From: Terriglobia bacterium
Lineage (GTDB): Bacteria; Acidobacteriota; Terriglobia; 20CM-2-55-15
DNA length: 42,277 nucleotides
Direction: 5' to 3'
NCBI GenBank assembly: GCA_036496425.1
Contig: DASXLG010000338.1
Location: 1 to 42,277 of the forward strand
Shown here in pieces: positions 1 through 42,277 of this stretch. Each line of letters opens with the position of its first letter. Within the stretch, counting starts at the first letter, position 1. The position numbers and the translations under genes were made by a program. The notes beneath the pieces are model-generated. The model was not told where the DNA came from, searched no databases, and worked only from the letters and a program-made list of their open reading frames with translations.

Positions 1-1521
1 GAAGGGATTGGTGTATGGAACCTCTACAAGTTGCTTCCCCCTCTTGTACCCGAAGCGCGCTTCGTTAAGGATCGTGGGCGAGATCGTCGATACGAACGAT
101 CCGGTATAGACCTGCGGCTGCCGCAAAGTGATGCCCCTGAATTTGCCGTCAGGAAAGGGCGGCGGATTGCCATCACTTGGGACACGTTCACGCGTCCCTG
201 TCAGGAACAGCTTATGACTCGCGTTGAAGTTGTAGTCGATCCGGAGATTGACCTGATTCCGTTCGACATCCACGCCATCTCCGCTCGCGCCGTCAACGCC
301 CCGTGTGTGGCGGACAAACCGATAACCGGCGGTATTCAGGCCGTCGCCCGTTTCGAAAAAGTTCGGCAGAGGCGAGTTTGTAAGGGTGAGCGGAATACGT
401 CCGGTCGGATCTATGGACGGCCGAAGAGGATCGCGGCCGTACAGGCTCAGGGCCATCAGGTCGCCGGTGGCCGCTGCGGGCTTTACCGGATTGCCCAATG
501 CGTCCACGACCGGCGCCTGCGGGTTCGCTCCCGCCACGACGGTGGAAATGACGTTGCCGTTCACCACACCCGGAAAATATCGGAAGATGCCTGCGCGCGC
601 CGGTCCGGTCAGCACCGGCGTGGTCACAACCGCCCGCGTGATATCGCGTTGCCCTTCATAGAGGAAAAAGAAGAAAGCTTTATTCTTTTTGATCGGCCCG
701 CCCAGACGCCCTCCGAACTGATTCCGGTTGAGATAGTTCGTCTGCACGCCTGTGCGATTGTTGCTCCATGAATTGGAATCGAGCGCTGTGTTGTGATTTG
801 TCCAAAACAGGCTTCCAGTCGGCGTGTTCGTTCCGGACCGGGTGGATAACTGCACGCCGCCTGCTTTTCCGGCTTCGGGATCGGCAGCCGAAACCACGAT
901 CCGAATCTCCTGGACCAGGTCGGGACTCACATAAGTCTGAGAGAAGACGCCGAGGTCATAGCGCCCGTCAGAGACGTTGATACCGTCGCGCAATGTCTCG
1001 ACTTCATTGATGCGATGGCCCGCAAAGTTGTCTCCCTGAACACCGGCTGCCGTGCCAACCAGATCGAGAACGTTGCGCGAAGGCAAGGGCAGGTCGCGAA
1101 CCGTGTTTTCGGCAAGCACCGCACCCACGGACGACGACGAGGTCGCAAGCAGGGTGTCGGCCGATACCGAAACATCAACCTGCTGCGATACGGTCCCCAC
1201 GTCCAATTTGAAGTTCAAACGAACCTGCTGAGCGATGCCGAGTGCGACATCGCTATAGCTTTGTGTTCGAAAACCAGCGAGCTCCGCGCTCACCTTATAT
1301 GTTCCACTCTGCAGATTCGGAAACTGATACGTCCCCGTTTCGTTGCTTAAAACGGTCGTCACCACTCCGGTCTGTGTATTCGTTGCTGTGACCGTCACGC
1401 CCGGGATCAGCGCGCCCGATTCATCGCCAATGCTTCCGCCCAAAGTCGCGTTGGATTGCGCGAATCCCGAAGCGGATAGAACGCAAAGCAACAATGCTCC
1501 CAAGACAGTCGACTTGCTCAT
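1..1521 (-). CDS. Oar-like TonB-dependent receptor, 3' end cut by window edge
   Basis: The reading frame is open from the ATG at 1521 to base 1, giving 507 residues of N-terminal part. A signal peptide (MSKSTVLGALLLCVLSASGFAQ) is followed by a carboxypeptidase-regulatory-like Ig fold (about residues 23-110, with ESGALIPGVTVTATNT-type motifs), then the plug (RDLPLPSRNVLDL, DGINVSDGRYD) and the first barrel strands (RNQFGGRLGGPIKKNKAFFF). The family forms outer-membrane gated barrels that import large or metal-bound ligands using TonB energy. Its N-terminal half is closely similar to the receptor at 34173-38108, so the two are paralogues. The C-terminal barrel lies outside the window. The ligand cannot be told from sequence. 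Confidence 0.93.
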   Translation of the reverse strand, partial: MSKSTVLGALLLCVLSASGFAQSNATLGGSIGDESGALIPGVTVTATNTQTGVVTTVLSNETGTYQFPNLQSGTYKVSAELAGFRTQSYSDVALGIAQQVRLNFKLDVGTVSQQVDVSVSADTLLATSSSSVGAVLAENTVRDLPLPSRNVLDLVGTAAGVQGDNFAGHRINEVETLRDGINVSDGRYDLGVFSQTYVSPDLVQEIRIVVSAADPEAGKAGGVQLSTRSGTNTPTGSLFWTNHNTALDSNSWSNNRTGVQTNYLNRNQFGGRLGGPIKKNKAFFFFLYEGQRDITRAVVTTPVLTGPARAGIFRYFPGVVNGNVISTVVAGANPQAPVVDALGNPVKPAAATGDLMALSLYGRDPLRPSIDPTGRIPLTLTNSPLPNFFETGDGLNTAGYRFVRHTRGVDGASGDGVDVERNQVNLRIDYNFNASHKLFLTGTRERVPSDGNPPPFPDGKFRGITLRQPQVYTGSFVSTISPTILNEARFGYKRGKQLVEVPYTNPF

Positions 1522-1651
1522 CACTTGCCCTCCCAATCCTTCTAAACCGTCGAAGACGACACATCGAGGCATTGCGAACGGCCCCGCCCAAGTCCTGTGA
1601 CAACGATCCGGTTCGACCGCACTTATCTATTTTTTATGCAGTAAGTTGTGC

Positions 1652-1671
1652 GAATACTAAGATTCTGTTAA
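1652..1671 (-). promoter_or_regulatory. weak copy of the 11-bp direct-repeat operator
   Basis: On the minus strand it reads TTAACAGAATCTTAGTATTC. It lies about 130 bp before the receptor start at 1521 and is followed by an A/T-rich stretch that could hold a -10 box. It fits the T-T-A-A first half and the central TC of the strong sites, but the second half (TTAGT) is degenerate, so this is only a candidate. The rest of 1522-1779 holds no gene I can support. Confidence 0.3.
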
Positions 1672-1779
1672 CGTTCGTGTCAAGCGAAAAATCCGCTTCG
1701 ATCGCTGAGACAACCAATCGCGTTTGTTGGGGCTTTGACGGCTATGCGAGTTCGAGCCGTTGAGCTGAGATCGTCTTGG

Positions 1780-3105
1780 CTAGTGCTGATGCATCATCTG
1801 CATATGCGCTCCAATGTTGCCGGTCGGCCGAAGGTGGAGAAACACTGTGACCGCGGCGGGATGATCGCCGTAGACCGTCTTGAATTGTGGCGGCACACCA
1901 TAAGTGGTTATCTGTCCGCCCATTCCGATATTCAAGAACGCCGGTCCAATCGGGAGATCGCGCTCATAACCGAACGTATAGGCCTGAATGCGTCCCGCCG
2001 GATCTTCCCCGGCAGTCAACGCCGCCGGCGTTTCTCCAGCGAGGAGGGTGCGGTCGCGATCGACGTTTTCGATCCGGGTCCACGCCCAGTTGCGATTCAG
2101 GAAATCAACCGTGGACTCCGCTGTATACGAGTTGAAGATCCGCGCTCCCTGTCCGGGAAGGTCTTTGTTCCTGCCCCAAATGAGACTGGACGCAACGTGG
2201 CCTGACGAAAACCGAAGGTTGTGGTGAATGGACGCCGTGGTACGGAGCGTGGCTAGACCCGGTTCCAAATCTTCACGATGGTTGATCCGTCCAGCAGAAA
2301 ACTGGCCGGAGAGGCTGCTGCTCATACGTACCGTCAGCCGTGACGAAAACGAATCCGGCTTGCCTGTATCGATGTTCCACCGGTTCTCGTTGGGCTCCCG
2401 GCCATGAAAAGTCGAAGCCTCCAGTTGGACGGGACCTCCTGAAAAGCCAAGAGTGATGACGCTGTCTGAAATATGAGTGGAATCCTCCTGGTGGTGCCCC
2501 AGAACGGCAACCGGGTTCTCTGAAGCAGAGGCGCGATGAGGGTAGGCCGTCGGTCCGAGAGCGGGTTCCCCGATCGGGCCGCCATACACGAAAAGCCGCG
2601 TGCGCTCGTTGAGTTTCAGGTCATAGCGCCCGGCAATTTCCATGAACAGATCATGCGGATGCTGACCATCCACGATGGGTAATCCATACACCGTTTCGCC
2701 CGACTGGAACAGCTCCGGATATCGGCGCTTCGTCACCGTCGCAGGTTCGAGGCTGAGCATGGTGCGGAAGGTTACGGTCTGCCGGCCGTAATCACGCGAA
2801 ATCATCGGCATCAACCAATTCACCGAATACAACTTGTCCTCTCCGCGCGGTCCAGTCTGTTGCGTATCCACGAGAAAGCCGTTTGCATGAAACATCAAGG
2901 TCCAGTTGCCCAGCGGCGTGTGAAACATCGGAGCGGACTCGGAGGTTGTTCTCGGTTCGACGCTTGTTCCGGAGGACAGAAATCCGACGGAGTTTTCCAT
3001 TGCCGACATCCCCGGCATGGTCATCTGCGCGGATAATGATTCAGTCGTCAGGGCACAGATACTTGCAACCAGCAGGCTCAAAACAGAAATATTCTTTCTC
3101 GGCAT
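1780..3105 (-). CDS. putative outer-membrane beta-barrel protein, metal-cluster associated
   Basis: The product is 441 residues. I start it at the ATG at 3105 because it opens a clean signal peptide (MPRKNISVLSLLVASICALT, cleavage near LSAQ); the frame stays open further upstream but without export features. The mature protein alternates short polar and aromatic stretches as in porin-like barrels (GNWTLMFHANGFLVDTQQ, RYDLKLNERTRLFVYGG, YTFGYERDLPIGPAFLNIG). Met/His-rich ends (MTMPGMSAM near the N-terminus, HMQMMHQH at the C-terminus) suggest metal contact, which is inference. No characterised family is recognised. It lies 67 bp downstream of the small His/Cys-rich gene at 3562 and is probably co-transcribed with it. 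Confidence 0.85.
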   Translation of the reverse strand: MPRKNISVLSLLVASICALTTESLSAQMTMPGMSAMENSVGFLSSGTSVEPRTTSESAPMFHTPLGNWTLMFHANGFLVDTQQTGPRGEDKLYSVNWLMPMISRDYGRQTVTFRTMLSLEPATVTKRRYPELFQSGETVYGLPIVDGQHPHDLFMEIAGRYDLKLNERTRLFVYGGPIGEPALGPTAYPHRASASENPVAVLGHHQEDSTHISDSVITLGFSGGPVQLEASTFHGREPNENRWNIDTGKPDSFSSRLTVRMSSSLSGQFSAGRINHREDLEPGLATLRTTASIHHNLRFSSGHVASSLIWGRNKDLPGQGARIFNSYTAESTVDFLNRNWAWTRIENVDRDRTLLAGETPAALTAGEDPAGRIQAYTFGYERDLPIGPAFLNIGMGGQITTYGVPPQFKTVYGDHPAAVTVFLHLRPTGNIGAHMQMMHQH

Positions 3106-3172
3106 AGCACTCCACACGTACAGCCATGACTGCAGACAAATTGAAAAAGTTTGGCTTTGGAGTGTGAGGTGT

Positions 3173-3562
3173 TTAGATTCGCAAAACGGGAAAGAGAGTG
3201 GGCGGATCTTCCAGACGGGGCGGCGTTCCGAAACCAAACCGGACGATGACCGGCCGGTGCGGCGTCAGGTTCGCGGCCGCGGCCGGCATGATCGCAGCCA
3301 AAGGCAAAATCAGCTTGCGGGCACCAGATAATTTCGCCTCGATGCCCTGTCCTTGACTACAGGGACTGTTATTAGCGTGGGCTGGAGCGTGAGACGGGTC
3401 TTCGCGATGCTTCGAGGGACTCTCTGCGTGTTGGTGGCACGGAGGTTCGCTGGTTGTCTCGTTTACGGCTGCCGTTGCCGCTGCTGATCCGGCAAGGCAG
3501 GACCCGCCGCACTGGAGGTGGACAACCAGACTCAAAGTGAGAAGCACGACGACCTTTTTCAT
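3173..3562 (-). CDS. small secreted His/Cys-rich protein of unknown function
   Basis: The product is 129 residues. The ATG at 3562 opens MKKVVVLLTLSLVVHLQCGG, a typical signal peptide; earlier in-frame starts lack one. The mature part has a His/Cys-containing hydrophilic segment (PPCHQHAESPSKH, HAPAHANNSPCSQ), a short hydrophobic stretch (LILPLAAIMPAAAA) and a Pro-rich tail ending PPTLFPVLRI. Small proteins of this shape next to outer-membrane barrels often belong to copper or other metal response clusters; that role is inferred from composition and from the downstream gene at 1780-3105. The function is not known. Confidence 0.7.
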   Translation of the reverse strand: MKKVVVLLTLSLVVHLQCGGSCLAGSAAATAAVNETTSEPPCHQHAESPSKHREDPSHAPAHANNSPCSQGQGIEAKLSGARKLILPLAAIMPAAAANLTPHRPVIVRFGFGTPPRLEDPPTLFPVLRI

Positions 3563-3670
3563 ACCGGCGTTCGTGAAGGATAGCATAGCGCGCAATGGAT
3601 TCTCGCTGTAGGCACCGTCCGCGACACGAAGGCGCGATAGCGAGCAATCGGAATTTTTCGTGAACAAGAA

Positions 3671-3690
3671 TTCAGGAAGTCTTCAGTAGG
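3671..3690 (+). promoter_or_regulatory. 11-bp direct-repeat operator (strong copy)
   Basis: TTCAGGAAGTCTTCAGTAGG. The half-sites TTCAG start at 3671 and 3682, exactly 11 bp apart, as in OmpR/PhoB-family binding sites. It ends 35 bp before the start of the receptor at 3726 and also lies between this gene and the divergent gene at 3562. An A/T-rich AAAATT about 20 bp downstream could be the -10 box, which would make the leader very short. Confidence 0.6.
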
Positions 3691-3725
3691 CGCGGAAAGC
3701 ATGCGCAGGCAAAATTTCTGTCCAG

Positions 3726-6700
3726 ATGATGATTACAACGATTCGTCCATACAAGTTGGCCTTTCACTGGAAATTCTTGATAGCAATTGCGGTGGCTATC
3801 GCGCCGGTGTCTTCCCTGCCGTCGGCCGCACAGTCCGTCACGGGGCGTATCACCGGCACAGTCACGGATCAGTCCGGAGGCGTGGTTGCCGGGGCCATGG
3901 TGACGGTAACCAATACGGCGCAGGGAACCCAGAATAAAAGCATCGCCGATGCTAAAGGGGTCTATACGTTCCCGAGTCTGCCGGTAGGCCGTTATGACCT
4001 CAAAATCGAAGCGGGTGGCTTCAAGACGGAAGGCCGGCCGAATCTTGTCATTGATATTAACAGCGCCCTTCAAGTCGACGTGATGCTGAAATTGGCCGAT
4101 GTGTCGCAGGAAGTGACCGTCACCGGCGATGCAGCTGCAGCGCCGGTTACAGTGGAAACGATGAGCACCCAACTGGGCGAGGTTGTATCGAGCACCCAAA
4201 TTACCCAGGTGGCCCTGAATGGTCGAAGCTACACGGACCTGCTGGCTTTGCAGCCCGGCATCGTGCCGGTGTCGACACAAACTGCGGACTCCATTATTAT
4301 GTCCGGCGTCACGACGGCTATTGCTCCGTCAGGAGTTTTGAACGCAGGCAACCAGTCCATCAGCGGGCAACGTGAAGATGCCAACGGCTTCATCGTTAAT
4401 GGTGGCGACGTCAAGGAACTGATGAACGGCGGCACTCTTATCGTGCCGAACCTCGATTCCATCGCTGAATTCCGGGTCCTGACGAACAATTTCGACGCGC
4501 AATACGGCAATTATTCCGGCGGTGTCGTCACGGTTGTGACGAAATCCGGGACCAACAATTGGCACGGAAGCGGCTTTGAGTTCTTACGCAACACATCCCT
4601 GGATGCGCGCAACTTCTTTTCGCCGGAGCGCAGCTTTTTCCGCCAGAATCAGTACGGCGGCACGGCTGGCGGGCCTATTAAGAAGAATCAGTTGTTCTTT
4701 TTTGCGGACTATCAGGGTACCCGGCAAAGCCAGGGAGTGGATACCGGACTGATCCCTGTTCCATCCTTTGCAAATCGAAACGGAGATCTGAGTGACTCCG
4801 CAAGTAATTTTTACACCACGAACCCGGATGGGACTCTTAGCCCGAATCGGGTTAGCGGTCCCTATCTCGCCGGCTTGTTGAGCCAGAAGCTTGGATATGC
4901 GGTTTCTAAAGGCACGCCCTATTACATGCCTGGCTGCGTGACGAATACGCAGTGCGTTTTCCCGAATGCTATTATCCCGCAGCGTGTTTGGTCGGCCCCG
5001 ACGAATCATCTTTTGCCCTACATTCCCACGCCCAATTTCGGCAGCTCAACGTTCACGACCAGTTCACAAGGCAAAATTTTACGCGACGACAAAGGCAGCT
5101 TCCGGATCGATGCCAACTCGGAACGCTTCGGGGCGCTTTCCGGGTACTACTACATTGACGATTATGATTTGGATAATCCTTATCCTGTGGGCCAGGGCGG
5201 CGCCAGTGTACCCGGCTTCAACGCGCTGAACATCGGCCGCGGATATCTGGCGACGATTTCGCACAGCAAGGCATTTGGAACATCGATGGTGAATGAGCTT
5301 CGCCTCAGCCTGATGCGGAATACAAACACGATCGGCCAGCCTAGGGGCGGTGTCGGCCCGACTCTGGCTTCGCAGGGATTCGTTACAGGCCCTGGAACGC
5401 CGGGCATCGTGGTGCAGGCTCCCCAAATCGAAGGTATTGAAAGCACTGTTTTCAACGCATTCTCCCTGGGCGTTCCGATTACGAATCTGGATCAGGCCAA
5501 TAACACTCTTGGGTTAATGGATGATCTTTCGATCGTCCGCGGCGCTCACAGCTGGCGGGCCGGGTTCCAGTTGAACTACGAACAAGTCAATGTGAATCCC
5601 GATGCCACCTTGAACGGAACCTTCATATTTACAGGGTCGGAAACCGGATTAGATTATGCCGACTTTCTGCTCGGAGTTGCCAGCAACTATGAACAGGCGG
5701 GTTCCGAAGCCTACTACCCCAGGCATAAGTATGTGGCAGCCTACTTACAGGATAGCTGGAGAGTCAAACCCAGTCTGACGTTCAACTACGGCGTCCGCTG
5801 GGACTTGATGCAGTACTGGTCGGAAAAGTACAGGCAGATTCCGACATTTTCTCTCGGCCAACAGTCGCAGGTCTATCCGACGGCCCCTACAAGTCTCGTC
5901 TATGTAACGGACAAAGGAATTCCCTCGACGTTCGTCCCGCAAGGCAACAAGTTTGCGCCGCGTGTCGGTCTCGCTTATTCCCCAAGCGCAGATAGCGGCT
6001 TCCTCGGCAAAGTCCTCGGAAAACCCGGCAAAACATCCGTTCGCGCCGGCTTCGGGCTCTTCTATTCCGTGATTCAGGGAAACACGATTGGTGTTGACGA
6101 ACCCCAGCCTCCGACAGGCCTGTCGTATTCGAGCGCAGGTGAAGTCTTGTTTGCGACTCCATTTGTTAATGCCATCGACGGAAGCGTCCATGTGAATCCG
6201 TTTCCGCTCACGTTTCCGCCGCTCAATCCTTCCATAAACCATCCGAATTCGAGCATCGACTTCAGTCCTTTTTTACCTCAGGCGGGAATGACTGCGCCCG
6301 CTATATCGAGCACGTATCCGTACAACGAAAACTACTTTCTTTCCATTGAGCGGGAGGTTGCGCCCAATACAGTCCTCAGCCTCGGCTACGTTGGCTCTCA
6401 AGCGCACCATCTGCTGGTTATTAATTCAGCGAACCCGGGTAACCCCGGTTTGTGCCTGTTCCTCAGCAATCCGGCGAATGTAGCGCCGGGTTCGCCGACT
6501 TGCGGTCCGTTTGGTGAGGACAACACCTACACGACGGCGACAGGCCAGGTCGTGCAAGGAACGAGAGTGGGGCTTGGACCAAATTTCTCGAACGACATGT
6601 ACATCTCCAGCATGGGGAACTCCACCAGCAATGCGTTTGAGGCCAGCCTCCGGCGCACCGGCAGGACCCTGGACATGACGTTCGCCTACACATACAGCAA

Positions 6701-7337
6701 ATCCATTGACCCGGCGTCTTCGCTGGGCGATGACGTCGATCCCTACAACTTCCGCCGCACGAGGGCACTGTCCTCATGGGATATGACGCACAATTTCGTT
6801 GCGACCTCCCGCTATTCGCTTCCGCTCGATCGTTTCTTCGGCCGTGCGAAAGCATTGACGAATGGCTGGGATATTTCCGGGATTGTTCGCGCCACCAGCG
6901 GGCTGCCGGTGACGTTGCACTCCGACGGGGACAATTCGTTGTTGGGCAGCATTCCCAATGGTGTCAACAATCACAGCATCGATCTGCCCGACTATGACGG
7001 AGCCCCATTGCATCTGAACGGAAATCCCCGCAACGGGCAACCTTATTTTGACACCTCAGCGTTCAGCTTGAACCAGTTAGGAGAGCCCGGCACCGCATCG
7101 CGACGGTTCTTCCACGGACCTGGAGCTTTTAACGTCGATCTCGCTTTGTTGAAATCTTTCACTCTGAGCCGGGAAAGGACACTGCAATTCCGTCTGGAGG
7201 CTTTTAATGCCTTCAATCATACGCAGTTCTTTGGCCCGACGGCTGTGGACGGCGGCATCACGACACCTTTATTCGGGCAGGTCGTTAATGCCGCCCCGCC
7301 AAGGGTGATGCAGGCAGCGTTGAAGTTCTTATTTTAA
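3726..7337 (+). CDS. Oar-like TonB-dependent receptor
   Basis: The product is 1203 residues. A signal peptide ends near PSAAQ (about residue 36). Then come a carboxypeptidase-regulatory-like domain (about 37-125: GRITGTVTDQSGGVVAGAMVTVTN, YDLKIEAGGFKTEGRPN), a plug (VALNGRSYTDLLALQPG, FIVNGGDV, EYFRVLTNNFDAQYGN-like segment) and a long barrel ending in a terminal aromatic (QAALKFLF). It is a distinct subtype from the two other receptors in the window: it is more divergent and shorter than the 1311-residue one. Two adjacent ATGs (3726, 3729) are possible starts; no good Shine-Dalgarno precedes them, consistent with a short-leader promoter just upstream. It probably imports a metal complex or organic ligand; the substrate is unknown. 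Confidence 0.93.
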   Translation: MMITTIRPYKLAFHWKFLIAIAVAIAPVSSLPSAAQSVTGRITGTVTDQSGGVVAGAMVTVTNTAQGTQNKSIADAKGVYTFPSLPVGRYDLKIEAGGFKTEGRPNLVIDINSALQVDVMLKLADVSQEVTVTGDAAAAPVTVETMSTQLGEVVSSTQITQVALNGRSYTDLLALQPGIVPVSTQTADSIIMSGVTTAIAPSGVLNAGNQSISGQREDANGFIVNGGDVKELMNGGTLIVPNLDSIAEFRVLTNNFDAQYGNYSGGVVTVVTKSGTNNWHGSGFEFLRNTSLDARNFFSPERSFFRQNQYGGTAGGPIKKNQLFFFADYQGTRQSQGVDTGLIPVPSFANRNGDLSDSASNFYTTNPDGTLSPNRVSGPYLAGLLSQKLGYAVSKGTPYYMPGCVTNTQCVFPNAIIPQRVWSAPTNHLLPYIPTPNFGSSTFTTSSQGKILRDDKGSFRIDANSERFGALSGYYYIDDYDLDNPYPVGQGGASVPGFNALNIGRGYLATISHSKAFGTSMVNELRLSLMRNTNTIGQPRGGVGPTLASQGFVTGPGTPGIVVQAPQIEGIESTVFNAFSLGVPITNLDQANNTLGLMDDLSIVRGAHSWRAGFQLNYEQVNVNPDATLNGTFIFTGSETGLDYADFLLGVASNYEQAGSEAYYPRHKYVAAYLQDSWRVKPSLTFNYGVRWDLMQYWSEKYRQIPTFSLGQQSQVYPTAPTSLVYVTDKGIPSTFVPQGNKFAPRVGLAYSPSADSGFLGKVLGKPGKTSVRAGFGLFYSVIQGNTIGVDEPQPPTGLSYSSAGEVLFATPFVNAIDGSVHVNPFPLTFPPLNPSINHPNSSIDFSPFLPQAGMTAPAISSTYPYNENYFLSIEREVAPNTVLSLGYVGSQAHHLLVINSANPGNPGLCLFLSNPANVAPGSPTCGPFGEDNTYTTATGQVVQGTRVGLGPNFSNDMYISSMGNSTSNAFEASLRRTGRTLDMTFAYTYSKSIDPASSLGDDVDPYNFRRTRALSSWDMTHNFVATSRYSLPLDRFFGRAKALTNGWDISGIVRATSGLPVTLHSDGDNSLLGSIPNGVNNHSIDLPDYDGAPLHLNGNPRNGQPYFDTSAFSLNQLGEPGTASRRFFHGPGAFNVDLALLKSFTLSRERTLQFRLEAFNAFNHTQFFGPTAVDGGITTPLFGQVVNAAPPRVMQAALKFLF

Positions 7338-7341
7338 AGCC

Positions 7342-7851
7342 TTAAGGGCGGATGGCGAATTTAGTAACTTCAACAAAATTCGGACAGCTTTTGTGCAAAG
7401 CCCATCCACAGCCGCGCGCCAGCCACCGGTGAAGCACACCCTGCGGTTCGGGCTTCGATGCGTGCAAACCGAGAAGGACGTGAACCACTTTCGTTACAGA
7501 GAGGACGACCTGGTCCACGTCTTTAGTGCTGTACCAGGGGCCGATAGCGACATGCACGCGGCTCCCCTTGTCAAGCCAGGCCTCGACATTCTCCAGATCG
7601 ATAGCTCGGGCAATTAATTCCATATCCGCGCCGGGAGGAAGGTCGATTTCGATAGCTGTTCTTTCGCTTTCGAGCAATCTGCTTTGAATTCCGACTGTTT
7701 CGAGCAATCCCCGGCGGACATCCTCCGCGATCGTCGAGAGGGTCTTGCGGGTTTGGGCGATAAGACGGCGCTGTGTTTCAGGCACACGTGAACCTGCCGG
7801 CCTCGGATTTTGCTCGATAGACGAGATCAGTGCCGGGGTTTGCCATGCCAT
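7342..7851 (-). CDS. hypothetical protein
   Basis: The product is 169 residues, with ATG at 7851 preceded by a G-rich stretch. No signal peptide or membrane segment is evident. The middle is soluble and charged (RRGLLETVGIQSRLLESERT, DMELIARAIDLENVEAWLDK, RVHVAIGPWYSTKDVDQVV), with alternating helix and strand character. The tail after about residue 130 is Trp/Cys-containing and looks unlike the rest. It converges on the receptor gene, with only 4 bp between stop codons. It has no recognised family. The coherent amino-acid composition supports a real gene; function cannot be assigned. Confidence 0.6.
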   Translation of the reverse strand: MAWQTPALISSIEQNPRPAGSRVPETQRRLIAQTRKTLSTIAEDVRRGLLETVGIQSRLLESERTAIEIDLPPGADMELIARAIDLENVEAWLDKGSRVHVAIGPWYSTKDVDQVVLSVTKVVHVLLGLHASKPEPQGVLHRWLARGCGWALHKSCPNFVEVTKFAIRP

Positions 7852-8059
7852 CAGTTTCGTCCCCCCGAACCGGGGGCCCGCCTTTAACGGCTAACTCTCA
7901 GAACTTTTCCCAGCGGCCGCGCCAGCGACTCATATGCGACTCCCTTCCTTGAACGTTCTGGCTAATATACGGCTCAGATTGCATTTTGGACGTCCAATTT
8001 TGTATCCACGGACGTAGAAAGTAAGAAGAGACGAAAGGAGCAGATTTGAGGACCAAACG

Positions 8060-8756
8060 ATGAAATAAGTGTTCGCCTCGATCGGGTTAACTCTTATGGT
8101 CAGCGGTTTGGATATCACGCCTTGTTGTCCAGACGAACGGAAACGCCATTCCGCTGGAATTGACGGATATCGGATCGCAAAAGAACCCGGGCGCCGGCGG
8201 GCTCTCGACCCTTCGTGTTGTTCTTCGCTTGAAGGGTCCGTGGAACGGATATGATGCTCTTTTGAGCTTCAAGGACCTGAACTACCGTGAGCGCGTCGGC
8301 TGGAAGGATGTCGTGGTCACAACAAACGGTTCGATCTATTTTCCGGAAGGAAATCGGTATGCGGTGGACCCGACACGCGGTTTGACCGATTATTCGTCCG
8401 ATCCGGTGGCGGACGTACGGCATATACAGGAAATCTCGCTGCGGATTGCACCTTCCCCCGGCTATGCAACCCTGACTCGCGCGCTGGACCAGGCCATTTC
8501 GTCGTTATTCGCTCCGAAGCAGAGACAGCAAGGGCCGGATCGCCTTTCCGAAGTGCTTCAGTCGCGTAACCTGCCCCTGCAACTTGTTTTCATCGCACTG
8601 GGTAGTGCATTCTCGCTGGGCGCACTGCACGCCCTGACGCCCGGTCATGGAAAGACGATCGTCGCGGCATATCTCGTTGGTAATCGCGGAACGGCCAGGC
8701 ATGCGCTTTTTCTGGGGAGCATCGTATTCTGCCCCTTCTGCCGCGGTGACGATTGA
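8060..8756 (+). pseudogene. remnant of a NicO-family nickel/cobalt exporter
   Basis: From 8091 the frame reads a periplasmic domain (VVQTNGNAIPLELTDIGSQK, FKDLNYRERVGWKDVVVTT) and then the first NicO transmembrane signature (LGALHALTPGHGKTIVAAYL, VGNRGTARHALFLG). It stops about 10 residues later at 8756, so most of the transporter is missing. The front is damaged too. ATG 8060 is followed at once by AAA TAA, and a signal-peptide-like stretch (VFASIGLTLMVSGL) runs in another frame before the conserved part begins. The family (RcnA/NreB-like) expels Ni2+ or Co2+. Its 3' end abuts the intact cbiM gene 2 bp later. A non-functional gene is the best reading; a short TTG-started product is possible. 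Confidence 0.8.
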
Positions 8757-8758
8757 AT

Positions 8759-9832
8759 ATGCACATCCCTGATGGCTACCTCAGTCCGACCACTTGTGCG
8801 ACGCTGTATGCGGCGGCCGCGCCGTTCTGGTACCTTGCGCTCCGTCGCATGAAGCGGATTCTACATACGCACGTCGTTCCGCTGCTCTCCCTGCTTGCGG
8901 CATTTTCTTTCGTGATCATGATGTTCAACCTGCCGCTGCCGGGGGGAACGACGGGCCATGCAGTCGGAGTTGGCATTGCGGCGATCATGCTGGGACCGTG
9001 GGGTTCCATCCTGGCAATTTCGACCGCGCTGGTTATTCAGGCGATTTTCTTCGGCGATGGAGGCATAACGACCCTTGGAGCCAACTGCTTCAACATGGCG
9101 ATCGTTGGATCGCTCGTAGCCTGGGTGGTATACCGGGTCGCCGCCGGCCGTTCTCCCATCGAATCCAGACGGCGAATCGTTGCTGCCGGGCTGGCGGGAT
9201 ACGTCGCAATCAACATTGCAGCGTTGATTACCGCCATTGAGTTCGGAATTCAGCCCATGCTCTACGTTGACGCATCGGGAACTCCGCTCTATGCCCCATA
9301 TCCCCTCCGTATCGCAATTCCCGCCATGATGATCGGACATTTGACTATTGCCGGACTGGCAGAGATGGTGGTTTCCGGTGGTGTACTGGCGTACTTACAA
9401 CGCGCAGAACCGGGTCTGTTGCGCGCGTCAGCGCTCAACGCCAGGGATGGCGCGAATGGACAAACCGGTGCTGCATGGCGCCTCACCCGTCCACTTTGGA
9501 TTGCGCTCGGTGTTCTGCTGGTTCTCACACCGCTTGGTATTCTTGCGGCCGGCGCTGCGTGGGGAGAGTGGTCCCCGAAAGACCTTTCGGATCCGGCGGC
9601 ACGGGTCCAGATTGAGGCCACATCAGCGGAAGCTACTCTTCCCGAAAACGTTCCCGCCGGTCTCGAGCGGCTTTCTTCGTTCTGGACAGCGCCGCTTCCC
9701 CGCTACGCGCCGCCCTATTTGAAGAGCGAAAGTTTCGGTTACATAATGTCGGCCATGGCTGGAACCGGATTGATCATTCTGGCTACACTTCTGGTTAGCC
9801 GGCTTCTCGGTAAAGCCAGCCTTCGACCATGA
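8759..9832 (+). CDS. cbiM: CbiM-type S component of cobalt/nickel ECF transporter
   Basis: The product is 357 residues. The ATG at 8759 gives the family's invariant N-terminus MHIPDGYLSP, whose His2 helps coordinate the metal; the in-frame TTG at 8753 is therefore not the start. Seven or so hydrophobic helices follow (VPLLSLLAAFSFVIMMFNLP, HAVGVGIAAIMLGPWGSI, GANCFNMAIVGSLVAWVVY). The C-terminus carries a CbiN/NikN-like extension (TPLGILAAGAAWGEWS, VPAGLERLSSFW) with a last membrane helix. The protein binds Co2+ or Ni2+ in the membrane and is powered by CbiQ and CbiO encoded next to it. The stop overlaps the cbiQ start, so translation is coupled. Confidence 0.95.
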   Translation: MHIPDGYLSPTTCATLYAAAAPFWYLALRRMKRILHTHVVPLLSLLAAFSFVIMMFNLPLPGGTTGHAVGVGIAAIMLGPWGSILAISTALVIQAIFFGDGGITTLGANCFNMAIVGSLVAWVVYRVAAGRSPIESRRRIVAAGLAGYVAINIAALITAIEFGIQPMLYVDASGTPLYAPYPLRIAIPAMMIGHLTIAGLAEMVVSGGVLAYLQRAEPGLLRASALNARDGANGQTGAAWRLTRPLWIALGVLLVLTPLGILAAGAAWGEWSPKDLSDPAARVQIEATSAEATLPENVPAGLERLSSFWTAPLPRYAPPYLKSESFGYIMSAMAGTGLIILATLLVSRLLGKASLRP

Positions 9833-10692
9833 ATCCGAGCCGCTTTCCCAACGCGCCGCTGGAACGGCTGCCCCACGGTTCGGGCGATGCCGCAGACTGG
9901 TTGCTCGCGAGCCTTGCCCGCTTCAACCAATACGTTTCTTCCGCGGAAGAACTGGGAAACCGGAAGGGGCTGTTGCAAGCTGTCGATCCACGGATAAAAC
10001 TTGTCGGGATCCTGTCGCTGGTGGTGTCCGTGGTTGTTTCGCGGCAGTTAGCCGCAATACTGTTCGTATTTCTGATCGGCTTGATTCTGGCTGTTTTGTC
10101 AAAGGTCCGTCTTCAAGCGCTTCTCATAATGGTGTGGTCGCCTGTTCTTCTGTTTACAGGCGCGATTGCGTTACCGGCGCTGTTTCTTACTTCCGGACGC
10201 ACGCTCTTCGTTTTACCGATTCCGGGCTGGCACATCACCGCCCAGGGATTACGGGCCGCTTCCTACCTCGTCTCACGGGCGGAAACCGCGGCGACGCTAT
10301 CGGCGTTGCTGGCCTTGACGACGCCCTGGGCATATTTGCTTAAGGCCCTTCGGGTATTTTGTGTTCCTGTTGTGTTCATCGTGATTCTGAGCGCAACGTA
10401 TCGTTACATGTTCGTTTTGCTGCAGACTGCAGCGGACATGTCGGAATCTCGCAAATCCCGAACCGTCGGCAGGCTGGATTCAAAGGAAAGCAGGCGCATC
10501 GCAGCGGCTACGATTGGTGTTTTGCTTAGCAAGAGCTTCGAAATCAGCAACGACGTTCACCTCGCAATGCTGTCGAGGGGATTCCGCGGAGACCTGTATA
10601 CATTGCACAATTTCAGAGCCTTTCCGCGCGATTGGTTGTGGCTCGGAGTTGTTTTTGCGTTCTCGGCGCTGACGATATATGCAGGACATTGA
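9829..10692 (+). CDS. cbiQ: CbiQ-type transmembrane T component of ECF transporter
   Basis: The product is 287 residues. The ATG overlaps the cbiM stop (ATGA). An N-terminal soluble stretch of about 45 residues leads into DPRIKLVGILSLVVSVVV, the CbiQ opening signature. The last cytoplasmic part has the coupling-helix motif AMLSRGFRGD, which contacts the ATPase. Five or so hydrophobic segments lie between. The protein joins the metal-binding CbiM to the ATPase CbiO in the inner membrane. Its end overlaps the cbiO start by 14 bp. Confidence 0.93.
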   Translation: MNPSRFPNAPLERLPHGSGDAADWLLASLARFNQYVSSAEELGNRKGLLQAVDPRIKLVGILSLVVSVVVSRQLAAILFVFLIGLILAVLSKVRLQALLIMVWSPVLLFTGAIALPALFLTSGRTLFVLPIPGWHITAQGLRAASYLVSRAETAATLSALLALTTPWAYLLKALRVFCVPVVFIVILSATYRYMFVLLQTAADMSESRKSRTVGRLDSKESRRIAAATIGVLLSKSFEISNDVHLAMLSRGFRGDLYTLHNFRAFPRDWLWLGVVFAFSALTIYAGH

Positions 10693-11503
10693 TGTAGCGG
10701 GAAAAACGGTCTTTGAAGTCCGGGGGGTGGTGTACCGCTACAACACCGTCACAGCCTTGAACAATTTGTCGCTTTCGATCGGAGAGGGCCGGCGGGTTGC
10801 GTTACTCGGCGCCAACGGTTCCGGGAAATCCACACTTCTACGGCTTCTGGACGGCCTTTATTTTCCGCAATCCGGCAGCATTTCGTTTTACGGCAAGACT
10901 CTCGAAGAGCGCAGCTTCGAGCACGATCCGTTTCACTTTGACTTTCGCCGCCGTGTGGGCCTTGTTTTTCAGAATCCGGACGTGCAACTGTTCAATGCCA
11001 CCGTTTTCGACGAAATTGCATTTTCTCCCCTGCAATTGAAATGGCCGAAGGATGAAATTCGCACGCGCGTCGCCGCCATTCTGGACCGGATGGAAATCGC
11101 GCATTTGAAGGAGAGGCCGCCTCATCGTTTATCAGGCGGCGAAAAGAAACGGGTTGCCCTGGCCTCAGTCCTGGTTCTTGAACCTGATGTGCTGCTGCTC
11201 GATGAGCCGACATCTGCTCTCGATCCACGAAGTGAAAGTCAGGTGATCGATCTGTTGGTTGGCTGGGCAGACGGAAAGAAGACCCTCATTACTGCAACTC
11301 ACGATCTGGGCCTGGTGGAGGATATTGCGGACCATTGTGTTCTTCTGCAGGCGGGTGCAGTCATCGCGGAGGGCCCCCCATCAACCCTCCTGGGTGACGC
11401 CGGCCTTCTGGAGAAAGCGAATCTTGTCCATGCCCATCGTCACCGTCATCCGGACGGATCGATACATTCGCACAAACACTCCCATCCCCACCGTCAGGAC
11501 TGA
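10679..11503 (+). CDS. cbiO: CbiO-type ATPase of cobalt/nickel ECF transporter, His-rich tail
   Basis: The product is 274 residues. It has Walker A GANGSGKST (about 44-52), a Q-loop (VFQNPDVQLFN), signature LSGGEKKRVALA (about 151), Walker B VLLLDEPTSALDP (about 170) and the H-loop (TATHDLG). It hydrolyses ATP to drive Co2+/Ni2+ uptake through CbiMQ. The last 25 residues are strikingly His-rich (ten His within 11428-11496), an extension that most CbiO proteins lack and that could buffer or sense metal; that is inference. It is the final gene of the overlapping cbiMQO operon. Confidence 0.95.
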   Translation: MQDIDVAGKTVFEVRGVVYRYNTVTALNNLSLSIGEGRRVALLGANGSGKSTLLRLLDGLYFPQSGSISFYGKTLEERSFEHDPFHFDFRRRVGLVFQNPDVQLFNATVFDEIAFSPLQLKWPKDEIRTRVAAILDRMEIAHLKERPPHRLSGGEKKRVALASVLVLEPDVLLLDEPTSALDPRSESQVIDLLVGWADGKKTLITATHDLGLVEDIADHCVLLQAGAVIAEGPPSTLLGDAGLLEKANLVHAHRHRHPDGSIHSHKHSHPHRQD

Positions 11504-11535
11504 CATCTCTCTGTTGAACAGCTCATTAAAAACAA

Positions 11536-11555
11536 TTCAGAAATTCTTCAGAAAA
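11536..11555 (+). promoter_or_regulatory. 11-bp direct-repeat operator (strong copy)
   Basis: TTCAGAAATTCTTCAGAAAA. The TTCAG half-sites start at 11536 and 11547. A TACGAT at 11576-11581 could serve as the -10 box, six bases before the ATG at 11588, so the transcript would be nearly leaderless. It lies in the 84-bp gap after cbiO, giving the cupredoxin-like gene its own promoter. Confidence 0.6.
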
Positions 11556-11587
11556 CTTCCCATTGCACCGTGCTTTACGATTAGTAG

Positions 11588-12340
11588 ATGAAAATCCGCA
11601 TCATACTGCCAGTTCTGTCGATTCTCCTCGCCGTTAACGGCTGGTCTCAAAGCAATACGGGCACAATCAAGGGTCACGTCCATTTGACCGGGAAGTTGCC
11701 CGGCAATCCGTACATTCGAATGGGTATGGATCCGATGTGTGCTCAAGCGAATGCAGGCAAGCGTGTCGTCCAGGAATATGTCGCGGCTACAATTGACGGC
11801 AGCCTCGCAAACGTCTTCGTCAGGTTGCAGGGAAACATAGCACCGGTACCGGTTCCTGCCCAGCCCGTGATGATCGATCAGCACGGTTGCATGTATGCGC
11901 CGCGTGTCATTGGCGTGCAGGTAGGGCAAACTCTTCAGATCAAGAATAGCGATTCGTTCATGCACAATGTCCACGGTTATTCGGCAAAGAACAACAGCTT
12001 CAATGAAGGCCAGTCGCACGCCGGGCTGGTTTACAACTTCAAGCCGAAGAGCGAAGAAGTCATGCTGCATCTGGAGTGCGATATCCATAAGTGGATGACC
12101 GCCTACGTCGGCGTCGTTACGAATCCTTATTTTGCCGTCACCAATACGTCAGGCAAGTTCGAAATCGACAAAGTGCCGGCAGGCACGTACACGGTTCAGG
12201 CGTGGCAGGAAAAGTACGGCTTTATCACAAAGTCCATCGTTGTCAAACCGGGCGCGGTAGCGGACGTCGACCTCATCTATACTGGAAACGAGAAACCGGC
12301 GGGTTCGTCCATACGGACGATCATCCTTCACGCCGACTGA
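11588..12340 (+). CDS. secreted cupredoxin-like protein with carboxypeptidase-regulatory-like domain
   Basis: The product is 250 residues, with a signal peptide ending near GWSQ. Residues about 25-180 resemble a plastocyanin-type fold found in methylamine-utilisation-like proteins. A His (HNVHG, about 125) and a later Cys-x2-His-x2-Met set (CDIHKWM, about 164-170) have the order expected of a type-1 copper site. The C-terminal part (about 180-240: TNTSGKFEIDKVPAGTYTVQ) is a carboxypeptidase-regulatory-like Ig domain. It is probably a periplasmic electron-transfer or copper-binding protein; copper is inferred from the ligand spacing. It starts a short transcription unit with the gene at 12355. 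Confidence 0.82.
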   Translation: MKIRIILPVLSILLAVNGWSQSNTGTIKGHVHLTGKLPGNPYIRMGMDPMCAQANAGKRVVQEYVAATIDGSLANVFVRLQGNIAPVPVPAQPVMIDQHGCMYAPRVIGVQVGQTLQIKNSDSFMHNVHGYSAKNNSFNEGQSHAGLVYNFKPKSEEVMLHLECDIHKWMTAYVGVVTNPYFAVTNTSGKFEIDKVPAGTYTVQAWQEKYGFITKSIVVKPGAVADVDLIYTGNEKPAGSSIRTIILHAD

Positions 12341-12354
12341 CGGGGTACTGTCAC

Positions 12355-12374
12355 ATGTCTCTTAAACACACGCT
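12355..12374 (+). repeat. 20-bp start-codon repeat, copy 1
   Basis: ATGTCTCTTAAACACACGCT begins exactly at the start codon of this gene. The identical 20 bases begin the gene at 23182 on the other strand. The next three codons differ in sequence but still encode Leu-Leu-Ile in both. Confidence 0.9.
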
Positions 12375-12819
12375 TCTGATTTCTGCCGCGTTTCTGATGG
12401 CGCCGCACGCCTTCGGCGCTTCACCGCAAGGAAAAACGGCTACGGCCAAAAGTCTCCGGTGCACGTTCAAGCTCTATACCACGGCCACCTGGAACAAAGC
12501 GGGAGCCGCGGAGGCGGCCGTGAAACCGGTGACGCTGGTCTTGTTATTCGACTCCATCAATGCCGATGAGGGCACGGCTCAATTGAAAAATGGAACCGAG
12601 GATTCGGACATCATCGTCAAGCAAGGCGGCGGTTATCTGAATTTCATCCAGGCATTCCGTACCGGTCCGCTGTATACCACGACGGTCTTCGATAAGGAGA
12701 CGCCCGACGGCAAGTTGAAAGCGGTGCACTCGCGGCACGAATATTACACGACTCCCCTGGCAGGCTCGACCTCCAGTCCCGAGCAGTATTACGGGGAATG
12801 CGAGGTAACGAGCTCATAG
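12355..12819 (+). CDS. small secreted protein of unknown function
   Basis: The product is 154 residues. ATG 12355 opens MSLKHTLLISAAFLMAPHAFGA, a signal peptide; the frame is open upstream only inside the preceding gene. The mature part is beta-rich (CTFKLYTTATWN, PVTLVLLFDSINADEGTAQL, YLNFIQAFRTGPLYTTTVF) with two Cys that may form a disulfide. No family is recognised. It lies 14 bp after the cupredoxin-like gene and is likely co-transcribed. Its first 20 bases are identical to the start of the cytochrome gene at 23182. Confidence 0.75.
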   Translation: MSLKHTLLISAAFLMAPHAFGASPQGKTATAKSLRCTFKLYTTATWNKAGAAEAAVKPVTLVLLFDSINADEGTAQLKNGTEDSDIIVKQGGGYLNFIQAFRTGPLYTTTVFDKETPDGKLKAVHSRHEYYTTPLAGSTSSPEQYYGECEVTSS

Positions 12820-12836
12820 GCTCGCGGCTCGTTCTC

Positions 12837-14153
12837 TTACTGATTCTCGTGGGCCTGAATGAAGTCTTTGGCCCGTTTGATACTTCGCTGGGTTTGGGGG
12901 TTGTCCGGTGCCAGGCGAAGATATTCCTTGAACTGCTTTACGGCCTCGTCAAACTTGCTCTCCAAGCGGAACAGTTCGCCGAGGTCGAAGTGGGCGTTGT
13001 AATGGTTCGGATTAATCCGAACCGCCTCGCGCAGAGCCTCGGCGGATTCCGCATCCTTTTCCATATCGGCCAGCGCGATTCCGAGATTGTAGTAGCCCAT
13101 TGCGGAATCCGGATCGATCCGGACGATTTCGCGAAACTCGATGACGGCTTCAGGGATACGCCGCTGCCGCGCGAGAGCGATAGCGAGGTTGTTATGAGCA
13201 TCGATCCAGTCGCGATCCAGGCGGATCGCCTCGTGGTATTCGGTCATCGCGTCGGCGTTGTTCTGTTGAGCTGCCAGAATCAGACCAAGATCGCTGTGAG
13301 CTAAGACGGAGTTCGGATCCAATCGCAGCGCTTCTCGCAGTTCTGTGACGGCTTCGGGAAGTTTCCCTTCGACCCGCATAGCGCCGGCCAGCTTGATATG
13401 GCCCGCGGCGGAGGATGAGTCCGCCGCCAGCGCCTTCCGGTATTCTGCTTCAGCCGGCTCGCCATCGTCTGCATCGGTCAAAACGTCGCCCATTGCGTAA
13501 TGCGCGTCCGGAAAATCTGGAGCCGTCGCGATCGCTGCCTCCGCAATCCTCTTGGCGCGAGCTTTGCCGTCCGGCAAGGGGATGCGCGCCGAAGTAAGAC
13601 TTTCTTCGGTCTTGGCCAGCGCTGCAGTGACTTGTGCGGCCATGAGCTTCACCTGAAGCTTCGTCAGAAGGATCTGCCGTTCCTGAGACGTTTTGGAACC
13701 CGCTGGTTCCACCAGTTGCCGATGTAATTCCTCCATCTCTTTCCAGGTTTCGGTCAGCGCGTTTGCGGCTTCCTGATCTTTACGCAGTCTCCGCAAGCGG
13801 TTCGCGGCGGCGGGAAGATCCAGGCGCGCGAGAACATCGACATGCACTACTCCTTTTGCTGCCGCAGCCTGAGGCGGCTGTTCCTGCGGTTCGACTATCG
13901 TCATGGTGAATGCGTTGACTTGAGCCGGCGTGAGTTTGAGAGCTGTCACCTCGTCGAATGCCTGGAGCCTGGCTGAGGCTTCCAATAGAGCAGTCCTCGT
14001 CGCGCCATAAAGAGCCCACCGCTTTGCCGATTCGGCTGTCTCGCCATTCGCAATCTTCTGTTCGCCGGCCGATCGAATCTCAACTGGTGACTGACCGAAA
14101 GCGCAAATTGCGCAAATCAGGACAGAGATGGAGAGGAGGATCTTTTTCGCCAT
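12837..14153 (-). CDS. secreted TPR protein
   Basis: The product is 438 residues, with signal peptide MAKKILLSISVLICAICAFG. An Ala/Glu-rich helical region (about 25-205) is followed by six or so tetratricopeptide repeats (about 210-430), recognisable as A-x2-Y-x-L-G-x4-A/G motifs (AHSDLGLILAAQQNNADAMT, AHNNLAIALARQRRIPEAVI, GYYNLGIALADMEKDAESAE). TPRs scaffold protein contacts; in the periplasm this would be an assembly or binding role, but the partner is unknown. The start lies a few bases after a GATAAT box and 35 bp after a repeat operator on this strand, suggesting a very short leader. Confidence 0.9.
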   Translation of the reverse strand: MAKKILLSISVLICAICAFGQSPVEIRSAGEQKIANGETAESAKRWALYGATRTALLEASARLQAFDEVTALKLTPAQVNAFTMTIVEPQEQPPQAAAAKGVVHVDVLARLDLPAAANRLRRLRKDQEAANALTETWKEMEELHRQLVEPAGSKTSQERQILLTKLQVKLMAAQVTAALAKTEESLTSARIPLPDGKARAKRIAEAAIATAPDFPDAHYAMGDVLTDADDGEPAEAEYRKALAADSSSAAGHIKLAGAMRVEGKLPEAVTELREALRLDPNSVLAHSDLGLILAAQQNNADAMTEYHEAIRLDRDWIDAHNNLAIALARQRRIPEAVIEFREIVRIDPDSAMGYYNLGIALADMEKDAESAEALREAVRINPNHYNAHFDLGELFRLESKFDEAVKQFKEYLRLAPDNPQTQRSIKRAKDFIQAHENQ

Positions 14154-14187
14154 GTTGGCGATTATCTCAGCTGCCGGGCCGCCACAT

Positions 14188-14207
14188 GCAACCTAAGAGT
14201 TCCTGAA
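14188..14207 (-). promoter_or_regulatory. 11-bp direct-repeat operator (weaker copy)
   Basis: On the minus strand it reads TTCAGGAACTCTTAGGTTGC. The first half and central CTC match the strong sites, while the second half is TTAGG. A GATAAT lies about 21 bp downstream, almost touching the TPR start codon at 14153. It also forms one arm of the local dyad TTCCTGAA/TTCAGGAA at 14200-14221. Confidence 0.45.
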
Positions 14208-14255
14208 GTTTTATTCAGGAAATTGCCCGGCGTCCCTCGAGACTTTAAAGAAGAA

Positions 14256-14275
14256 TTAAGGAACTCTTCAGTAGG
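14256..14275 (+). promoter_or_regulatory. 11-bp direct-repeat operator (strong copy), no gene downstream
   Basis: TTAAGGAACTCTTCAGTAGG, with half-sites at 14256 and 14267. It points to the right, where no plus-strand gene is supported for several kilobases. It faces the site at 14455-14474, so the two enclose about 180 bp of noncoding DNA. Confidence 0.6.
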
Positions 14276-14418
14276 CAACCATTCTTTCTGGAATTAACCT
14301 AAGCCCTCTGCAAATGTCACATCAACTTCATTCCAGATTCAGGCTCATTGTCAGGTTGGAGTTAATACCTGAATGCCTGCCTCTCCTGCCTTTTCGTAGT
14401 AATAAATACTCCCGCCAA

Positions 14419-14448
14419 GCTGGCAGTTCCCGCTCAGGGACTGCCAGC
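14419..14448. other. strong intergenic hairpin, possible small RNA element
   Basis: GCTGGCAGTTCCC pairs with GGGACTGCCAGC across a 5-base loop, with one bulged T. There is no T-run on either side, so it is not a standard intrinsic terminator. It sits between the inward-facing operators at 14256 and 14455 in a 317-bp gap (14154-14470) without a supported protein gene, and may be part of a regulatory RNA. Confidence 0.5.
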
Positions 14449-14454
14449 CCTATA

Positions 14455-14474
14455 ACTACTGAAGAGTTTCTTAA
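14455..14474 (-). promoter_or_regulatory. 11-bp direct-repeat operator (strong copy) over a stop codon
   Basis: On the minus strand it reads TTAAGAAACTCTTCAGTAGT. Its first bases include the TAA stop of the gene at 14471-14968. Downstream on the minus strand are the hairpin at 14419 and then, about 300 bp on, the TPR gene. No obvious -10 box lies 17-20 bp away. Confidence 0.5.
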
Positions 14475-14968
14475 CCTTTTGTCTGGATCGACTGGCGGAA
14501 TACGCGGTCGCGGATGGGCAAATCGGTATGCGACTCAATCGACATCGCATCTACGCTCCAGCCGTCGCCGCACCAGTGAATGTTCACGGATCGCAACGAG
14601 CCGGACGAGTCACGCACATAAAACGCGCTGCCGAAGCCGTTCGTGGCAAGCAGGCCCGGCTGTCCTGCAGGTTGCTGCGTGATCAGCCAATACGCCGCCG
14701 CCAGGGTCGTTTCGACGCCGGTATCATCTTTCCAGGCTGCGAGGATTGCGGAGTGGGATGCATTACGCTGAAGTTCGAACCATTCCAGACTGAGAGGCGC
14801 CGCCGCGGCTTCGCGCTTCGCAGAGAACCATCGCACGAAGTTAGGGAGGACGGAAACCAGCCGCAGGGATGCCCGGCCCGTCATATCGGGCGCGAAGGCC
14901 TGCGCGGCAGTAAGTCCGCCCGTAAGGGGAATAGCAATCATTCCCCCTCGGACAAGCAATGAATCCAT
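14471..14968 (-). CDS. small probably secreted protein of unknown function
   Basis: The product is 165 residues, with ATG at 14968 preceded by a G-rich stretch. The N-terminus (GGMIAIPLTGGLTAAQAFA) looks like a weak signal peptide. The body has a coherent composition (NFVRWFSAKREAAAAPLSLE, TTLAAAYWLITQQPAGQP, GWSVDAMSIES) and ends RDRVFRQSI, a tail shape I associate with acidobacterial secreted proteins of unknown role. It lies just downstream of the ankyrin gene on the same strand (16-bp gap), so it is probably the last gene of that operon. Confidence 0.6.
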   Translation of the reverse strand: MDSLLVRGGMIAIPLTGGLTAAQAFAPDMTGRASLRLVSVLPNFVRWFSAKREAAAAPLSLEWFELQRNASHSAILAAWKDDTGVETTLAAAYWLITQQPAGQPGLLATNGFGSAFYVRDSSGSLRSVNIHWCGDGWSVDAMSIESHTDLPIRDRVFRQSIQTKG

Positions 14969-14984
14969 TGAAAGCCCCCGGAAA

Positions 14985-16568
14985 CTATGGTGTGGCGGCG
15001 TTGAGCCCGCCCTTGGTCGTGGTGAGTCTCTCTACAGGAATTCCGTGCTCCTTCATCAATCTGGTGACCAGTTCGACCGCCTCGGTCTTATAGCTCGACG
15101 ACTGCATGTTGACCATGACGCCCGTGGCCCAGTCCAGGACAGATTGTCCCTTCGATCCGGTCCGGATAAATGTGCCGGCCGTGAATTGACTGACGGCCGT
15201 GAGATCGGCTCCGTGATCCACCAGATATTGGATGCCGCGCACGAAGTTCTTGTGAGCGGCCCCATGCAAGGCCGTCACGTGGTCTTTGTTGGCGGCGTTG
15301 ATCGGAATTCCGGAATCGACCAGAATCTTCAAAGCTTCAAATGTTTCATCCGGCGTGCCGAAATCTTTCGTGAAACCGTCGCCGTAGCCGACGCCGGACA
15401 ACGCCATTAAAGCCGTCGTTCCATCGTCGGTTGTAATCTTAGGGTCGGCGCCGTGTGCCAGCAGATATTTCATGACCTCCAGGTCTGCGCAATAAGAGGC
15501 CCGGAGGAAAGCGGTGGCCCCGGAATCCTTCAACCATGAAGTGGCGCCGTAGAGTTCGGAGCCCGCTTTGATGCGGGCATTGACGTCGGCGCCTTTTTCG
15601 ACGATCAGGTGAATGACGTCGAGCAATGCAGCATTGTCTATGACGGGATTCGGGACGGTGCCCGTTTCCCGGGTTCGCGCCTTCTCCGCAAGGAACAACG
15701 GCGTCCAGCCTTTGGCGTTTGCGATCTTGACGTCGGCGCCGCGCTCAATCAAGGCTTTGGCGGTGGCGGCATCGCCGTTCTGCAGCGCGACGATCAATGC
15801 TGTCGTGCCGTTGCCGGATTGCTGGTTGATGGGAGCGCCGCCCTCGATGAGGGCTTTTATGGTGTCCAGGCCCCTTTCCCTTGTCGCCTCCATGAGGGCC
15901 GTGACGCCGCCTTTGGCATTGGCGCTCGCCGCGGGCGCGGATCCGGGATCCTCGGCGTCGTCATCACCGCCGCGGCGCCCGGCGCCGGCGGAGACCTTCG
16001 ACGCGGCCTTGGGATTTGCGCCGCGGGAAAGCAGGAGGGTGACGACATCGGCATGGTTTTGTTCGGCCGCCCAGATCAGGGCAGTCGTTCCTCGCAGTGT
16101 CTCCTTGGCTTCGAGGTTCGCTTTGGCGTCCAGCAGCAGCTTGACCTTTTCGATGTCGCCCGAGCGCGAGGCCACCATCAGCGCCGTCTCGCCGTTGGAA
16201 AGAAAAGGCGCGTTGGGATCCACGCCGGCGGCGAGAAGCTTTGAGACCATAGCCGGAGAACCGCTTTCCGCGGCGATAAACAACGGTGTGGCGCCCAGCC
16301 GGTTGGACGCCGCGGGATCGGCGCCCGCCTTGATCAGCATGTCCGCTGCTTCGACGTTATCCCAGTGCGCCGCCCAGTGAAGCGCCGTGCTGCCGTCATT
16401 CTGCCGGGCGTTTACGTCCGCGTGCTGGACGATCAGTTTTGGGAGACCGGCAAAATCACGATTCATGACGGCGTCGGCCGCGACGCTGCTCCCAGCCCCG
16501 GCGCCTGCAGCGGCGAGGGGAAGGAGCAACGCCAGCAATCCGAAGCTCAATAACAGTTTCTGCTTCAT
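14985..16568 (-). CDS. secreted ankyrin-repeat protein
   Basis: The product is 527 residues with a signal peptide (MKQKLLLSFGLLALLLPLAA). About ten ankyrin repeats fill residues 30-500; clear examples are DGSTALHWAAHWDNVEAADM, GATPLFIAAESGSPAMVSKL and DHVTALHGAAHKNFVRGIQY. A Gly/Asp-rich linker (about residues 180-215) interrupts the array. Ankyrin arrays bind other proteins; here the partner is probably the DUF1552 or DUF1592 product encoded just upstream on the same strand. It lies 9 bp after the DUF1552 gene, hence in one operon. Confidence 0.93.
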   Translation of the reverse strand: MKQKLLLSFGLLALLLPLAAAGAGAGSSVAADAVMNRDFAGLPKLIVQHADVNARQNDGSTALHWAAHWDNVEAADMLIKAGADPAASNRLGATPLFIAAESGSPAMVSKLLAAGVDPNAPFLSNGETALMVASRSGDIEKVKLLLDAKANLEAKETLRGTTALIWAAEQNHADVVTLLLSRGANPKAASKVSAGAGRRGGDDDAEDPGSAPAASANAKGGVTALMEATRERGLDTIKALIEGGAPINQQSGNGTTALIVALQNGDAATAKALIERGADVKIANAKGWTPLFLAEKARTRETGTVPNPVIDNAALLDVIHLIVEKGADVNARIKAGSELYGATSWLKDSGATAFLRASYCADLEVMKYLLAHGADPKITTDDGTTALMALSGVGYGDGFTKDFGTPDETFEALKILVDSGIPINAANKDHVTALHGAAHKNFVRGIQYLVDHGADLTAVSQFTAGTFIRTGSKGQSVLDWATGVMVNMQSSSYKTEAVELVTRLMKEHGIPVERLTTTKGGLNAATP

Positions 16569-16577
16569 AGTGGCTCG

Positions 16578-17930
16578 CTAGGTCAATGACACCGTAGCGG
16601 TGCTGTCACCGATACTTTCCTTTTCAATGCCGTACATGTGCAGCAGGCTCAGCAAAAAGTTGGATGTCGGGCCCTTTGCGACGATATTCCGCACCGTACC
16701 GGTTTTGTGCCGGCCGCTCGCGCCTCCGACGATCAGGCTCCCGACGTTAACGTGGCTGTGCTGATTCGCGTTACCCATGTTGCTTGTCCAAAGTACCAGC
16801 GAGTTATCCAGCATGTTGCCGTCGCCGTCGGGTGTGTCCTTCATCTTCTGGAGGAAGTTCGCCAGCAGCTTCGTATGGTAGCGGTTGATCTTGGCATAGT
16901 CTTCACGCCGGACCGGATCTTCGCCATGATGCGACGAAGCATGGTGGGCGGTGTTCACGCCGGATTCCGGATATGACGTCGAGCTTTCGTCACGCACCAG
17001 CAACAGCGCGGAAACGCGCGTGATATTGGCCTGGAAGGCCAGGAACTGCAGATCCCACATCAGCTTGATGTGCTCGTCGATGGATCGCGCGGCGCCGTCT
17101 GAAACATCCACGTCTGGCGCTTCCAATACGGCATTGGCCGACAGCTGCACCCTGCGCTCGACTTCACGCACATTTTCGAGGTAATCGTTCAAGCGCGAGC
17201 GGTCGGCGGGTGACAGCGTCTGGTTCACCGAGGAAATGCGGCCCATGACGCGATCCAGAATGCTCGCATTTGCTTTTTTGCGCGCCAGGCGCTGTTCGGG
17301 CGACGCCCCATCGCCATACAAGCGCTCAAAAACCACTTGAGGACTGATTTCATGCGGCAGCGGCTTGGTGGCTCCAGCCCAGGAAATCGAATTCGTGTAT
17401 GAGCAACTGTAACCCCAGCCGCACACGCCCGTGTTCGAACCGGGATCTTCGATGCCGACCTGCAGTGAAGGCAGCAGGTCGTTCTGGCCGTACTTCTGCG
17501 CGATCAATTGGTCGACACTGGGGCCCAGAAATATGCCGGTCCTGCTCGGCGGCGCTCCCGTCATTGATGCGGCAAGGCGGGCATGATCGCCTCCCGTCAT
17601 TCCCGGAGGGGGCATGGAAGACGTGGCGTCCAGACCCGCAACAATCGTCAACTGTTCCTGGAACGGTTCCAGCGGCTTGTGGATGAAGCCCAGACCGATG
17701 TTGCGTCCCGAAGTGGGGGCGAGGTCCGTATCGTTCGAATCGTGCCAGTATGTGCACGCCCACCCGTGGGCAGACACCAAACCAAGAAACCGCGGCGCCG
17801 CGGGAACGGCCGCGGTTCTTGCCAGCAGAGTCCCGGCCGGACACATGGCATCGAGAAAAGGAAGCGCAATCGCAGCGCCGGCACCACGGAGAAGTGTGCG
17901 GCGGGACATGTGTTGCTTAGTATTGAACAT
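16578..17930 (-). CDS. DUF1552 protein, Tat-exported
   Basis: The product is 450 residues. The N-terminus SRRTLLRGAGAAIALPFLDA is a twin-arginine signal. The body matches the DUF1552 family (FLGLVSAHGWACTYW, SMTGAPPSRTG, PSLQVGIEDPG, DESSTSYPESGVNTAHHASS, WTSNMGNANQHSHVNVGSLI). The fold resembles sulfatase-like DUF1501/1552 proteins; the activity is not established. These proteins are nearly always encoded next to DUF1592-type haem proteins, as here. GGGAGA precedes the ATG at 17930. An internal start at MSRRTLL is possible. Confidence 0.93.
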   Translation of the reverse strand: MFNTKQHMSRRTLLRGAGAAIALPFLDAMCPAGTLLARTAAVPAAPRFLGLVSAHGWACTYWHDSNDTDLAPTSGRNIGLGFIHKPLEPFQEQLTIVAGLDATSSMPPPGMTGGDHARLAASMTGAPPSRTGIFLGPSVDQLIAQKYGQNDLLPSLQVGIEDPGSNTGVCGWGYSCSYTNSISWAGATKPLPHEISPQVVFERLYGDGASPEQRLARKKANASILDRVMGRISSVNQTLSPADRSRLNDYLENVREVERRVQLSANAVLEAPDVDVSDGAARSIDEHIKLMWDLQFLAFQANITRVSALLLVRDESSTSYPESGVNTAHHASSHHGEDPVRREDYAKINRYHTKLLANFLQKMKDTPDGDGNMLDNSLVLWTSNMGNANQHSHVNVGSLIVGGASGRHKTGTVRNIVAKGPTSNFLLSLLHMYGIEKESIGDSTATVSLT

Positions 17931-17960
17931 GGTATCTCCCGATTAATGTTGTTAAGAACT

Positions 17961-20390
17961 CTAATGGCGGCTGTCGGCGACAGCGTTACCTGGAACCTGA
18001 TTCCTCTGAAACTCCTGACTCTCGACGATCCCGAGAATCAACAATGAAAACCGATTATCATGAGCCCTGGCGTTCGCGGCGACCTTTCGAACTGCGGGCA
18101 TGTCGTAGAATTTCACGCCGCGGCCAAGAGCGTAAGTGAACAACCGCTCGGTCAAGGTCTCCACAAAGCGCGGCGAGTAGCGAAGGAGTGCCTGCCGCAG
18201 TTCCGCGGGACCATTGAATTTCGTGCCGTCCACAAGACTTCCGGTCAAATCCAGCTTCCGGCCGGCGTCTGTCGTGCGATAGGCGCCTGCAGCATCGAAT
18301 GCCTCCAGAGCGAATCCGATGGGATCCATCATTTTGTGGCACGAAGCGCAGGTAGCGCTGATCCGGTGCTGCTCCATGCGGTCCCGCATGGTCGCTGGAG
18401 CGGGACCTCTGGAGTTGTTTTCCTTGAATGCGGGCACGCCGGGCGGCGGATCCGGCGGAATCACGCCGAGGATATTGATCAGCACCCACTTCCCGCGCCG
18501 GACTGGTGAAGTCCTGTCCGCATTCGATGTGACGGTAAGCATGCTGCCCTGCCCCAGCAGTCCGCGGCGCATATCCAGCTCCGGACCGAGCTGGACCCGG
18601 CGGAAACGGCTCCCGTAGACACCCGGGATCCCGTAGTACTTTGCAAGTCTTTCGTCTACGAATGTGTAGTCCGCATTCAACATATCCACGACGTTCCGGT
18701 CCTCGCGCACGACACTCTCGAACAGCATCTGCGTTTCGGTCCGGAAATCCTGCCGGAGGTTATCGTCGAAGTTCGGAAAAATATCGTCGACGCGGGTGAC
18801 GGATTGGAGGTTGCGCAATTGCAGCCATTGACCGGCAAAGTTGCTCATGAACTCTTGCGATCGGGGATCGGCAAGCATGCGCTTGACCTGCTTCTCCAGC
18901 ATCCCTGGACTGCGCAGCCTGCCCTGGGTTGCGATGGTTCGAAGCTCTTCATCAGGTATGCTGCTCCACAAGAAAAAGGAGAGGCGCGAAGCAAGCTCGA
19001 TATCGCTGATCGTATAAGATTGAGCGGGACCGCTATTCCGGGCCACAGCCGGTACGGCTTCCGTCCGGTAGATGAACTCCGGATCGGAGAGGATCATCTG
19101 AAGGCCGCGTTCGATTCCCGCTTCGAAATCGCTTTCCTTGCGGCCTGCATCGTATTCCGCCAGCACCGCTTCAAGACTGGATGCTGTGACAGGCCGGCGG
19201 AAAGCCTTGGCGGCAAGCCCCGAGAGTATCTTCCGGGCGCACGGCGCCTCTTCAGCTGCGCTGGCGGGATGGCATAGCAGAATGAGATCGCGAGGGCCCG
19301 TGTGCTCCGGACGAAGTCCGTCATAAGGCCCAGTGATGAGCAATGCGTTGACGTGCGGCACAAACGTGAACCCATTGACGTTGCCCGGCAAATGGAATGC
19401 GCGATCGAAATACTTGTTGAAATCGTCGCTGGGGATCAGATTCCGTCCGATGAAAGCCAGCTCCACGGTCCGAAGGCCCGCCCGAACCGGCACGCGCACT
19501 TCGTATTTTGTATCTGATGCATTACGCGGCGCTTCTTTCTCCACGCTCCACACGTGCAGCCGTATACCGTCCACGGTCAGTTCCAACTGCTCGCCGGCCG
19601 CATCGCCGTGCAGCCCTCCGGCGTTCGATCTCACCGGTGTCCAGTTGAATGCGTAGGTTCCGTCGGCTGGAAAGAAGTGATGGACCTCCAGTCCGCCGCG
19701 GGTTCCAAACGACATCCCTTCAACCTGCCGGGTCTGGGAATAGTCCGATGGAACCACGTATGACTTCTGCACTGTCGAAAATTCATGCCCCAACGCCAGC
19801 CTGCTGATCTTCGCGGCTGCGGACACGTAGGATTCAACCAGAGCGGGCGAGGTACCCAGCGCGCCCGCGATGTTGTCGAACCCGTCGCTCGTGTCATCCA
19901 CTGGCAGAAAAGTGGCCGGATCGACCTCCATCCCCAGCAGGTCGTGGATGGCATTGGCGTATTCCCGGCGGTTCAGCCGGTGCGGACCCGGCGGAGTGAA
20001 CGTCGGCTTCGCGGCTGCGGCAAGATCCAGGCGCTTCTCCAGCGACGACGCCAGAAAATCGTAAGTCGCCGCGTCCGGACGCTTCATGTCGGGCGGAGGC
20101 ATCATCCCCGCGCGCAACTTGCGTACGATCTTTTCGCCGATTTCCGCATGCTCGCCGATCCTGGCCACATCGAGACCCTGCAGACTGAGCCCGCCTGTCT
20201 TGGCCTTATCGTTGTGACAACTCACGCAGTATTCATCAAGGACGGCCCGCTCGCGCCCCGCCTCCTGGGCCGCCGGCGCCTGGGCCGCCTGCAACCTCGT
20301 GCCGGAGGGCGTGACCAGCGCCATCGTCACGAGCGCCAATAGAAGGCCTGCCGACGAACCGACAATGCCGCACGAAAAACAGCTCTTCAT
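17961..20390 (-). CDS. DUF1587-DUF1595-DUF1592-DUF1588-DUF1585 haem protein
   Basis: The product is 809 residues. I start at the ATG at 20390; an in-frame GTG at 20402 would add four residues. After an N-terminal hydrophobic segment comes a cytochrome c haem site (CVSCHNDKAKTGG, residues 55-59). Then follow DUF1587 (HRLNRREYANAIHDLLGMEV), a carbohydrate-binding-like middle, DUF1595 (FRRPVTASSL), DUF1592 (ELASRLSFFLWSSIPDEELR, AKYYGIPGVYG), DUF1588 with a second haem motif (CASCHKMMDPIGFALEAFD) and DUF1585 (ALLRYSPRFVETLTERLFTY). Such proteins are abundant in Planctomycetes and Acidobacteria and are suspected extracytoplasmic oxidoreductases acting on complex carbohydrates. It is the first gene of the DUF1592-DUF1552-ankyrin operon. 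Confidence 0.93.
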   Translation of the reverse strand: MKSCFSCGIVGSSAGLLLALVTMALVTPSGTRLQAAQAPAAQEAGRERAVLDEYCVSCHNDKAKTGGLSLQGLDVARIGEHAEIGEKIVRKLRAGMMPPPDMKRPDAATYDFLASSLEKRLDLAAAAKPTFTPPGPHRLNRREYANAIHDLLGMEVDPATFLPVDDTSDGFDNIAGALGTSPALVESYVSAAAKISRLALGHEFSTVQKSYVVPSDYSQTRQVEGMSFGTRGGLEVHHFFPADGTYAFNWTPVRSNAGGLHGDAAGEQLELTVDGIRLHVWSVEKEAPRNASDTKYEVRVPVRAGLRTVELAFIGRNLIPSDDFNKYFDRAFHLPGNVNGFTFVPHVNALLITGPYDGLRPEHTGPRDLILLCHPASAAEEAPCARKILSGLAAKAFRRPVTASSLEAVLAEYDAGRKESDFEAGIERGLQMILSDPEFIYRTEAVPAVARNSGPAQSYTISDIELASRLSFFLWSSIPDEELRTIATQGRLRSPGMLEKQVKRMLADPRSQEFMSNFAGQWLQLRNLQSVTRVDDIFPNFDDNLRQDFRTETQMLFESVVREDRNVVDMLNADYTFVDERLAKYYGIPGVYGSRFRRVQLGPELDMRRGLLGQGSMLTVTSNADRTSPVRRGKWVLINILGVIPPDPPPGVPAFKENNSRGPAPATMRDRMEQHRISATCASCHKMMDPIGFALEAFDAAGAYRTTDAGRKLDLTGSLVDGTKFNGPAELRQALLRYSPRFVETLTERLFTYALGRGVKFYDMPAVRKVAANARAHDNRFSLLILGIVESQEFQRNQVPGNAVADSRH

Positions 20391-20469
20391 ATATGTAATC
20401 ACCGTCGTCGAAGCTTACCGATTTTGAGATGTTATTTGGAACAAGATGGTTTGGCAACTTACAAGTCGC

Positions 20470-20496
20470 TTAAGATTTTTTAAGGCAGACTTTCAG
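20470..20496 (+). promoter_or_regulatory. three degenerate half-sites of the repeat operator
   Basis: TTAAG at 20470, TTAAG at 20480 and TTCAG at 20492 lie in the 144-bp gap between the divergent DUF1592 and adenosyltransferase genes. The spacings are 10 and 12 rather than 11, so it is a weaker candidate. A TATGGT lies about 15 bp downstream, then a clear Shine-Dalgarno (GAGAGGAG). Confidence 0.35.
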
Positions 20497-20534
20497 GCGA
20501 AAGTGCTGTGCTATGGTTTCGAGAGGAGTTCACC

Positions 20535-21110
20535 ATGTCCATTGCTACGGAGCGCGGCGATGCGGGCGAAACGAGCCTGCCCGGGGGCATTCGCATTTCG
20601 AAGGCGGATCTGCGAGTCGAGGTTTACGGCACATTCGATGAATTGATTTCCTCGATCGGGTTTGCCCGGGCTATTTGCCCGAATGCGAATCTTCAGGAAC
20701 TCACGAAGTCCATCCAGCGCGAACTGTTCAAAGTGGGCTCGGCCGTGGCCACGCCACCGGAAAGCCGAAAACCGATGCCGGTCATCGCCGATGAAATGGT
20801 TCAGCGCCTGACGGAAGAGGTCCATCGGATCGAAGCGACCGAAGGCCTGTTGGCCGACTGGTCGATTCCCGGCGAGGATCCCTCATCTGCAGCCTTTGAC
20901 GTTGCGCGTACAGTCTGCCGGCGAACCGAACGCCTCGCCGTGCGTCTGGCCCAAGGCGGCGTTTCGATACAGCCCAACGTTCTGCGGTATCTCAACAGAC
21001 TCTCCGATCTGCTTTGGCTGTGTGGCCGTCTGGTCGAGGTCGAACTCCAGATCAATTCAAAGCTGCGCAACGACGATAACAAAGGACCACGCTGGTCGCG
21101 TGCCTGGTAG
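20535..21110 (+). CDS. PduO-type ATP:cob(I)alamin adenosyltransferase
   Basis: The product is 191 residues. ATG 20535 follows GAGAGGAG by 6 bp; upstream in-frame codons are not needed. The family hallmarks are present: the N-terminal ATP loop (T-x2-GDAGET), LRVEVYGTFDELISSIGFA, the ARTVCRRTERLAVRL helix and NVLRYLNRLSDLLWLCGR. It transfers the adenosyl group of ATP to reduced cobalamin, giving coenzyme B12. Together with cbiMQO it links this region to cobalt/B12 use. The N-terminal loop is slightly atypical (RGDAGE for TGDxGx). Confidence 0.85.
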   Translation: MSIATERGDAGETSLPGGIRISKADLRVEVYGTFDELISSIGFARAICPNANLQELTKSIQRELFKVGSAVATPPESRKPMPVIADEMVQRLTEEVHRIEATEGLLADWSIPGEDPSSAAFDVARTVCRRTERLAVRLAQGGVSIQPNVLRYLNRLSDLLWLCGRLVEVELQINSKLRNDDNKGPRWSRAW

Positions 21111-21126
21111 CACGCTCGCGCGAGGC

Positions 21127-21203
21127 GGAACACAAGAAGCACAAGAGGCACAAGAGCGGATGCATTCCTCTGCCTCTTGTGCCTCTTGTGCTTCTTGTGT
21201 TCC
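21127..21203. repeat. long intergenic palindrome, CACAAGA class
   Basis: Perfect 30-bp arms (21127-21156 and 21174-21203) face each other across a 17-base loop between two convergent genes. Each arm is three near-copies of a 9-mer (CACAAGAAG, CACAAGAGG, CACAAGAG). It could act as a bidirectional terminator or mRNA 3'-end stabiliser. Confidence 0.9.
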
Positions 21204-21217
21204 TTTCCCCTCCGTTG

Positions 21218-21862
21218 TTACGTCGTCATCTTGATGACCGGATCACTCCATTCGCTCCAGCCCGATTTTCCAAAAGCGCGAGCCTGGAAAACGTAGACTT
21301 TGCCTGGAGTAAGGCCGCTGACCACAGGCGCCGGCCGGGCGCTCGGGGCCTGTATTGTGGTCCAGGACGCCGGCGGCGTGTTGTTCGGTCCCTGCTCACC
21401 CGATTGGATTTCGAGCATGCGTGTGCCGGCTTGAGGTTCGACGAAAACCTTCTGCTGGCCGGGACCGTCCTGCACGAGCTTTTCGACTACCGATTTGATC
21501 AATGGCGGGGCCGGCGTCGGGCCCGCCATCACCTGGAAACCGGCGGCCGTGATCACCGTCGGGTCGGTACCCGAGACGTCCTCGACGTAGACCGCCTCCT
21601 TCTTGAGCATCTTTACAAACGCCCTGAATTGCTTATTCCTCTCGGCGATGGCAGTTTTGCCGCCGTCCTGAGCCGCTGCAACGGAAGTGCTGAGACTCTG
21701 CAACCCGCCTTTCAAGTCGGCTATGGCGATCGGCGGTGCCGTCAGCTTCGGGTTGCCATCCATACCGTTCACCGCGGCCGTGCCCGCGGATACAAGTTGA
21801 TCGGGCGTCAGCCGATTGAAAATCATCGCCACACGCGCCAGTTTAGTCGTTGAATTGGACAT
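21218..21862 (-). CDS. fibronectin type III domain protein
   Basis: The product is 214 residues; ATG 21862 follows AAGGGGAA. No signal peptide is obvious (MSNSTTKLARVAMIFNRLTP). Residues about 1-125 form a helical/Ala-rich region (QFRAFVKMLKKEAVYVEDVS). The C-terminal third is an FN3-like fold (RMLEIQSGEQGPNNTPP, PVVSGLTPGKVYVFQARAFG, GWSEWSDPVIKMTT). FN3 modules mediate protein contacts; the actual role is unknown. Confidence 0.8.
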   Translation of the reverse strand: MSNSTTKLARVAMIFNRLTPDQLVSAGTAAVNGMDGNPKLTAPPIAIADLKGGLQSLSTSVAAAQDGGKTAIAERNKQFRAFVKMLKKEAVYVEDVSGTDPTVITAAGFQVMAGPTPAPPLIKSVVEKLVQDGPGQQKVFVEPQAGTRMLEIQSGEQGPNNTPPASWTTIQAPSARPAPVVSGLTPGKVYVFQARAFGKSGWSEWSDPVIKMTT

Positions 21863-22045
21863 AGTTCCCCTTTTGCCCTTTCGGGACTTTGTAATGGGTT
21901 AGCGTTGGGTTGTGGACCGCGTCTCGGTTGCGCCGCGGATGCTTCTACTAAGGCAAGCGGGTGCCCAAAAACGGCGTGATGGCGCCCAAAAGCGCAACTA
22001 TGTGTTTTCAATGACTTAAGCGAATGCGATGGGTATTCGACATCG

Positions 22046-22071
22046 GGTTTTTCGCACTTGTGCGAAAAACC
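22046..22071. repeat. perfect 12-bp dyad, possible operator
   Basis: GGTTTTTCGCAC and GTGCGAAAAACC face each other with a 2-base centre. A further half-site GTGCGAAAAAC follows at 22083. It lies about 190 bp upstream of the FN3 gene and just before the 20-bp tandem array. Confidence 0.7.
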
Positions 22072-22137
22072 ATTCGCAGAAGTGCGAAAAACGGAGGTGG
22101 CCGGCCGCCTTTGAGACGTCAAAGCCGCGCCCGCATT

Positions 22138-22347
22138 GTCGACCGAAAAGTCACAACGTCGGGCGAAAATTGACGTTGTCGAATGAAAATCCACAACGTC
22201 GAGCCAAATCTCACGTTGTCGGACGTAATTTCATCTCGTCGAGCGAAAGTTGACATTGTCGAGCGAAAATTCACAACGTCGGGCCAAATCTCACGTTGTC
22301 GGACGTAATTTCATCTCGTCAAGCAGCAACCGACGTTGTCGAACGGC
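22138..22347. repeat. 20-bp tandem-repeat array with 80-bp higher-order period
   Basis: Ten full units and a partial one, each starting GTCG (GTCA in the last full unit), follow one another every 20 bp without a single indel. Typical units are GTCGAGCGAAAATTCACAAC and GTCGGGCCAAATCTCACGTT. Unit types recur every 80 bp (22178-22257 against 22258-22337). Ends alternate between ACAAC and ACGTT, so neighbouring boundaries form ACAACGTC/GACGTTGT dyads. A 20-bp period is not a multiple of three, so it is not a peptide repeat. It lies in a 609-bp stretch (21863-22471) with no supported gene. Confidence 0.92.
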
Positions 22348-22471
22348 GGACTCCGGTTGTACGTCGATGGAGACCGCGCGTCCGATCGAGAGCAGTGGTG
22401 CCAGTAGACGGCGCAGTCGCATTGAGCCTCCAGTAGCGCGGCAAAAGGCCGCCCAGAGAGACTTTTGGCGG

Positions 22472-23182
22472 CTACTTCTTCGGGCCTGGAGGGGTTGCTA
22501 TTTGGCCGCGGCTTTCCGCATCGCTATAGCCCTTATGGTGATCGGAAAATTCATGGTCCCTGGATGTCCCTTCGCCAAGTGGCACTCCTGCCGGATGCGG
22601 GTCAAACTGGTGCGGATACCAGTAATGCATGTGGCATTTTTCGCAGGCCTGATCGAGCTGATCGCCGAGGTCGAGCATTTGATCGGCATCCTTCTTGTCG
22701 ATCGCATCCAGCAGAAGCTTCGTGGAGTCGTAAAGGCCATGGGTATAGTTTACCCAACCGGCTCGATCGGCATCGATCAGCGCCTTGATTTCTTCAGGAC
22801 CTTCCTCGATGCCAGGGTTCTCGGATTTTTCTCCGGGTTTCGCGACCAGGCGGCCTGGCATTTGAAGAAGATTACTGGCTTCGAGAAGCGCGATCGCGTG
22901 GTTGCGGGCCTCCTTCCAATCGTCGTCGGTTTTGGGCCTTCGGTCAATCACGCCTGTGGCGGTCTCCTCGGTTGAAACGGCATCCCAGAGCCAGTCGGAG
23001 TTATAGTCGACCTCAGCGTCCATCAGATCTTTGATTGTGGCAGTAGGCCGGTACTGCGGCTCGCTGATAGATCCCGCGGGAGCCGCCGGTTTCGAGGAAC
23101 ACCCCCCGGCCAGAAGCGATAAAGCGGATGACAAAAGAAACAAAAAAAAATTTCTGATTAATAGCGTGTGTTTAAGAGACAT
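22472..23182 (-). CDS. cytochrome c'-like lipoprotein, paralogue 1
   Basis: The product is 236 residues. ATG 23182 opens MSLKHTLLIRNFFLFLLSSA and a lipobox (LLAGGC), so it is probably a lipoprotein. A helical domain (about 45-175) carries the family motifs ATIKDLMDAEVDYNSDWLWD, WKEARNHAIALLEASNLLQM, PGRLVAK and, near its end, the haem site CEKCHMHYWYP. A C-terminal haem motif after a helical bundle is the layout of class II cytochromes (cytochrome c'). An extra His-rich tail (HEFSDHHKGYSD) distinguishes it from its two paralogues at 23380 and 25841. It probably transfers electrons outside the cytoplasm. A strong repeat operator lies 66 bp upstream. Confidence 0.88.
   Translation of the reverse strand: MSLKHTLLIRNFFLFLLSSALSLLAGGCSSKPAAPAGSISEPQYRPTATIKDLMDAEVDYNSDWLWDAVSTEETATGVIDRRPKTDDDWKEARNHAIALLEASNLLQMPGRLVAKPGEKSENPGIEEGPEEIKALIDADRAGWVNYTHGLYDSTKLLLDAIDKKDADQMLDLGDQLDQACEKCHMHYWYPHQFDPHPAGVPLGEGTSRDHEFSDHHKGYSDAESRGQIATPPGPKK
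23163..23182 (-). repeat. 20-bp start-codon repeat, copy 2
   Basis: On the minus strand these 20 bases, starting with the ATG of this gene, are identical to 12355-12374. The following codons are CTA TTA ATC here and CTT CTG ATT in the other copy, synonymous for Leu-Leu-Ile. Confidence 0.9.
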
Positions 23183-23247
23183 TCGAATACACCATTGTTA
23201 GTCGCCGAAGGACGATCGTCCGAATGGACAAGCTAGCCGGTTTCTGG

Positions 23248-23267
23248 TTTCCTGAAGAGTTCCTGGA
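23248..23267 (-). promoter_or_regulatory. 11-bp direct-repeat operator (strong copy)
   Basis: On the minus strand it reads TCCAGGAACTCTTCAGGAAA, with half-sites 11 bp apart. It points towards the cytochrome gene starting at 23182. No convincing -10 box was found at the expected distance. Confidence 0.55.
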
Positions 23268-23295
23268 TTGCTGTTCAAAGTCGCCGTTCAACAAA

Positions 23296-23357
23296 GAGAT
23301 CAGCCACAAAAGGCACAAGAGGGAGGGATGTCTTTTGTGCCCTTTGAGGCTAATCTC
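23296..23357. repeat. intergenic palindrome, CACAAGA class, part of inverted duplicate
   Basis: The imperfect arms 23296-23320 (GAGATCAGCCACAAAAGGCA...) and 23331-23357 surround a G-rich loop downstream of the cytochrome gene ending at 23380. Its sequence and flank reappear on the opposite strand at 26860-26975. Confidence 0.85.
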
Positions 23358-23379
23358 CCCGTCTAAGCTTGGAAACCGG

Positions 23380-23973
23380 CTAATCGGACTTCCTCAAGCT
23401 GGGCGCCGCGTCGGGCCGCTTCTCATTGGGGTACCAGTATTGCAGATGGCATTTCTCACAGGCTTCGTCGATGTCGTTACCGACGTCGAGAAGCTTGTCT
23501 TTGTCTTTGGCCTCGGCCGCTTGCAAGGTTTTCATGGTGGCATCATGCAGGTCGTGCGCATGTTTGAACCAGGCTGCACGGTCCTTGTTGATTGCGGCTT
23601 CGATCTGGTCCGGGGCGAGTTCAACGTTCGGATCGTTGGCTTTCTCGCCTTCTTTCGCAACTTTGCGGCCGGGCATCTGCAGCAGGTTCGTGGCTTCCAG
23701 CAGCATGATGGCGTGATTGCGGACCTGCTTCCAGTCTTCGTCGGTTTTTGGATACTTCTCTTCGACACCCTTGGCGCTGACAATGGTCTCGACGGAGTCC
23801 CAGATGTAATCCGATCCCGGATCGACAAGAGCATCCATGATGTCTTTTACACTCGCCGTAAGCTGATACTCCGGCTGCGGCTCAACCTTGGCAGCCGGCT
23901 GAGTTTGCTGCTGCGCACATGAAGCCGTCATGACGGCCGCTATCGTGCAGACAAATCCCAAAAACCTTCGCAT
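23380..23973 (-). CDS. cytochrome c'-like lipoprotein, paralogue 2
   Basis: The product is 197 residues. ATG 23973 follows AGGAGGG by 6 bp, deciding the start over the upstream in-frame TTG at 23988. The signal ends in a lipobox (VMTASC). The domain shares with paralogues 1 and 3 the motifs ASVKDIMDALVDPGSDYIWD, DEDWKQVRNHAIMLLEATNL, LQMPGRKVAKEGEK and the haem site CEKCHLQYWYPNEKRP. It most resembles the other lipoprotein copy at 22472. It is likely an extracytoplasmic electron carrier. A strong repeat operator and a TAACAT box precede it. Confidence 0.88.
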   Translation of the reverse strand: MRRFLGFVCTIAAVMTASCAQQQTQPAAKVEPQPEYQLTASVKDIMDALVDPGSDYIWDSVETIVSAKGVEEKYPKTDEDWKQVRNHAIMLLEATNLLQMPGRKVAKEGEKANDPNVELAPDQIEAAINKDRAAWFKHAHDLHDATMKTLQAAEAKDKDKLLDVGNDIDEACEKCHLQYWYPNEKRPDAAPSLRKSD

Positions 23974-24021
23974 TGAAACCCTCCTCAAAAAAATGGCATG
24001 TTATCGCGGGCTGCCCGGATT

Positions 24022-24041
24022 GTATCTGAAGAATCGCTGAA
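24022..24041 (-). promoter_or_regulatory. 11-bp direct-repeat operator with -10 box (strong copy)
   Basis: On the minus strand it reads TTCAGCGATTCTTCAGATAC, with a further TTAAG half-site 12 bp before it. A TAACAT lies 18 bp after the site, so the site would sit at the -35 position of a promoter for the cytochrome gene at 23973, the arrangement of activator-dependent promoters. Confidence 0.62.
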
Positions 24042-24058
24042 TTTTTCTTAAGAAAGCG

Positions 24059-24191
24059 ATGAGCAACAAGTCCGGCCTTTCGCCGACCGTTCATTGGTGG
24101 GACTCCTGCGGCTTCTCCGGAAATACTGGCTATGGCTTCCAGTTCACTCACCGTGCACCAGTGCTTTCAAGATATGCTGGTCGGCGGGACC
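24059..24191 (+). other. possible gene fragment before the ABC transporter
   Basis: An ATG at 24059 opens a frame reading MSNKSGLSPTVHWWDSCGFS and then GNTGYGFQFTHRAPVLSRYA. The composition looks protein-like, but the frame runs on out of phase inside the ATPase gene, so it is not a complete gene. It may be a remnant of a lost neighbour. No function is claimed. Confidence 0.25.
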
Positions 24192-24899
24192 ATGGACAGC
24201 ATCCTCGATGTACACCACCTCTCTGTGAACTTTCGTCGGCGCCATGTGCTGCGCGACCTGAGCTTCAAGGTCGAACGCGGCACTTCGCTCGCGATTCTCG
24301 GGCCGAACGGCGCGGGCAAGACCGTGCTGTTTCGGTCGCTGATTGGTGCGACGCCCTTTGACGGCACGGTGCGCTGGGCCGCCGGCACGCGTATCGGCTA
24401 TGTGCCTCAGAAGCTGGACCTCGAGCGTGACATCCCGATCACCGGACTCGATTTTCTGACCGCACGCAGCGCGCTCGCGCGTGGCACGCGGGCCGACGTC
24501 TCTCGTGTGCTGGAGCTCGTCGGCATTGCCCCCGACGTGGTGAGACAGCCGATAGGCGTGCTCTCGGGCGGCCAGTTCCAACGTTTGCTGCTCGCCTTCG
24601 CGCTGCTCGGCGATCCGAACGCGCTGCTGCTCGACGAGCCGACCGCGGGAGTGGACGAGCCGGGGCAGGAACAAATCAACGAGCTTGTCAGCATTCTTCA
24701 GCGCGATCACGCGCTTACCGTGCTGTTCATTTCGCACGAGCTCACGGTGGTGACCCGCTACGCCACGAACGTGCTCTGCCTGAGCCAGAGCGCCGCATGC
24801 TTTGGTTCGCCACGCACCGTTCTGACGCCGAAAATCCTGCGAGACATGTACGGGACGGACGTGCATTATCACATCCACGATCACGCCGATGGCCGTTGA
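24192..24899 (+). CDS. zinc/manganese-type ABC transporter ATPase
   Basis: The product is 235 residues from the ATG at 24192, chosen because DSILDVHHLSVNF begins the ATPase fold; an in-frame start at 24132 would add 20 unrelated residues. It has Walker A GPNGAGKT (about 37), signature LSGGQFQRLLLAFAL (about 124), Walker B ALLLDEPTAGVD (about 145) and H-loop FISHELT. Together with the ZnuB-like permease at 24889 it belongs to the family that imports Zn2+, Mn2+ or Fe2+. The C-terminus is His-rich (DVHYHIHDHADG). Its third codon positions appear more GC-rich than in the flanking cytochrome genes. Confidence 0.9.
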   Translation: MDSILDVHHLSVNFRRRHVLRDLSFKVERGTSLAILGPNGAGKTVLFRSLIGATPFDGTVRWAAGTRIGYVPQKLDLERDIPITGLDFLTARSALARGTRADVSRVLELVGIAPDVVRQPIGVLSGGQFQRLLLAFALLGDPNALLLDEPTAGVDEPGQEQINELVSILQRDHALTVLFISHELTVVTRYATNVLCLSQSAACFGSPRTVLTPKILRDMYGTDVHYHIHDHADGR

Positions 24900-25647
24900 T
24901 GTATTGGCCCTCGCGGTAGTGATGGCCGTGGCCTCCGGCCTGATCGGTTGCTTTGCCGTGATGCGGCGGATGTCGCTGGCGGCCGATCCGCTTTCGCACG
25001 TCGCGCTGCCCGGTATCGGCGTCGCCCTGGCGCTACGGATCCATCCGATCTTCGGCGCCGCGGCGCTGCTGTTCTTCGGCGCGCTCCTGGTGTGGGCGCT
25101 CGAGCAACGGACCCGTGCCGCCACCGAAACGATGATCGGCGTTGTCTTTTCCGCGGCGCTGGCTGTCGGAAGCATGATCACCACGGGCGAGGATCTGATA
25201 GGGGCGTTGTTCGGCACCAACAGCGCGCTCAGCAGGCCGGAGTTGATCTTCGGCCTCGTCGGCGCGGTAGCAGTGATCGTCTTCATCATTACACAACGGG
25301 ACAGGCTGATCCTGATGCTCGTGTCGACAGAAGTGGCCCGCACGGCCGGGATCAACGTCGGCCGCCTGAATCTGCTGTATCTTGAAGCATTCGCGCTGAC
25401 GATTGCGCTCGGGCTGCGCTACCTGGGGGTGCTGTTGATGGGGGCTCTGATTATTGTGCCCGCCGCCACCGCAAAGGGACTGGCACGCAATCTCACAGGC
25501 ATGCTGTACATGGCGGCCGGTATCGCTGTACTGGCCACCGTCGTCGGTACCTGGGCGGCGATTTACCTCAACCGGCCCAGCGGCCCGCTGATCGTGATGA
25601 CGGCGACAGGCGTCTTCCTGCTTAGTCTTACACGAGAGCCCGCCTAA
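24889..25647 (+). CDS. ZnuB/MntB-like ABC transporter permease
   Basis: The product is 252 residues with about eight membrane helices. Family marks are the opening CFAVMRRMSLAADPLSHVAL PG region, GTNSALSR and the coupling region GLRYLGVLLMGALIIVPAAT. It forms the membrane channel for a divalent metal with the ATPase at 24192; the two genes overlap by 11 bp. No periplasmic metal-binding protein gene lies beside it, which is unusual for this importer type; it may be encoded elsewhere or the system may work in another way. Confidence 0.92.
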   Translation: MAVDVLALAVVMAVASGLIGCFAVMRRMSLAADPLSHVALPGIGVALALRIHPIFGAAALLFFGALLVWALEQRTRAATETMIGVVFSAALAVGSMITTGEDLIGALFGTNSALSRPELIFGLVGAVAVIVFIITQRDRLILMLVSTEVARTAGINVGRLNLLYLEAFALTIALGLRYLGVLLMGALIIVPAATAKGLARNLTGMLYMAAGIAVLATVVGTWAAIYLNRPSGPLIVMTATGVFLLSLTREPA

Positions 25648-25674
25648 ATGCCACGCCGAGCGGAGGGTATTCTC

Positions 25675-25839
25675 CTATTGGCACCTGGCGGCAAGCGTGG
25701 GCTTCTCGCAATACTTATCGTGGCAGTTCGCGCAAGCCGTTGTCATCTTGTCCTCGGCCGAAGAGAGGCCGATCGCTGCTGTGAACAAAACCAACACCGA
25801 AGCTACTTTCGCGAATCGGATTTGTGTGTCCTGTCGTGA
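25675..25839 (-). pseudogene. short c-type cytochrome fragment
   Basis: Directly after the stop of the cytochrome gene at 25841 the minus strand encodes a signal-peptide-like stretch (FAKVASVLVLFTAAIGLSSA) and then a haem motif with a class II-like tail (TACANCHDKYCEKPTLAARC). There is no ATG at the right place. A frame from 25923 would overlap the preceding gene by about 80 bp. It could be a tiny cytochrome with an unusual start or a 5'-damaged copy. Confidence 0.45.
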
Positions 25840-25840
25840 A

Positions 25841-26413
25841 TCAGTCGACGATTCCGTCTTCCTTTGCAGCTTGTTGAGCGCGCTTGTCGTTGGGATACCA
25901 ATAATGAAGGTGGCAATTTTCACAAGCCTTGTCGATGCTGTCGATCGCCTTGAACAATGCGTCCTTATCTTTGGCGTCGACAGCCTTCAGTGTCATCGCC
26001 GCCGCATCCTGAAGCCTTCGCGCGCGCCGGAAAAAGCCTGGACGGTCCCCGTCCACAAGCTTCTGGATTTCCTCCGGCTGGAGTTCCACCTGGGGATTCT
26101 TGGACTTTTCGCTCGGATGCGCGACCTTCCGGCCCTCCATCGTCAATAGATTCGGCGCTTCCATAAGAATGAAAGCGCGATGACGCACTTCCTCCCACTC
26201 TTCATCCGTCTGCGGAGCTTTTTCTCTAACGCCGTTCTCGTCGGCGATTTCCTGAACTGATTCGAATAGGAAGTCTCCGCTGGGATCGACCATCGAATCC
26301 ATGATGTCCTTGATCGTTGCGGGTTTCAAAAGATCAGGTGGCGCGGGCGCTCTGGAGCACGCGCCCGATACCGCAGCGAGGACGCCGGCCAGGAACAGGT
26401 TGGATATTCTCAT
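25841..26413 (-). CDS. cytochrome c'-like protein, paralogue 3
   Basis: The product is 190 residues. The signal peptide MRISNLFLAGVLAAVSGAC ends in a lipobox-like Cys. It shares ATIKDIMDSMVDPSGDFLFE, TDEEWEEVRHRAFILMEAPN, LLTMEGRKVAHPSEK and the haem site CENCHLHYWYPNDK with the copies at 22472 and 23380. It is more divergent (TMEGR for QMPGR). A probable extracytoplasmic haem carrier. A TAGAAT box and an operator-like repeat lie upstream. Confidence 0.88.
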   Translation of the reverse strand: MRISNLFLAGVLAAVSGACSRAPAPPDLLKPATIKDIMDSMVDPSGDFLFESVQEIADENGVREKAPQTDEEWEEVRHRAFILMEAPNLLTMEGRKVAHPSEKSKNPQVELQPEEIQKLVDGDRPGFFRRARRLQDAAAMTLKAVDAKDKDALFKAIDSIDKACENCHLHYWYPNDKRAQQAAKEDGIVD

Positions 26414-26455
26414 AACGGTCTGCGGTACATCATTCTAGGTGAAAAACGGCGAGGG

Positions 26456-26475
26456 AATTCTCGAAAGTTTCTGAA
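26456..26475 (-). promoter_or_regulatory. 11-bp repeat operator (weaker copy) with -10 box
   Basis: On the minus strand it reads TTCAGAAACTTTCGAGAATT. The first half is perfect, the second (TCGAG) degenerate. TAGAAT lies 18 bp after it, the same distance as the TAACAT at the 24022 site, and just before the cytochrome gene at 26413. Confidence 0.45.
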
Positions 26476-26767
26476 GTTTTCGACAGATTCATACTTCGTT
26501 GTTTCCTCCATCAGGTTCGACGTCAGTCTTGATGGAGTTCCCTGGCAAATCCGTCCGACACCTTGCGAACAATCGATCTGATTTGCGGAATGGAGCTTCG
26601 AACTCTCGATCAATACGATGCGTATTACCAGGATCGGGATTGGCGGAAGCCTCTGCCGGTGATCATGGCGCGGCCCCATGACTGTCGATATCGGCGGGAA
26701 CCATAACGACCTATCGGCCTGATTTATCGGAATGGGAAGCAGACTTAAGAAGGAGGAGAAAGAGTTA
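26476..26767. other. gap with degraded coding-like sequence
   Basis: About 290 bp without a convincing gene. A plus-strand frame near 26591 (MELRTLDQYDAYYQDRDWRK) has protein-like composition but lacks a ribosome-binding site and ends after 38 codons. It may be decayed coding DNA. Confidence 0.3.
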
Positions 26768-26854
26768 ATGAAGTGCCGGGTCTGCGGCAGCAAACTGGAA
26801 TCGGTTGACCGGTTTCCGAATAAACTGACGATTGAGGACTTTCTTCGGGGCTAA
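26768..26854 (+). CDS. 28-residue CxxC mini-protein or truncated gene
   Basis: ATG 26768 is preceded 11 bp upstream by AAGGAGG, one of the best Shine-Dalgarno sequences in the window. It encodes MKCRVCGSKLESVDRFPNKL and eight more residues, then TAA. The Cys-x2-Cys resembles half a zinc ribbon, as at the start of some methyltransferases and regulators, so it may be the 5' remnant of a larger gene. A functional small protein cannot be excluded. Confidence 0.4.
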   Translation: MKCRVCGSKLESVDRFPNKLTIEDFLRG

Positions 26855-26859
26855 CGGCT

Positions 26860-26975
26860 CCAGCGTGAGAAAGTCCGATTAGCCGATATCCAATCTTCAA
26901 CAAAGAGATTAGCCACAAAAGGCACAGAAGGGGACGCAGACTTTTGTGCCTTTTGTGGCTAATCTCTTACTTGTT
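26860..26975. repeat. palindrome plus cytochrome-gene 3' end, inverted duplicate
   Basis: The palindrome arms 26899-26930 and 26941-26975 match across a 10-base loop. The whole stretch aligns, in opposite orientation, to about 23290-23405: first the 3' end of a cytochrome gene (AAGTCCGATTAG, Lys-Ser-Asp-stop), then the spacer, then the palindrome, roughly four bases in five identical. Confidence 0.85.
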
Positions 26976-27014
26976 ATAGGATGTACGTCGAATTTGATCA
27001 GGCCTTATGACCGC

Positions 27015-29984
27015 ATGAACCACGTTCCCGAGAGAAATCCTCACCCGGACGGAATCCCCTTGCCGCCAAGTTCGCATGCGAAGCCCGTGAATACCTTCGG
27101 CCCTGCGATGGAGCTCGAACTCGAGCTGCGGCGTGTGGTCCGCGGCGAAGTCCGCTTCGACGCCGGTGCGCGCGCGATCTACGCCTCCGACGGCTCGAAC
27201 TACCGCCAGGCCCCAATCGGCGTGGTCGTTCCTCGCGATAACGACGATGTGATTGCGGCCATGGCGGCCTGCCGCAAGTTCGGCGCGCCGGTCTTGTCGC
27301 GGGGTGCGGGAACCAGCCTTGCCGGGCAGTGCTGCAATGTTGCGGTTGTGCTCGACTACACGAAGTACATGAACCGGATTCTCGAGATCAATCCGGCGCA
27401 ACGGTATGCCTGGGTTCAGCCCGGTGTCGTCTGCGATACGCTTCGCGATGCTGCGGAAACCTATCAGCTCACCTGGGGGCCCGATCCTTCCACGCACAAC
27501 CGATGCTCTCTGGGCGGGATGATCGGCAACAACTCGTGCGGCACTCATTCGTTGTTCGCGGGAAAGACGGCGGACAATATTGAGGAACTCAAAATCCTCC
27601 TGTACGACGGCACGCAACTGACCGTCGGGCCGACTCAACCGCAGGAACTCGATGCCATCGTGGCGGCGGGAGGGCGGCGCGGCGAAATCTACGGCGCTTT
27701 ACGCGGGATTCGGGATCGCTATGCGGACCTGATCCGTTCGAAATACCCGGCCATTCCGCGGCGGGTGTCGGGCTACAACCTCGAACAGTTGCTCCCCGAA
27801 AACGGTTTCAACATCGCGCGGGCGCTGGTGGGAACGGAAGGCACGTGTACCGCTGTGCTCGAGGCAAAGGCCAGGCTCATTCCAAGTCCGCAATACCGCT
27901 CGCTGGTCGGCCTCGGTTACCGCGACGCGTTTGCCGCCGCGGACCACGTCCCGGAGATACTTGCCCTCGAGCCGATCGGCCTGGAAGGCTTCGAAGGAGC
28001 GATGATCGACGGACTCCGGCGGAAGGGCGCGCCGAATCTCGAATTGATTCCCGAGGGCCGCGGTTACCTGCTCGTCGAGTTCGGAGCCGATGCCCCCGGC
28101 GCCTCCGAGCAACGCGCGAGCGAGCTGATCGAGCGTTTAAAGCGGCTTCCGGATCCTCCGAACATGCGTCTGTATACGAAGGCAGCGGCGAAAGCCGTGT
28201 GGCGCATTCGCGAATCGGGACCACGGGCCGCCGGCGGCGGGCCCGGCATGCCGCCTCGCTTCGAAGGATGGGATGACGCCTCCGTTGCTCCGGACAAGCT
28301 TGGCCCCTACCTGCGGGAATTGCGGCAGCTCCTGGACTCCTACAACTATCAGGCCGCGTACTACGGTCACTTCGGCGACGGCTGCATCCACATGCAGGTG
28401 AGCTTCGACCTGTTCACCGGCCAGGGAATCCGCAACTATGCCGCCTTCATTGAGCGCGCCGCCGATCTGGTCGTGAAATACGGAGGTTCGCTTTCGGGAG
28501 AACACGGCGACGGACAGTCCCGCGGCGCGCTGCTTCCGAAGATGTTTGGTCCGGAACTGATGCAGGCCTTCCGTGATTTCAAAGCCGTCTGGGATCCGGA
28601 AAACAAAATGAATCCGCACAAGGCGGCCGTGGATCCGTATCCGCCTACAGAGAATCTGCGGCTGGGCGCAGATTACAAACCGAAGGATCCGCCAACGCAC
28701 TTTGCTTTTCCGGAGGATCAGGGGTCGTTCGCCAAAGCTTCGCTCAGATGCATTGGTGTCGGCGCCTGCCGCAAAGGCAGCGAGGGCATGATGTGCCCGA
28801 GCTACATGGCGACACTCGAGGAGGAACACAGCACGCGGGGACGCGCCCGCCTGCTGTGGGAGATGCTTCAGGGCGAGGTCATCCAGGATGGCTGGAAAAG
28901 CGAACAGGTCAAACAGGCCATGGACCTCTGCCTGTCGTGCAAGGCCTGCAAATCGGAATGTCCGACCAACGTCGACCTGGCGACCTACCGGGCCGAGTTT
29001 CTGTCGCATTATTACGAGTCGCACTCGCGCCCGCTTGAGGCTTACGTGTTCGGCATGATCGACCGGTGGGCGCAGCTGGCTTCAGTCGCGCCGCGACTGG
29101 CGAACTTCGCCAACAATGCGCCGGGTGTCCGGCAGCTGCTCGGTTCCGCTCTGCACCTGGCTCCGCAGCGCCAGCTTCCCCGCTTTGCCACGCATACGTT
29201 CCAGCAGTTCGCTCGCCGCCGGCATGTGCCCGATACCGTCACGGCCGGAGCAACCCGCAACGGAAGCCGGCAAGTGATCCTCTGGGCGGATACGTTCAAC
29301 AACTACTTTCATCCGCAAACCAGTGAAGCCGCCTACGAAGTGCTGACGCAGGCGGGCTTCGAAGTCAGTGTGCCGGCCGGACACTTCTGCTGCGGGCGGC
29401 CGCTCTACGATTTCGGCATGATCGGCCGCGCGCGATCGTATTTGCAGGAGATTCTCCGGAAGCTGGCCGGGCCCATCGATGCAGGTGTCCCGATCGTCGT
29501 GCTCGAACCGAGTTGCGCCTCCGTGTTTCGAGACGAACTGCGCAACCTGTTTCCGTCCGATGAGCGGGCCGAACGCCTGCGGAAGCAAACCTTCCTGCTC
29601 AGCGAATTCCTGGAACGGCAAGCCCCGCGCTATGTACCTCCCCGGTTGAACCGCGAGGTTCTGGTCCACGGTCATTGCCACCACAAGGCCATCCTCAAGA
29701 TGACCGACGAAGAATCGTTGCTGAAGAAAATGGGCGCCGAAGTCAGGGCGCCGGATGCAGGCTGCTGCGGAATGGCCGGGCCGTTCGGATTCGAGAAAAG
29801 CAAGTACGAGGTCTCGCAGATCATCGGGGAGCGCCTGCTGCTACCTGCCGTGAGGGCCTCTGCGCCGGACACGCTGATCGTGGCCAACGGATTCAGCTGT
29901 CAGGAACAGATCGCGCATGGAACCGGCCGGCGCGCGATTCACCTGGCGGAATTGATTTACCTCGCGTCCCAATCTCAGAAATGA
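27015..29984 (+). CDS. fused FAD-linked oxidase and iron-sulfur CCG-domain protein
   Basis: The product is 989 residues. ATG 27015 is preferred; the frame is open upstream through the palindrome. The N-terminal half is a GlcD/D-lactate dehydrogenase-type FAD domain (LSRGAGTSLAGQCCN, LGGMIGNNSCGTHS near 166). Next comes a ferredoxin-like region with two cysteine clusters (CIGVGACRKG...CP near 578 and CLSCKACKSECP near 638). The C-terminus holds two CCG cysteine motifs (CCGRPLYDFG near 792, CCGMAGPFGF near 916) as in GlcF and LldE. It probably oxidises D-lactate, glycolate or another 2-hydroxy acid and passes electrons to the quinone pool. The fusion is well known in many phyla. Confidence 0.93.
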   Translation: MNHVPERNPHPDGIPLPPSSHAKPVNTFGPAMELELELRRVVRGEVRFDAGARAIYASDGSNYRQAPIGVVVPRDNDDVIAAMAACRKFGAPVLSRGAGTSLAGQCCNVAVVLDYTKYMNRILEINPAQRYAWVQPGVVCDTLRDAAETYQLTWGPDPSTHNRCSLGGMIGNNSCGTHSLFAGKTADNIEELKILLYDGTQLTVGPTQPQELDAIVAAGGRRGEIYGALRGIRDRYADLIRSKYPAIPRRVSGYNLEQLLPENGFNIARALVGTEGTCTAVLEAKARLIPSPQYRSLVGLGYRDAFAAADHVPEILALEPIGLEGFEGAMIDGLRRKGAPNLELIPEGRGYLLVEFGADAPGASEQRASELIERLKRLPDPPNMRLYTKAAAKAVWRIRESGPRAAGGGPGMPPRFEGWDDASVAPDKLGPYLRELRQLLDSYNYQAAYYGHFGDGCIHMQVSFDLFTGQGIRNYAAFIERAADLVVKYGGSLSGEHGDGQSRGALLPKMFGPELMQAFRDFKAVWDPENKMNPHKAAVDPYPPTENLRLGADYKPKDPPTHFAFPEDQGSFAKASLRCIGVGACRKGSEGMMCPSYMATLEEEHSTRGRARLLWEMLQGEVIQDGWKSEQVKQAMDLCLSCKACKSECPTNVDLATYRAEFLSHYYESHSRPLEAYVFGMIDRWAQLASVAPRLANFANNAPGVRQLLGSALHLAPQRQLPRFATHTFQQFARRRHVPDTVTAGATRNGSRQVILWADTFNNYFHPQTSEAAYEVLTQAGFEVSVPAGHFCCGRPLYDFGMIGRARSYLQEILRKLAGPIDAGVPIVVLEPSCASVFRDELRNLFPSDERAERLRKQTFLLSEFLERQAPRYVPPRLNREVLVHGHCHHKAILKMTDEESLLKKMGAEVRAPDAGCCGMAGPFGFEKSKYEVSQIIGERLLLPAVRASAPDTLIVANGFSCQEQIAHGTGRRAIHLAELIYLASQSQK

Positions 29985-30052
29985 GGTTTCGCGCGGTCCT
30001 CGAACGAACGACGTCGACTACCGAAGAAGCCGGAATCTGACTGAAGGGGGAC

Positions 30053-30125
30053 GAAACCACAAGATGCACAAGAGGCACAAGGAGAACGGTGCTGTTCTTG
30101 TGCCTTTTGTGCTTCTCGTGGTTCC
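30053..30125. repeat. intergenic palindrome, CACAAGA class
   Basis: The imperfect arms 30053-30087 and 30094-30125 (GAAACCACAAGATGCACAAG, and GTTCTTGTGCCTTTTGTGCT in the other) lie between two genes on the same strand, after the oxidoreductase stop. A half-unit of the same sequence (GAAACCACGAGAGGCAGA) occurs at 40579. Confidence 0.88.
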
Positions 30126-30201
30126 TTCTCTGCTGTGCCGGCGGCACGATTCGTAATAGAATCCCACGGTGTAAACCGCGCACACAAGGAGCACAGAGAA
30201 C

Positions 30202-31209
30202 ATGACTTTCCAGCGAGTGATGGTGATGGTTCTTGCCTGTCTGAGTTTGCCGCTTTCCGGCCTGGCTCAGGTTCGTATCGTCCAGACCAATTCCGGGGGC
30301 GACAACATTCACCTGATCGACCCGGCGACAAACAAGGTTGTCGGCGAAGTCAAAGGCGTCCCGGTCAATCACGGCGCCGCCGCGTCTCCGGACGGAAGAA
30401 CCCTCTATTTCAGCAGCGAAGCCGAACGGACGCTGGACGTCGTGAACGGAAAGACCCTGACGATTACAAAGAAGATCGCACTGAGCGGCCGGCCGAACAA
30501 CATCACGGCGAGCAAAGACGGAAAACGCGTGTACGTGGCGATCGTTTCCGAGCCCGGTGCGATCGATGTCATCGACGCGGCGAAACAGGAAAAGATCAAA
30601 ACGATCCCGGCAATGGGCGGCGTCCACAACGTTTACCTGACGCCGGATGGGAAATACCTGGTCTCCGGATCGATCGCGAGCGGCATGATGTCGGTTTTCG
30701 ATTCCAGAACAGACGAACTCGCCTGGACACTAAAAACGGAGGGCGTGCGGCCCATCGTATTCGAAACCGATTCCGACGGCTCCACGAAGCGCGCTTTCGT
30801 TCAGGTTTCCGGATTCCACGGTTTTGTCGCCGTCGACTTTGCCGGGCATAAAGAAATGGCCAGAATCAAGCTGCCCGACATCCCGGTCGAAGAACGCGCG
30901 AAAGGAACATTCCAGGGCGCGCCGTCGCACGGCATGGGCGTCACTCCGGACGGAAAGACGCTGTGGGTTACCAGCCGGATGAACCGGCGCGTCTACGCGT
31001 ATTCGCTTCCCGATCTGAAGCTGCTCGCCGAAGTGCCGGTCGGCAACGATCCGGACTGGATCACCATGACACCGGACGGAAAGATGGTCTACGTGGCGAA
31101 TGCCGAATCCAACTCGGTGTCGGCAATAGACACGGTCGCGAGGAAAGAAGTCGCGCGCATCCCGGTCGGCGAGAACCCCAAGCGGAATATAACGGTCGTC
31201 ATGAAGTAA
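30202..31209 (+). CDS. secreted YVTN beta-propeller protein
   Basis: The product is 335 residues; AAGGAG lies about 10 bp before ATG 30202. The signal peptide ends near SGLAQ. Seven or so 40-45-residue blades follow (GKTLTITKKIALSGRPNNIT, VYLTPDGKYLVSG, VYVANAESNSVSAIDTVARK). Such propellers (YncE/SMP-30-like) bind small molecules or proteins outside the cytoplasm. No catalytic site is recognisable. A second such protein is encoded at 39393-40541. Confidence 0.9.
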   Translation: MTFQRVMVMVLACLSLPLSGLAQVRIVQTNSGGDNIHLIDPATNKVVGEVKGVPVNHGAAASPDGRTLYFSSEAERTLDVVNGKTLTITKKIALSGRPNNITASKDGKRVYVAIVSEPGAIDVIDAAKQEKIKTIPAMGGVHNVYLTPDGKYLVSGSIASGMMSVFDSRTDELAWTLKTEGVRPIVFETDSDGSTKRAFVQVSGFHGFVAVDFAGHKEMARIKLPDIPVEERAKGTFQGAPSHGMGVTPDGKTLWVTSRMNRRVYAYSLPDLKLLAEVPVGNDPDWITMTPDGKMVYVANAESNSVSAIDTVARKEVARIPVGENPKRNITVVMK

Positions 31210-31221
31210 GGACTGTGAAGA

Positions 31222-31304
31222 CTTATTGGAGGTTGCATCATTGGAGGTTTCTGCAGTTCTAAATTTGAAATGCAGAAACCTCCAATGATGCAACTTCCAA
31301 TAAG
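31222..31304. repeat. long intergenic palindrome, ATTGGAGG class
   Basis: Two 34-bp arms (31222-31255 and 31271-31304), identical except for one base, surround an A/T-rich loop between convergent genes. The 15-base motif ATTGGAGGTTGCATC is nearly repeated within each arm. It touches the stop codon of the cytochrome at 31306. Confidence 0.92.
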
Positions 31305-31305
31305 C

Positions 31306-31788
31306 TTATTTCTTGCCGTAGGCCCTGTTCAGGTAGTCCACCAGGCTGGGAACCTGGGCCTCTTTCACATCTGCACCGTACTTCACCATCGTGGTGACGA
31401 CGTCCTGCCAGTCTTCGCGCTTATAAAAGCCCTGAAACTTTTTCACTTCGTTTAATCCGTGGCAGGCCGTGCAGCTGGTGTCCAGAATCTTACGGCCTTC
31501 TCCGAAGTAGTCGGCAAGATATTGAACCAGGACCGGAGATTGTTCCGCGCTGAGCGCCGCGCCGTTCTGCATCATCCGGTCGATGACCATTTTCCAGCCG
31601 TCCTGACCGAGTCCCTCGTTCTTTGCGACCGCATCCAGCCCGTGACAGGACGTACACGCCATCTCGAAAATCGGCTTGCCGGGGCCCTCGGGCAGCTCGA
31701 CCGTGGCCTGCCTCATCGCGCCGAAACCGGCCGAAGCGAGGAATAGCGTCCCCACTATGTAGATCGTCTTCTTCAAGCTAGTTTGCAT
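31306..31788 (-). CDS. dihaem cytochrome c
   Basis: The product is 160 residues. ATG 31788 overlaps the end of the DUF190 gene and opens MQTSLKKTIYIVGTLFLASA, a signal peptide. Two haem-binding modules follow, each CxxCH (CTSCHGLDAV near residue 47; CTACHGLNEV) with a downstream W-x6-M or W-x6-V element and YL(A/N) helix. It is a periplasmic electron carrier. It is the last gene of the fluoride-riboswitch operon, which is an unusual partner for CrcB. Confidence 0.9.
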   Translation of the reverse strand: MQTSLKKTIYIVGTLFLASAGFGAMRQATVELPEGPGKPIFEMACTSCHGLDAVAKNEGLGQDGWKMVIDRMMQNGAALSAEQSPVLVQYLADYFGEGRKILDTSCTACHGLNEVKKFQGFYKREDWQDVVTTMVKYGADVKEAQVPSLVDYLNRAYGKK

Positions 31789-32500
31789 CTGAAGAATCCG
31801 ACGGCATGGGACTGCGGACAAGGCGGATATATTCCACGTCGGAGGTGACAATCAGACCGTCTTCGATCATCGATTCGATCGTAGGCATCGCCTGGTCGAG
31901 TTTCTCCGCCGATTCGATCACCGAAACCATCACGGGCAGGTCGTGCGACAGGTGAAACGCGCCTTGCTTATGCGTCTCGCCGGTCAGGCCGTAACTCATA
32001 ATGCCCCGGTAAACCGTGGCGCCCGCGATGTCCATCATGCGGAGTTGCTTGACGATCGCGTCATACAAAGGTTCACCGTTCCACTTGTCGCCTTCGTTCA
32101 TATAGATTTGCAGCAGTTTTCCCTTGCCCTGCTGTTTCTGGTGGGACCGCGTGGATTCCTCTGTTTTCCCCTGCATGGCGGACTTGACGATTATTGTGTC
32201 GTGAATTTCGACCAGGCCATCCGTCACCATGTCGTATATCGTCGGCAGCAAAGCGTTAACTTTATCTTCGCTCTCCACAAACTCGACACGAATCGGCAGG
32301 TGTTCCGTCAGCAGTTCCGTCCGTGTCGTGTGCATCACGTGGTGCGGGCCGAAGCCTGCCAGCGCCCGGCTCGCGGTGGCACCCGCAACCCCCTTGTGCA
32401 TGAGATAGGTCAGAACCGCCTCATACAGGGGCTGCATGTGATACTGGGTGTCTTCGTTGACATAAATGGTGACTTTCTTTGCCGAGCCTTTCTGAAGCAT
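31778..32500 (-). CDS. tandem DUF190 (PII-like) protein linked to fluoride efflux
   Basis: The product is 240 residues. ATG 32500 has GGGAG 5 bp upstream; the in-frame GTG at 32506 is too close to it. The two DUF190 domains are about residues 6-105 (VTIYVNEDTQYHMQPLYEAV, ASRALAGFGPHHVMHTTRTE) and 125-225 (LQIYMNEGDKWNGEPLYDAI, GATVYRGIMSYGLTGETHKQ), joined by a Lys/Gln/Ser linker. DUF190 proteins are often encoded beside or fused to CrcB and have a PII-like fold, so they may sense or regulate. The gene lies 13 bp after crcB. Confidence 0.9.
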   Translation of the reverse strand: MLQKGSAKKVTIYVNEDTQYHMQPLYEAVLTYLMHKGVAGATASRALAGFGPHHVMHTTRTELLTEHLPIRVEFVESEDKVNALLPTIYDMVTDGLVEIHDTIIVKSAMQGKTEESTRSHQKQQGKGKLLQIYMNEGDKWNGEPLYDAIVKQLRMMDIAGATVYRGIMSYGLTGETHKQGAFHLSHDLPVMVSVIESAEKLDQAMPTIESMIEDGLIVTSDVEYIRLVRSPMPSDSSDAN

Positions 32501-32513
32501 GATCACTCCCGAG

Positions 32514-32867
32514 TCATTTGACGATCGCGGAACCGAGCCAAACCGCGAGATACCCGAGCGCGACGCTTCCGACCACGTTGATCAATCCCATCCACATCGC
32601 ACCGGCTTGTACGGCCTGAAATGTCTCGTATTCGAAGCTGGAAAACGTCGTATACCCTCCGAGGAAACCTACCACCAGCAGAAGCCGCCAATTCGGATTT
32701 GCCAGCCGCTGGGTCAAGAGCGTCATCATCAGACCAATTAAAAACGAGCCTGTTATGTTGATGACCATCGTGCCCAGTGAAGGAAAACGACCACCGGCTT
32801 TCTCCGCAATCGCGGTGCCAATCACATAGCGCGCAAGAGCGCCACCGCCACCGCCGAACAGCACCAT
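32514..32867 (-). CDS. crcB: CrcB/Fluc fluoride channel
   Basis: The product is 117 residues, four membrane helices. ATG 32867 opens MVLFGGGGGALARYVIG; the upstream in-frame part encodes the riboswitch in another role. Family motifs are present: ARYVIG, GTMVINITGSFLIGL, GGYTTFSSFEYE. The protein forms dual-topology dimers that let fluoride leave the cell and protects enolase and pyrophosphatase. It is the first gene of the crcB-DUF190-cytochrome unit under a fluoride riboswitch. Confidence 0.94.
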   Translation of the reverse strand: MVLFGGGGGALARYVIGTAIAEKAGGRFPSLGTMVINITGSFLIGLMMTLLTQRLANPNWRLLLVVGFLGGYTTFSSFEYETFQAVQAGAMWMGLINVVGSVALGYLAVWLGSAIVK

Positions 32868-32927
32868 GAGATATCTATCCAATGCCAGGCGTCTCCAGGA
32901 TTTTGACTTGAAACGGCTGTGATAACC

Positions 32928-33003
32928 GGAAGGGCTCCCACAGCACGAACTGTAGGAGTTATTGGCTGCGTGGGCAGCATTAAGCGAACTCCACCGCTGG
33001 CGG
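32928..33003 (-). promoter_or_regulatory. fluoride riboswitch (crcB RNA motif)
   Basis: On the minus strand the aptamer runs from about 33000 (GCGGTGGAGTTCGC, TTAATGCTGCC) to ACTCCTAC near 32952, closely matching the crcB motif. The 3' part CTCCTACAG can pair with CTGTGGGAG about 6 bases further on, giving the hairpin of an expression platform. A promoter TTGCGG-18 bp-TATATT (33034 to 33005) places the transcript start right before the aptamer. The gene starts 60 bp below it. Fluoride binding would release expression of crcB. Confidence 0.82.
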
Positions 33004-33103
33004 AAATATACGACATTGTCCGAGCTCACCGCAAATGGAGACCCTGAAGATGTCGCGATTTTTCCCAAAAGTGAGTATCGTACCTGCGGGAAAGGAGCAA
33101 GCT

Positions 33104-34021
33104 ATGGAAGAAGAGAAAATCAAGATCCCCGCGGAGGCGGTGGAACTGTATTCACGTTACATTCACGGTGAAATCGATCGCCGCGAGTTCTTCAGTAAAG
33201 TCTCACGATTCGCGATCGCCGGCCTTTCAACAGCGGCAATTGTCGAAAGGTTGATGCCGAATTATGCGCTGGGGCAGCAGATTCGGAAGGATGACGAGCG
33301 CATCAAAGCAAGTTACGAAACCATTCCGTCGCCGAATGGCAACGGCTATATCCGGGGCTATTTCGTCCGGCCGTTCAGCCAGGATACGCGCGCCGCGGCG
33401 GCGACAAAACTGCCCGCCGTTCTTGTGATACACGAAAATCGAGGATTGAATCCGCACACCGAGGATGTTGCACGGCGGTTTGCGCTGGAGAATTTCATCG
33501 CCTTTGCTCCGGACGCGCTGACGACCGTTGGAGGTTATCCGAGCGACGACTACAAGGGCGGCCAGTTGTTTAACGGGATCAATAAACCCAAGCTGACCCA
33601 GGATTTTGCCGCCTGTGCGCAATGGTTGAAGTCTCATGCCCTCTCCAGCGGGAAAGTCTGCGTCACCGGTTTCTGTTTTGGCGGCGGCGCGTCGAATACG
33701 CTAGCGACGCTGCTGGGCCCGGACCTCGCGGCGGCTGCTCCGTTTTATGGCGCCGCGCCTGCAGCGGCGGAGGTGGCGAAAATCAAGGCGGCGATATTGG
33801 TGCACCACGGAGCGCTGGACACGCAGACGGCCGGCGCCTGGCCCGCGTTTGAAGCGGAACTGAAGAAAAACAACGTTCCGTGCGAAGGCCACATCTGGCC
33901 AAACTCAGTGCATGGTTTCTTCAATGACGCCACGCCCGAACGCTACAACAAAGTCACGGCTCCCCAGGCCTGGAGTCGAACCATCGAGTGGTTCAATCAG
34001 TACGCCCGCGCCGCATCTTAG
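33104..34021 (+). CDS. dienelactone hydrolase-family protein, Tat-type N-terminus
   Basis: The product is 305 residues. AAAGGAG lies 6 bp before ATG 33104, deciding it over starts further upstream. Near residue 25 is a twin-arginine-like RREFFSKVSRFAIAGLSTAA, so export is likely. The alpha/beta hydrolase body has the nucleophile motif GFCFGGG (Cys nucleophile, about 189-195), the aspartate region HHGALDTQT and the histidine SVHGFF (about 268). It probably hydrolyses an ester or lactone; the natural substrate is unknown. Its stop is directly followed by a hairpin. Confidence 0.92.
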   Translation: MEEEKIKIPAEAVELYSRYIHGEIDRREFFSKVSRFAIAGLSTAAIVERLMPNYALGQQIRKDDERIKASYETIPSPNGNGYIRGYFVRPFSQDTRAAAATKLPAVLVIHENRGLNPHTEDVARRFALENFIAFAPDALTTVGGYPSDDYKGGQLFNGINKPKLTQDFAACAQWLKSHALSSGKVCVTGFCFGGGASNTLATLLGPDLAAAAPFYGAAPAAAEVAKIKAAILVHHGALDTQTAGAWPAFEAELKKNNVPCEGHIWPNSVHGFFNDATPERYNKVTAPQAWSRTIEWFNQYARAAS

Positions 34022-34062
34022 AATTGAGGATTGGCCGGATTCGTCCGGCCAATCCTCAATTC
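34021..34062 (+). terminator. hairpin terminator or palindrome after hydrolase gene
   Basis: Two perfect 19-bp arms (GAATTGAGGATTGGCCGGA and its complement) close over a TTCG tetraloop, starting on the last base of the stop codon. There is no T-run, so termination strength is uncertain. Confidence 0.75.
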
Positions 34063-34172
34063 CAACAGGTTTGGCTTGACCTTCCGCTTCATATAGACAA
34101 TGATTCGCAACTATTTCACGCGATCCTTATGCAGGATTTTGTACTGGTTCTTGTTTGGTTGAAGGGGGATGA

Positions 34173-37100
34173 ATGAAAAAATGTATTGGAGCAATCATAC
34201 TGCTATGTCTTGTGGGTTTCTGCCTGAACGGTTTCGGCCAGTCGGCAAACTCCATTATTGGAGGAACGGTACAGGATGTTTCGGGGGCGCTGATTCCGGG
34301 AGTGACGGTCACGGCGACCAATACCGGCACGGGAGTCGTCAATACGGCGGTGTCGAACGAATCGGGAACGTATCAGTTTCCCAGTCTCCAGCCGGGAACT
34401 TATAAGCTGCAGGCTGAATTGCCCGGGTTCGCGATCTCGGTTGTGAACAATTACGCGCTCGGTGGATCGGCGCAGGCGACGGTCAACTTTTCGCTACAGG
34501 TCGGTGCGACCACTACGGTTGTGGACGTCACAACCACGGCCGATGCTGCTTTGACGACGGCATCCAATTCCATAGGAGCGGTCCTGCCCGAGTACAAAGT
34601 TCGCGATCTGCCGCTGGCGACGCGCGACGTCTTCGGCCTTGTTGCGACCACGGCTGGCGTGCAGTCGAGCGGCGGCTTCACCGGAAACTTTGCGGGAGGC
34701 CGCCTGAGTGCCGTCAATACGACCCGCGACGGCATCAGCGTGACTGAAGGACGGTTTGAGAACGGCGCCTTCTCCGGCACGTATACGAGTCCCGATCTGG
34801 TCGAAGAAGTGAAAGTCGTCGTGGCTCCGATAGACGCCGAAACCTCCCGTGGTTCCGGCCAGGTCGCCATGGTAACGCGTTCGGGAACCAACCAGTACCG
34901 CGGCAGTCTGTTCTGGGTCAACCATAACTCCCTCATGGACTCCAGCAGCTGGTTCAACAATTTTGCCGGCGCCTCGAAGGATTACGATAACCGCAATCAG
35001 TTCGGCGGCCGCCTCGGCGGTCCGATACAAAAGAACAAGGCATTCTTTTTCTTCCTTTACGAAGGACAGCGCGATCTGAAAAGGCAGCAGGCTGCGGGCA
35101 ATACGCTCACGGATATGGCCAGAAGCGGCATTTACAGGTATTGGCCGGGAGTCGACAATGCCAATGCCGCGGCCCTCAATCCCTCGGTCAACCGCAGCGG
35201 AGTACCTGTAATGCCGACCGGCGCTACCGGTCCCTTAGCCGCGGTTGATGTTTTCGGTAACTGTACGTTCCAGGGAGCTCCGGTTGCAAATTGCCGCTCC
35301 GTGCATGATCCGCTTCGTCCCGCAATCGACAACAGTGCATATATGCAGGAAACCCTCCGCCGCATGCCGTCTCCCAACGATTTCGTGACAGGGGGTGACG
35401 GTTTGAACACGGCAAGCATTCGCTTCACCCGCCGTGTCGAAGGCCTGGACCTGGCAAATGGAAACGGAACCGACGTCAATCGCGATCAGTTCAATACACG
35501 GCTGGATTACAACTTCAATTCGAGAAACAAGCTCAGCCTGATTGCAACCAAAGAACATACCTGGGGCGGCGCCGCCCAGGCCGGCCAGCGCGCCTGGCCG
35601 AACGGTTTTGACGGAATTGCAAAGAAGCATCCCGATCTGTATGCGTTCACCTTTACTTCGACGCTATCCAGCAATTTGCTGAACGAGTTTCGTATCGGCC
35701 GCAAACGGACAATCAATAGTCAGGATGCACCGGCCAATCGATCCGATGCGATCGGTAAGCAAGCTCTCCAATTCGAACCGGTCACGAACGGTATCATCTA
35801 TTCGATAACTCCAACGGAATGGACGTCGTTCGATAAATACGGCGGCTTCGGCGTCTGGCGTTTCCAGGCCAGTCCGACATACACCATTGGCGATGACCTG
35901 AGCTGGACTCACGGCAAACATGCTTTCAAAGGCGGTGTCGAATGGCGTCGCGTCAGTTCCTACGGACATGGCGATTCCAATAACACGCCGCTCGTCTCCC
36001 TGGGCGCCGGGAGCTCTCCGGTATCCGTCATCGATGCGACGAATGGCATGAGCGCGAATAACCAGGCGGCTGCACGCAACCTGCTGACCGATCTTTCCGG
36101 ATCGGTCGCCTCGATCAACGAAGCCTTCGGTATCTTGAGCCCGGCCAATACGTTGTTGCAGGGGCCGCCGGCGGTGCCTTTCAAATTATTCGGACAAATC
36201 CAGAGCGAGATGAGCGTCTACATGAAGGACGATTGGAAGTTCCGTCCGGATTTGACACTCAACCTCGGAATGCACTGGGAATATTTTGGCCAGCCATACG
36301 AACAGCACGGTCTCGACGCAAGAGTGATCGGCGGCGAAAGCGCATTTGCAAATGTCAGTTGTACTTCCGATATCGGAAATCCAAACTTTGTGAGCACGTG
36401 CAGCAATCTGGCTCAAGTGCAGTTTGTGGGCAAGAATTCGACGAATCCGAATATTACGACCAACCTCAAGGGCAACGATTACAACAATTACGCTCCTGCT
36501 GCCGGTTTCAGCTGGAGTCTGCCGTGGTTCGGAAAGGGAAAGACAGTCCTGCGCTCCGGATTCGGCATCAGCTATGAAGGGTCGTTGCGCAACTTCATCA
36601 CTGTGGATAGCACCGTCGGCACAGTCCCGGGCATGACACTGATCTCTTCGGGCGGGACGGGAGTCACCTACACGCCCAATACCTTTACCTCGCTATCGAC
36701 CGTCAGCCTCCCGATTCCGTTTCCCGTGGGGACTCCCGCCAGCGCTCCTTTTACCGTTCCGACTACCGATCGAACACTGACAATCGGCACCTACGACCAC
36801 GTTTCACCCTACACGGAGAACTGGAATCTCGAAATTCAGCGCGAAGTTGCGAGGAATACAACGATCGAAGTCCGTTATATCGGCACGAAAGGCACGAAGT
36901 TGTGGGGAACGGTAAATATGAACCAGATCGATGCCCTGCACCACAATCCCGACCTGTTCAATGCATTTAATGCGGTCCGCGCCGGCGGTGATTCCGCCCT
37001 CCTGACGCAGATGATGATGGGAATGAATCTCGGGGGCACGGGTTCCTGTACCGTTAACGGCACCACCTGCACCGGCGCCAATGCGGTACGTCTGAACACG

Positions 37101-38108
37101 ACAACCCGCACCCAGTTGGCCAACGGCAGCGTCGGCGCATTTGTGAGTACGCTGAACACGATCAATACAGGTTCAGGCAGTTCGTCGACCGGAGCCGTGC
37201 TGCGCAAGAACGGCTTCCCGGAAAACTACATAGTCCCAGATCCTCAGTACAATGGGGTGAGCCTGTTGGGCAATCCCGGAAGTTCGACTTATCACTCCAT
37301 GCAGATCCAGATGACCCGGCGGCTCGCGAAGGGCTTTACGAATACAACCACGTGGACCTGGAGCAAGGCGCTTGGCGAAGCGGAAACCGATAGCGGCACC
37401 ACCTACCGCGATCCGACCCGCCGCGCAATCGACAAGCGGTTGCTCAGCTACGATCACGCTCAGCAGATCACCAGCAACGGCACGTACGAACTGCCGTTCG
37501 GAACCAACCACTTTCTGCTTGGCTCGGCTCCCGGCTGGGTTCAGGAGATTGTCGGAAAATGGCAGATGGGCGGCATTTTGAACTTCAACTCCGGCGACCC
37601 TCTGACCGTCACGTCCAGCACTCAGACCATCAGCAACGTGAACGATCTGCCGAATATCCTGGGCGCGTTCCCGAAAAGTACCGGGAAAGTAACCAAGGTT
37701 GTCAATGGCGTCGTTTATCTCAATGGTTATTCACAGATCACGGATCCGTACCTCAGTCAGGTGACGTCCGTCAACACTTTGAATACGGCTTTCAGCAACA
37801 AGGCGATTACGGACCCGAGTGGAAACGTCGTCCTGGTGAATCCCCAGCCGGGACAAGTGGGCAGCCTGGGCCTGACCTATCTCAAGGGGCCGTCAAGCAT
37901 TCAGTTGGATATGAATATGGTCAAACGGTTTCCTATTCACGAGACCATGAACTTCGAATTTCGGGTGGATGCGCTCAATATCCTGAACCATCCCAATTTC
38001 GGGGATCCTAATGTCAACATCGACTCGACAGGCGCTTCCGGATTCGGCCGTATCACCAGCGCCACCGGCGCCCGCACGTTCGTGTTCAACACCCGCGTGA
38101 ATTTCTGA
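34173..38108 (+). CDS. Oar-like TonB-dependent receptor
   Basis: The product is 1311 residues, ATG 34173 preceded by GAAGGGGG. The signal peptide ends near GFGQ. The carboxypeptidase-regulatory-like domain (about 24-115: GGTVQDVSGALIPGVTVTAT, YQFPSLQPGTYKLQAELPG) is followed by a plug (VRDLPLATRDVFGLVATTAG, TTRDGISVTEGRFENG) and a long barrel ending NTRVNF. Its N-terminal half is very like the receptor at the left edge, which points to duplication. It transports an unknown ligand across the outer membrane. Confidence 0.94.
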   Translation: MKKCIGAIILLCLVGFCLNGFGQSANSIIGGTVQDVSGALIPGVTVTATNTGTGVVNTAVSNESGTYQFPSLQPGTYKLQAELPGFAISVVNNYALGGSAQATVNFSLQVGATTTVVDVTTTADAALTTASNSIGAVLPEYKVRDLPLATRDVFGLVATTAGVQSSGGFTGNFAGGRLSAVNTTRDGISVTEGRFENGAFSGTYTSPDLVEEVKVVVAPIDAETSRGSGQVAMVTRSGTNQYRGSLFWVNHNSLMDSSSWFNNFAGASKDYDNRNQFGGRLGGPIQKNKAFFFFLYEGQRDLKRQQAAGNTLTDMARSGIYRYWPGVDNANAAALNPSVNRSGVPVMPTGATGPLAAVDVFGNCTFQGAPVANCRSVHDPLRPAIDNSAYMQETLRRMPSPNDFVTGGDGLNTASIRFTRRVEGLDLANGNGTDVNRDQFNTRLDYNFNSRNKLSLIATKEHTWGGAAQAGQRAWPNGFDGIAKKHPDLYAFTFTSTLSSNLLNEFRIGRKRTINSQDAPANRSDAIGKQALQFEPVTNGIIYSITPTEWTSFDKYGGFGVWRFQASPTYTIGDDLSWTHGKHAFKGGVEWRRVSSYGHGDSNNTPLVSLGAGSSPVSVIDATNGMSANNQAAARNLLTDLSGSVASINEAFGILSPANTLLQGPPAVPFKLFGQIQSEMSVYMKDDWKFRPDLTLNLGMHWEYFGQPYEQHGLDARVIGGESAFANVSCTSDIGNPNFVSTCSNLAQVQFVGKNSTNPNITTNLKGNDYNNYAPAAGFSWSLPWFGKGKTVLRSGFGISYEGSLRNFITVDSTVGTVPGMTLISSGGTGVTYTPNTFTSLSTVSLPIPFPVGTPASAPFTVPTTDRTLTIGTYDHVSPYTENWNLEIQREVARNTTIEVRYIGTKGTKLWGTVNMNQIDALHHNPDLFNAFNAVRAGGDSALLTQMMMGMNLGGTGSCTVNGTTCTGANAVRLNTTTRTQLANGSVGAFVSTLNTINTGSGSSSTGAVLRKNGFPENYIVPDPQYNGVSLLGNPGSSTYHSMQIQMTRRLAKGFTNTTTWTWSKALGEAETDSGTTYRDPTRRAIDKRLLSYDHAQQITSNGTYELPFGTNHFLLGSAPGWVQEIVGKWQMGGILNFNSGDPLTVTSSTQTISNVNDLPNILGAFPKSTGKVTKVVNGVVYLNGYSQITDPYLSQVTSVNTLNTAFSNKAITDPSGNVVLVNPQPGQVGSLGLTYLKGPSSIQLDMNMVKRFPIHETMNFEFRVDALNILNHPNFGDPNVNIDSTGASGFGRITSATGARTFVFNTRVNF

Positions 38109-38112
38109 AAAA

Positions 38113-38203
38113 TTTAGCCGCAGATGACGCGGATGACGCAGATGGGGCCCAAACGAACTTTGGAGGCGCCCCATCTGCGTCATCCGCGTCATCTGCGGCT
38201 AAA
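38113..38203. repeat. long intergenic palindrome, GATGACGCG class
   Basis: Perfect arms of about 35 bp (38113-38148 and 38168-38203), built from near-copies of the 9-mer GATGACGCG, flank a 19-base loop between convergent genes. Probably a bidirectional terminator or repeat element. Confidence 0.92.
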
Positions 38204-38210
38204 AAGGTAT

Positions 38211-38543
38211 TCAGCGCAAATGATGCAGGTAAGCGATCAAATCCCGGACTTCCTGATCCTGAAGCCGGCCCTTGAAAGCCGGCATGGTTCTCAAACCTTC
38301 GATAATCACCATCCGAACCTGATCGTCTGTTGCGGGGGCGCCGCTCGGTAAAGTCTTCGCGTCGAACAGGCCGTTGAGTTTCGGCGGCTGTTTCAACAGA
38401 TCAGGAGGCGGTGTTTCATGACAGGGAGCACAATGGAGCTGGAAAAGTTCCCTTCCCTGCCGCTCGTCGCCACTGGTTGAAGGTTTGGAACAGGCCGCGA
38501 GAAATGAAGCCGCTAACAAGGCCCACGCGAATTTAGTCGCCAT
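38211..38543 (-). CDS. class I cytochrome c lipoprotein
   Basis: The product is 110 residues. ATG 38543 lies inside the end of the Sco gene (11-bp overlap). The signal ends in lipobox LAAC. The haem site is CAPCHETPPP; the distal ligand is probably the Met in GLRTMPAFKGRL; the C-terminal helix is DLIAYLHHL. It passes electrons outside the inner membrane, likely in the same pathway as the Sco and propeller proteins encoded upstream in the operon. Confidence 0.92.
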   Translation of the reverse strand: MATKFAWALLAASFLAACSKPSTSGDERQGRELFQLHCAPCHETPPPDLLKQPPKLNGLFDAKTLPSGAPATDDQVRMVIIEGLRTMPAFKGRLQDQEVRDLIAYLHHLR

Positions 38544-39396
38544 GCGCGGAGGATGAATGCGCCGCCTGCCGGAGCGCATCTTCCAATTCGGGAGCCGTCC
38601 AGTCGGCGGACCAGTATTTGGAAACGGTCCCGTCCGGTCCAATCAAAACAATGTTCATCGTGTGAGAGATCTGATTGTCCTCTTCAATATAGACAAGGCC
38701 GAACGCATTCGCCACCTCCCGCAGCTTGTCCGGCTTGGCGGAAGCGAAGTCCCAGTGCGAAAACCCGGAAGCATCGTCGCGAAGATATGCGAGCCCATAT
38801 TTCCGCATAATGGGTGGCGTGTCGTATTCAGAATCGAAACTCACCGTCACCAGGTGCGTGCGCGCATAATCCTCAGGCGTTTTGGCAAGGTCGTCCTGAA
38901 TCCTCGCGAACTGACTTGTCAGCCGCGGACAAAACTCGGGCAACGGACAGCGCGTATAGATAAATGTCATCAGGACAGCCTTGCCCTTGAAATCCGCCAG
39001 GTGAAACGGCTTGCCGTCCTGATCGATCAATTCCAGATTCGGCACGTGCTCGCCGGGTTTCAGCATGTGAACAACCGGCGGTGCGGAATTTGCTCCGCCA
39101 CGTTGAGTGATGCGGACTCCGCTGAGCCAGTAGTCGCTTCCGTCGCGAAGGACGGAAACCTTGGCATCGATGACATCACCGGGCCTCAGCCCGCTGGCGT
39201 CGCTGGACTGTTTGACCTTATAGGGCATGATCATACCAGGCATGAAACCGGGAATGTCGCCGTGTCTGACGACGATCATCTTCCCGGCCGGATCGCTCTG
39301 AATGACCTGCCCATGGAGTTGAAACTCACGCGTCGCGGGCTTGCAGGCCGCGACGAGCAGAACTGAAAAAACAAACAGACAGCTGCGTTTCATCAC
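38533..39396 (-). CDS. Sco1/SenC-family copper chaperone with CusF-like domain
   Basis: The product is 287 residues, lipobox LVAAC. Residues about 25-100 form a CusF-like copper-binding domain (FQLHGQVIQSDPAGKMIVVR HGD region, GFMPGMIMPYKV). A Sco thioredoxin fold follows (about 110-280). Its copper cysteines are in TRCPLPEFCP (about 146-153), a C-x5-C spacing instead of the usual C-x3-C, with the metal His in QISHTMNIV (about 241). Sco proteins load copper into cytochrome oxidase. The ATG overlaps the preceding stop (ATGA), so the operon is translationally coupled. Confidence 0.92.
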   Translation of the reverse strand: MMKRSCLFVFSVLLVAACKPATREFQLHGQVIQSDPAGKMIVVRHGDIPGFMPGMIMPYKVKQSSDASGLRPGDVIDAKVSVLRDGSDYWLSGVRITQRGGANSAPPVVHMLKPGEHVPNLELIDQDGKPFHLADFKGKAVLMTFIYTRCPLPEFCPRLTSQFARIQDDLAKTPEDYARTHLVTVSFDSEYDTPPIMRKYGLAYLRDDASGFSHWDFASAKPDKLREVANAFGLVYIEEDNQISHTMNIVLIGPDGTVSKYWSADWTAPELEDALRQAAHSSSAHGD

Positions 39397-40541
39397 CGCA
39401 TGACCCCCGTGTGACCCAAAGAATAGCGTCCGGGCTGCGGCCAGATCGTCAAACCGTGCGGTTCCGTGCCGACGGCGATCGTTTTGACTGCGCCCGAGGC
39501 CGTGTCGATGGCATACACGACTTTATCGAAGCGGCCGGACAACCAGAGCGTTTTGCCGTCAGCGCTGACGTTCCCCATATCCGGACTGCCCCCGCCGGGA
39601 ATCGTCCAGGTCTTCTCAATCTTGCGGGTCGCAAAGTCGATCACCGAGATCGTGCCCGGGCCCTTGGCCTTCACGTCGCCCATATGGGTGCCGCGGTTTG
39701 TCACATAAAGCTTCTTGCCGTCGCGGCTCGGATAAAGGCCGTGCGCGCCGCGTCCGGTCGGAATGAACGCCAACTGTTTGAAGGTCTGAGCATCGATGAC
39801 GTAGACGCCGTCGGCTTCCATATCGGCCACGAAAAATACTTTGCCGTCGGGAGCAATACGGATGTCCTGAGGCATGCTATGCCCGATCACGCCGGGAGTA
39901 GCGTCGGGACGCGCCAGCCTCAAATAGCTCACAACTTTGCGCTGCTTCAGATCGATCTTCGCGAGGCCGCCGCCGGAAAACTCGCAGGTGAAGACAGCGT
40001 AGGTTCCATCGATCGCAAAATCCGCGTGATTGACGCCGGAACATTGCGGCGTTGCGACGTTGTACTGCATCGCCATCGTGTGCGGATCGCGAAATTCAAG
40101 ACGCTTCAAAGCTTCGGCCACCACGATCGCCGACTTGCCGTCTGGCGTGAAATAGAGGTTGTATGCATCCGGCACTTTGACGGTCGTACCGGGTTTCCCG
40201 GTCTTCGGATCGATCGGAACCAGAATCCCCGACCGCCCGCGCTCTGCGCTTCCGGCAATCCACAACGTCTTCAAATCCCACGAAGGAATCACATGCTGGG
40301 GATTTCCACCCGTAACGAAATGATCGACCACCTGAAAGGTCGCCGGATCGATCACATAAACATCACCCGACTTCACATTGGGAACATAGACGCGGTTGAG
40401 GGCACCCGCTGTGGCAGGACTCATTTTGCCGGTGACCGACTCGCTGTAAACATTGTGGGGGTCGATGACCGGCGGCATTCCGGGCGCATTCTGGGCAAAA
40501 AGAGCGAAAAGAAAATATGCGAATAAGAGAGTGGAAGACAT
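39393..40541 (-). CDS. secreted YVTN beta-propeller protein
   Basis: The product is 382 residues with signal peptide MSSTLLFAYFLFALFAQNAP. The propeller blades repeat elements such as VYVPNVKSGDVYVIDPATFQ, VFFVADMEADGVYVIDAQTF and WLSGRFDKVVYAIDTASGAV. It resembles cytochrome cd1-type or YncE propellers but no haem d1 ligands can be named. It starts the operon with the Sco and cytochrome c genes, implying a role in extracytoplasmic redox or metal handling. GAGGAA precedes the ATG at 40541. Confidence 0.9.
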   Translation of the reverse strand: MSSTLLFAYFLFALFAQNAPGMPPVIDPHNVYSESVTGKMSPATAGALNRVYVPNVKSGDVYVIDPATFQVVDHFVTGGNPQHVIPSWDLKTLWIAGSAERGRSGILVPIDPKTGKPGTTVKVPDAYNLYFTPDGKSAIVVAEALKRLEFRDPHTMAMQYNVATPQCSGVNHADFAIDGTYAVFTCEFSGGGLAKIDLKQRKVVSYLRLARPDATPGVIGHSMPQDIRIAPDGKVFFVADMEADGVYVIDAQTFKQLAFIPTGRGAHGLYPSRDGKKLYVTNRGTHMGDVKAKGPGTISVIDFATRKIEKTWTIPGGGSPDMGNVSADGKTLWLSGRFDKVVYAIDTASGAVKTIAVGTEPHGLTIWPQPGRYSLGHTGVMR

Positions 40542-40604
40542 CGACGCAGTTCCTCATTCACGATCGTATCAAAGGAACGAAACCACGAGAGGCAGAAAAC
40601 ACTC

Positions 40605-40684
40605 ATTGCAACATTGCATCATTGGAAGTTGTTTCATTTTAAATATAAGAAATGCAGCAACTTCCATTGATGCAATGTTGCAAT
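40605..40684. repeat. long intergenic palindrome, ATTGGAAG class
   Basis: Two 27-bp arms (40605-40631 and 40658-40684) differ at one base and flank an A/T-rich loop, just after the PepSY gene stop. The arm ATTGCAAC-ATTGCATC-ATTGGAAG is three near 8-mers. It resembles the unit at 31222. Confidence 0.92.
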
Positions 40685-40687
40685 ACA

Positions 40688-42097
40688 TCACCTGAATAAA
40701 CGCCGAATTCCTATGATCACACCAATTCCACTCAACAGCGTTCCACCTGCATTCAACGTAACCATGGCCGCCGTCCAGGCCCACCCTTGATAGGCCCAGA
40801 AATTGAAATCGAGACTGTGCAGGCCATGATAAATCCAGCGCTGAAGGCGCTCACGGCGGGTGAAGCGGCCGACCACCTGGCTCATCTGCGGATCGATGTA
40901 GAACCAGGTCGCGTCCGGATCGCCGAACTTCACGCGAAGTACCGGCAGCGGCGGCTTTCGTTCCGTCGCGTGATAGTACGAGTCGTAGCTGGAGAGCACG
41001 GCTGCTTCGGCTATCGGCACATCGGGATTACCTTGCCGCACGCGCGCCATCAGGGCGTCGGTGGGAAATAGCCGGCTGCGAACTTCGAACGACTGCGCGG
41101 AGACGAGCCGTGGCTCGGAACCCACGCTATGCGTCACGAAATACGGCTCGCCTTGAATGCGGAGAAAGTCGATCTCTTTCAGCCCTTCCTGCGCCGGCGG
41201 CCATTTGTGAAACGCTGCAAGATCCAGTTGGCCGCCGCGCAGCGCCTGTGGGATGCGGTTGCCGGTTCCGCCGTCCGATGCCCAGAAAAACGGTTCCATC
41301 GAAAGCAGCCCGCTGAAAACCCAGGTCAGGGAAAACACTCCAAAAGCAACTCCGGTAATGTAGTGCCAACGCATCCATCCCGCATAGCGGGTTGCGTACT
41401 GTGTGAACGCCAGCATGATCCCGAGGCAGGCGAGAATCACGCCGATTCCGGAGGTCCAGAGAACCACCTGCCTCCACGCGGCGCCGTTCGATCGCAACCA
41501 TGAGAAGTACATCCAGTGCGGAATCGCAGCAAACCAGGCAAGGGCCCGGCCGCCTCGCGTCGTGATCACTTCCGGTTCGGCGGTCTCTTCGGAGATATAC
41601 AGATGAGTGCGCGCGCCGTCGTCTGCGATGATCTTCTGCATCGGCAGCGAGCGCGTGTCTTCGAACGTCCATTGATCCGGCGTTGTGAGTTCGCCGGCGT
41701 AATGCAGGCGGGCGTCGGGCAGATCCAGAAACTGGCTTGCAATCTTGCGCGCTTCGCGCTCGCCAACCTGTTCGAGAAGGTCCCCGTCGTCTGCAAAGAC
41801 CGTCACCGAGCCGCGGCTGCTGAAACGATACGCCGGGCGGCCCATGATCATCAGAAGCGTCGCGCGGGATGGAGCGCCGTCGAATTGAGCTTTTTCGAGG
41901 GCTTCAGAGGGGCTGAGTTTGACCGCGTCGAGATTCAAGGCCTGCAATCGCTGTAGTTCCAACTCGGGTGTGAGGCCCGGCATACCACGAGCGAAAATCA
42001 TGGCGATACCCGAAGCAAACCACATGAAGAACAGAAACGAGAGAGGGATTCCGAGATAACGGTGCGTCAGGATCAACCATTTCCGGAATATTTTCAT
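40688..42097 (-). CDS. PepSY-domain integral membrane protein
   Basis: The product is 469 residues. ATG 42097 shares a base with the stop of the histidine kinase gene (TAATG), so translation is coupled. The N-terminus WLILTHRYLGIPLSFLFFMW is the first helix of the PepSY-associated family; further helices are at about 205-275 and the C-terminus (AYQGWAWTAAMVTLNAGGTL). PepSY segments (DALMARVRQGNPDVPIAEA, QWTFEDTRSLP) lie in the periplasmic loops. Relatives include iron-regulated and siderophore-reductase membrane proteins; a link to metal uptake is likely but not proven. Confidence 0.92.
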   Translation of the reverse strand: MKIFRKWLILTHRYLGIPLSFLFFMWFASGIAMIFARGMPGLTPELELQRLQALNLDAVKLSPSEALEKAQFDGAPSRATLLMIMGRPAYRFSSRGSVTVFADDGDLLEQVGEREARKIASQFLDLPDARLHYAGELTTPDQWTFEDTRSLPMQKIIADDGARTHLYISEETAEPEVITTRGGRALAWFAAIPHWMYFSWLRSNGAAWRQVVLWTSGIGVILACLGIMLAFTQYATRYAGWMRWHYITGVAFGVFSLTWVFSGLLSMEPFFWASDGGTGNRIPQALRGGQLDLAAFHKWPPAQEGLKEIDFLRIQGEPYFVTHSVGSEPRLVSAQSFEVRSRLFPTDALMARVRQGNPDVPIAEAAVLSSYDSYYHATERKPPLPVLRVKFGDPDATWFYIDPQMSQVVGRFTRRERLQRWIYHGLHSLDFNFWAYQGWAWTAAMVTLNAGGTLLSGIGVIIGIRRLFR

Positions 42098-42277
42098 TAA
42101 ACCGCAACGGAAGTGGTGACGGTTTGCGGAAGCGTGATCCGGAAGCGGCTGCCGGCCCCGTCCCCTGGCTCGAGTGTAAGATGGCCGCCGTTGACTTCCA
42201 CCGCCCATTTGGCAATCGCAAGTCCCAGGCCCGTGCCGCCGTTCTCGCGTGAGCGGGCCCGATCGACGCGGTAGAAG
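42097..42277 (-). CDS. sensor histidine kinase, C-terminal end only
   Basis: Fifty-nine C-terminal residues are inside the window. They include the end of the ATP-binding domain ([42 protein letters not shown]), the F and G2 boxes of HATPase_c. The rest of the kinase and any response regulator lie beyond the right edge. It is co-transcribed with the PepSY gene. Confidence 0.93.

Follow-up and report, generated by a model that had tools for sequence, protein, structure and literature searches.

What are the long palindromes that mark one gene border after another in the right half of this window, the 42,277-nucleotide stretch analysed here (contig C338 of a 6.16-Mb draft genome)? A first-pass annotation proposed bidirectional terminators, RNA stabilisers or non-autonomous mobile repeats. 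We judge it probable that they are REP-like dispersed palindromic DNA elements that spread independently of Y1 transposases, are kept at the 3' ends of genes and may act there as terminator-like or end-protecting hairpins. The genome seems to hold hundreds of such palindromes, apparently dispersed repeats of a kind that has been little described; no description of them was found in the open-access literature, and no Rfam family either.

Eight palindromes in the window

An inverted-repeat search and RNA folding confirmed all eight palindromes at the gene borders where they had been annotated. Folding z-scores range from -5.4 to -15.2, and zero shuffles fold equally well. Most of the eight belong to three families, A (CACAAGA), B (GATGACGCG) and C (ATTGGAGG/ATTGCATC). 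The features are given below with arm lengths and arm match; a strand applies to the half-arm only.

21127-21203: class A palindrome with GGAACACAAGAAGCACAAGAGGCACAAGAG arms (30 nt, 100%), at a convergent border
23296-23357: class A subclass with AGAGAT(C/T)AGCCACAAAAGGCAC, an imperfect hairpin (z -5.4)
26898-26973: class A palindrome of the AGAGAT(C/T)AGCCACAAAAGGCAC subclass (arms 33 nt, 91%)
30050-30128: class A palindrome (arms 32 nt, 84%), at a tandem border
31222-31304: class C palindrome with ATTGGAGGTTGCATCATTGGAGG arms (41 nt, 93%), filling a convergent border
34018-34065: private hairpin with a TTCG loop (arms 22 nt, 95%), belonging to no class
38113-38203: class B palindrome with TTTAGCCGCAGATGACGCGGATGACGCAGATGGGGC arms (36 nt, 100%), at a convergent border
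40580-40599, + strand: class A-like half-arm (AAACCACGAGAGGCAGAAAA) beside the class C palindrome that follows
40605-40684: class C palindrome (arms 35 nt, 91%), at a tandem border

The half-arm at 40580-40599 would be the remnant of a possible composite with its class C neighbor. The proposed sequence classes proved to be genome-wide families, with the private hairpin at 34018 left outside them.

The palindromes had also been described as lying mostly at 3' ends, which the genome-wide data below support. The palindrome at 23296-23357 lies behind the stop of gene 23380-23931 (-), that at 38113 is 4 nt behind a stop, that at 40605-40684 is 3 nt behind the stop of gene 40688-42097 (-), and the hairpin at 34018-34065 overlaps the stop codon of gene 33035-34021 (+). 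Two exceptions are not directly behind a stop: the 30050 palindrome follows the stop of gene 27015-29984 (+) by 66 nt, and the 26898 palindrome is separated by 48 nt from a doubtful 40-aa ORF on its left and by 42 nt from that same gene on its right. The left 21 kb, annotated as empty, indeed contains none of the classes. This asymmetry is unremarkable and within the normal spread, since 11 of 43 sampled 20-kb pieces elsewhere have no class palindrome at all and the densest piece holds 6. At the gathering threshold, Rfam gave 0 matches over the whole window. Relaxed thresholds matched the palindromes almost only to generic hairpin models, mostly microRNA precursors, as any long hairpin would.

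Families across the genome

A census of 1.22 Mb of non-N sequence from the same genome found 103 palindromes (arm at least 20 nt, identity at least 85%, gap at most 60), as compared to 2 in three Markov-2 replicates together. The sequence was fetched in stretches amounting to ~20% of the genome, partly picked by motif hits, and genes were called with a hexamer coding model written for the analysis. Gene content suggests, tentatively, a member of the Acidobacteriota. With slightly wider search settings, the element counts were 28 for class A, 29 for class B and 35 for class C. In the pieces not picked by motif, the combined density of the three families is 62 per Mb (17 in 275.9 kb). Pattern searches of the whole genome, forward plus reverse, returned 122+127 matches for B and 57+62 for C, each with 0 matches for the reversed-pattern control. 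The A pattern gave 220+240 matches against 17 for its control, with several matches per element. The families are therefore present across the genome rather than absent outside the window.

Median arm length is 30-38 nt; half-arms occur often in the sample, as do arms with a reduced number of units. Compared with itself, an arm is most similar at a lag of 9 in A (0.66) and B (0.59); in C the maxima are at lags 7-8 and 15. The shared design of repeated units, annotated as 8-15 bases long, is thus retained, with a refined unit of 9 nt in both A and B, and of 7-8/15 in C. The elements are ~60-100 bp long and fall into several families (A, B, C and others) that are unrelated or only distantly related.

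Probable copying as discrete units

The B cores are nearly invariant, with most positions at 95-100%, and loops resemble each other within a class more than shuffled loops do. The flanks of the copies are unrelated, apart from those that are themselves class A arms; a gene flank is common to one pair, and one further B pair has ~30 bp of surrounding sequence in common. From these nearly invariant cores and related loops in unrelated flanks we infer that arm, loop and arm are copied as a discrete unit into unrelated sites. Segmental duplication was rejected as the spreading route, as it has just one clear gene-flank case. Elements are also nested: class C palindromes sit in the middle of class A palindromes (three cases are strict, a fourth is degenerate), and one class C arm is interrupted by a 36-nt unit of another repeat.

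Pairing between the two arms just inside and outside the core is far above that of arms permuted among elements (0.70-0.87 vs 0.31-0.42 at the inner positions of B), which indicates that both arms of one element evolve together after arrival. The 21127 border has a near-identical duplicate in contig C180, and the two differ by whole 9-nt units. Together with the frequency of short arms, this difference suggests that arms slip by units. Arms would thus gain and lose 9-nt units by slippage while the two arms of an element co-evolve.

The same observations could be read as formation or lengthening in place, where hairpin-primed template switching and slippage act on small inverted repeats without any movement. 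Element-specific pairing outside the conserved core, the gain and loss of 9-nt units and symmetric composites such as L096 11115 all speak for it. We nonetheless consider this origin very unlikely, as it cannot produce one core and related loops at dozens of unrelated sites. In-place processes may modify elements after arrival.

Turnover among congeners

The B core has 0-5 matches in each of five congeners, as compared to 249 in this genome. Among 79 reciprocal best pairs with the congeners, a palindrome is present here only in 14, in the relative only in 8, and in both in 3 (2.4 expected), and all 3 shared borders carry palindromes of different families. Sharing at orthologous borders is therefore no commoner than chance, and a conserved gene-by-gene function is unsupported. 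Individual borders show the same turnover. At the 34018 border, congeners G001, G003 and G004 keep the stop codon and have no palindrome; the 31222 palindrome is absent behind the orthologue in G005, which in turn carries a CACAAAA palindrome at the end of a gene whose counterpart in the window lacks one; and at the 38113 border, the best-matching gene of G001 is instead followed by a GTAG-type REP. The congeners have versions of their own: TTTAGCCGCGAATTACGCGAATTACGC and ACAATTGACTATTGACCATTG in G002, GAGAATTGGGAATTGAGCATTGG in G001 and mostly GTAG REPs in G004. The families are amplified separately per lineage, with high turnover.

Possible routes of spread

The genus has GTAG REPs alongside TIR-like GGGGACA repeats, and this genome has one Y1 gene. 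Given that the size, copy number and placement of the palindromes resemble those of REPs, they might be ordinary non-autonomous REP or TIR repeats mobilised by a Y1 tyrosine transposase (RAYT/TIRYT). The lone Y1 transposase gene is, however, flanked by a different inverted repeat, GGGGGCGCACACCTGAATTC, and the consensus ends of A, B and C have no GTAG/CGTC tag. Furthermore, Y1_Tnp has no match in four genomes of the phylum that are rich in CACARAG- or CGCGAAT-type palindrome arms, which shows that the known REP driver is not needed. A Y1 transposase was therefore rejected as the driver of A, B and C; for these families the explanation is already largely refuted, and we regard it as improbable overall. 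Copying would instead follow a route independent of the known REP transposase family, with another transposase or hairpin-mediated copying as possible routes.

Inverted-repeat units of 60-100 bp that are intergenic and lineage-specific could also be MITE-like elements of a DDE insertion sequence. This origin is highly improbable. The flanks show no sign of target-site duplication (direct repeat 2.91, permuted 3.05), and no inverted arm pairs around a longer element were recognised in the sampled 20% of the genome. For A, B and C we found neither a cognate transposase nor an empty site, which counts against mobility. Mobile, non-autonomous repeats are still the best supported of the three original proposals: lineage-specific amplification, unrelated flanks, nesting and family replacement speak for them, and the failure to find a transposase or target-site duplications speaks against. 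If the elements are mobile, an unknown copying route exists.

Placement relative to genes

The placement analysis took 91 of the A/B/C elements (arms at least 18 nt), of which 4 lie inside called genes. Among the 75 elements adjoining a stop codon, 66 are within 20 bp of it, as compared to 9.3 expected; random intergenic placement put at most 19 of 75 this close in 2000 trials. The subset not picked by motif hits is equally close to stops. Convergent borders contain 31 elements (12.4 expected) and divergent borders 10 of the 91 (32.7 expected). In tandem borders, 31 of 43 elements are closer to the upstream stop than to the downstream start (p = 0.005). A palindrome follows 128 of 929 genes in the sampled part of the genome, or about one in seven. 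The elements are thus concentrated at 3' ends with convergent borders favored, as the first-pass annotation had supposed, and are not randomly placed.

The free space in convergent borders is alike with and without a palindrome (median 15 nt beside a palindrome vs 32 nt in palindrome-less borders). As leftover space is alike and promoter regions exclude insertions, tolerance of insertion alone, with promoters and genes excluded, could account for much of the 3' placement. In the favored reading, copies survive chiefly directly behind stop codons.

Possible role at transcript ends

The hairpins predicted for transcribed copies have energies of about -45 to -80 kcal/mol. A is enriched before the stem and T after it (0.38 each vs a baseline of 0.23), and this enrichment is alike on both sides in tandem borders. 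The T content of 38% beyond the stem is weak, well short of a classical U-tract. The remaining 3' ends seldom have a canonical hairpin-plus-T-tract terminator (9 of 899, by the criteria of this analysis). Sense-strand mismatches show no preference for G-U wobble (36 vs 33), so the stems bear no mark of RNA-level selection. The co-directional genes gmd and fcl of Bacteroides have a related palindrome between them, which argues against strong termination there.

The proposal of bidirectional terminators thus gains from the A/T-rich flanks and the scarcity of canonical terminators, and loses from the neutral wobble and the weak U-tract. Bidirectional terminator-like hairpins fit these data and are possible. 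It is a different claim that the palindromes are bidirectional transcription terminators under gene-by-gene selection that share sequence by chance. Stop-codon proximity, the convergent preference, the flank composition and the rarity of canonical terminators all suit this claim. We consider it unlikely in view of the chance-level conservation at orthologous gene ends, the near-identical cores common to dozens of unrelated genes, the lack of wobble bias and the 10 of 91 copies in divergent borders.

For dispersed REP-like elements kept at 3' ends, a role at those ends is, from sequence features, likely enough to name. The hairpins would most likely be bidirectional, terminator-like or 3'-end-protecting structures. 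Should they act there, transcript ends would be signalled by a class of elements that is rapidly replaced.

Occurrence beyond this genome

Of 247 genomes of the phylum, 25 (about a tenth) have three CACARAG units in tandem, and 15 have three CGCGAAT units. These searches gave almost no reversed-pattern matches, many of the matches are inverted pairs, and the unit variants are genome-specific within the phylum. In plasmid BLAST searches, a synthetic CACAGAG palindrome matched plasmids from other phyla, namely those of Bacteroides, Gemmatirosa, Nostoc, Anabaena and Pseudoalteromonas. Full palindromes were confirmed at the matches on two of the Bacteroides plasmids, and none was found in the two Nostoc cases read or in Pseudoalteromonas. 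The window's own A and B elements had no BLAST matches to plasmids, nor did a synthetic CGCGAAT palindrome.

The 9-nt design is thus found again across the phylum and on Bacteroides plasmids. We tentatively raise the possibility, which we hold to be rather doubtful, of a cross-phylum superfamily with arms of ~9-nt units (CACAGAG-, CACAAGA-, GCAGATGAC- and CGCGAATGA-type). Such a superfamily would combine Y1-free dispersal, possibly by hairpin copying into the loops of other palindromes, with re-formation around a new unit sequence in each lineage under a constant architecture.

Comparison with known systems

REP, BIME and REPIN sequences are short extragenic palindromes present in many copies, with species-specific families found mainly downstream of genes (PMC3733652, PMC3116915). 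The palindromes described here resemble them in copy number, in species-specific families and in their location downstream of genes, between convergent or co-directional genes. REPs have a GTAG or CGTC tag at one end, a stem of 6-13 bp, a total length of 20-40 bp and a link to RAYTs (PMC3733652, PMC3116915). In contrast, A, B and C have arms of 30-40 nt built from 9-nt units, have neither the tag nor a Y1 link, and occur with two or more families nested.

The TIR repeats of TIRtrons/TIRYT are untagged long inverted repeats by tyrosine transposase genes and are known from several Acidobacteria (PMC3733652). A, B and C are likewise long, untagged inverted repeats in moderately abundant families; unlike TIR repeats, they do not flank a Y1 gene here and have no GGGGWSAS motif. 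The TIR group does accommodate the GGGGACA class, along with the repeat around this genome's lone Y1 gene. MITEs such as ERIC, NEMIS and RUP (70-300 bp) are similar as non-coding, intergenic inverted repeats. The palindromes differ from them in lacking target-site duplications, and in the sampled 20% of the genome no related full-length insertion sequence was recognised.

Intrinsic (Rho-independent) terminators, including bidirectional and U-tract-less ones, share the hairpin behind the stop with an A-rich 5' and a T-rich 3' flank. The stems of A, B and C are several times longer, T reaches only 38%, and the sequence is common genome-wide and not conserved at orthologous genes. Paired DNA uptake sequences that form terminators (cited in PMC2267715) likewise place inverted pairs of a short repeat behind genes; the palindromes here differ in the tandem units of each arm and in the several unrelated unit sequences in one genome. 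Judged by sequence, A, B and C would be a variant of the known "dispersed extragenic palindromes", with a design that appears to be newly described here.

Other features of the window

An intergenic tandem array of ~20-nt units (CATTGTCGAGCGAAATTTCA) occupies positions 22134-22345 of the window. The array has a higher-order period of 40 and 80 nt and is unrelated to the palindromes of the window. Three look-alike small genes, all on the minus strand, lie inside 4 kb (22472-23023, 23380-23931, and 25841-26329). These genes are apparently cytochrome-c'-like, with a Pfam match, weak and below cut-off, only for 25841-26329.

A match resembling the fluoride riboswitch (RF01734) was located at 32946-33007 (minus strand), where its 24.3 bits fall below the gathering score of 34. 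It lies directly upstream of crcB (32514-32867, minus strand; PF02537), which is followed by a DUF190/P-II-like gene. In light of this gene context, the match is likely genuine despite its sub-threshold score.

Palindromes and repeats beyond the window

The sole gene of the genome for Y1_Tnp, a transposase family known as a REP driver, was found at 12938-13813 of the sampled stretch L054 (contig C15) and has inverted repeats (GGGGGCGCACACCTGAATTC/GAATTCAGGTGTGCGCCCCC) on both sides. Solo palindromes closely resembling this flanking repeat occur in two further stretches (L057 2061 and L058 16320).

Two class B palindromes on contig C271 stand 12 kb apart in opposite orientation. They have in common a 130-bp block (L025 4621-4750 and 16872-17001; 97%) that reaches about 20 and 8 bp beyond the stem. 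On contig C192, a class C palindrome has one of its arms broken by a 36-nt repeat unit (CGCGAAGCGCGAGCCCGACAGGGCGAAGCCTCAA...; L047 ~820-860), and this unit builds a palindrome in the congener genome G004.

Outside the phylum, palindromes of 9-nt CACAGAG units were observed in plasmid records of Bacteroides ovatus and B. finegoldii:

L191 1497-1570, CACAGAG palindrome
L192 1497-1570, CACAGAG palindrome

In these records, the palindrome is situated between gmd and the gene for GDP-L-fucose synthase.
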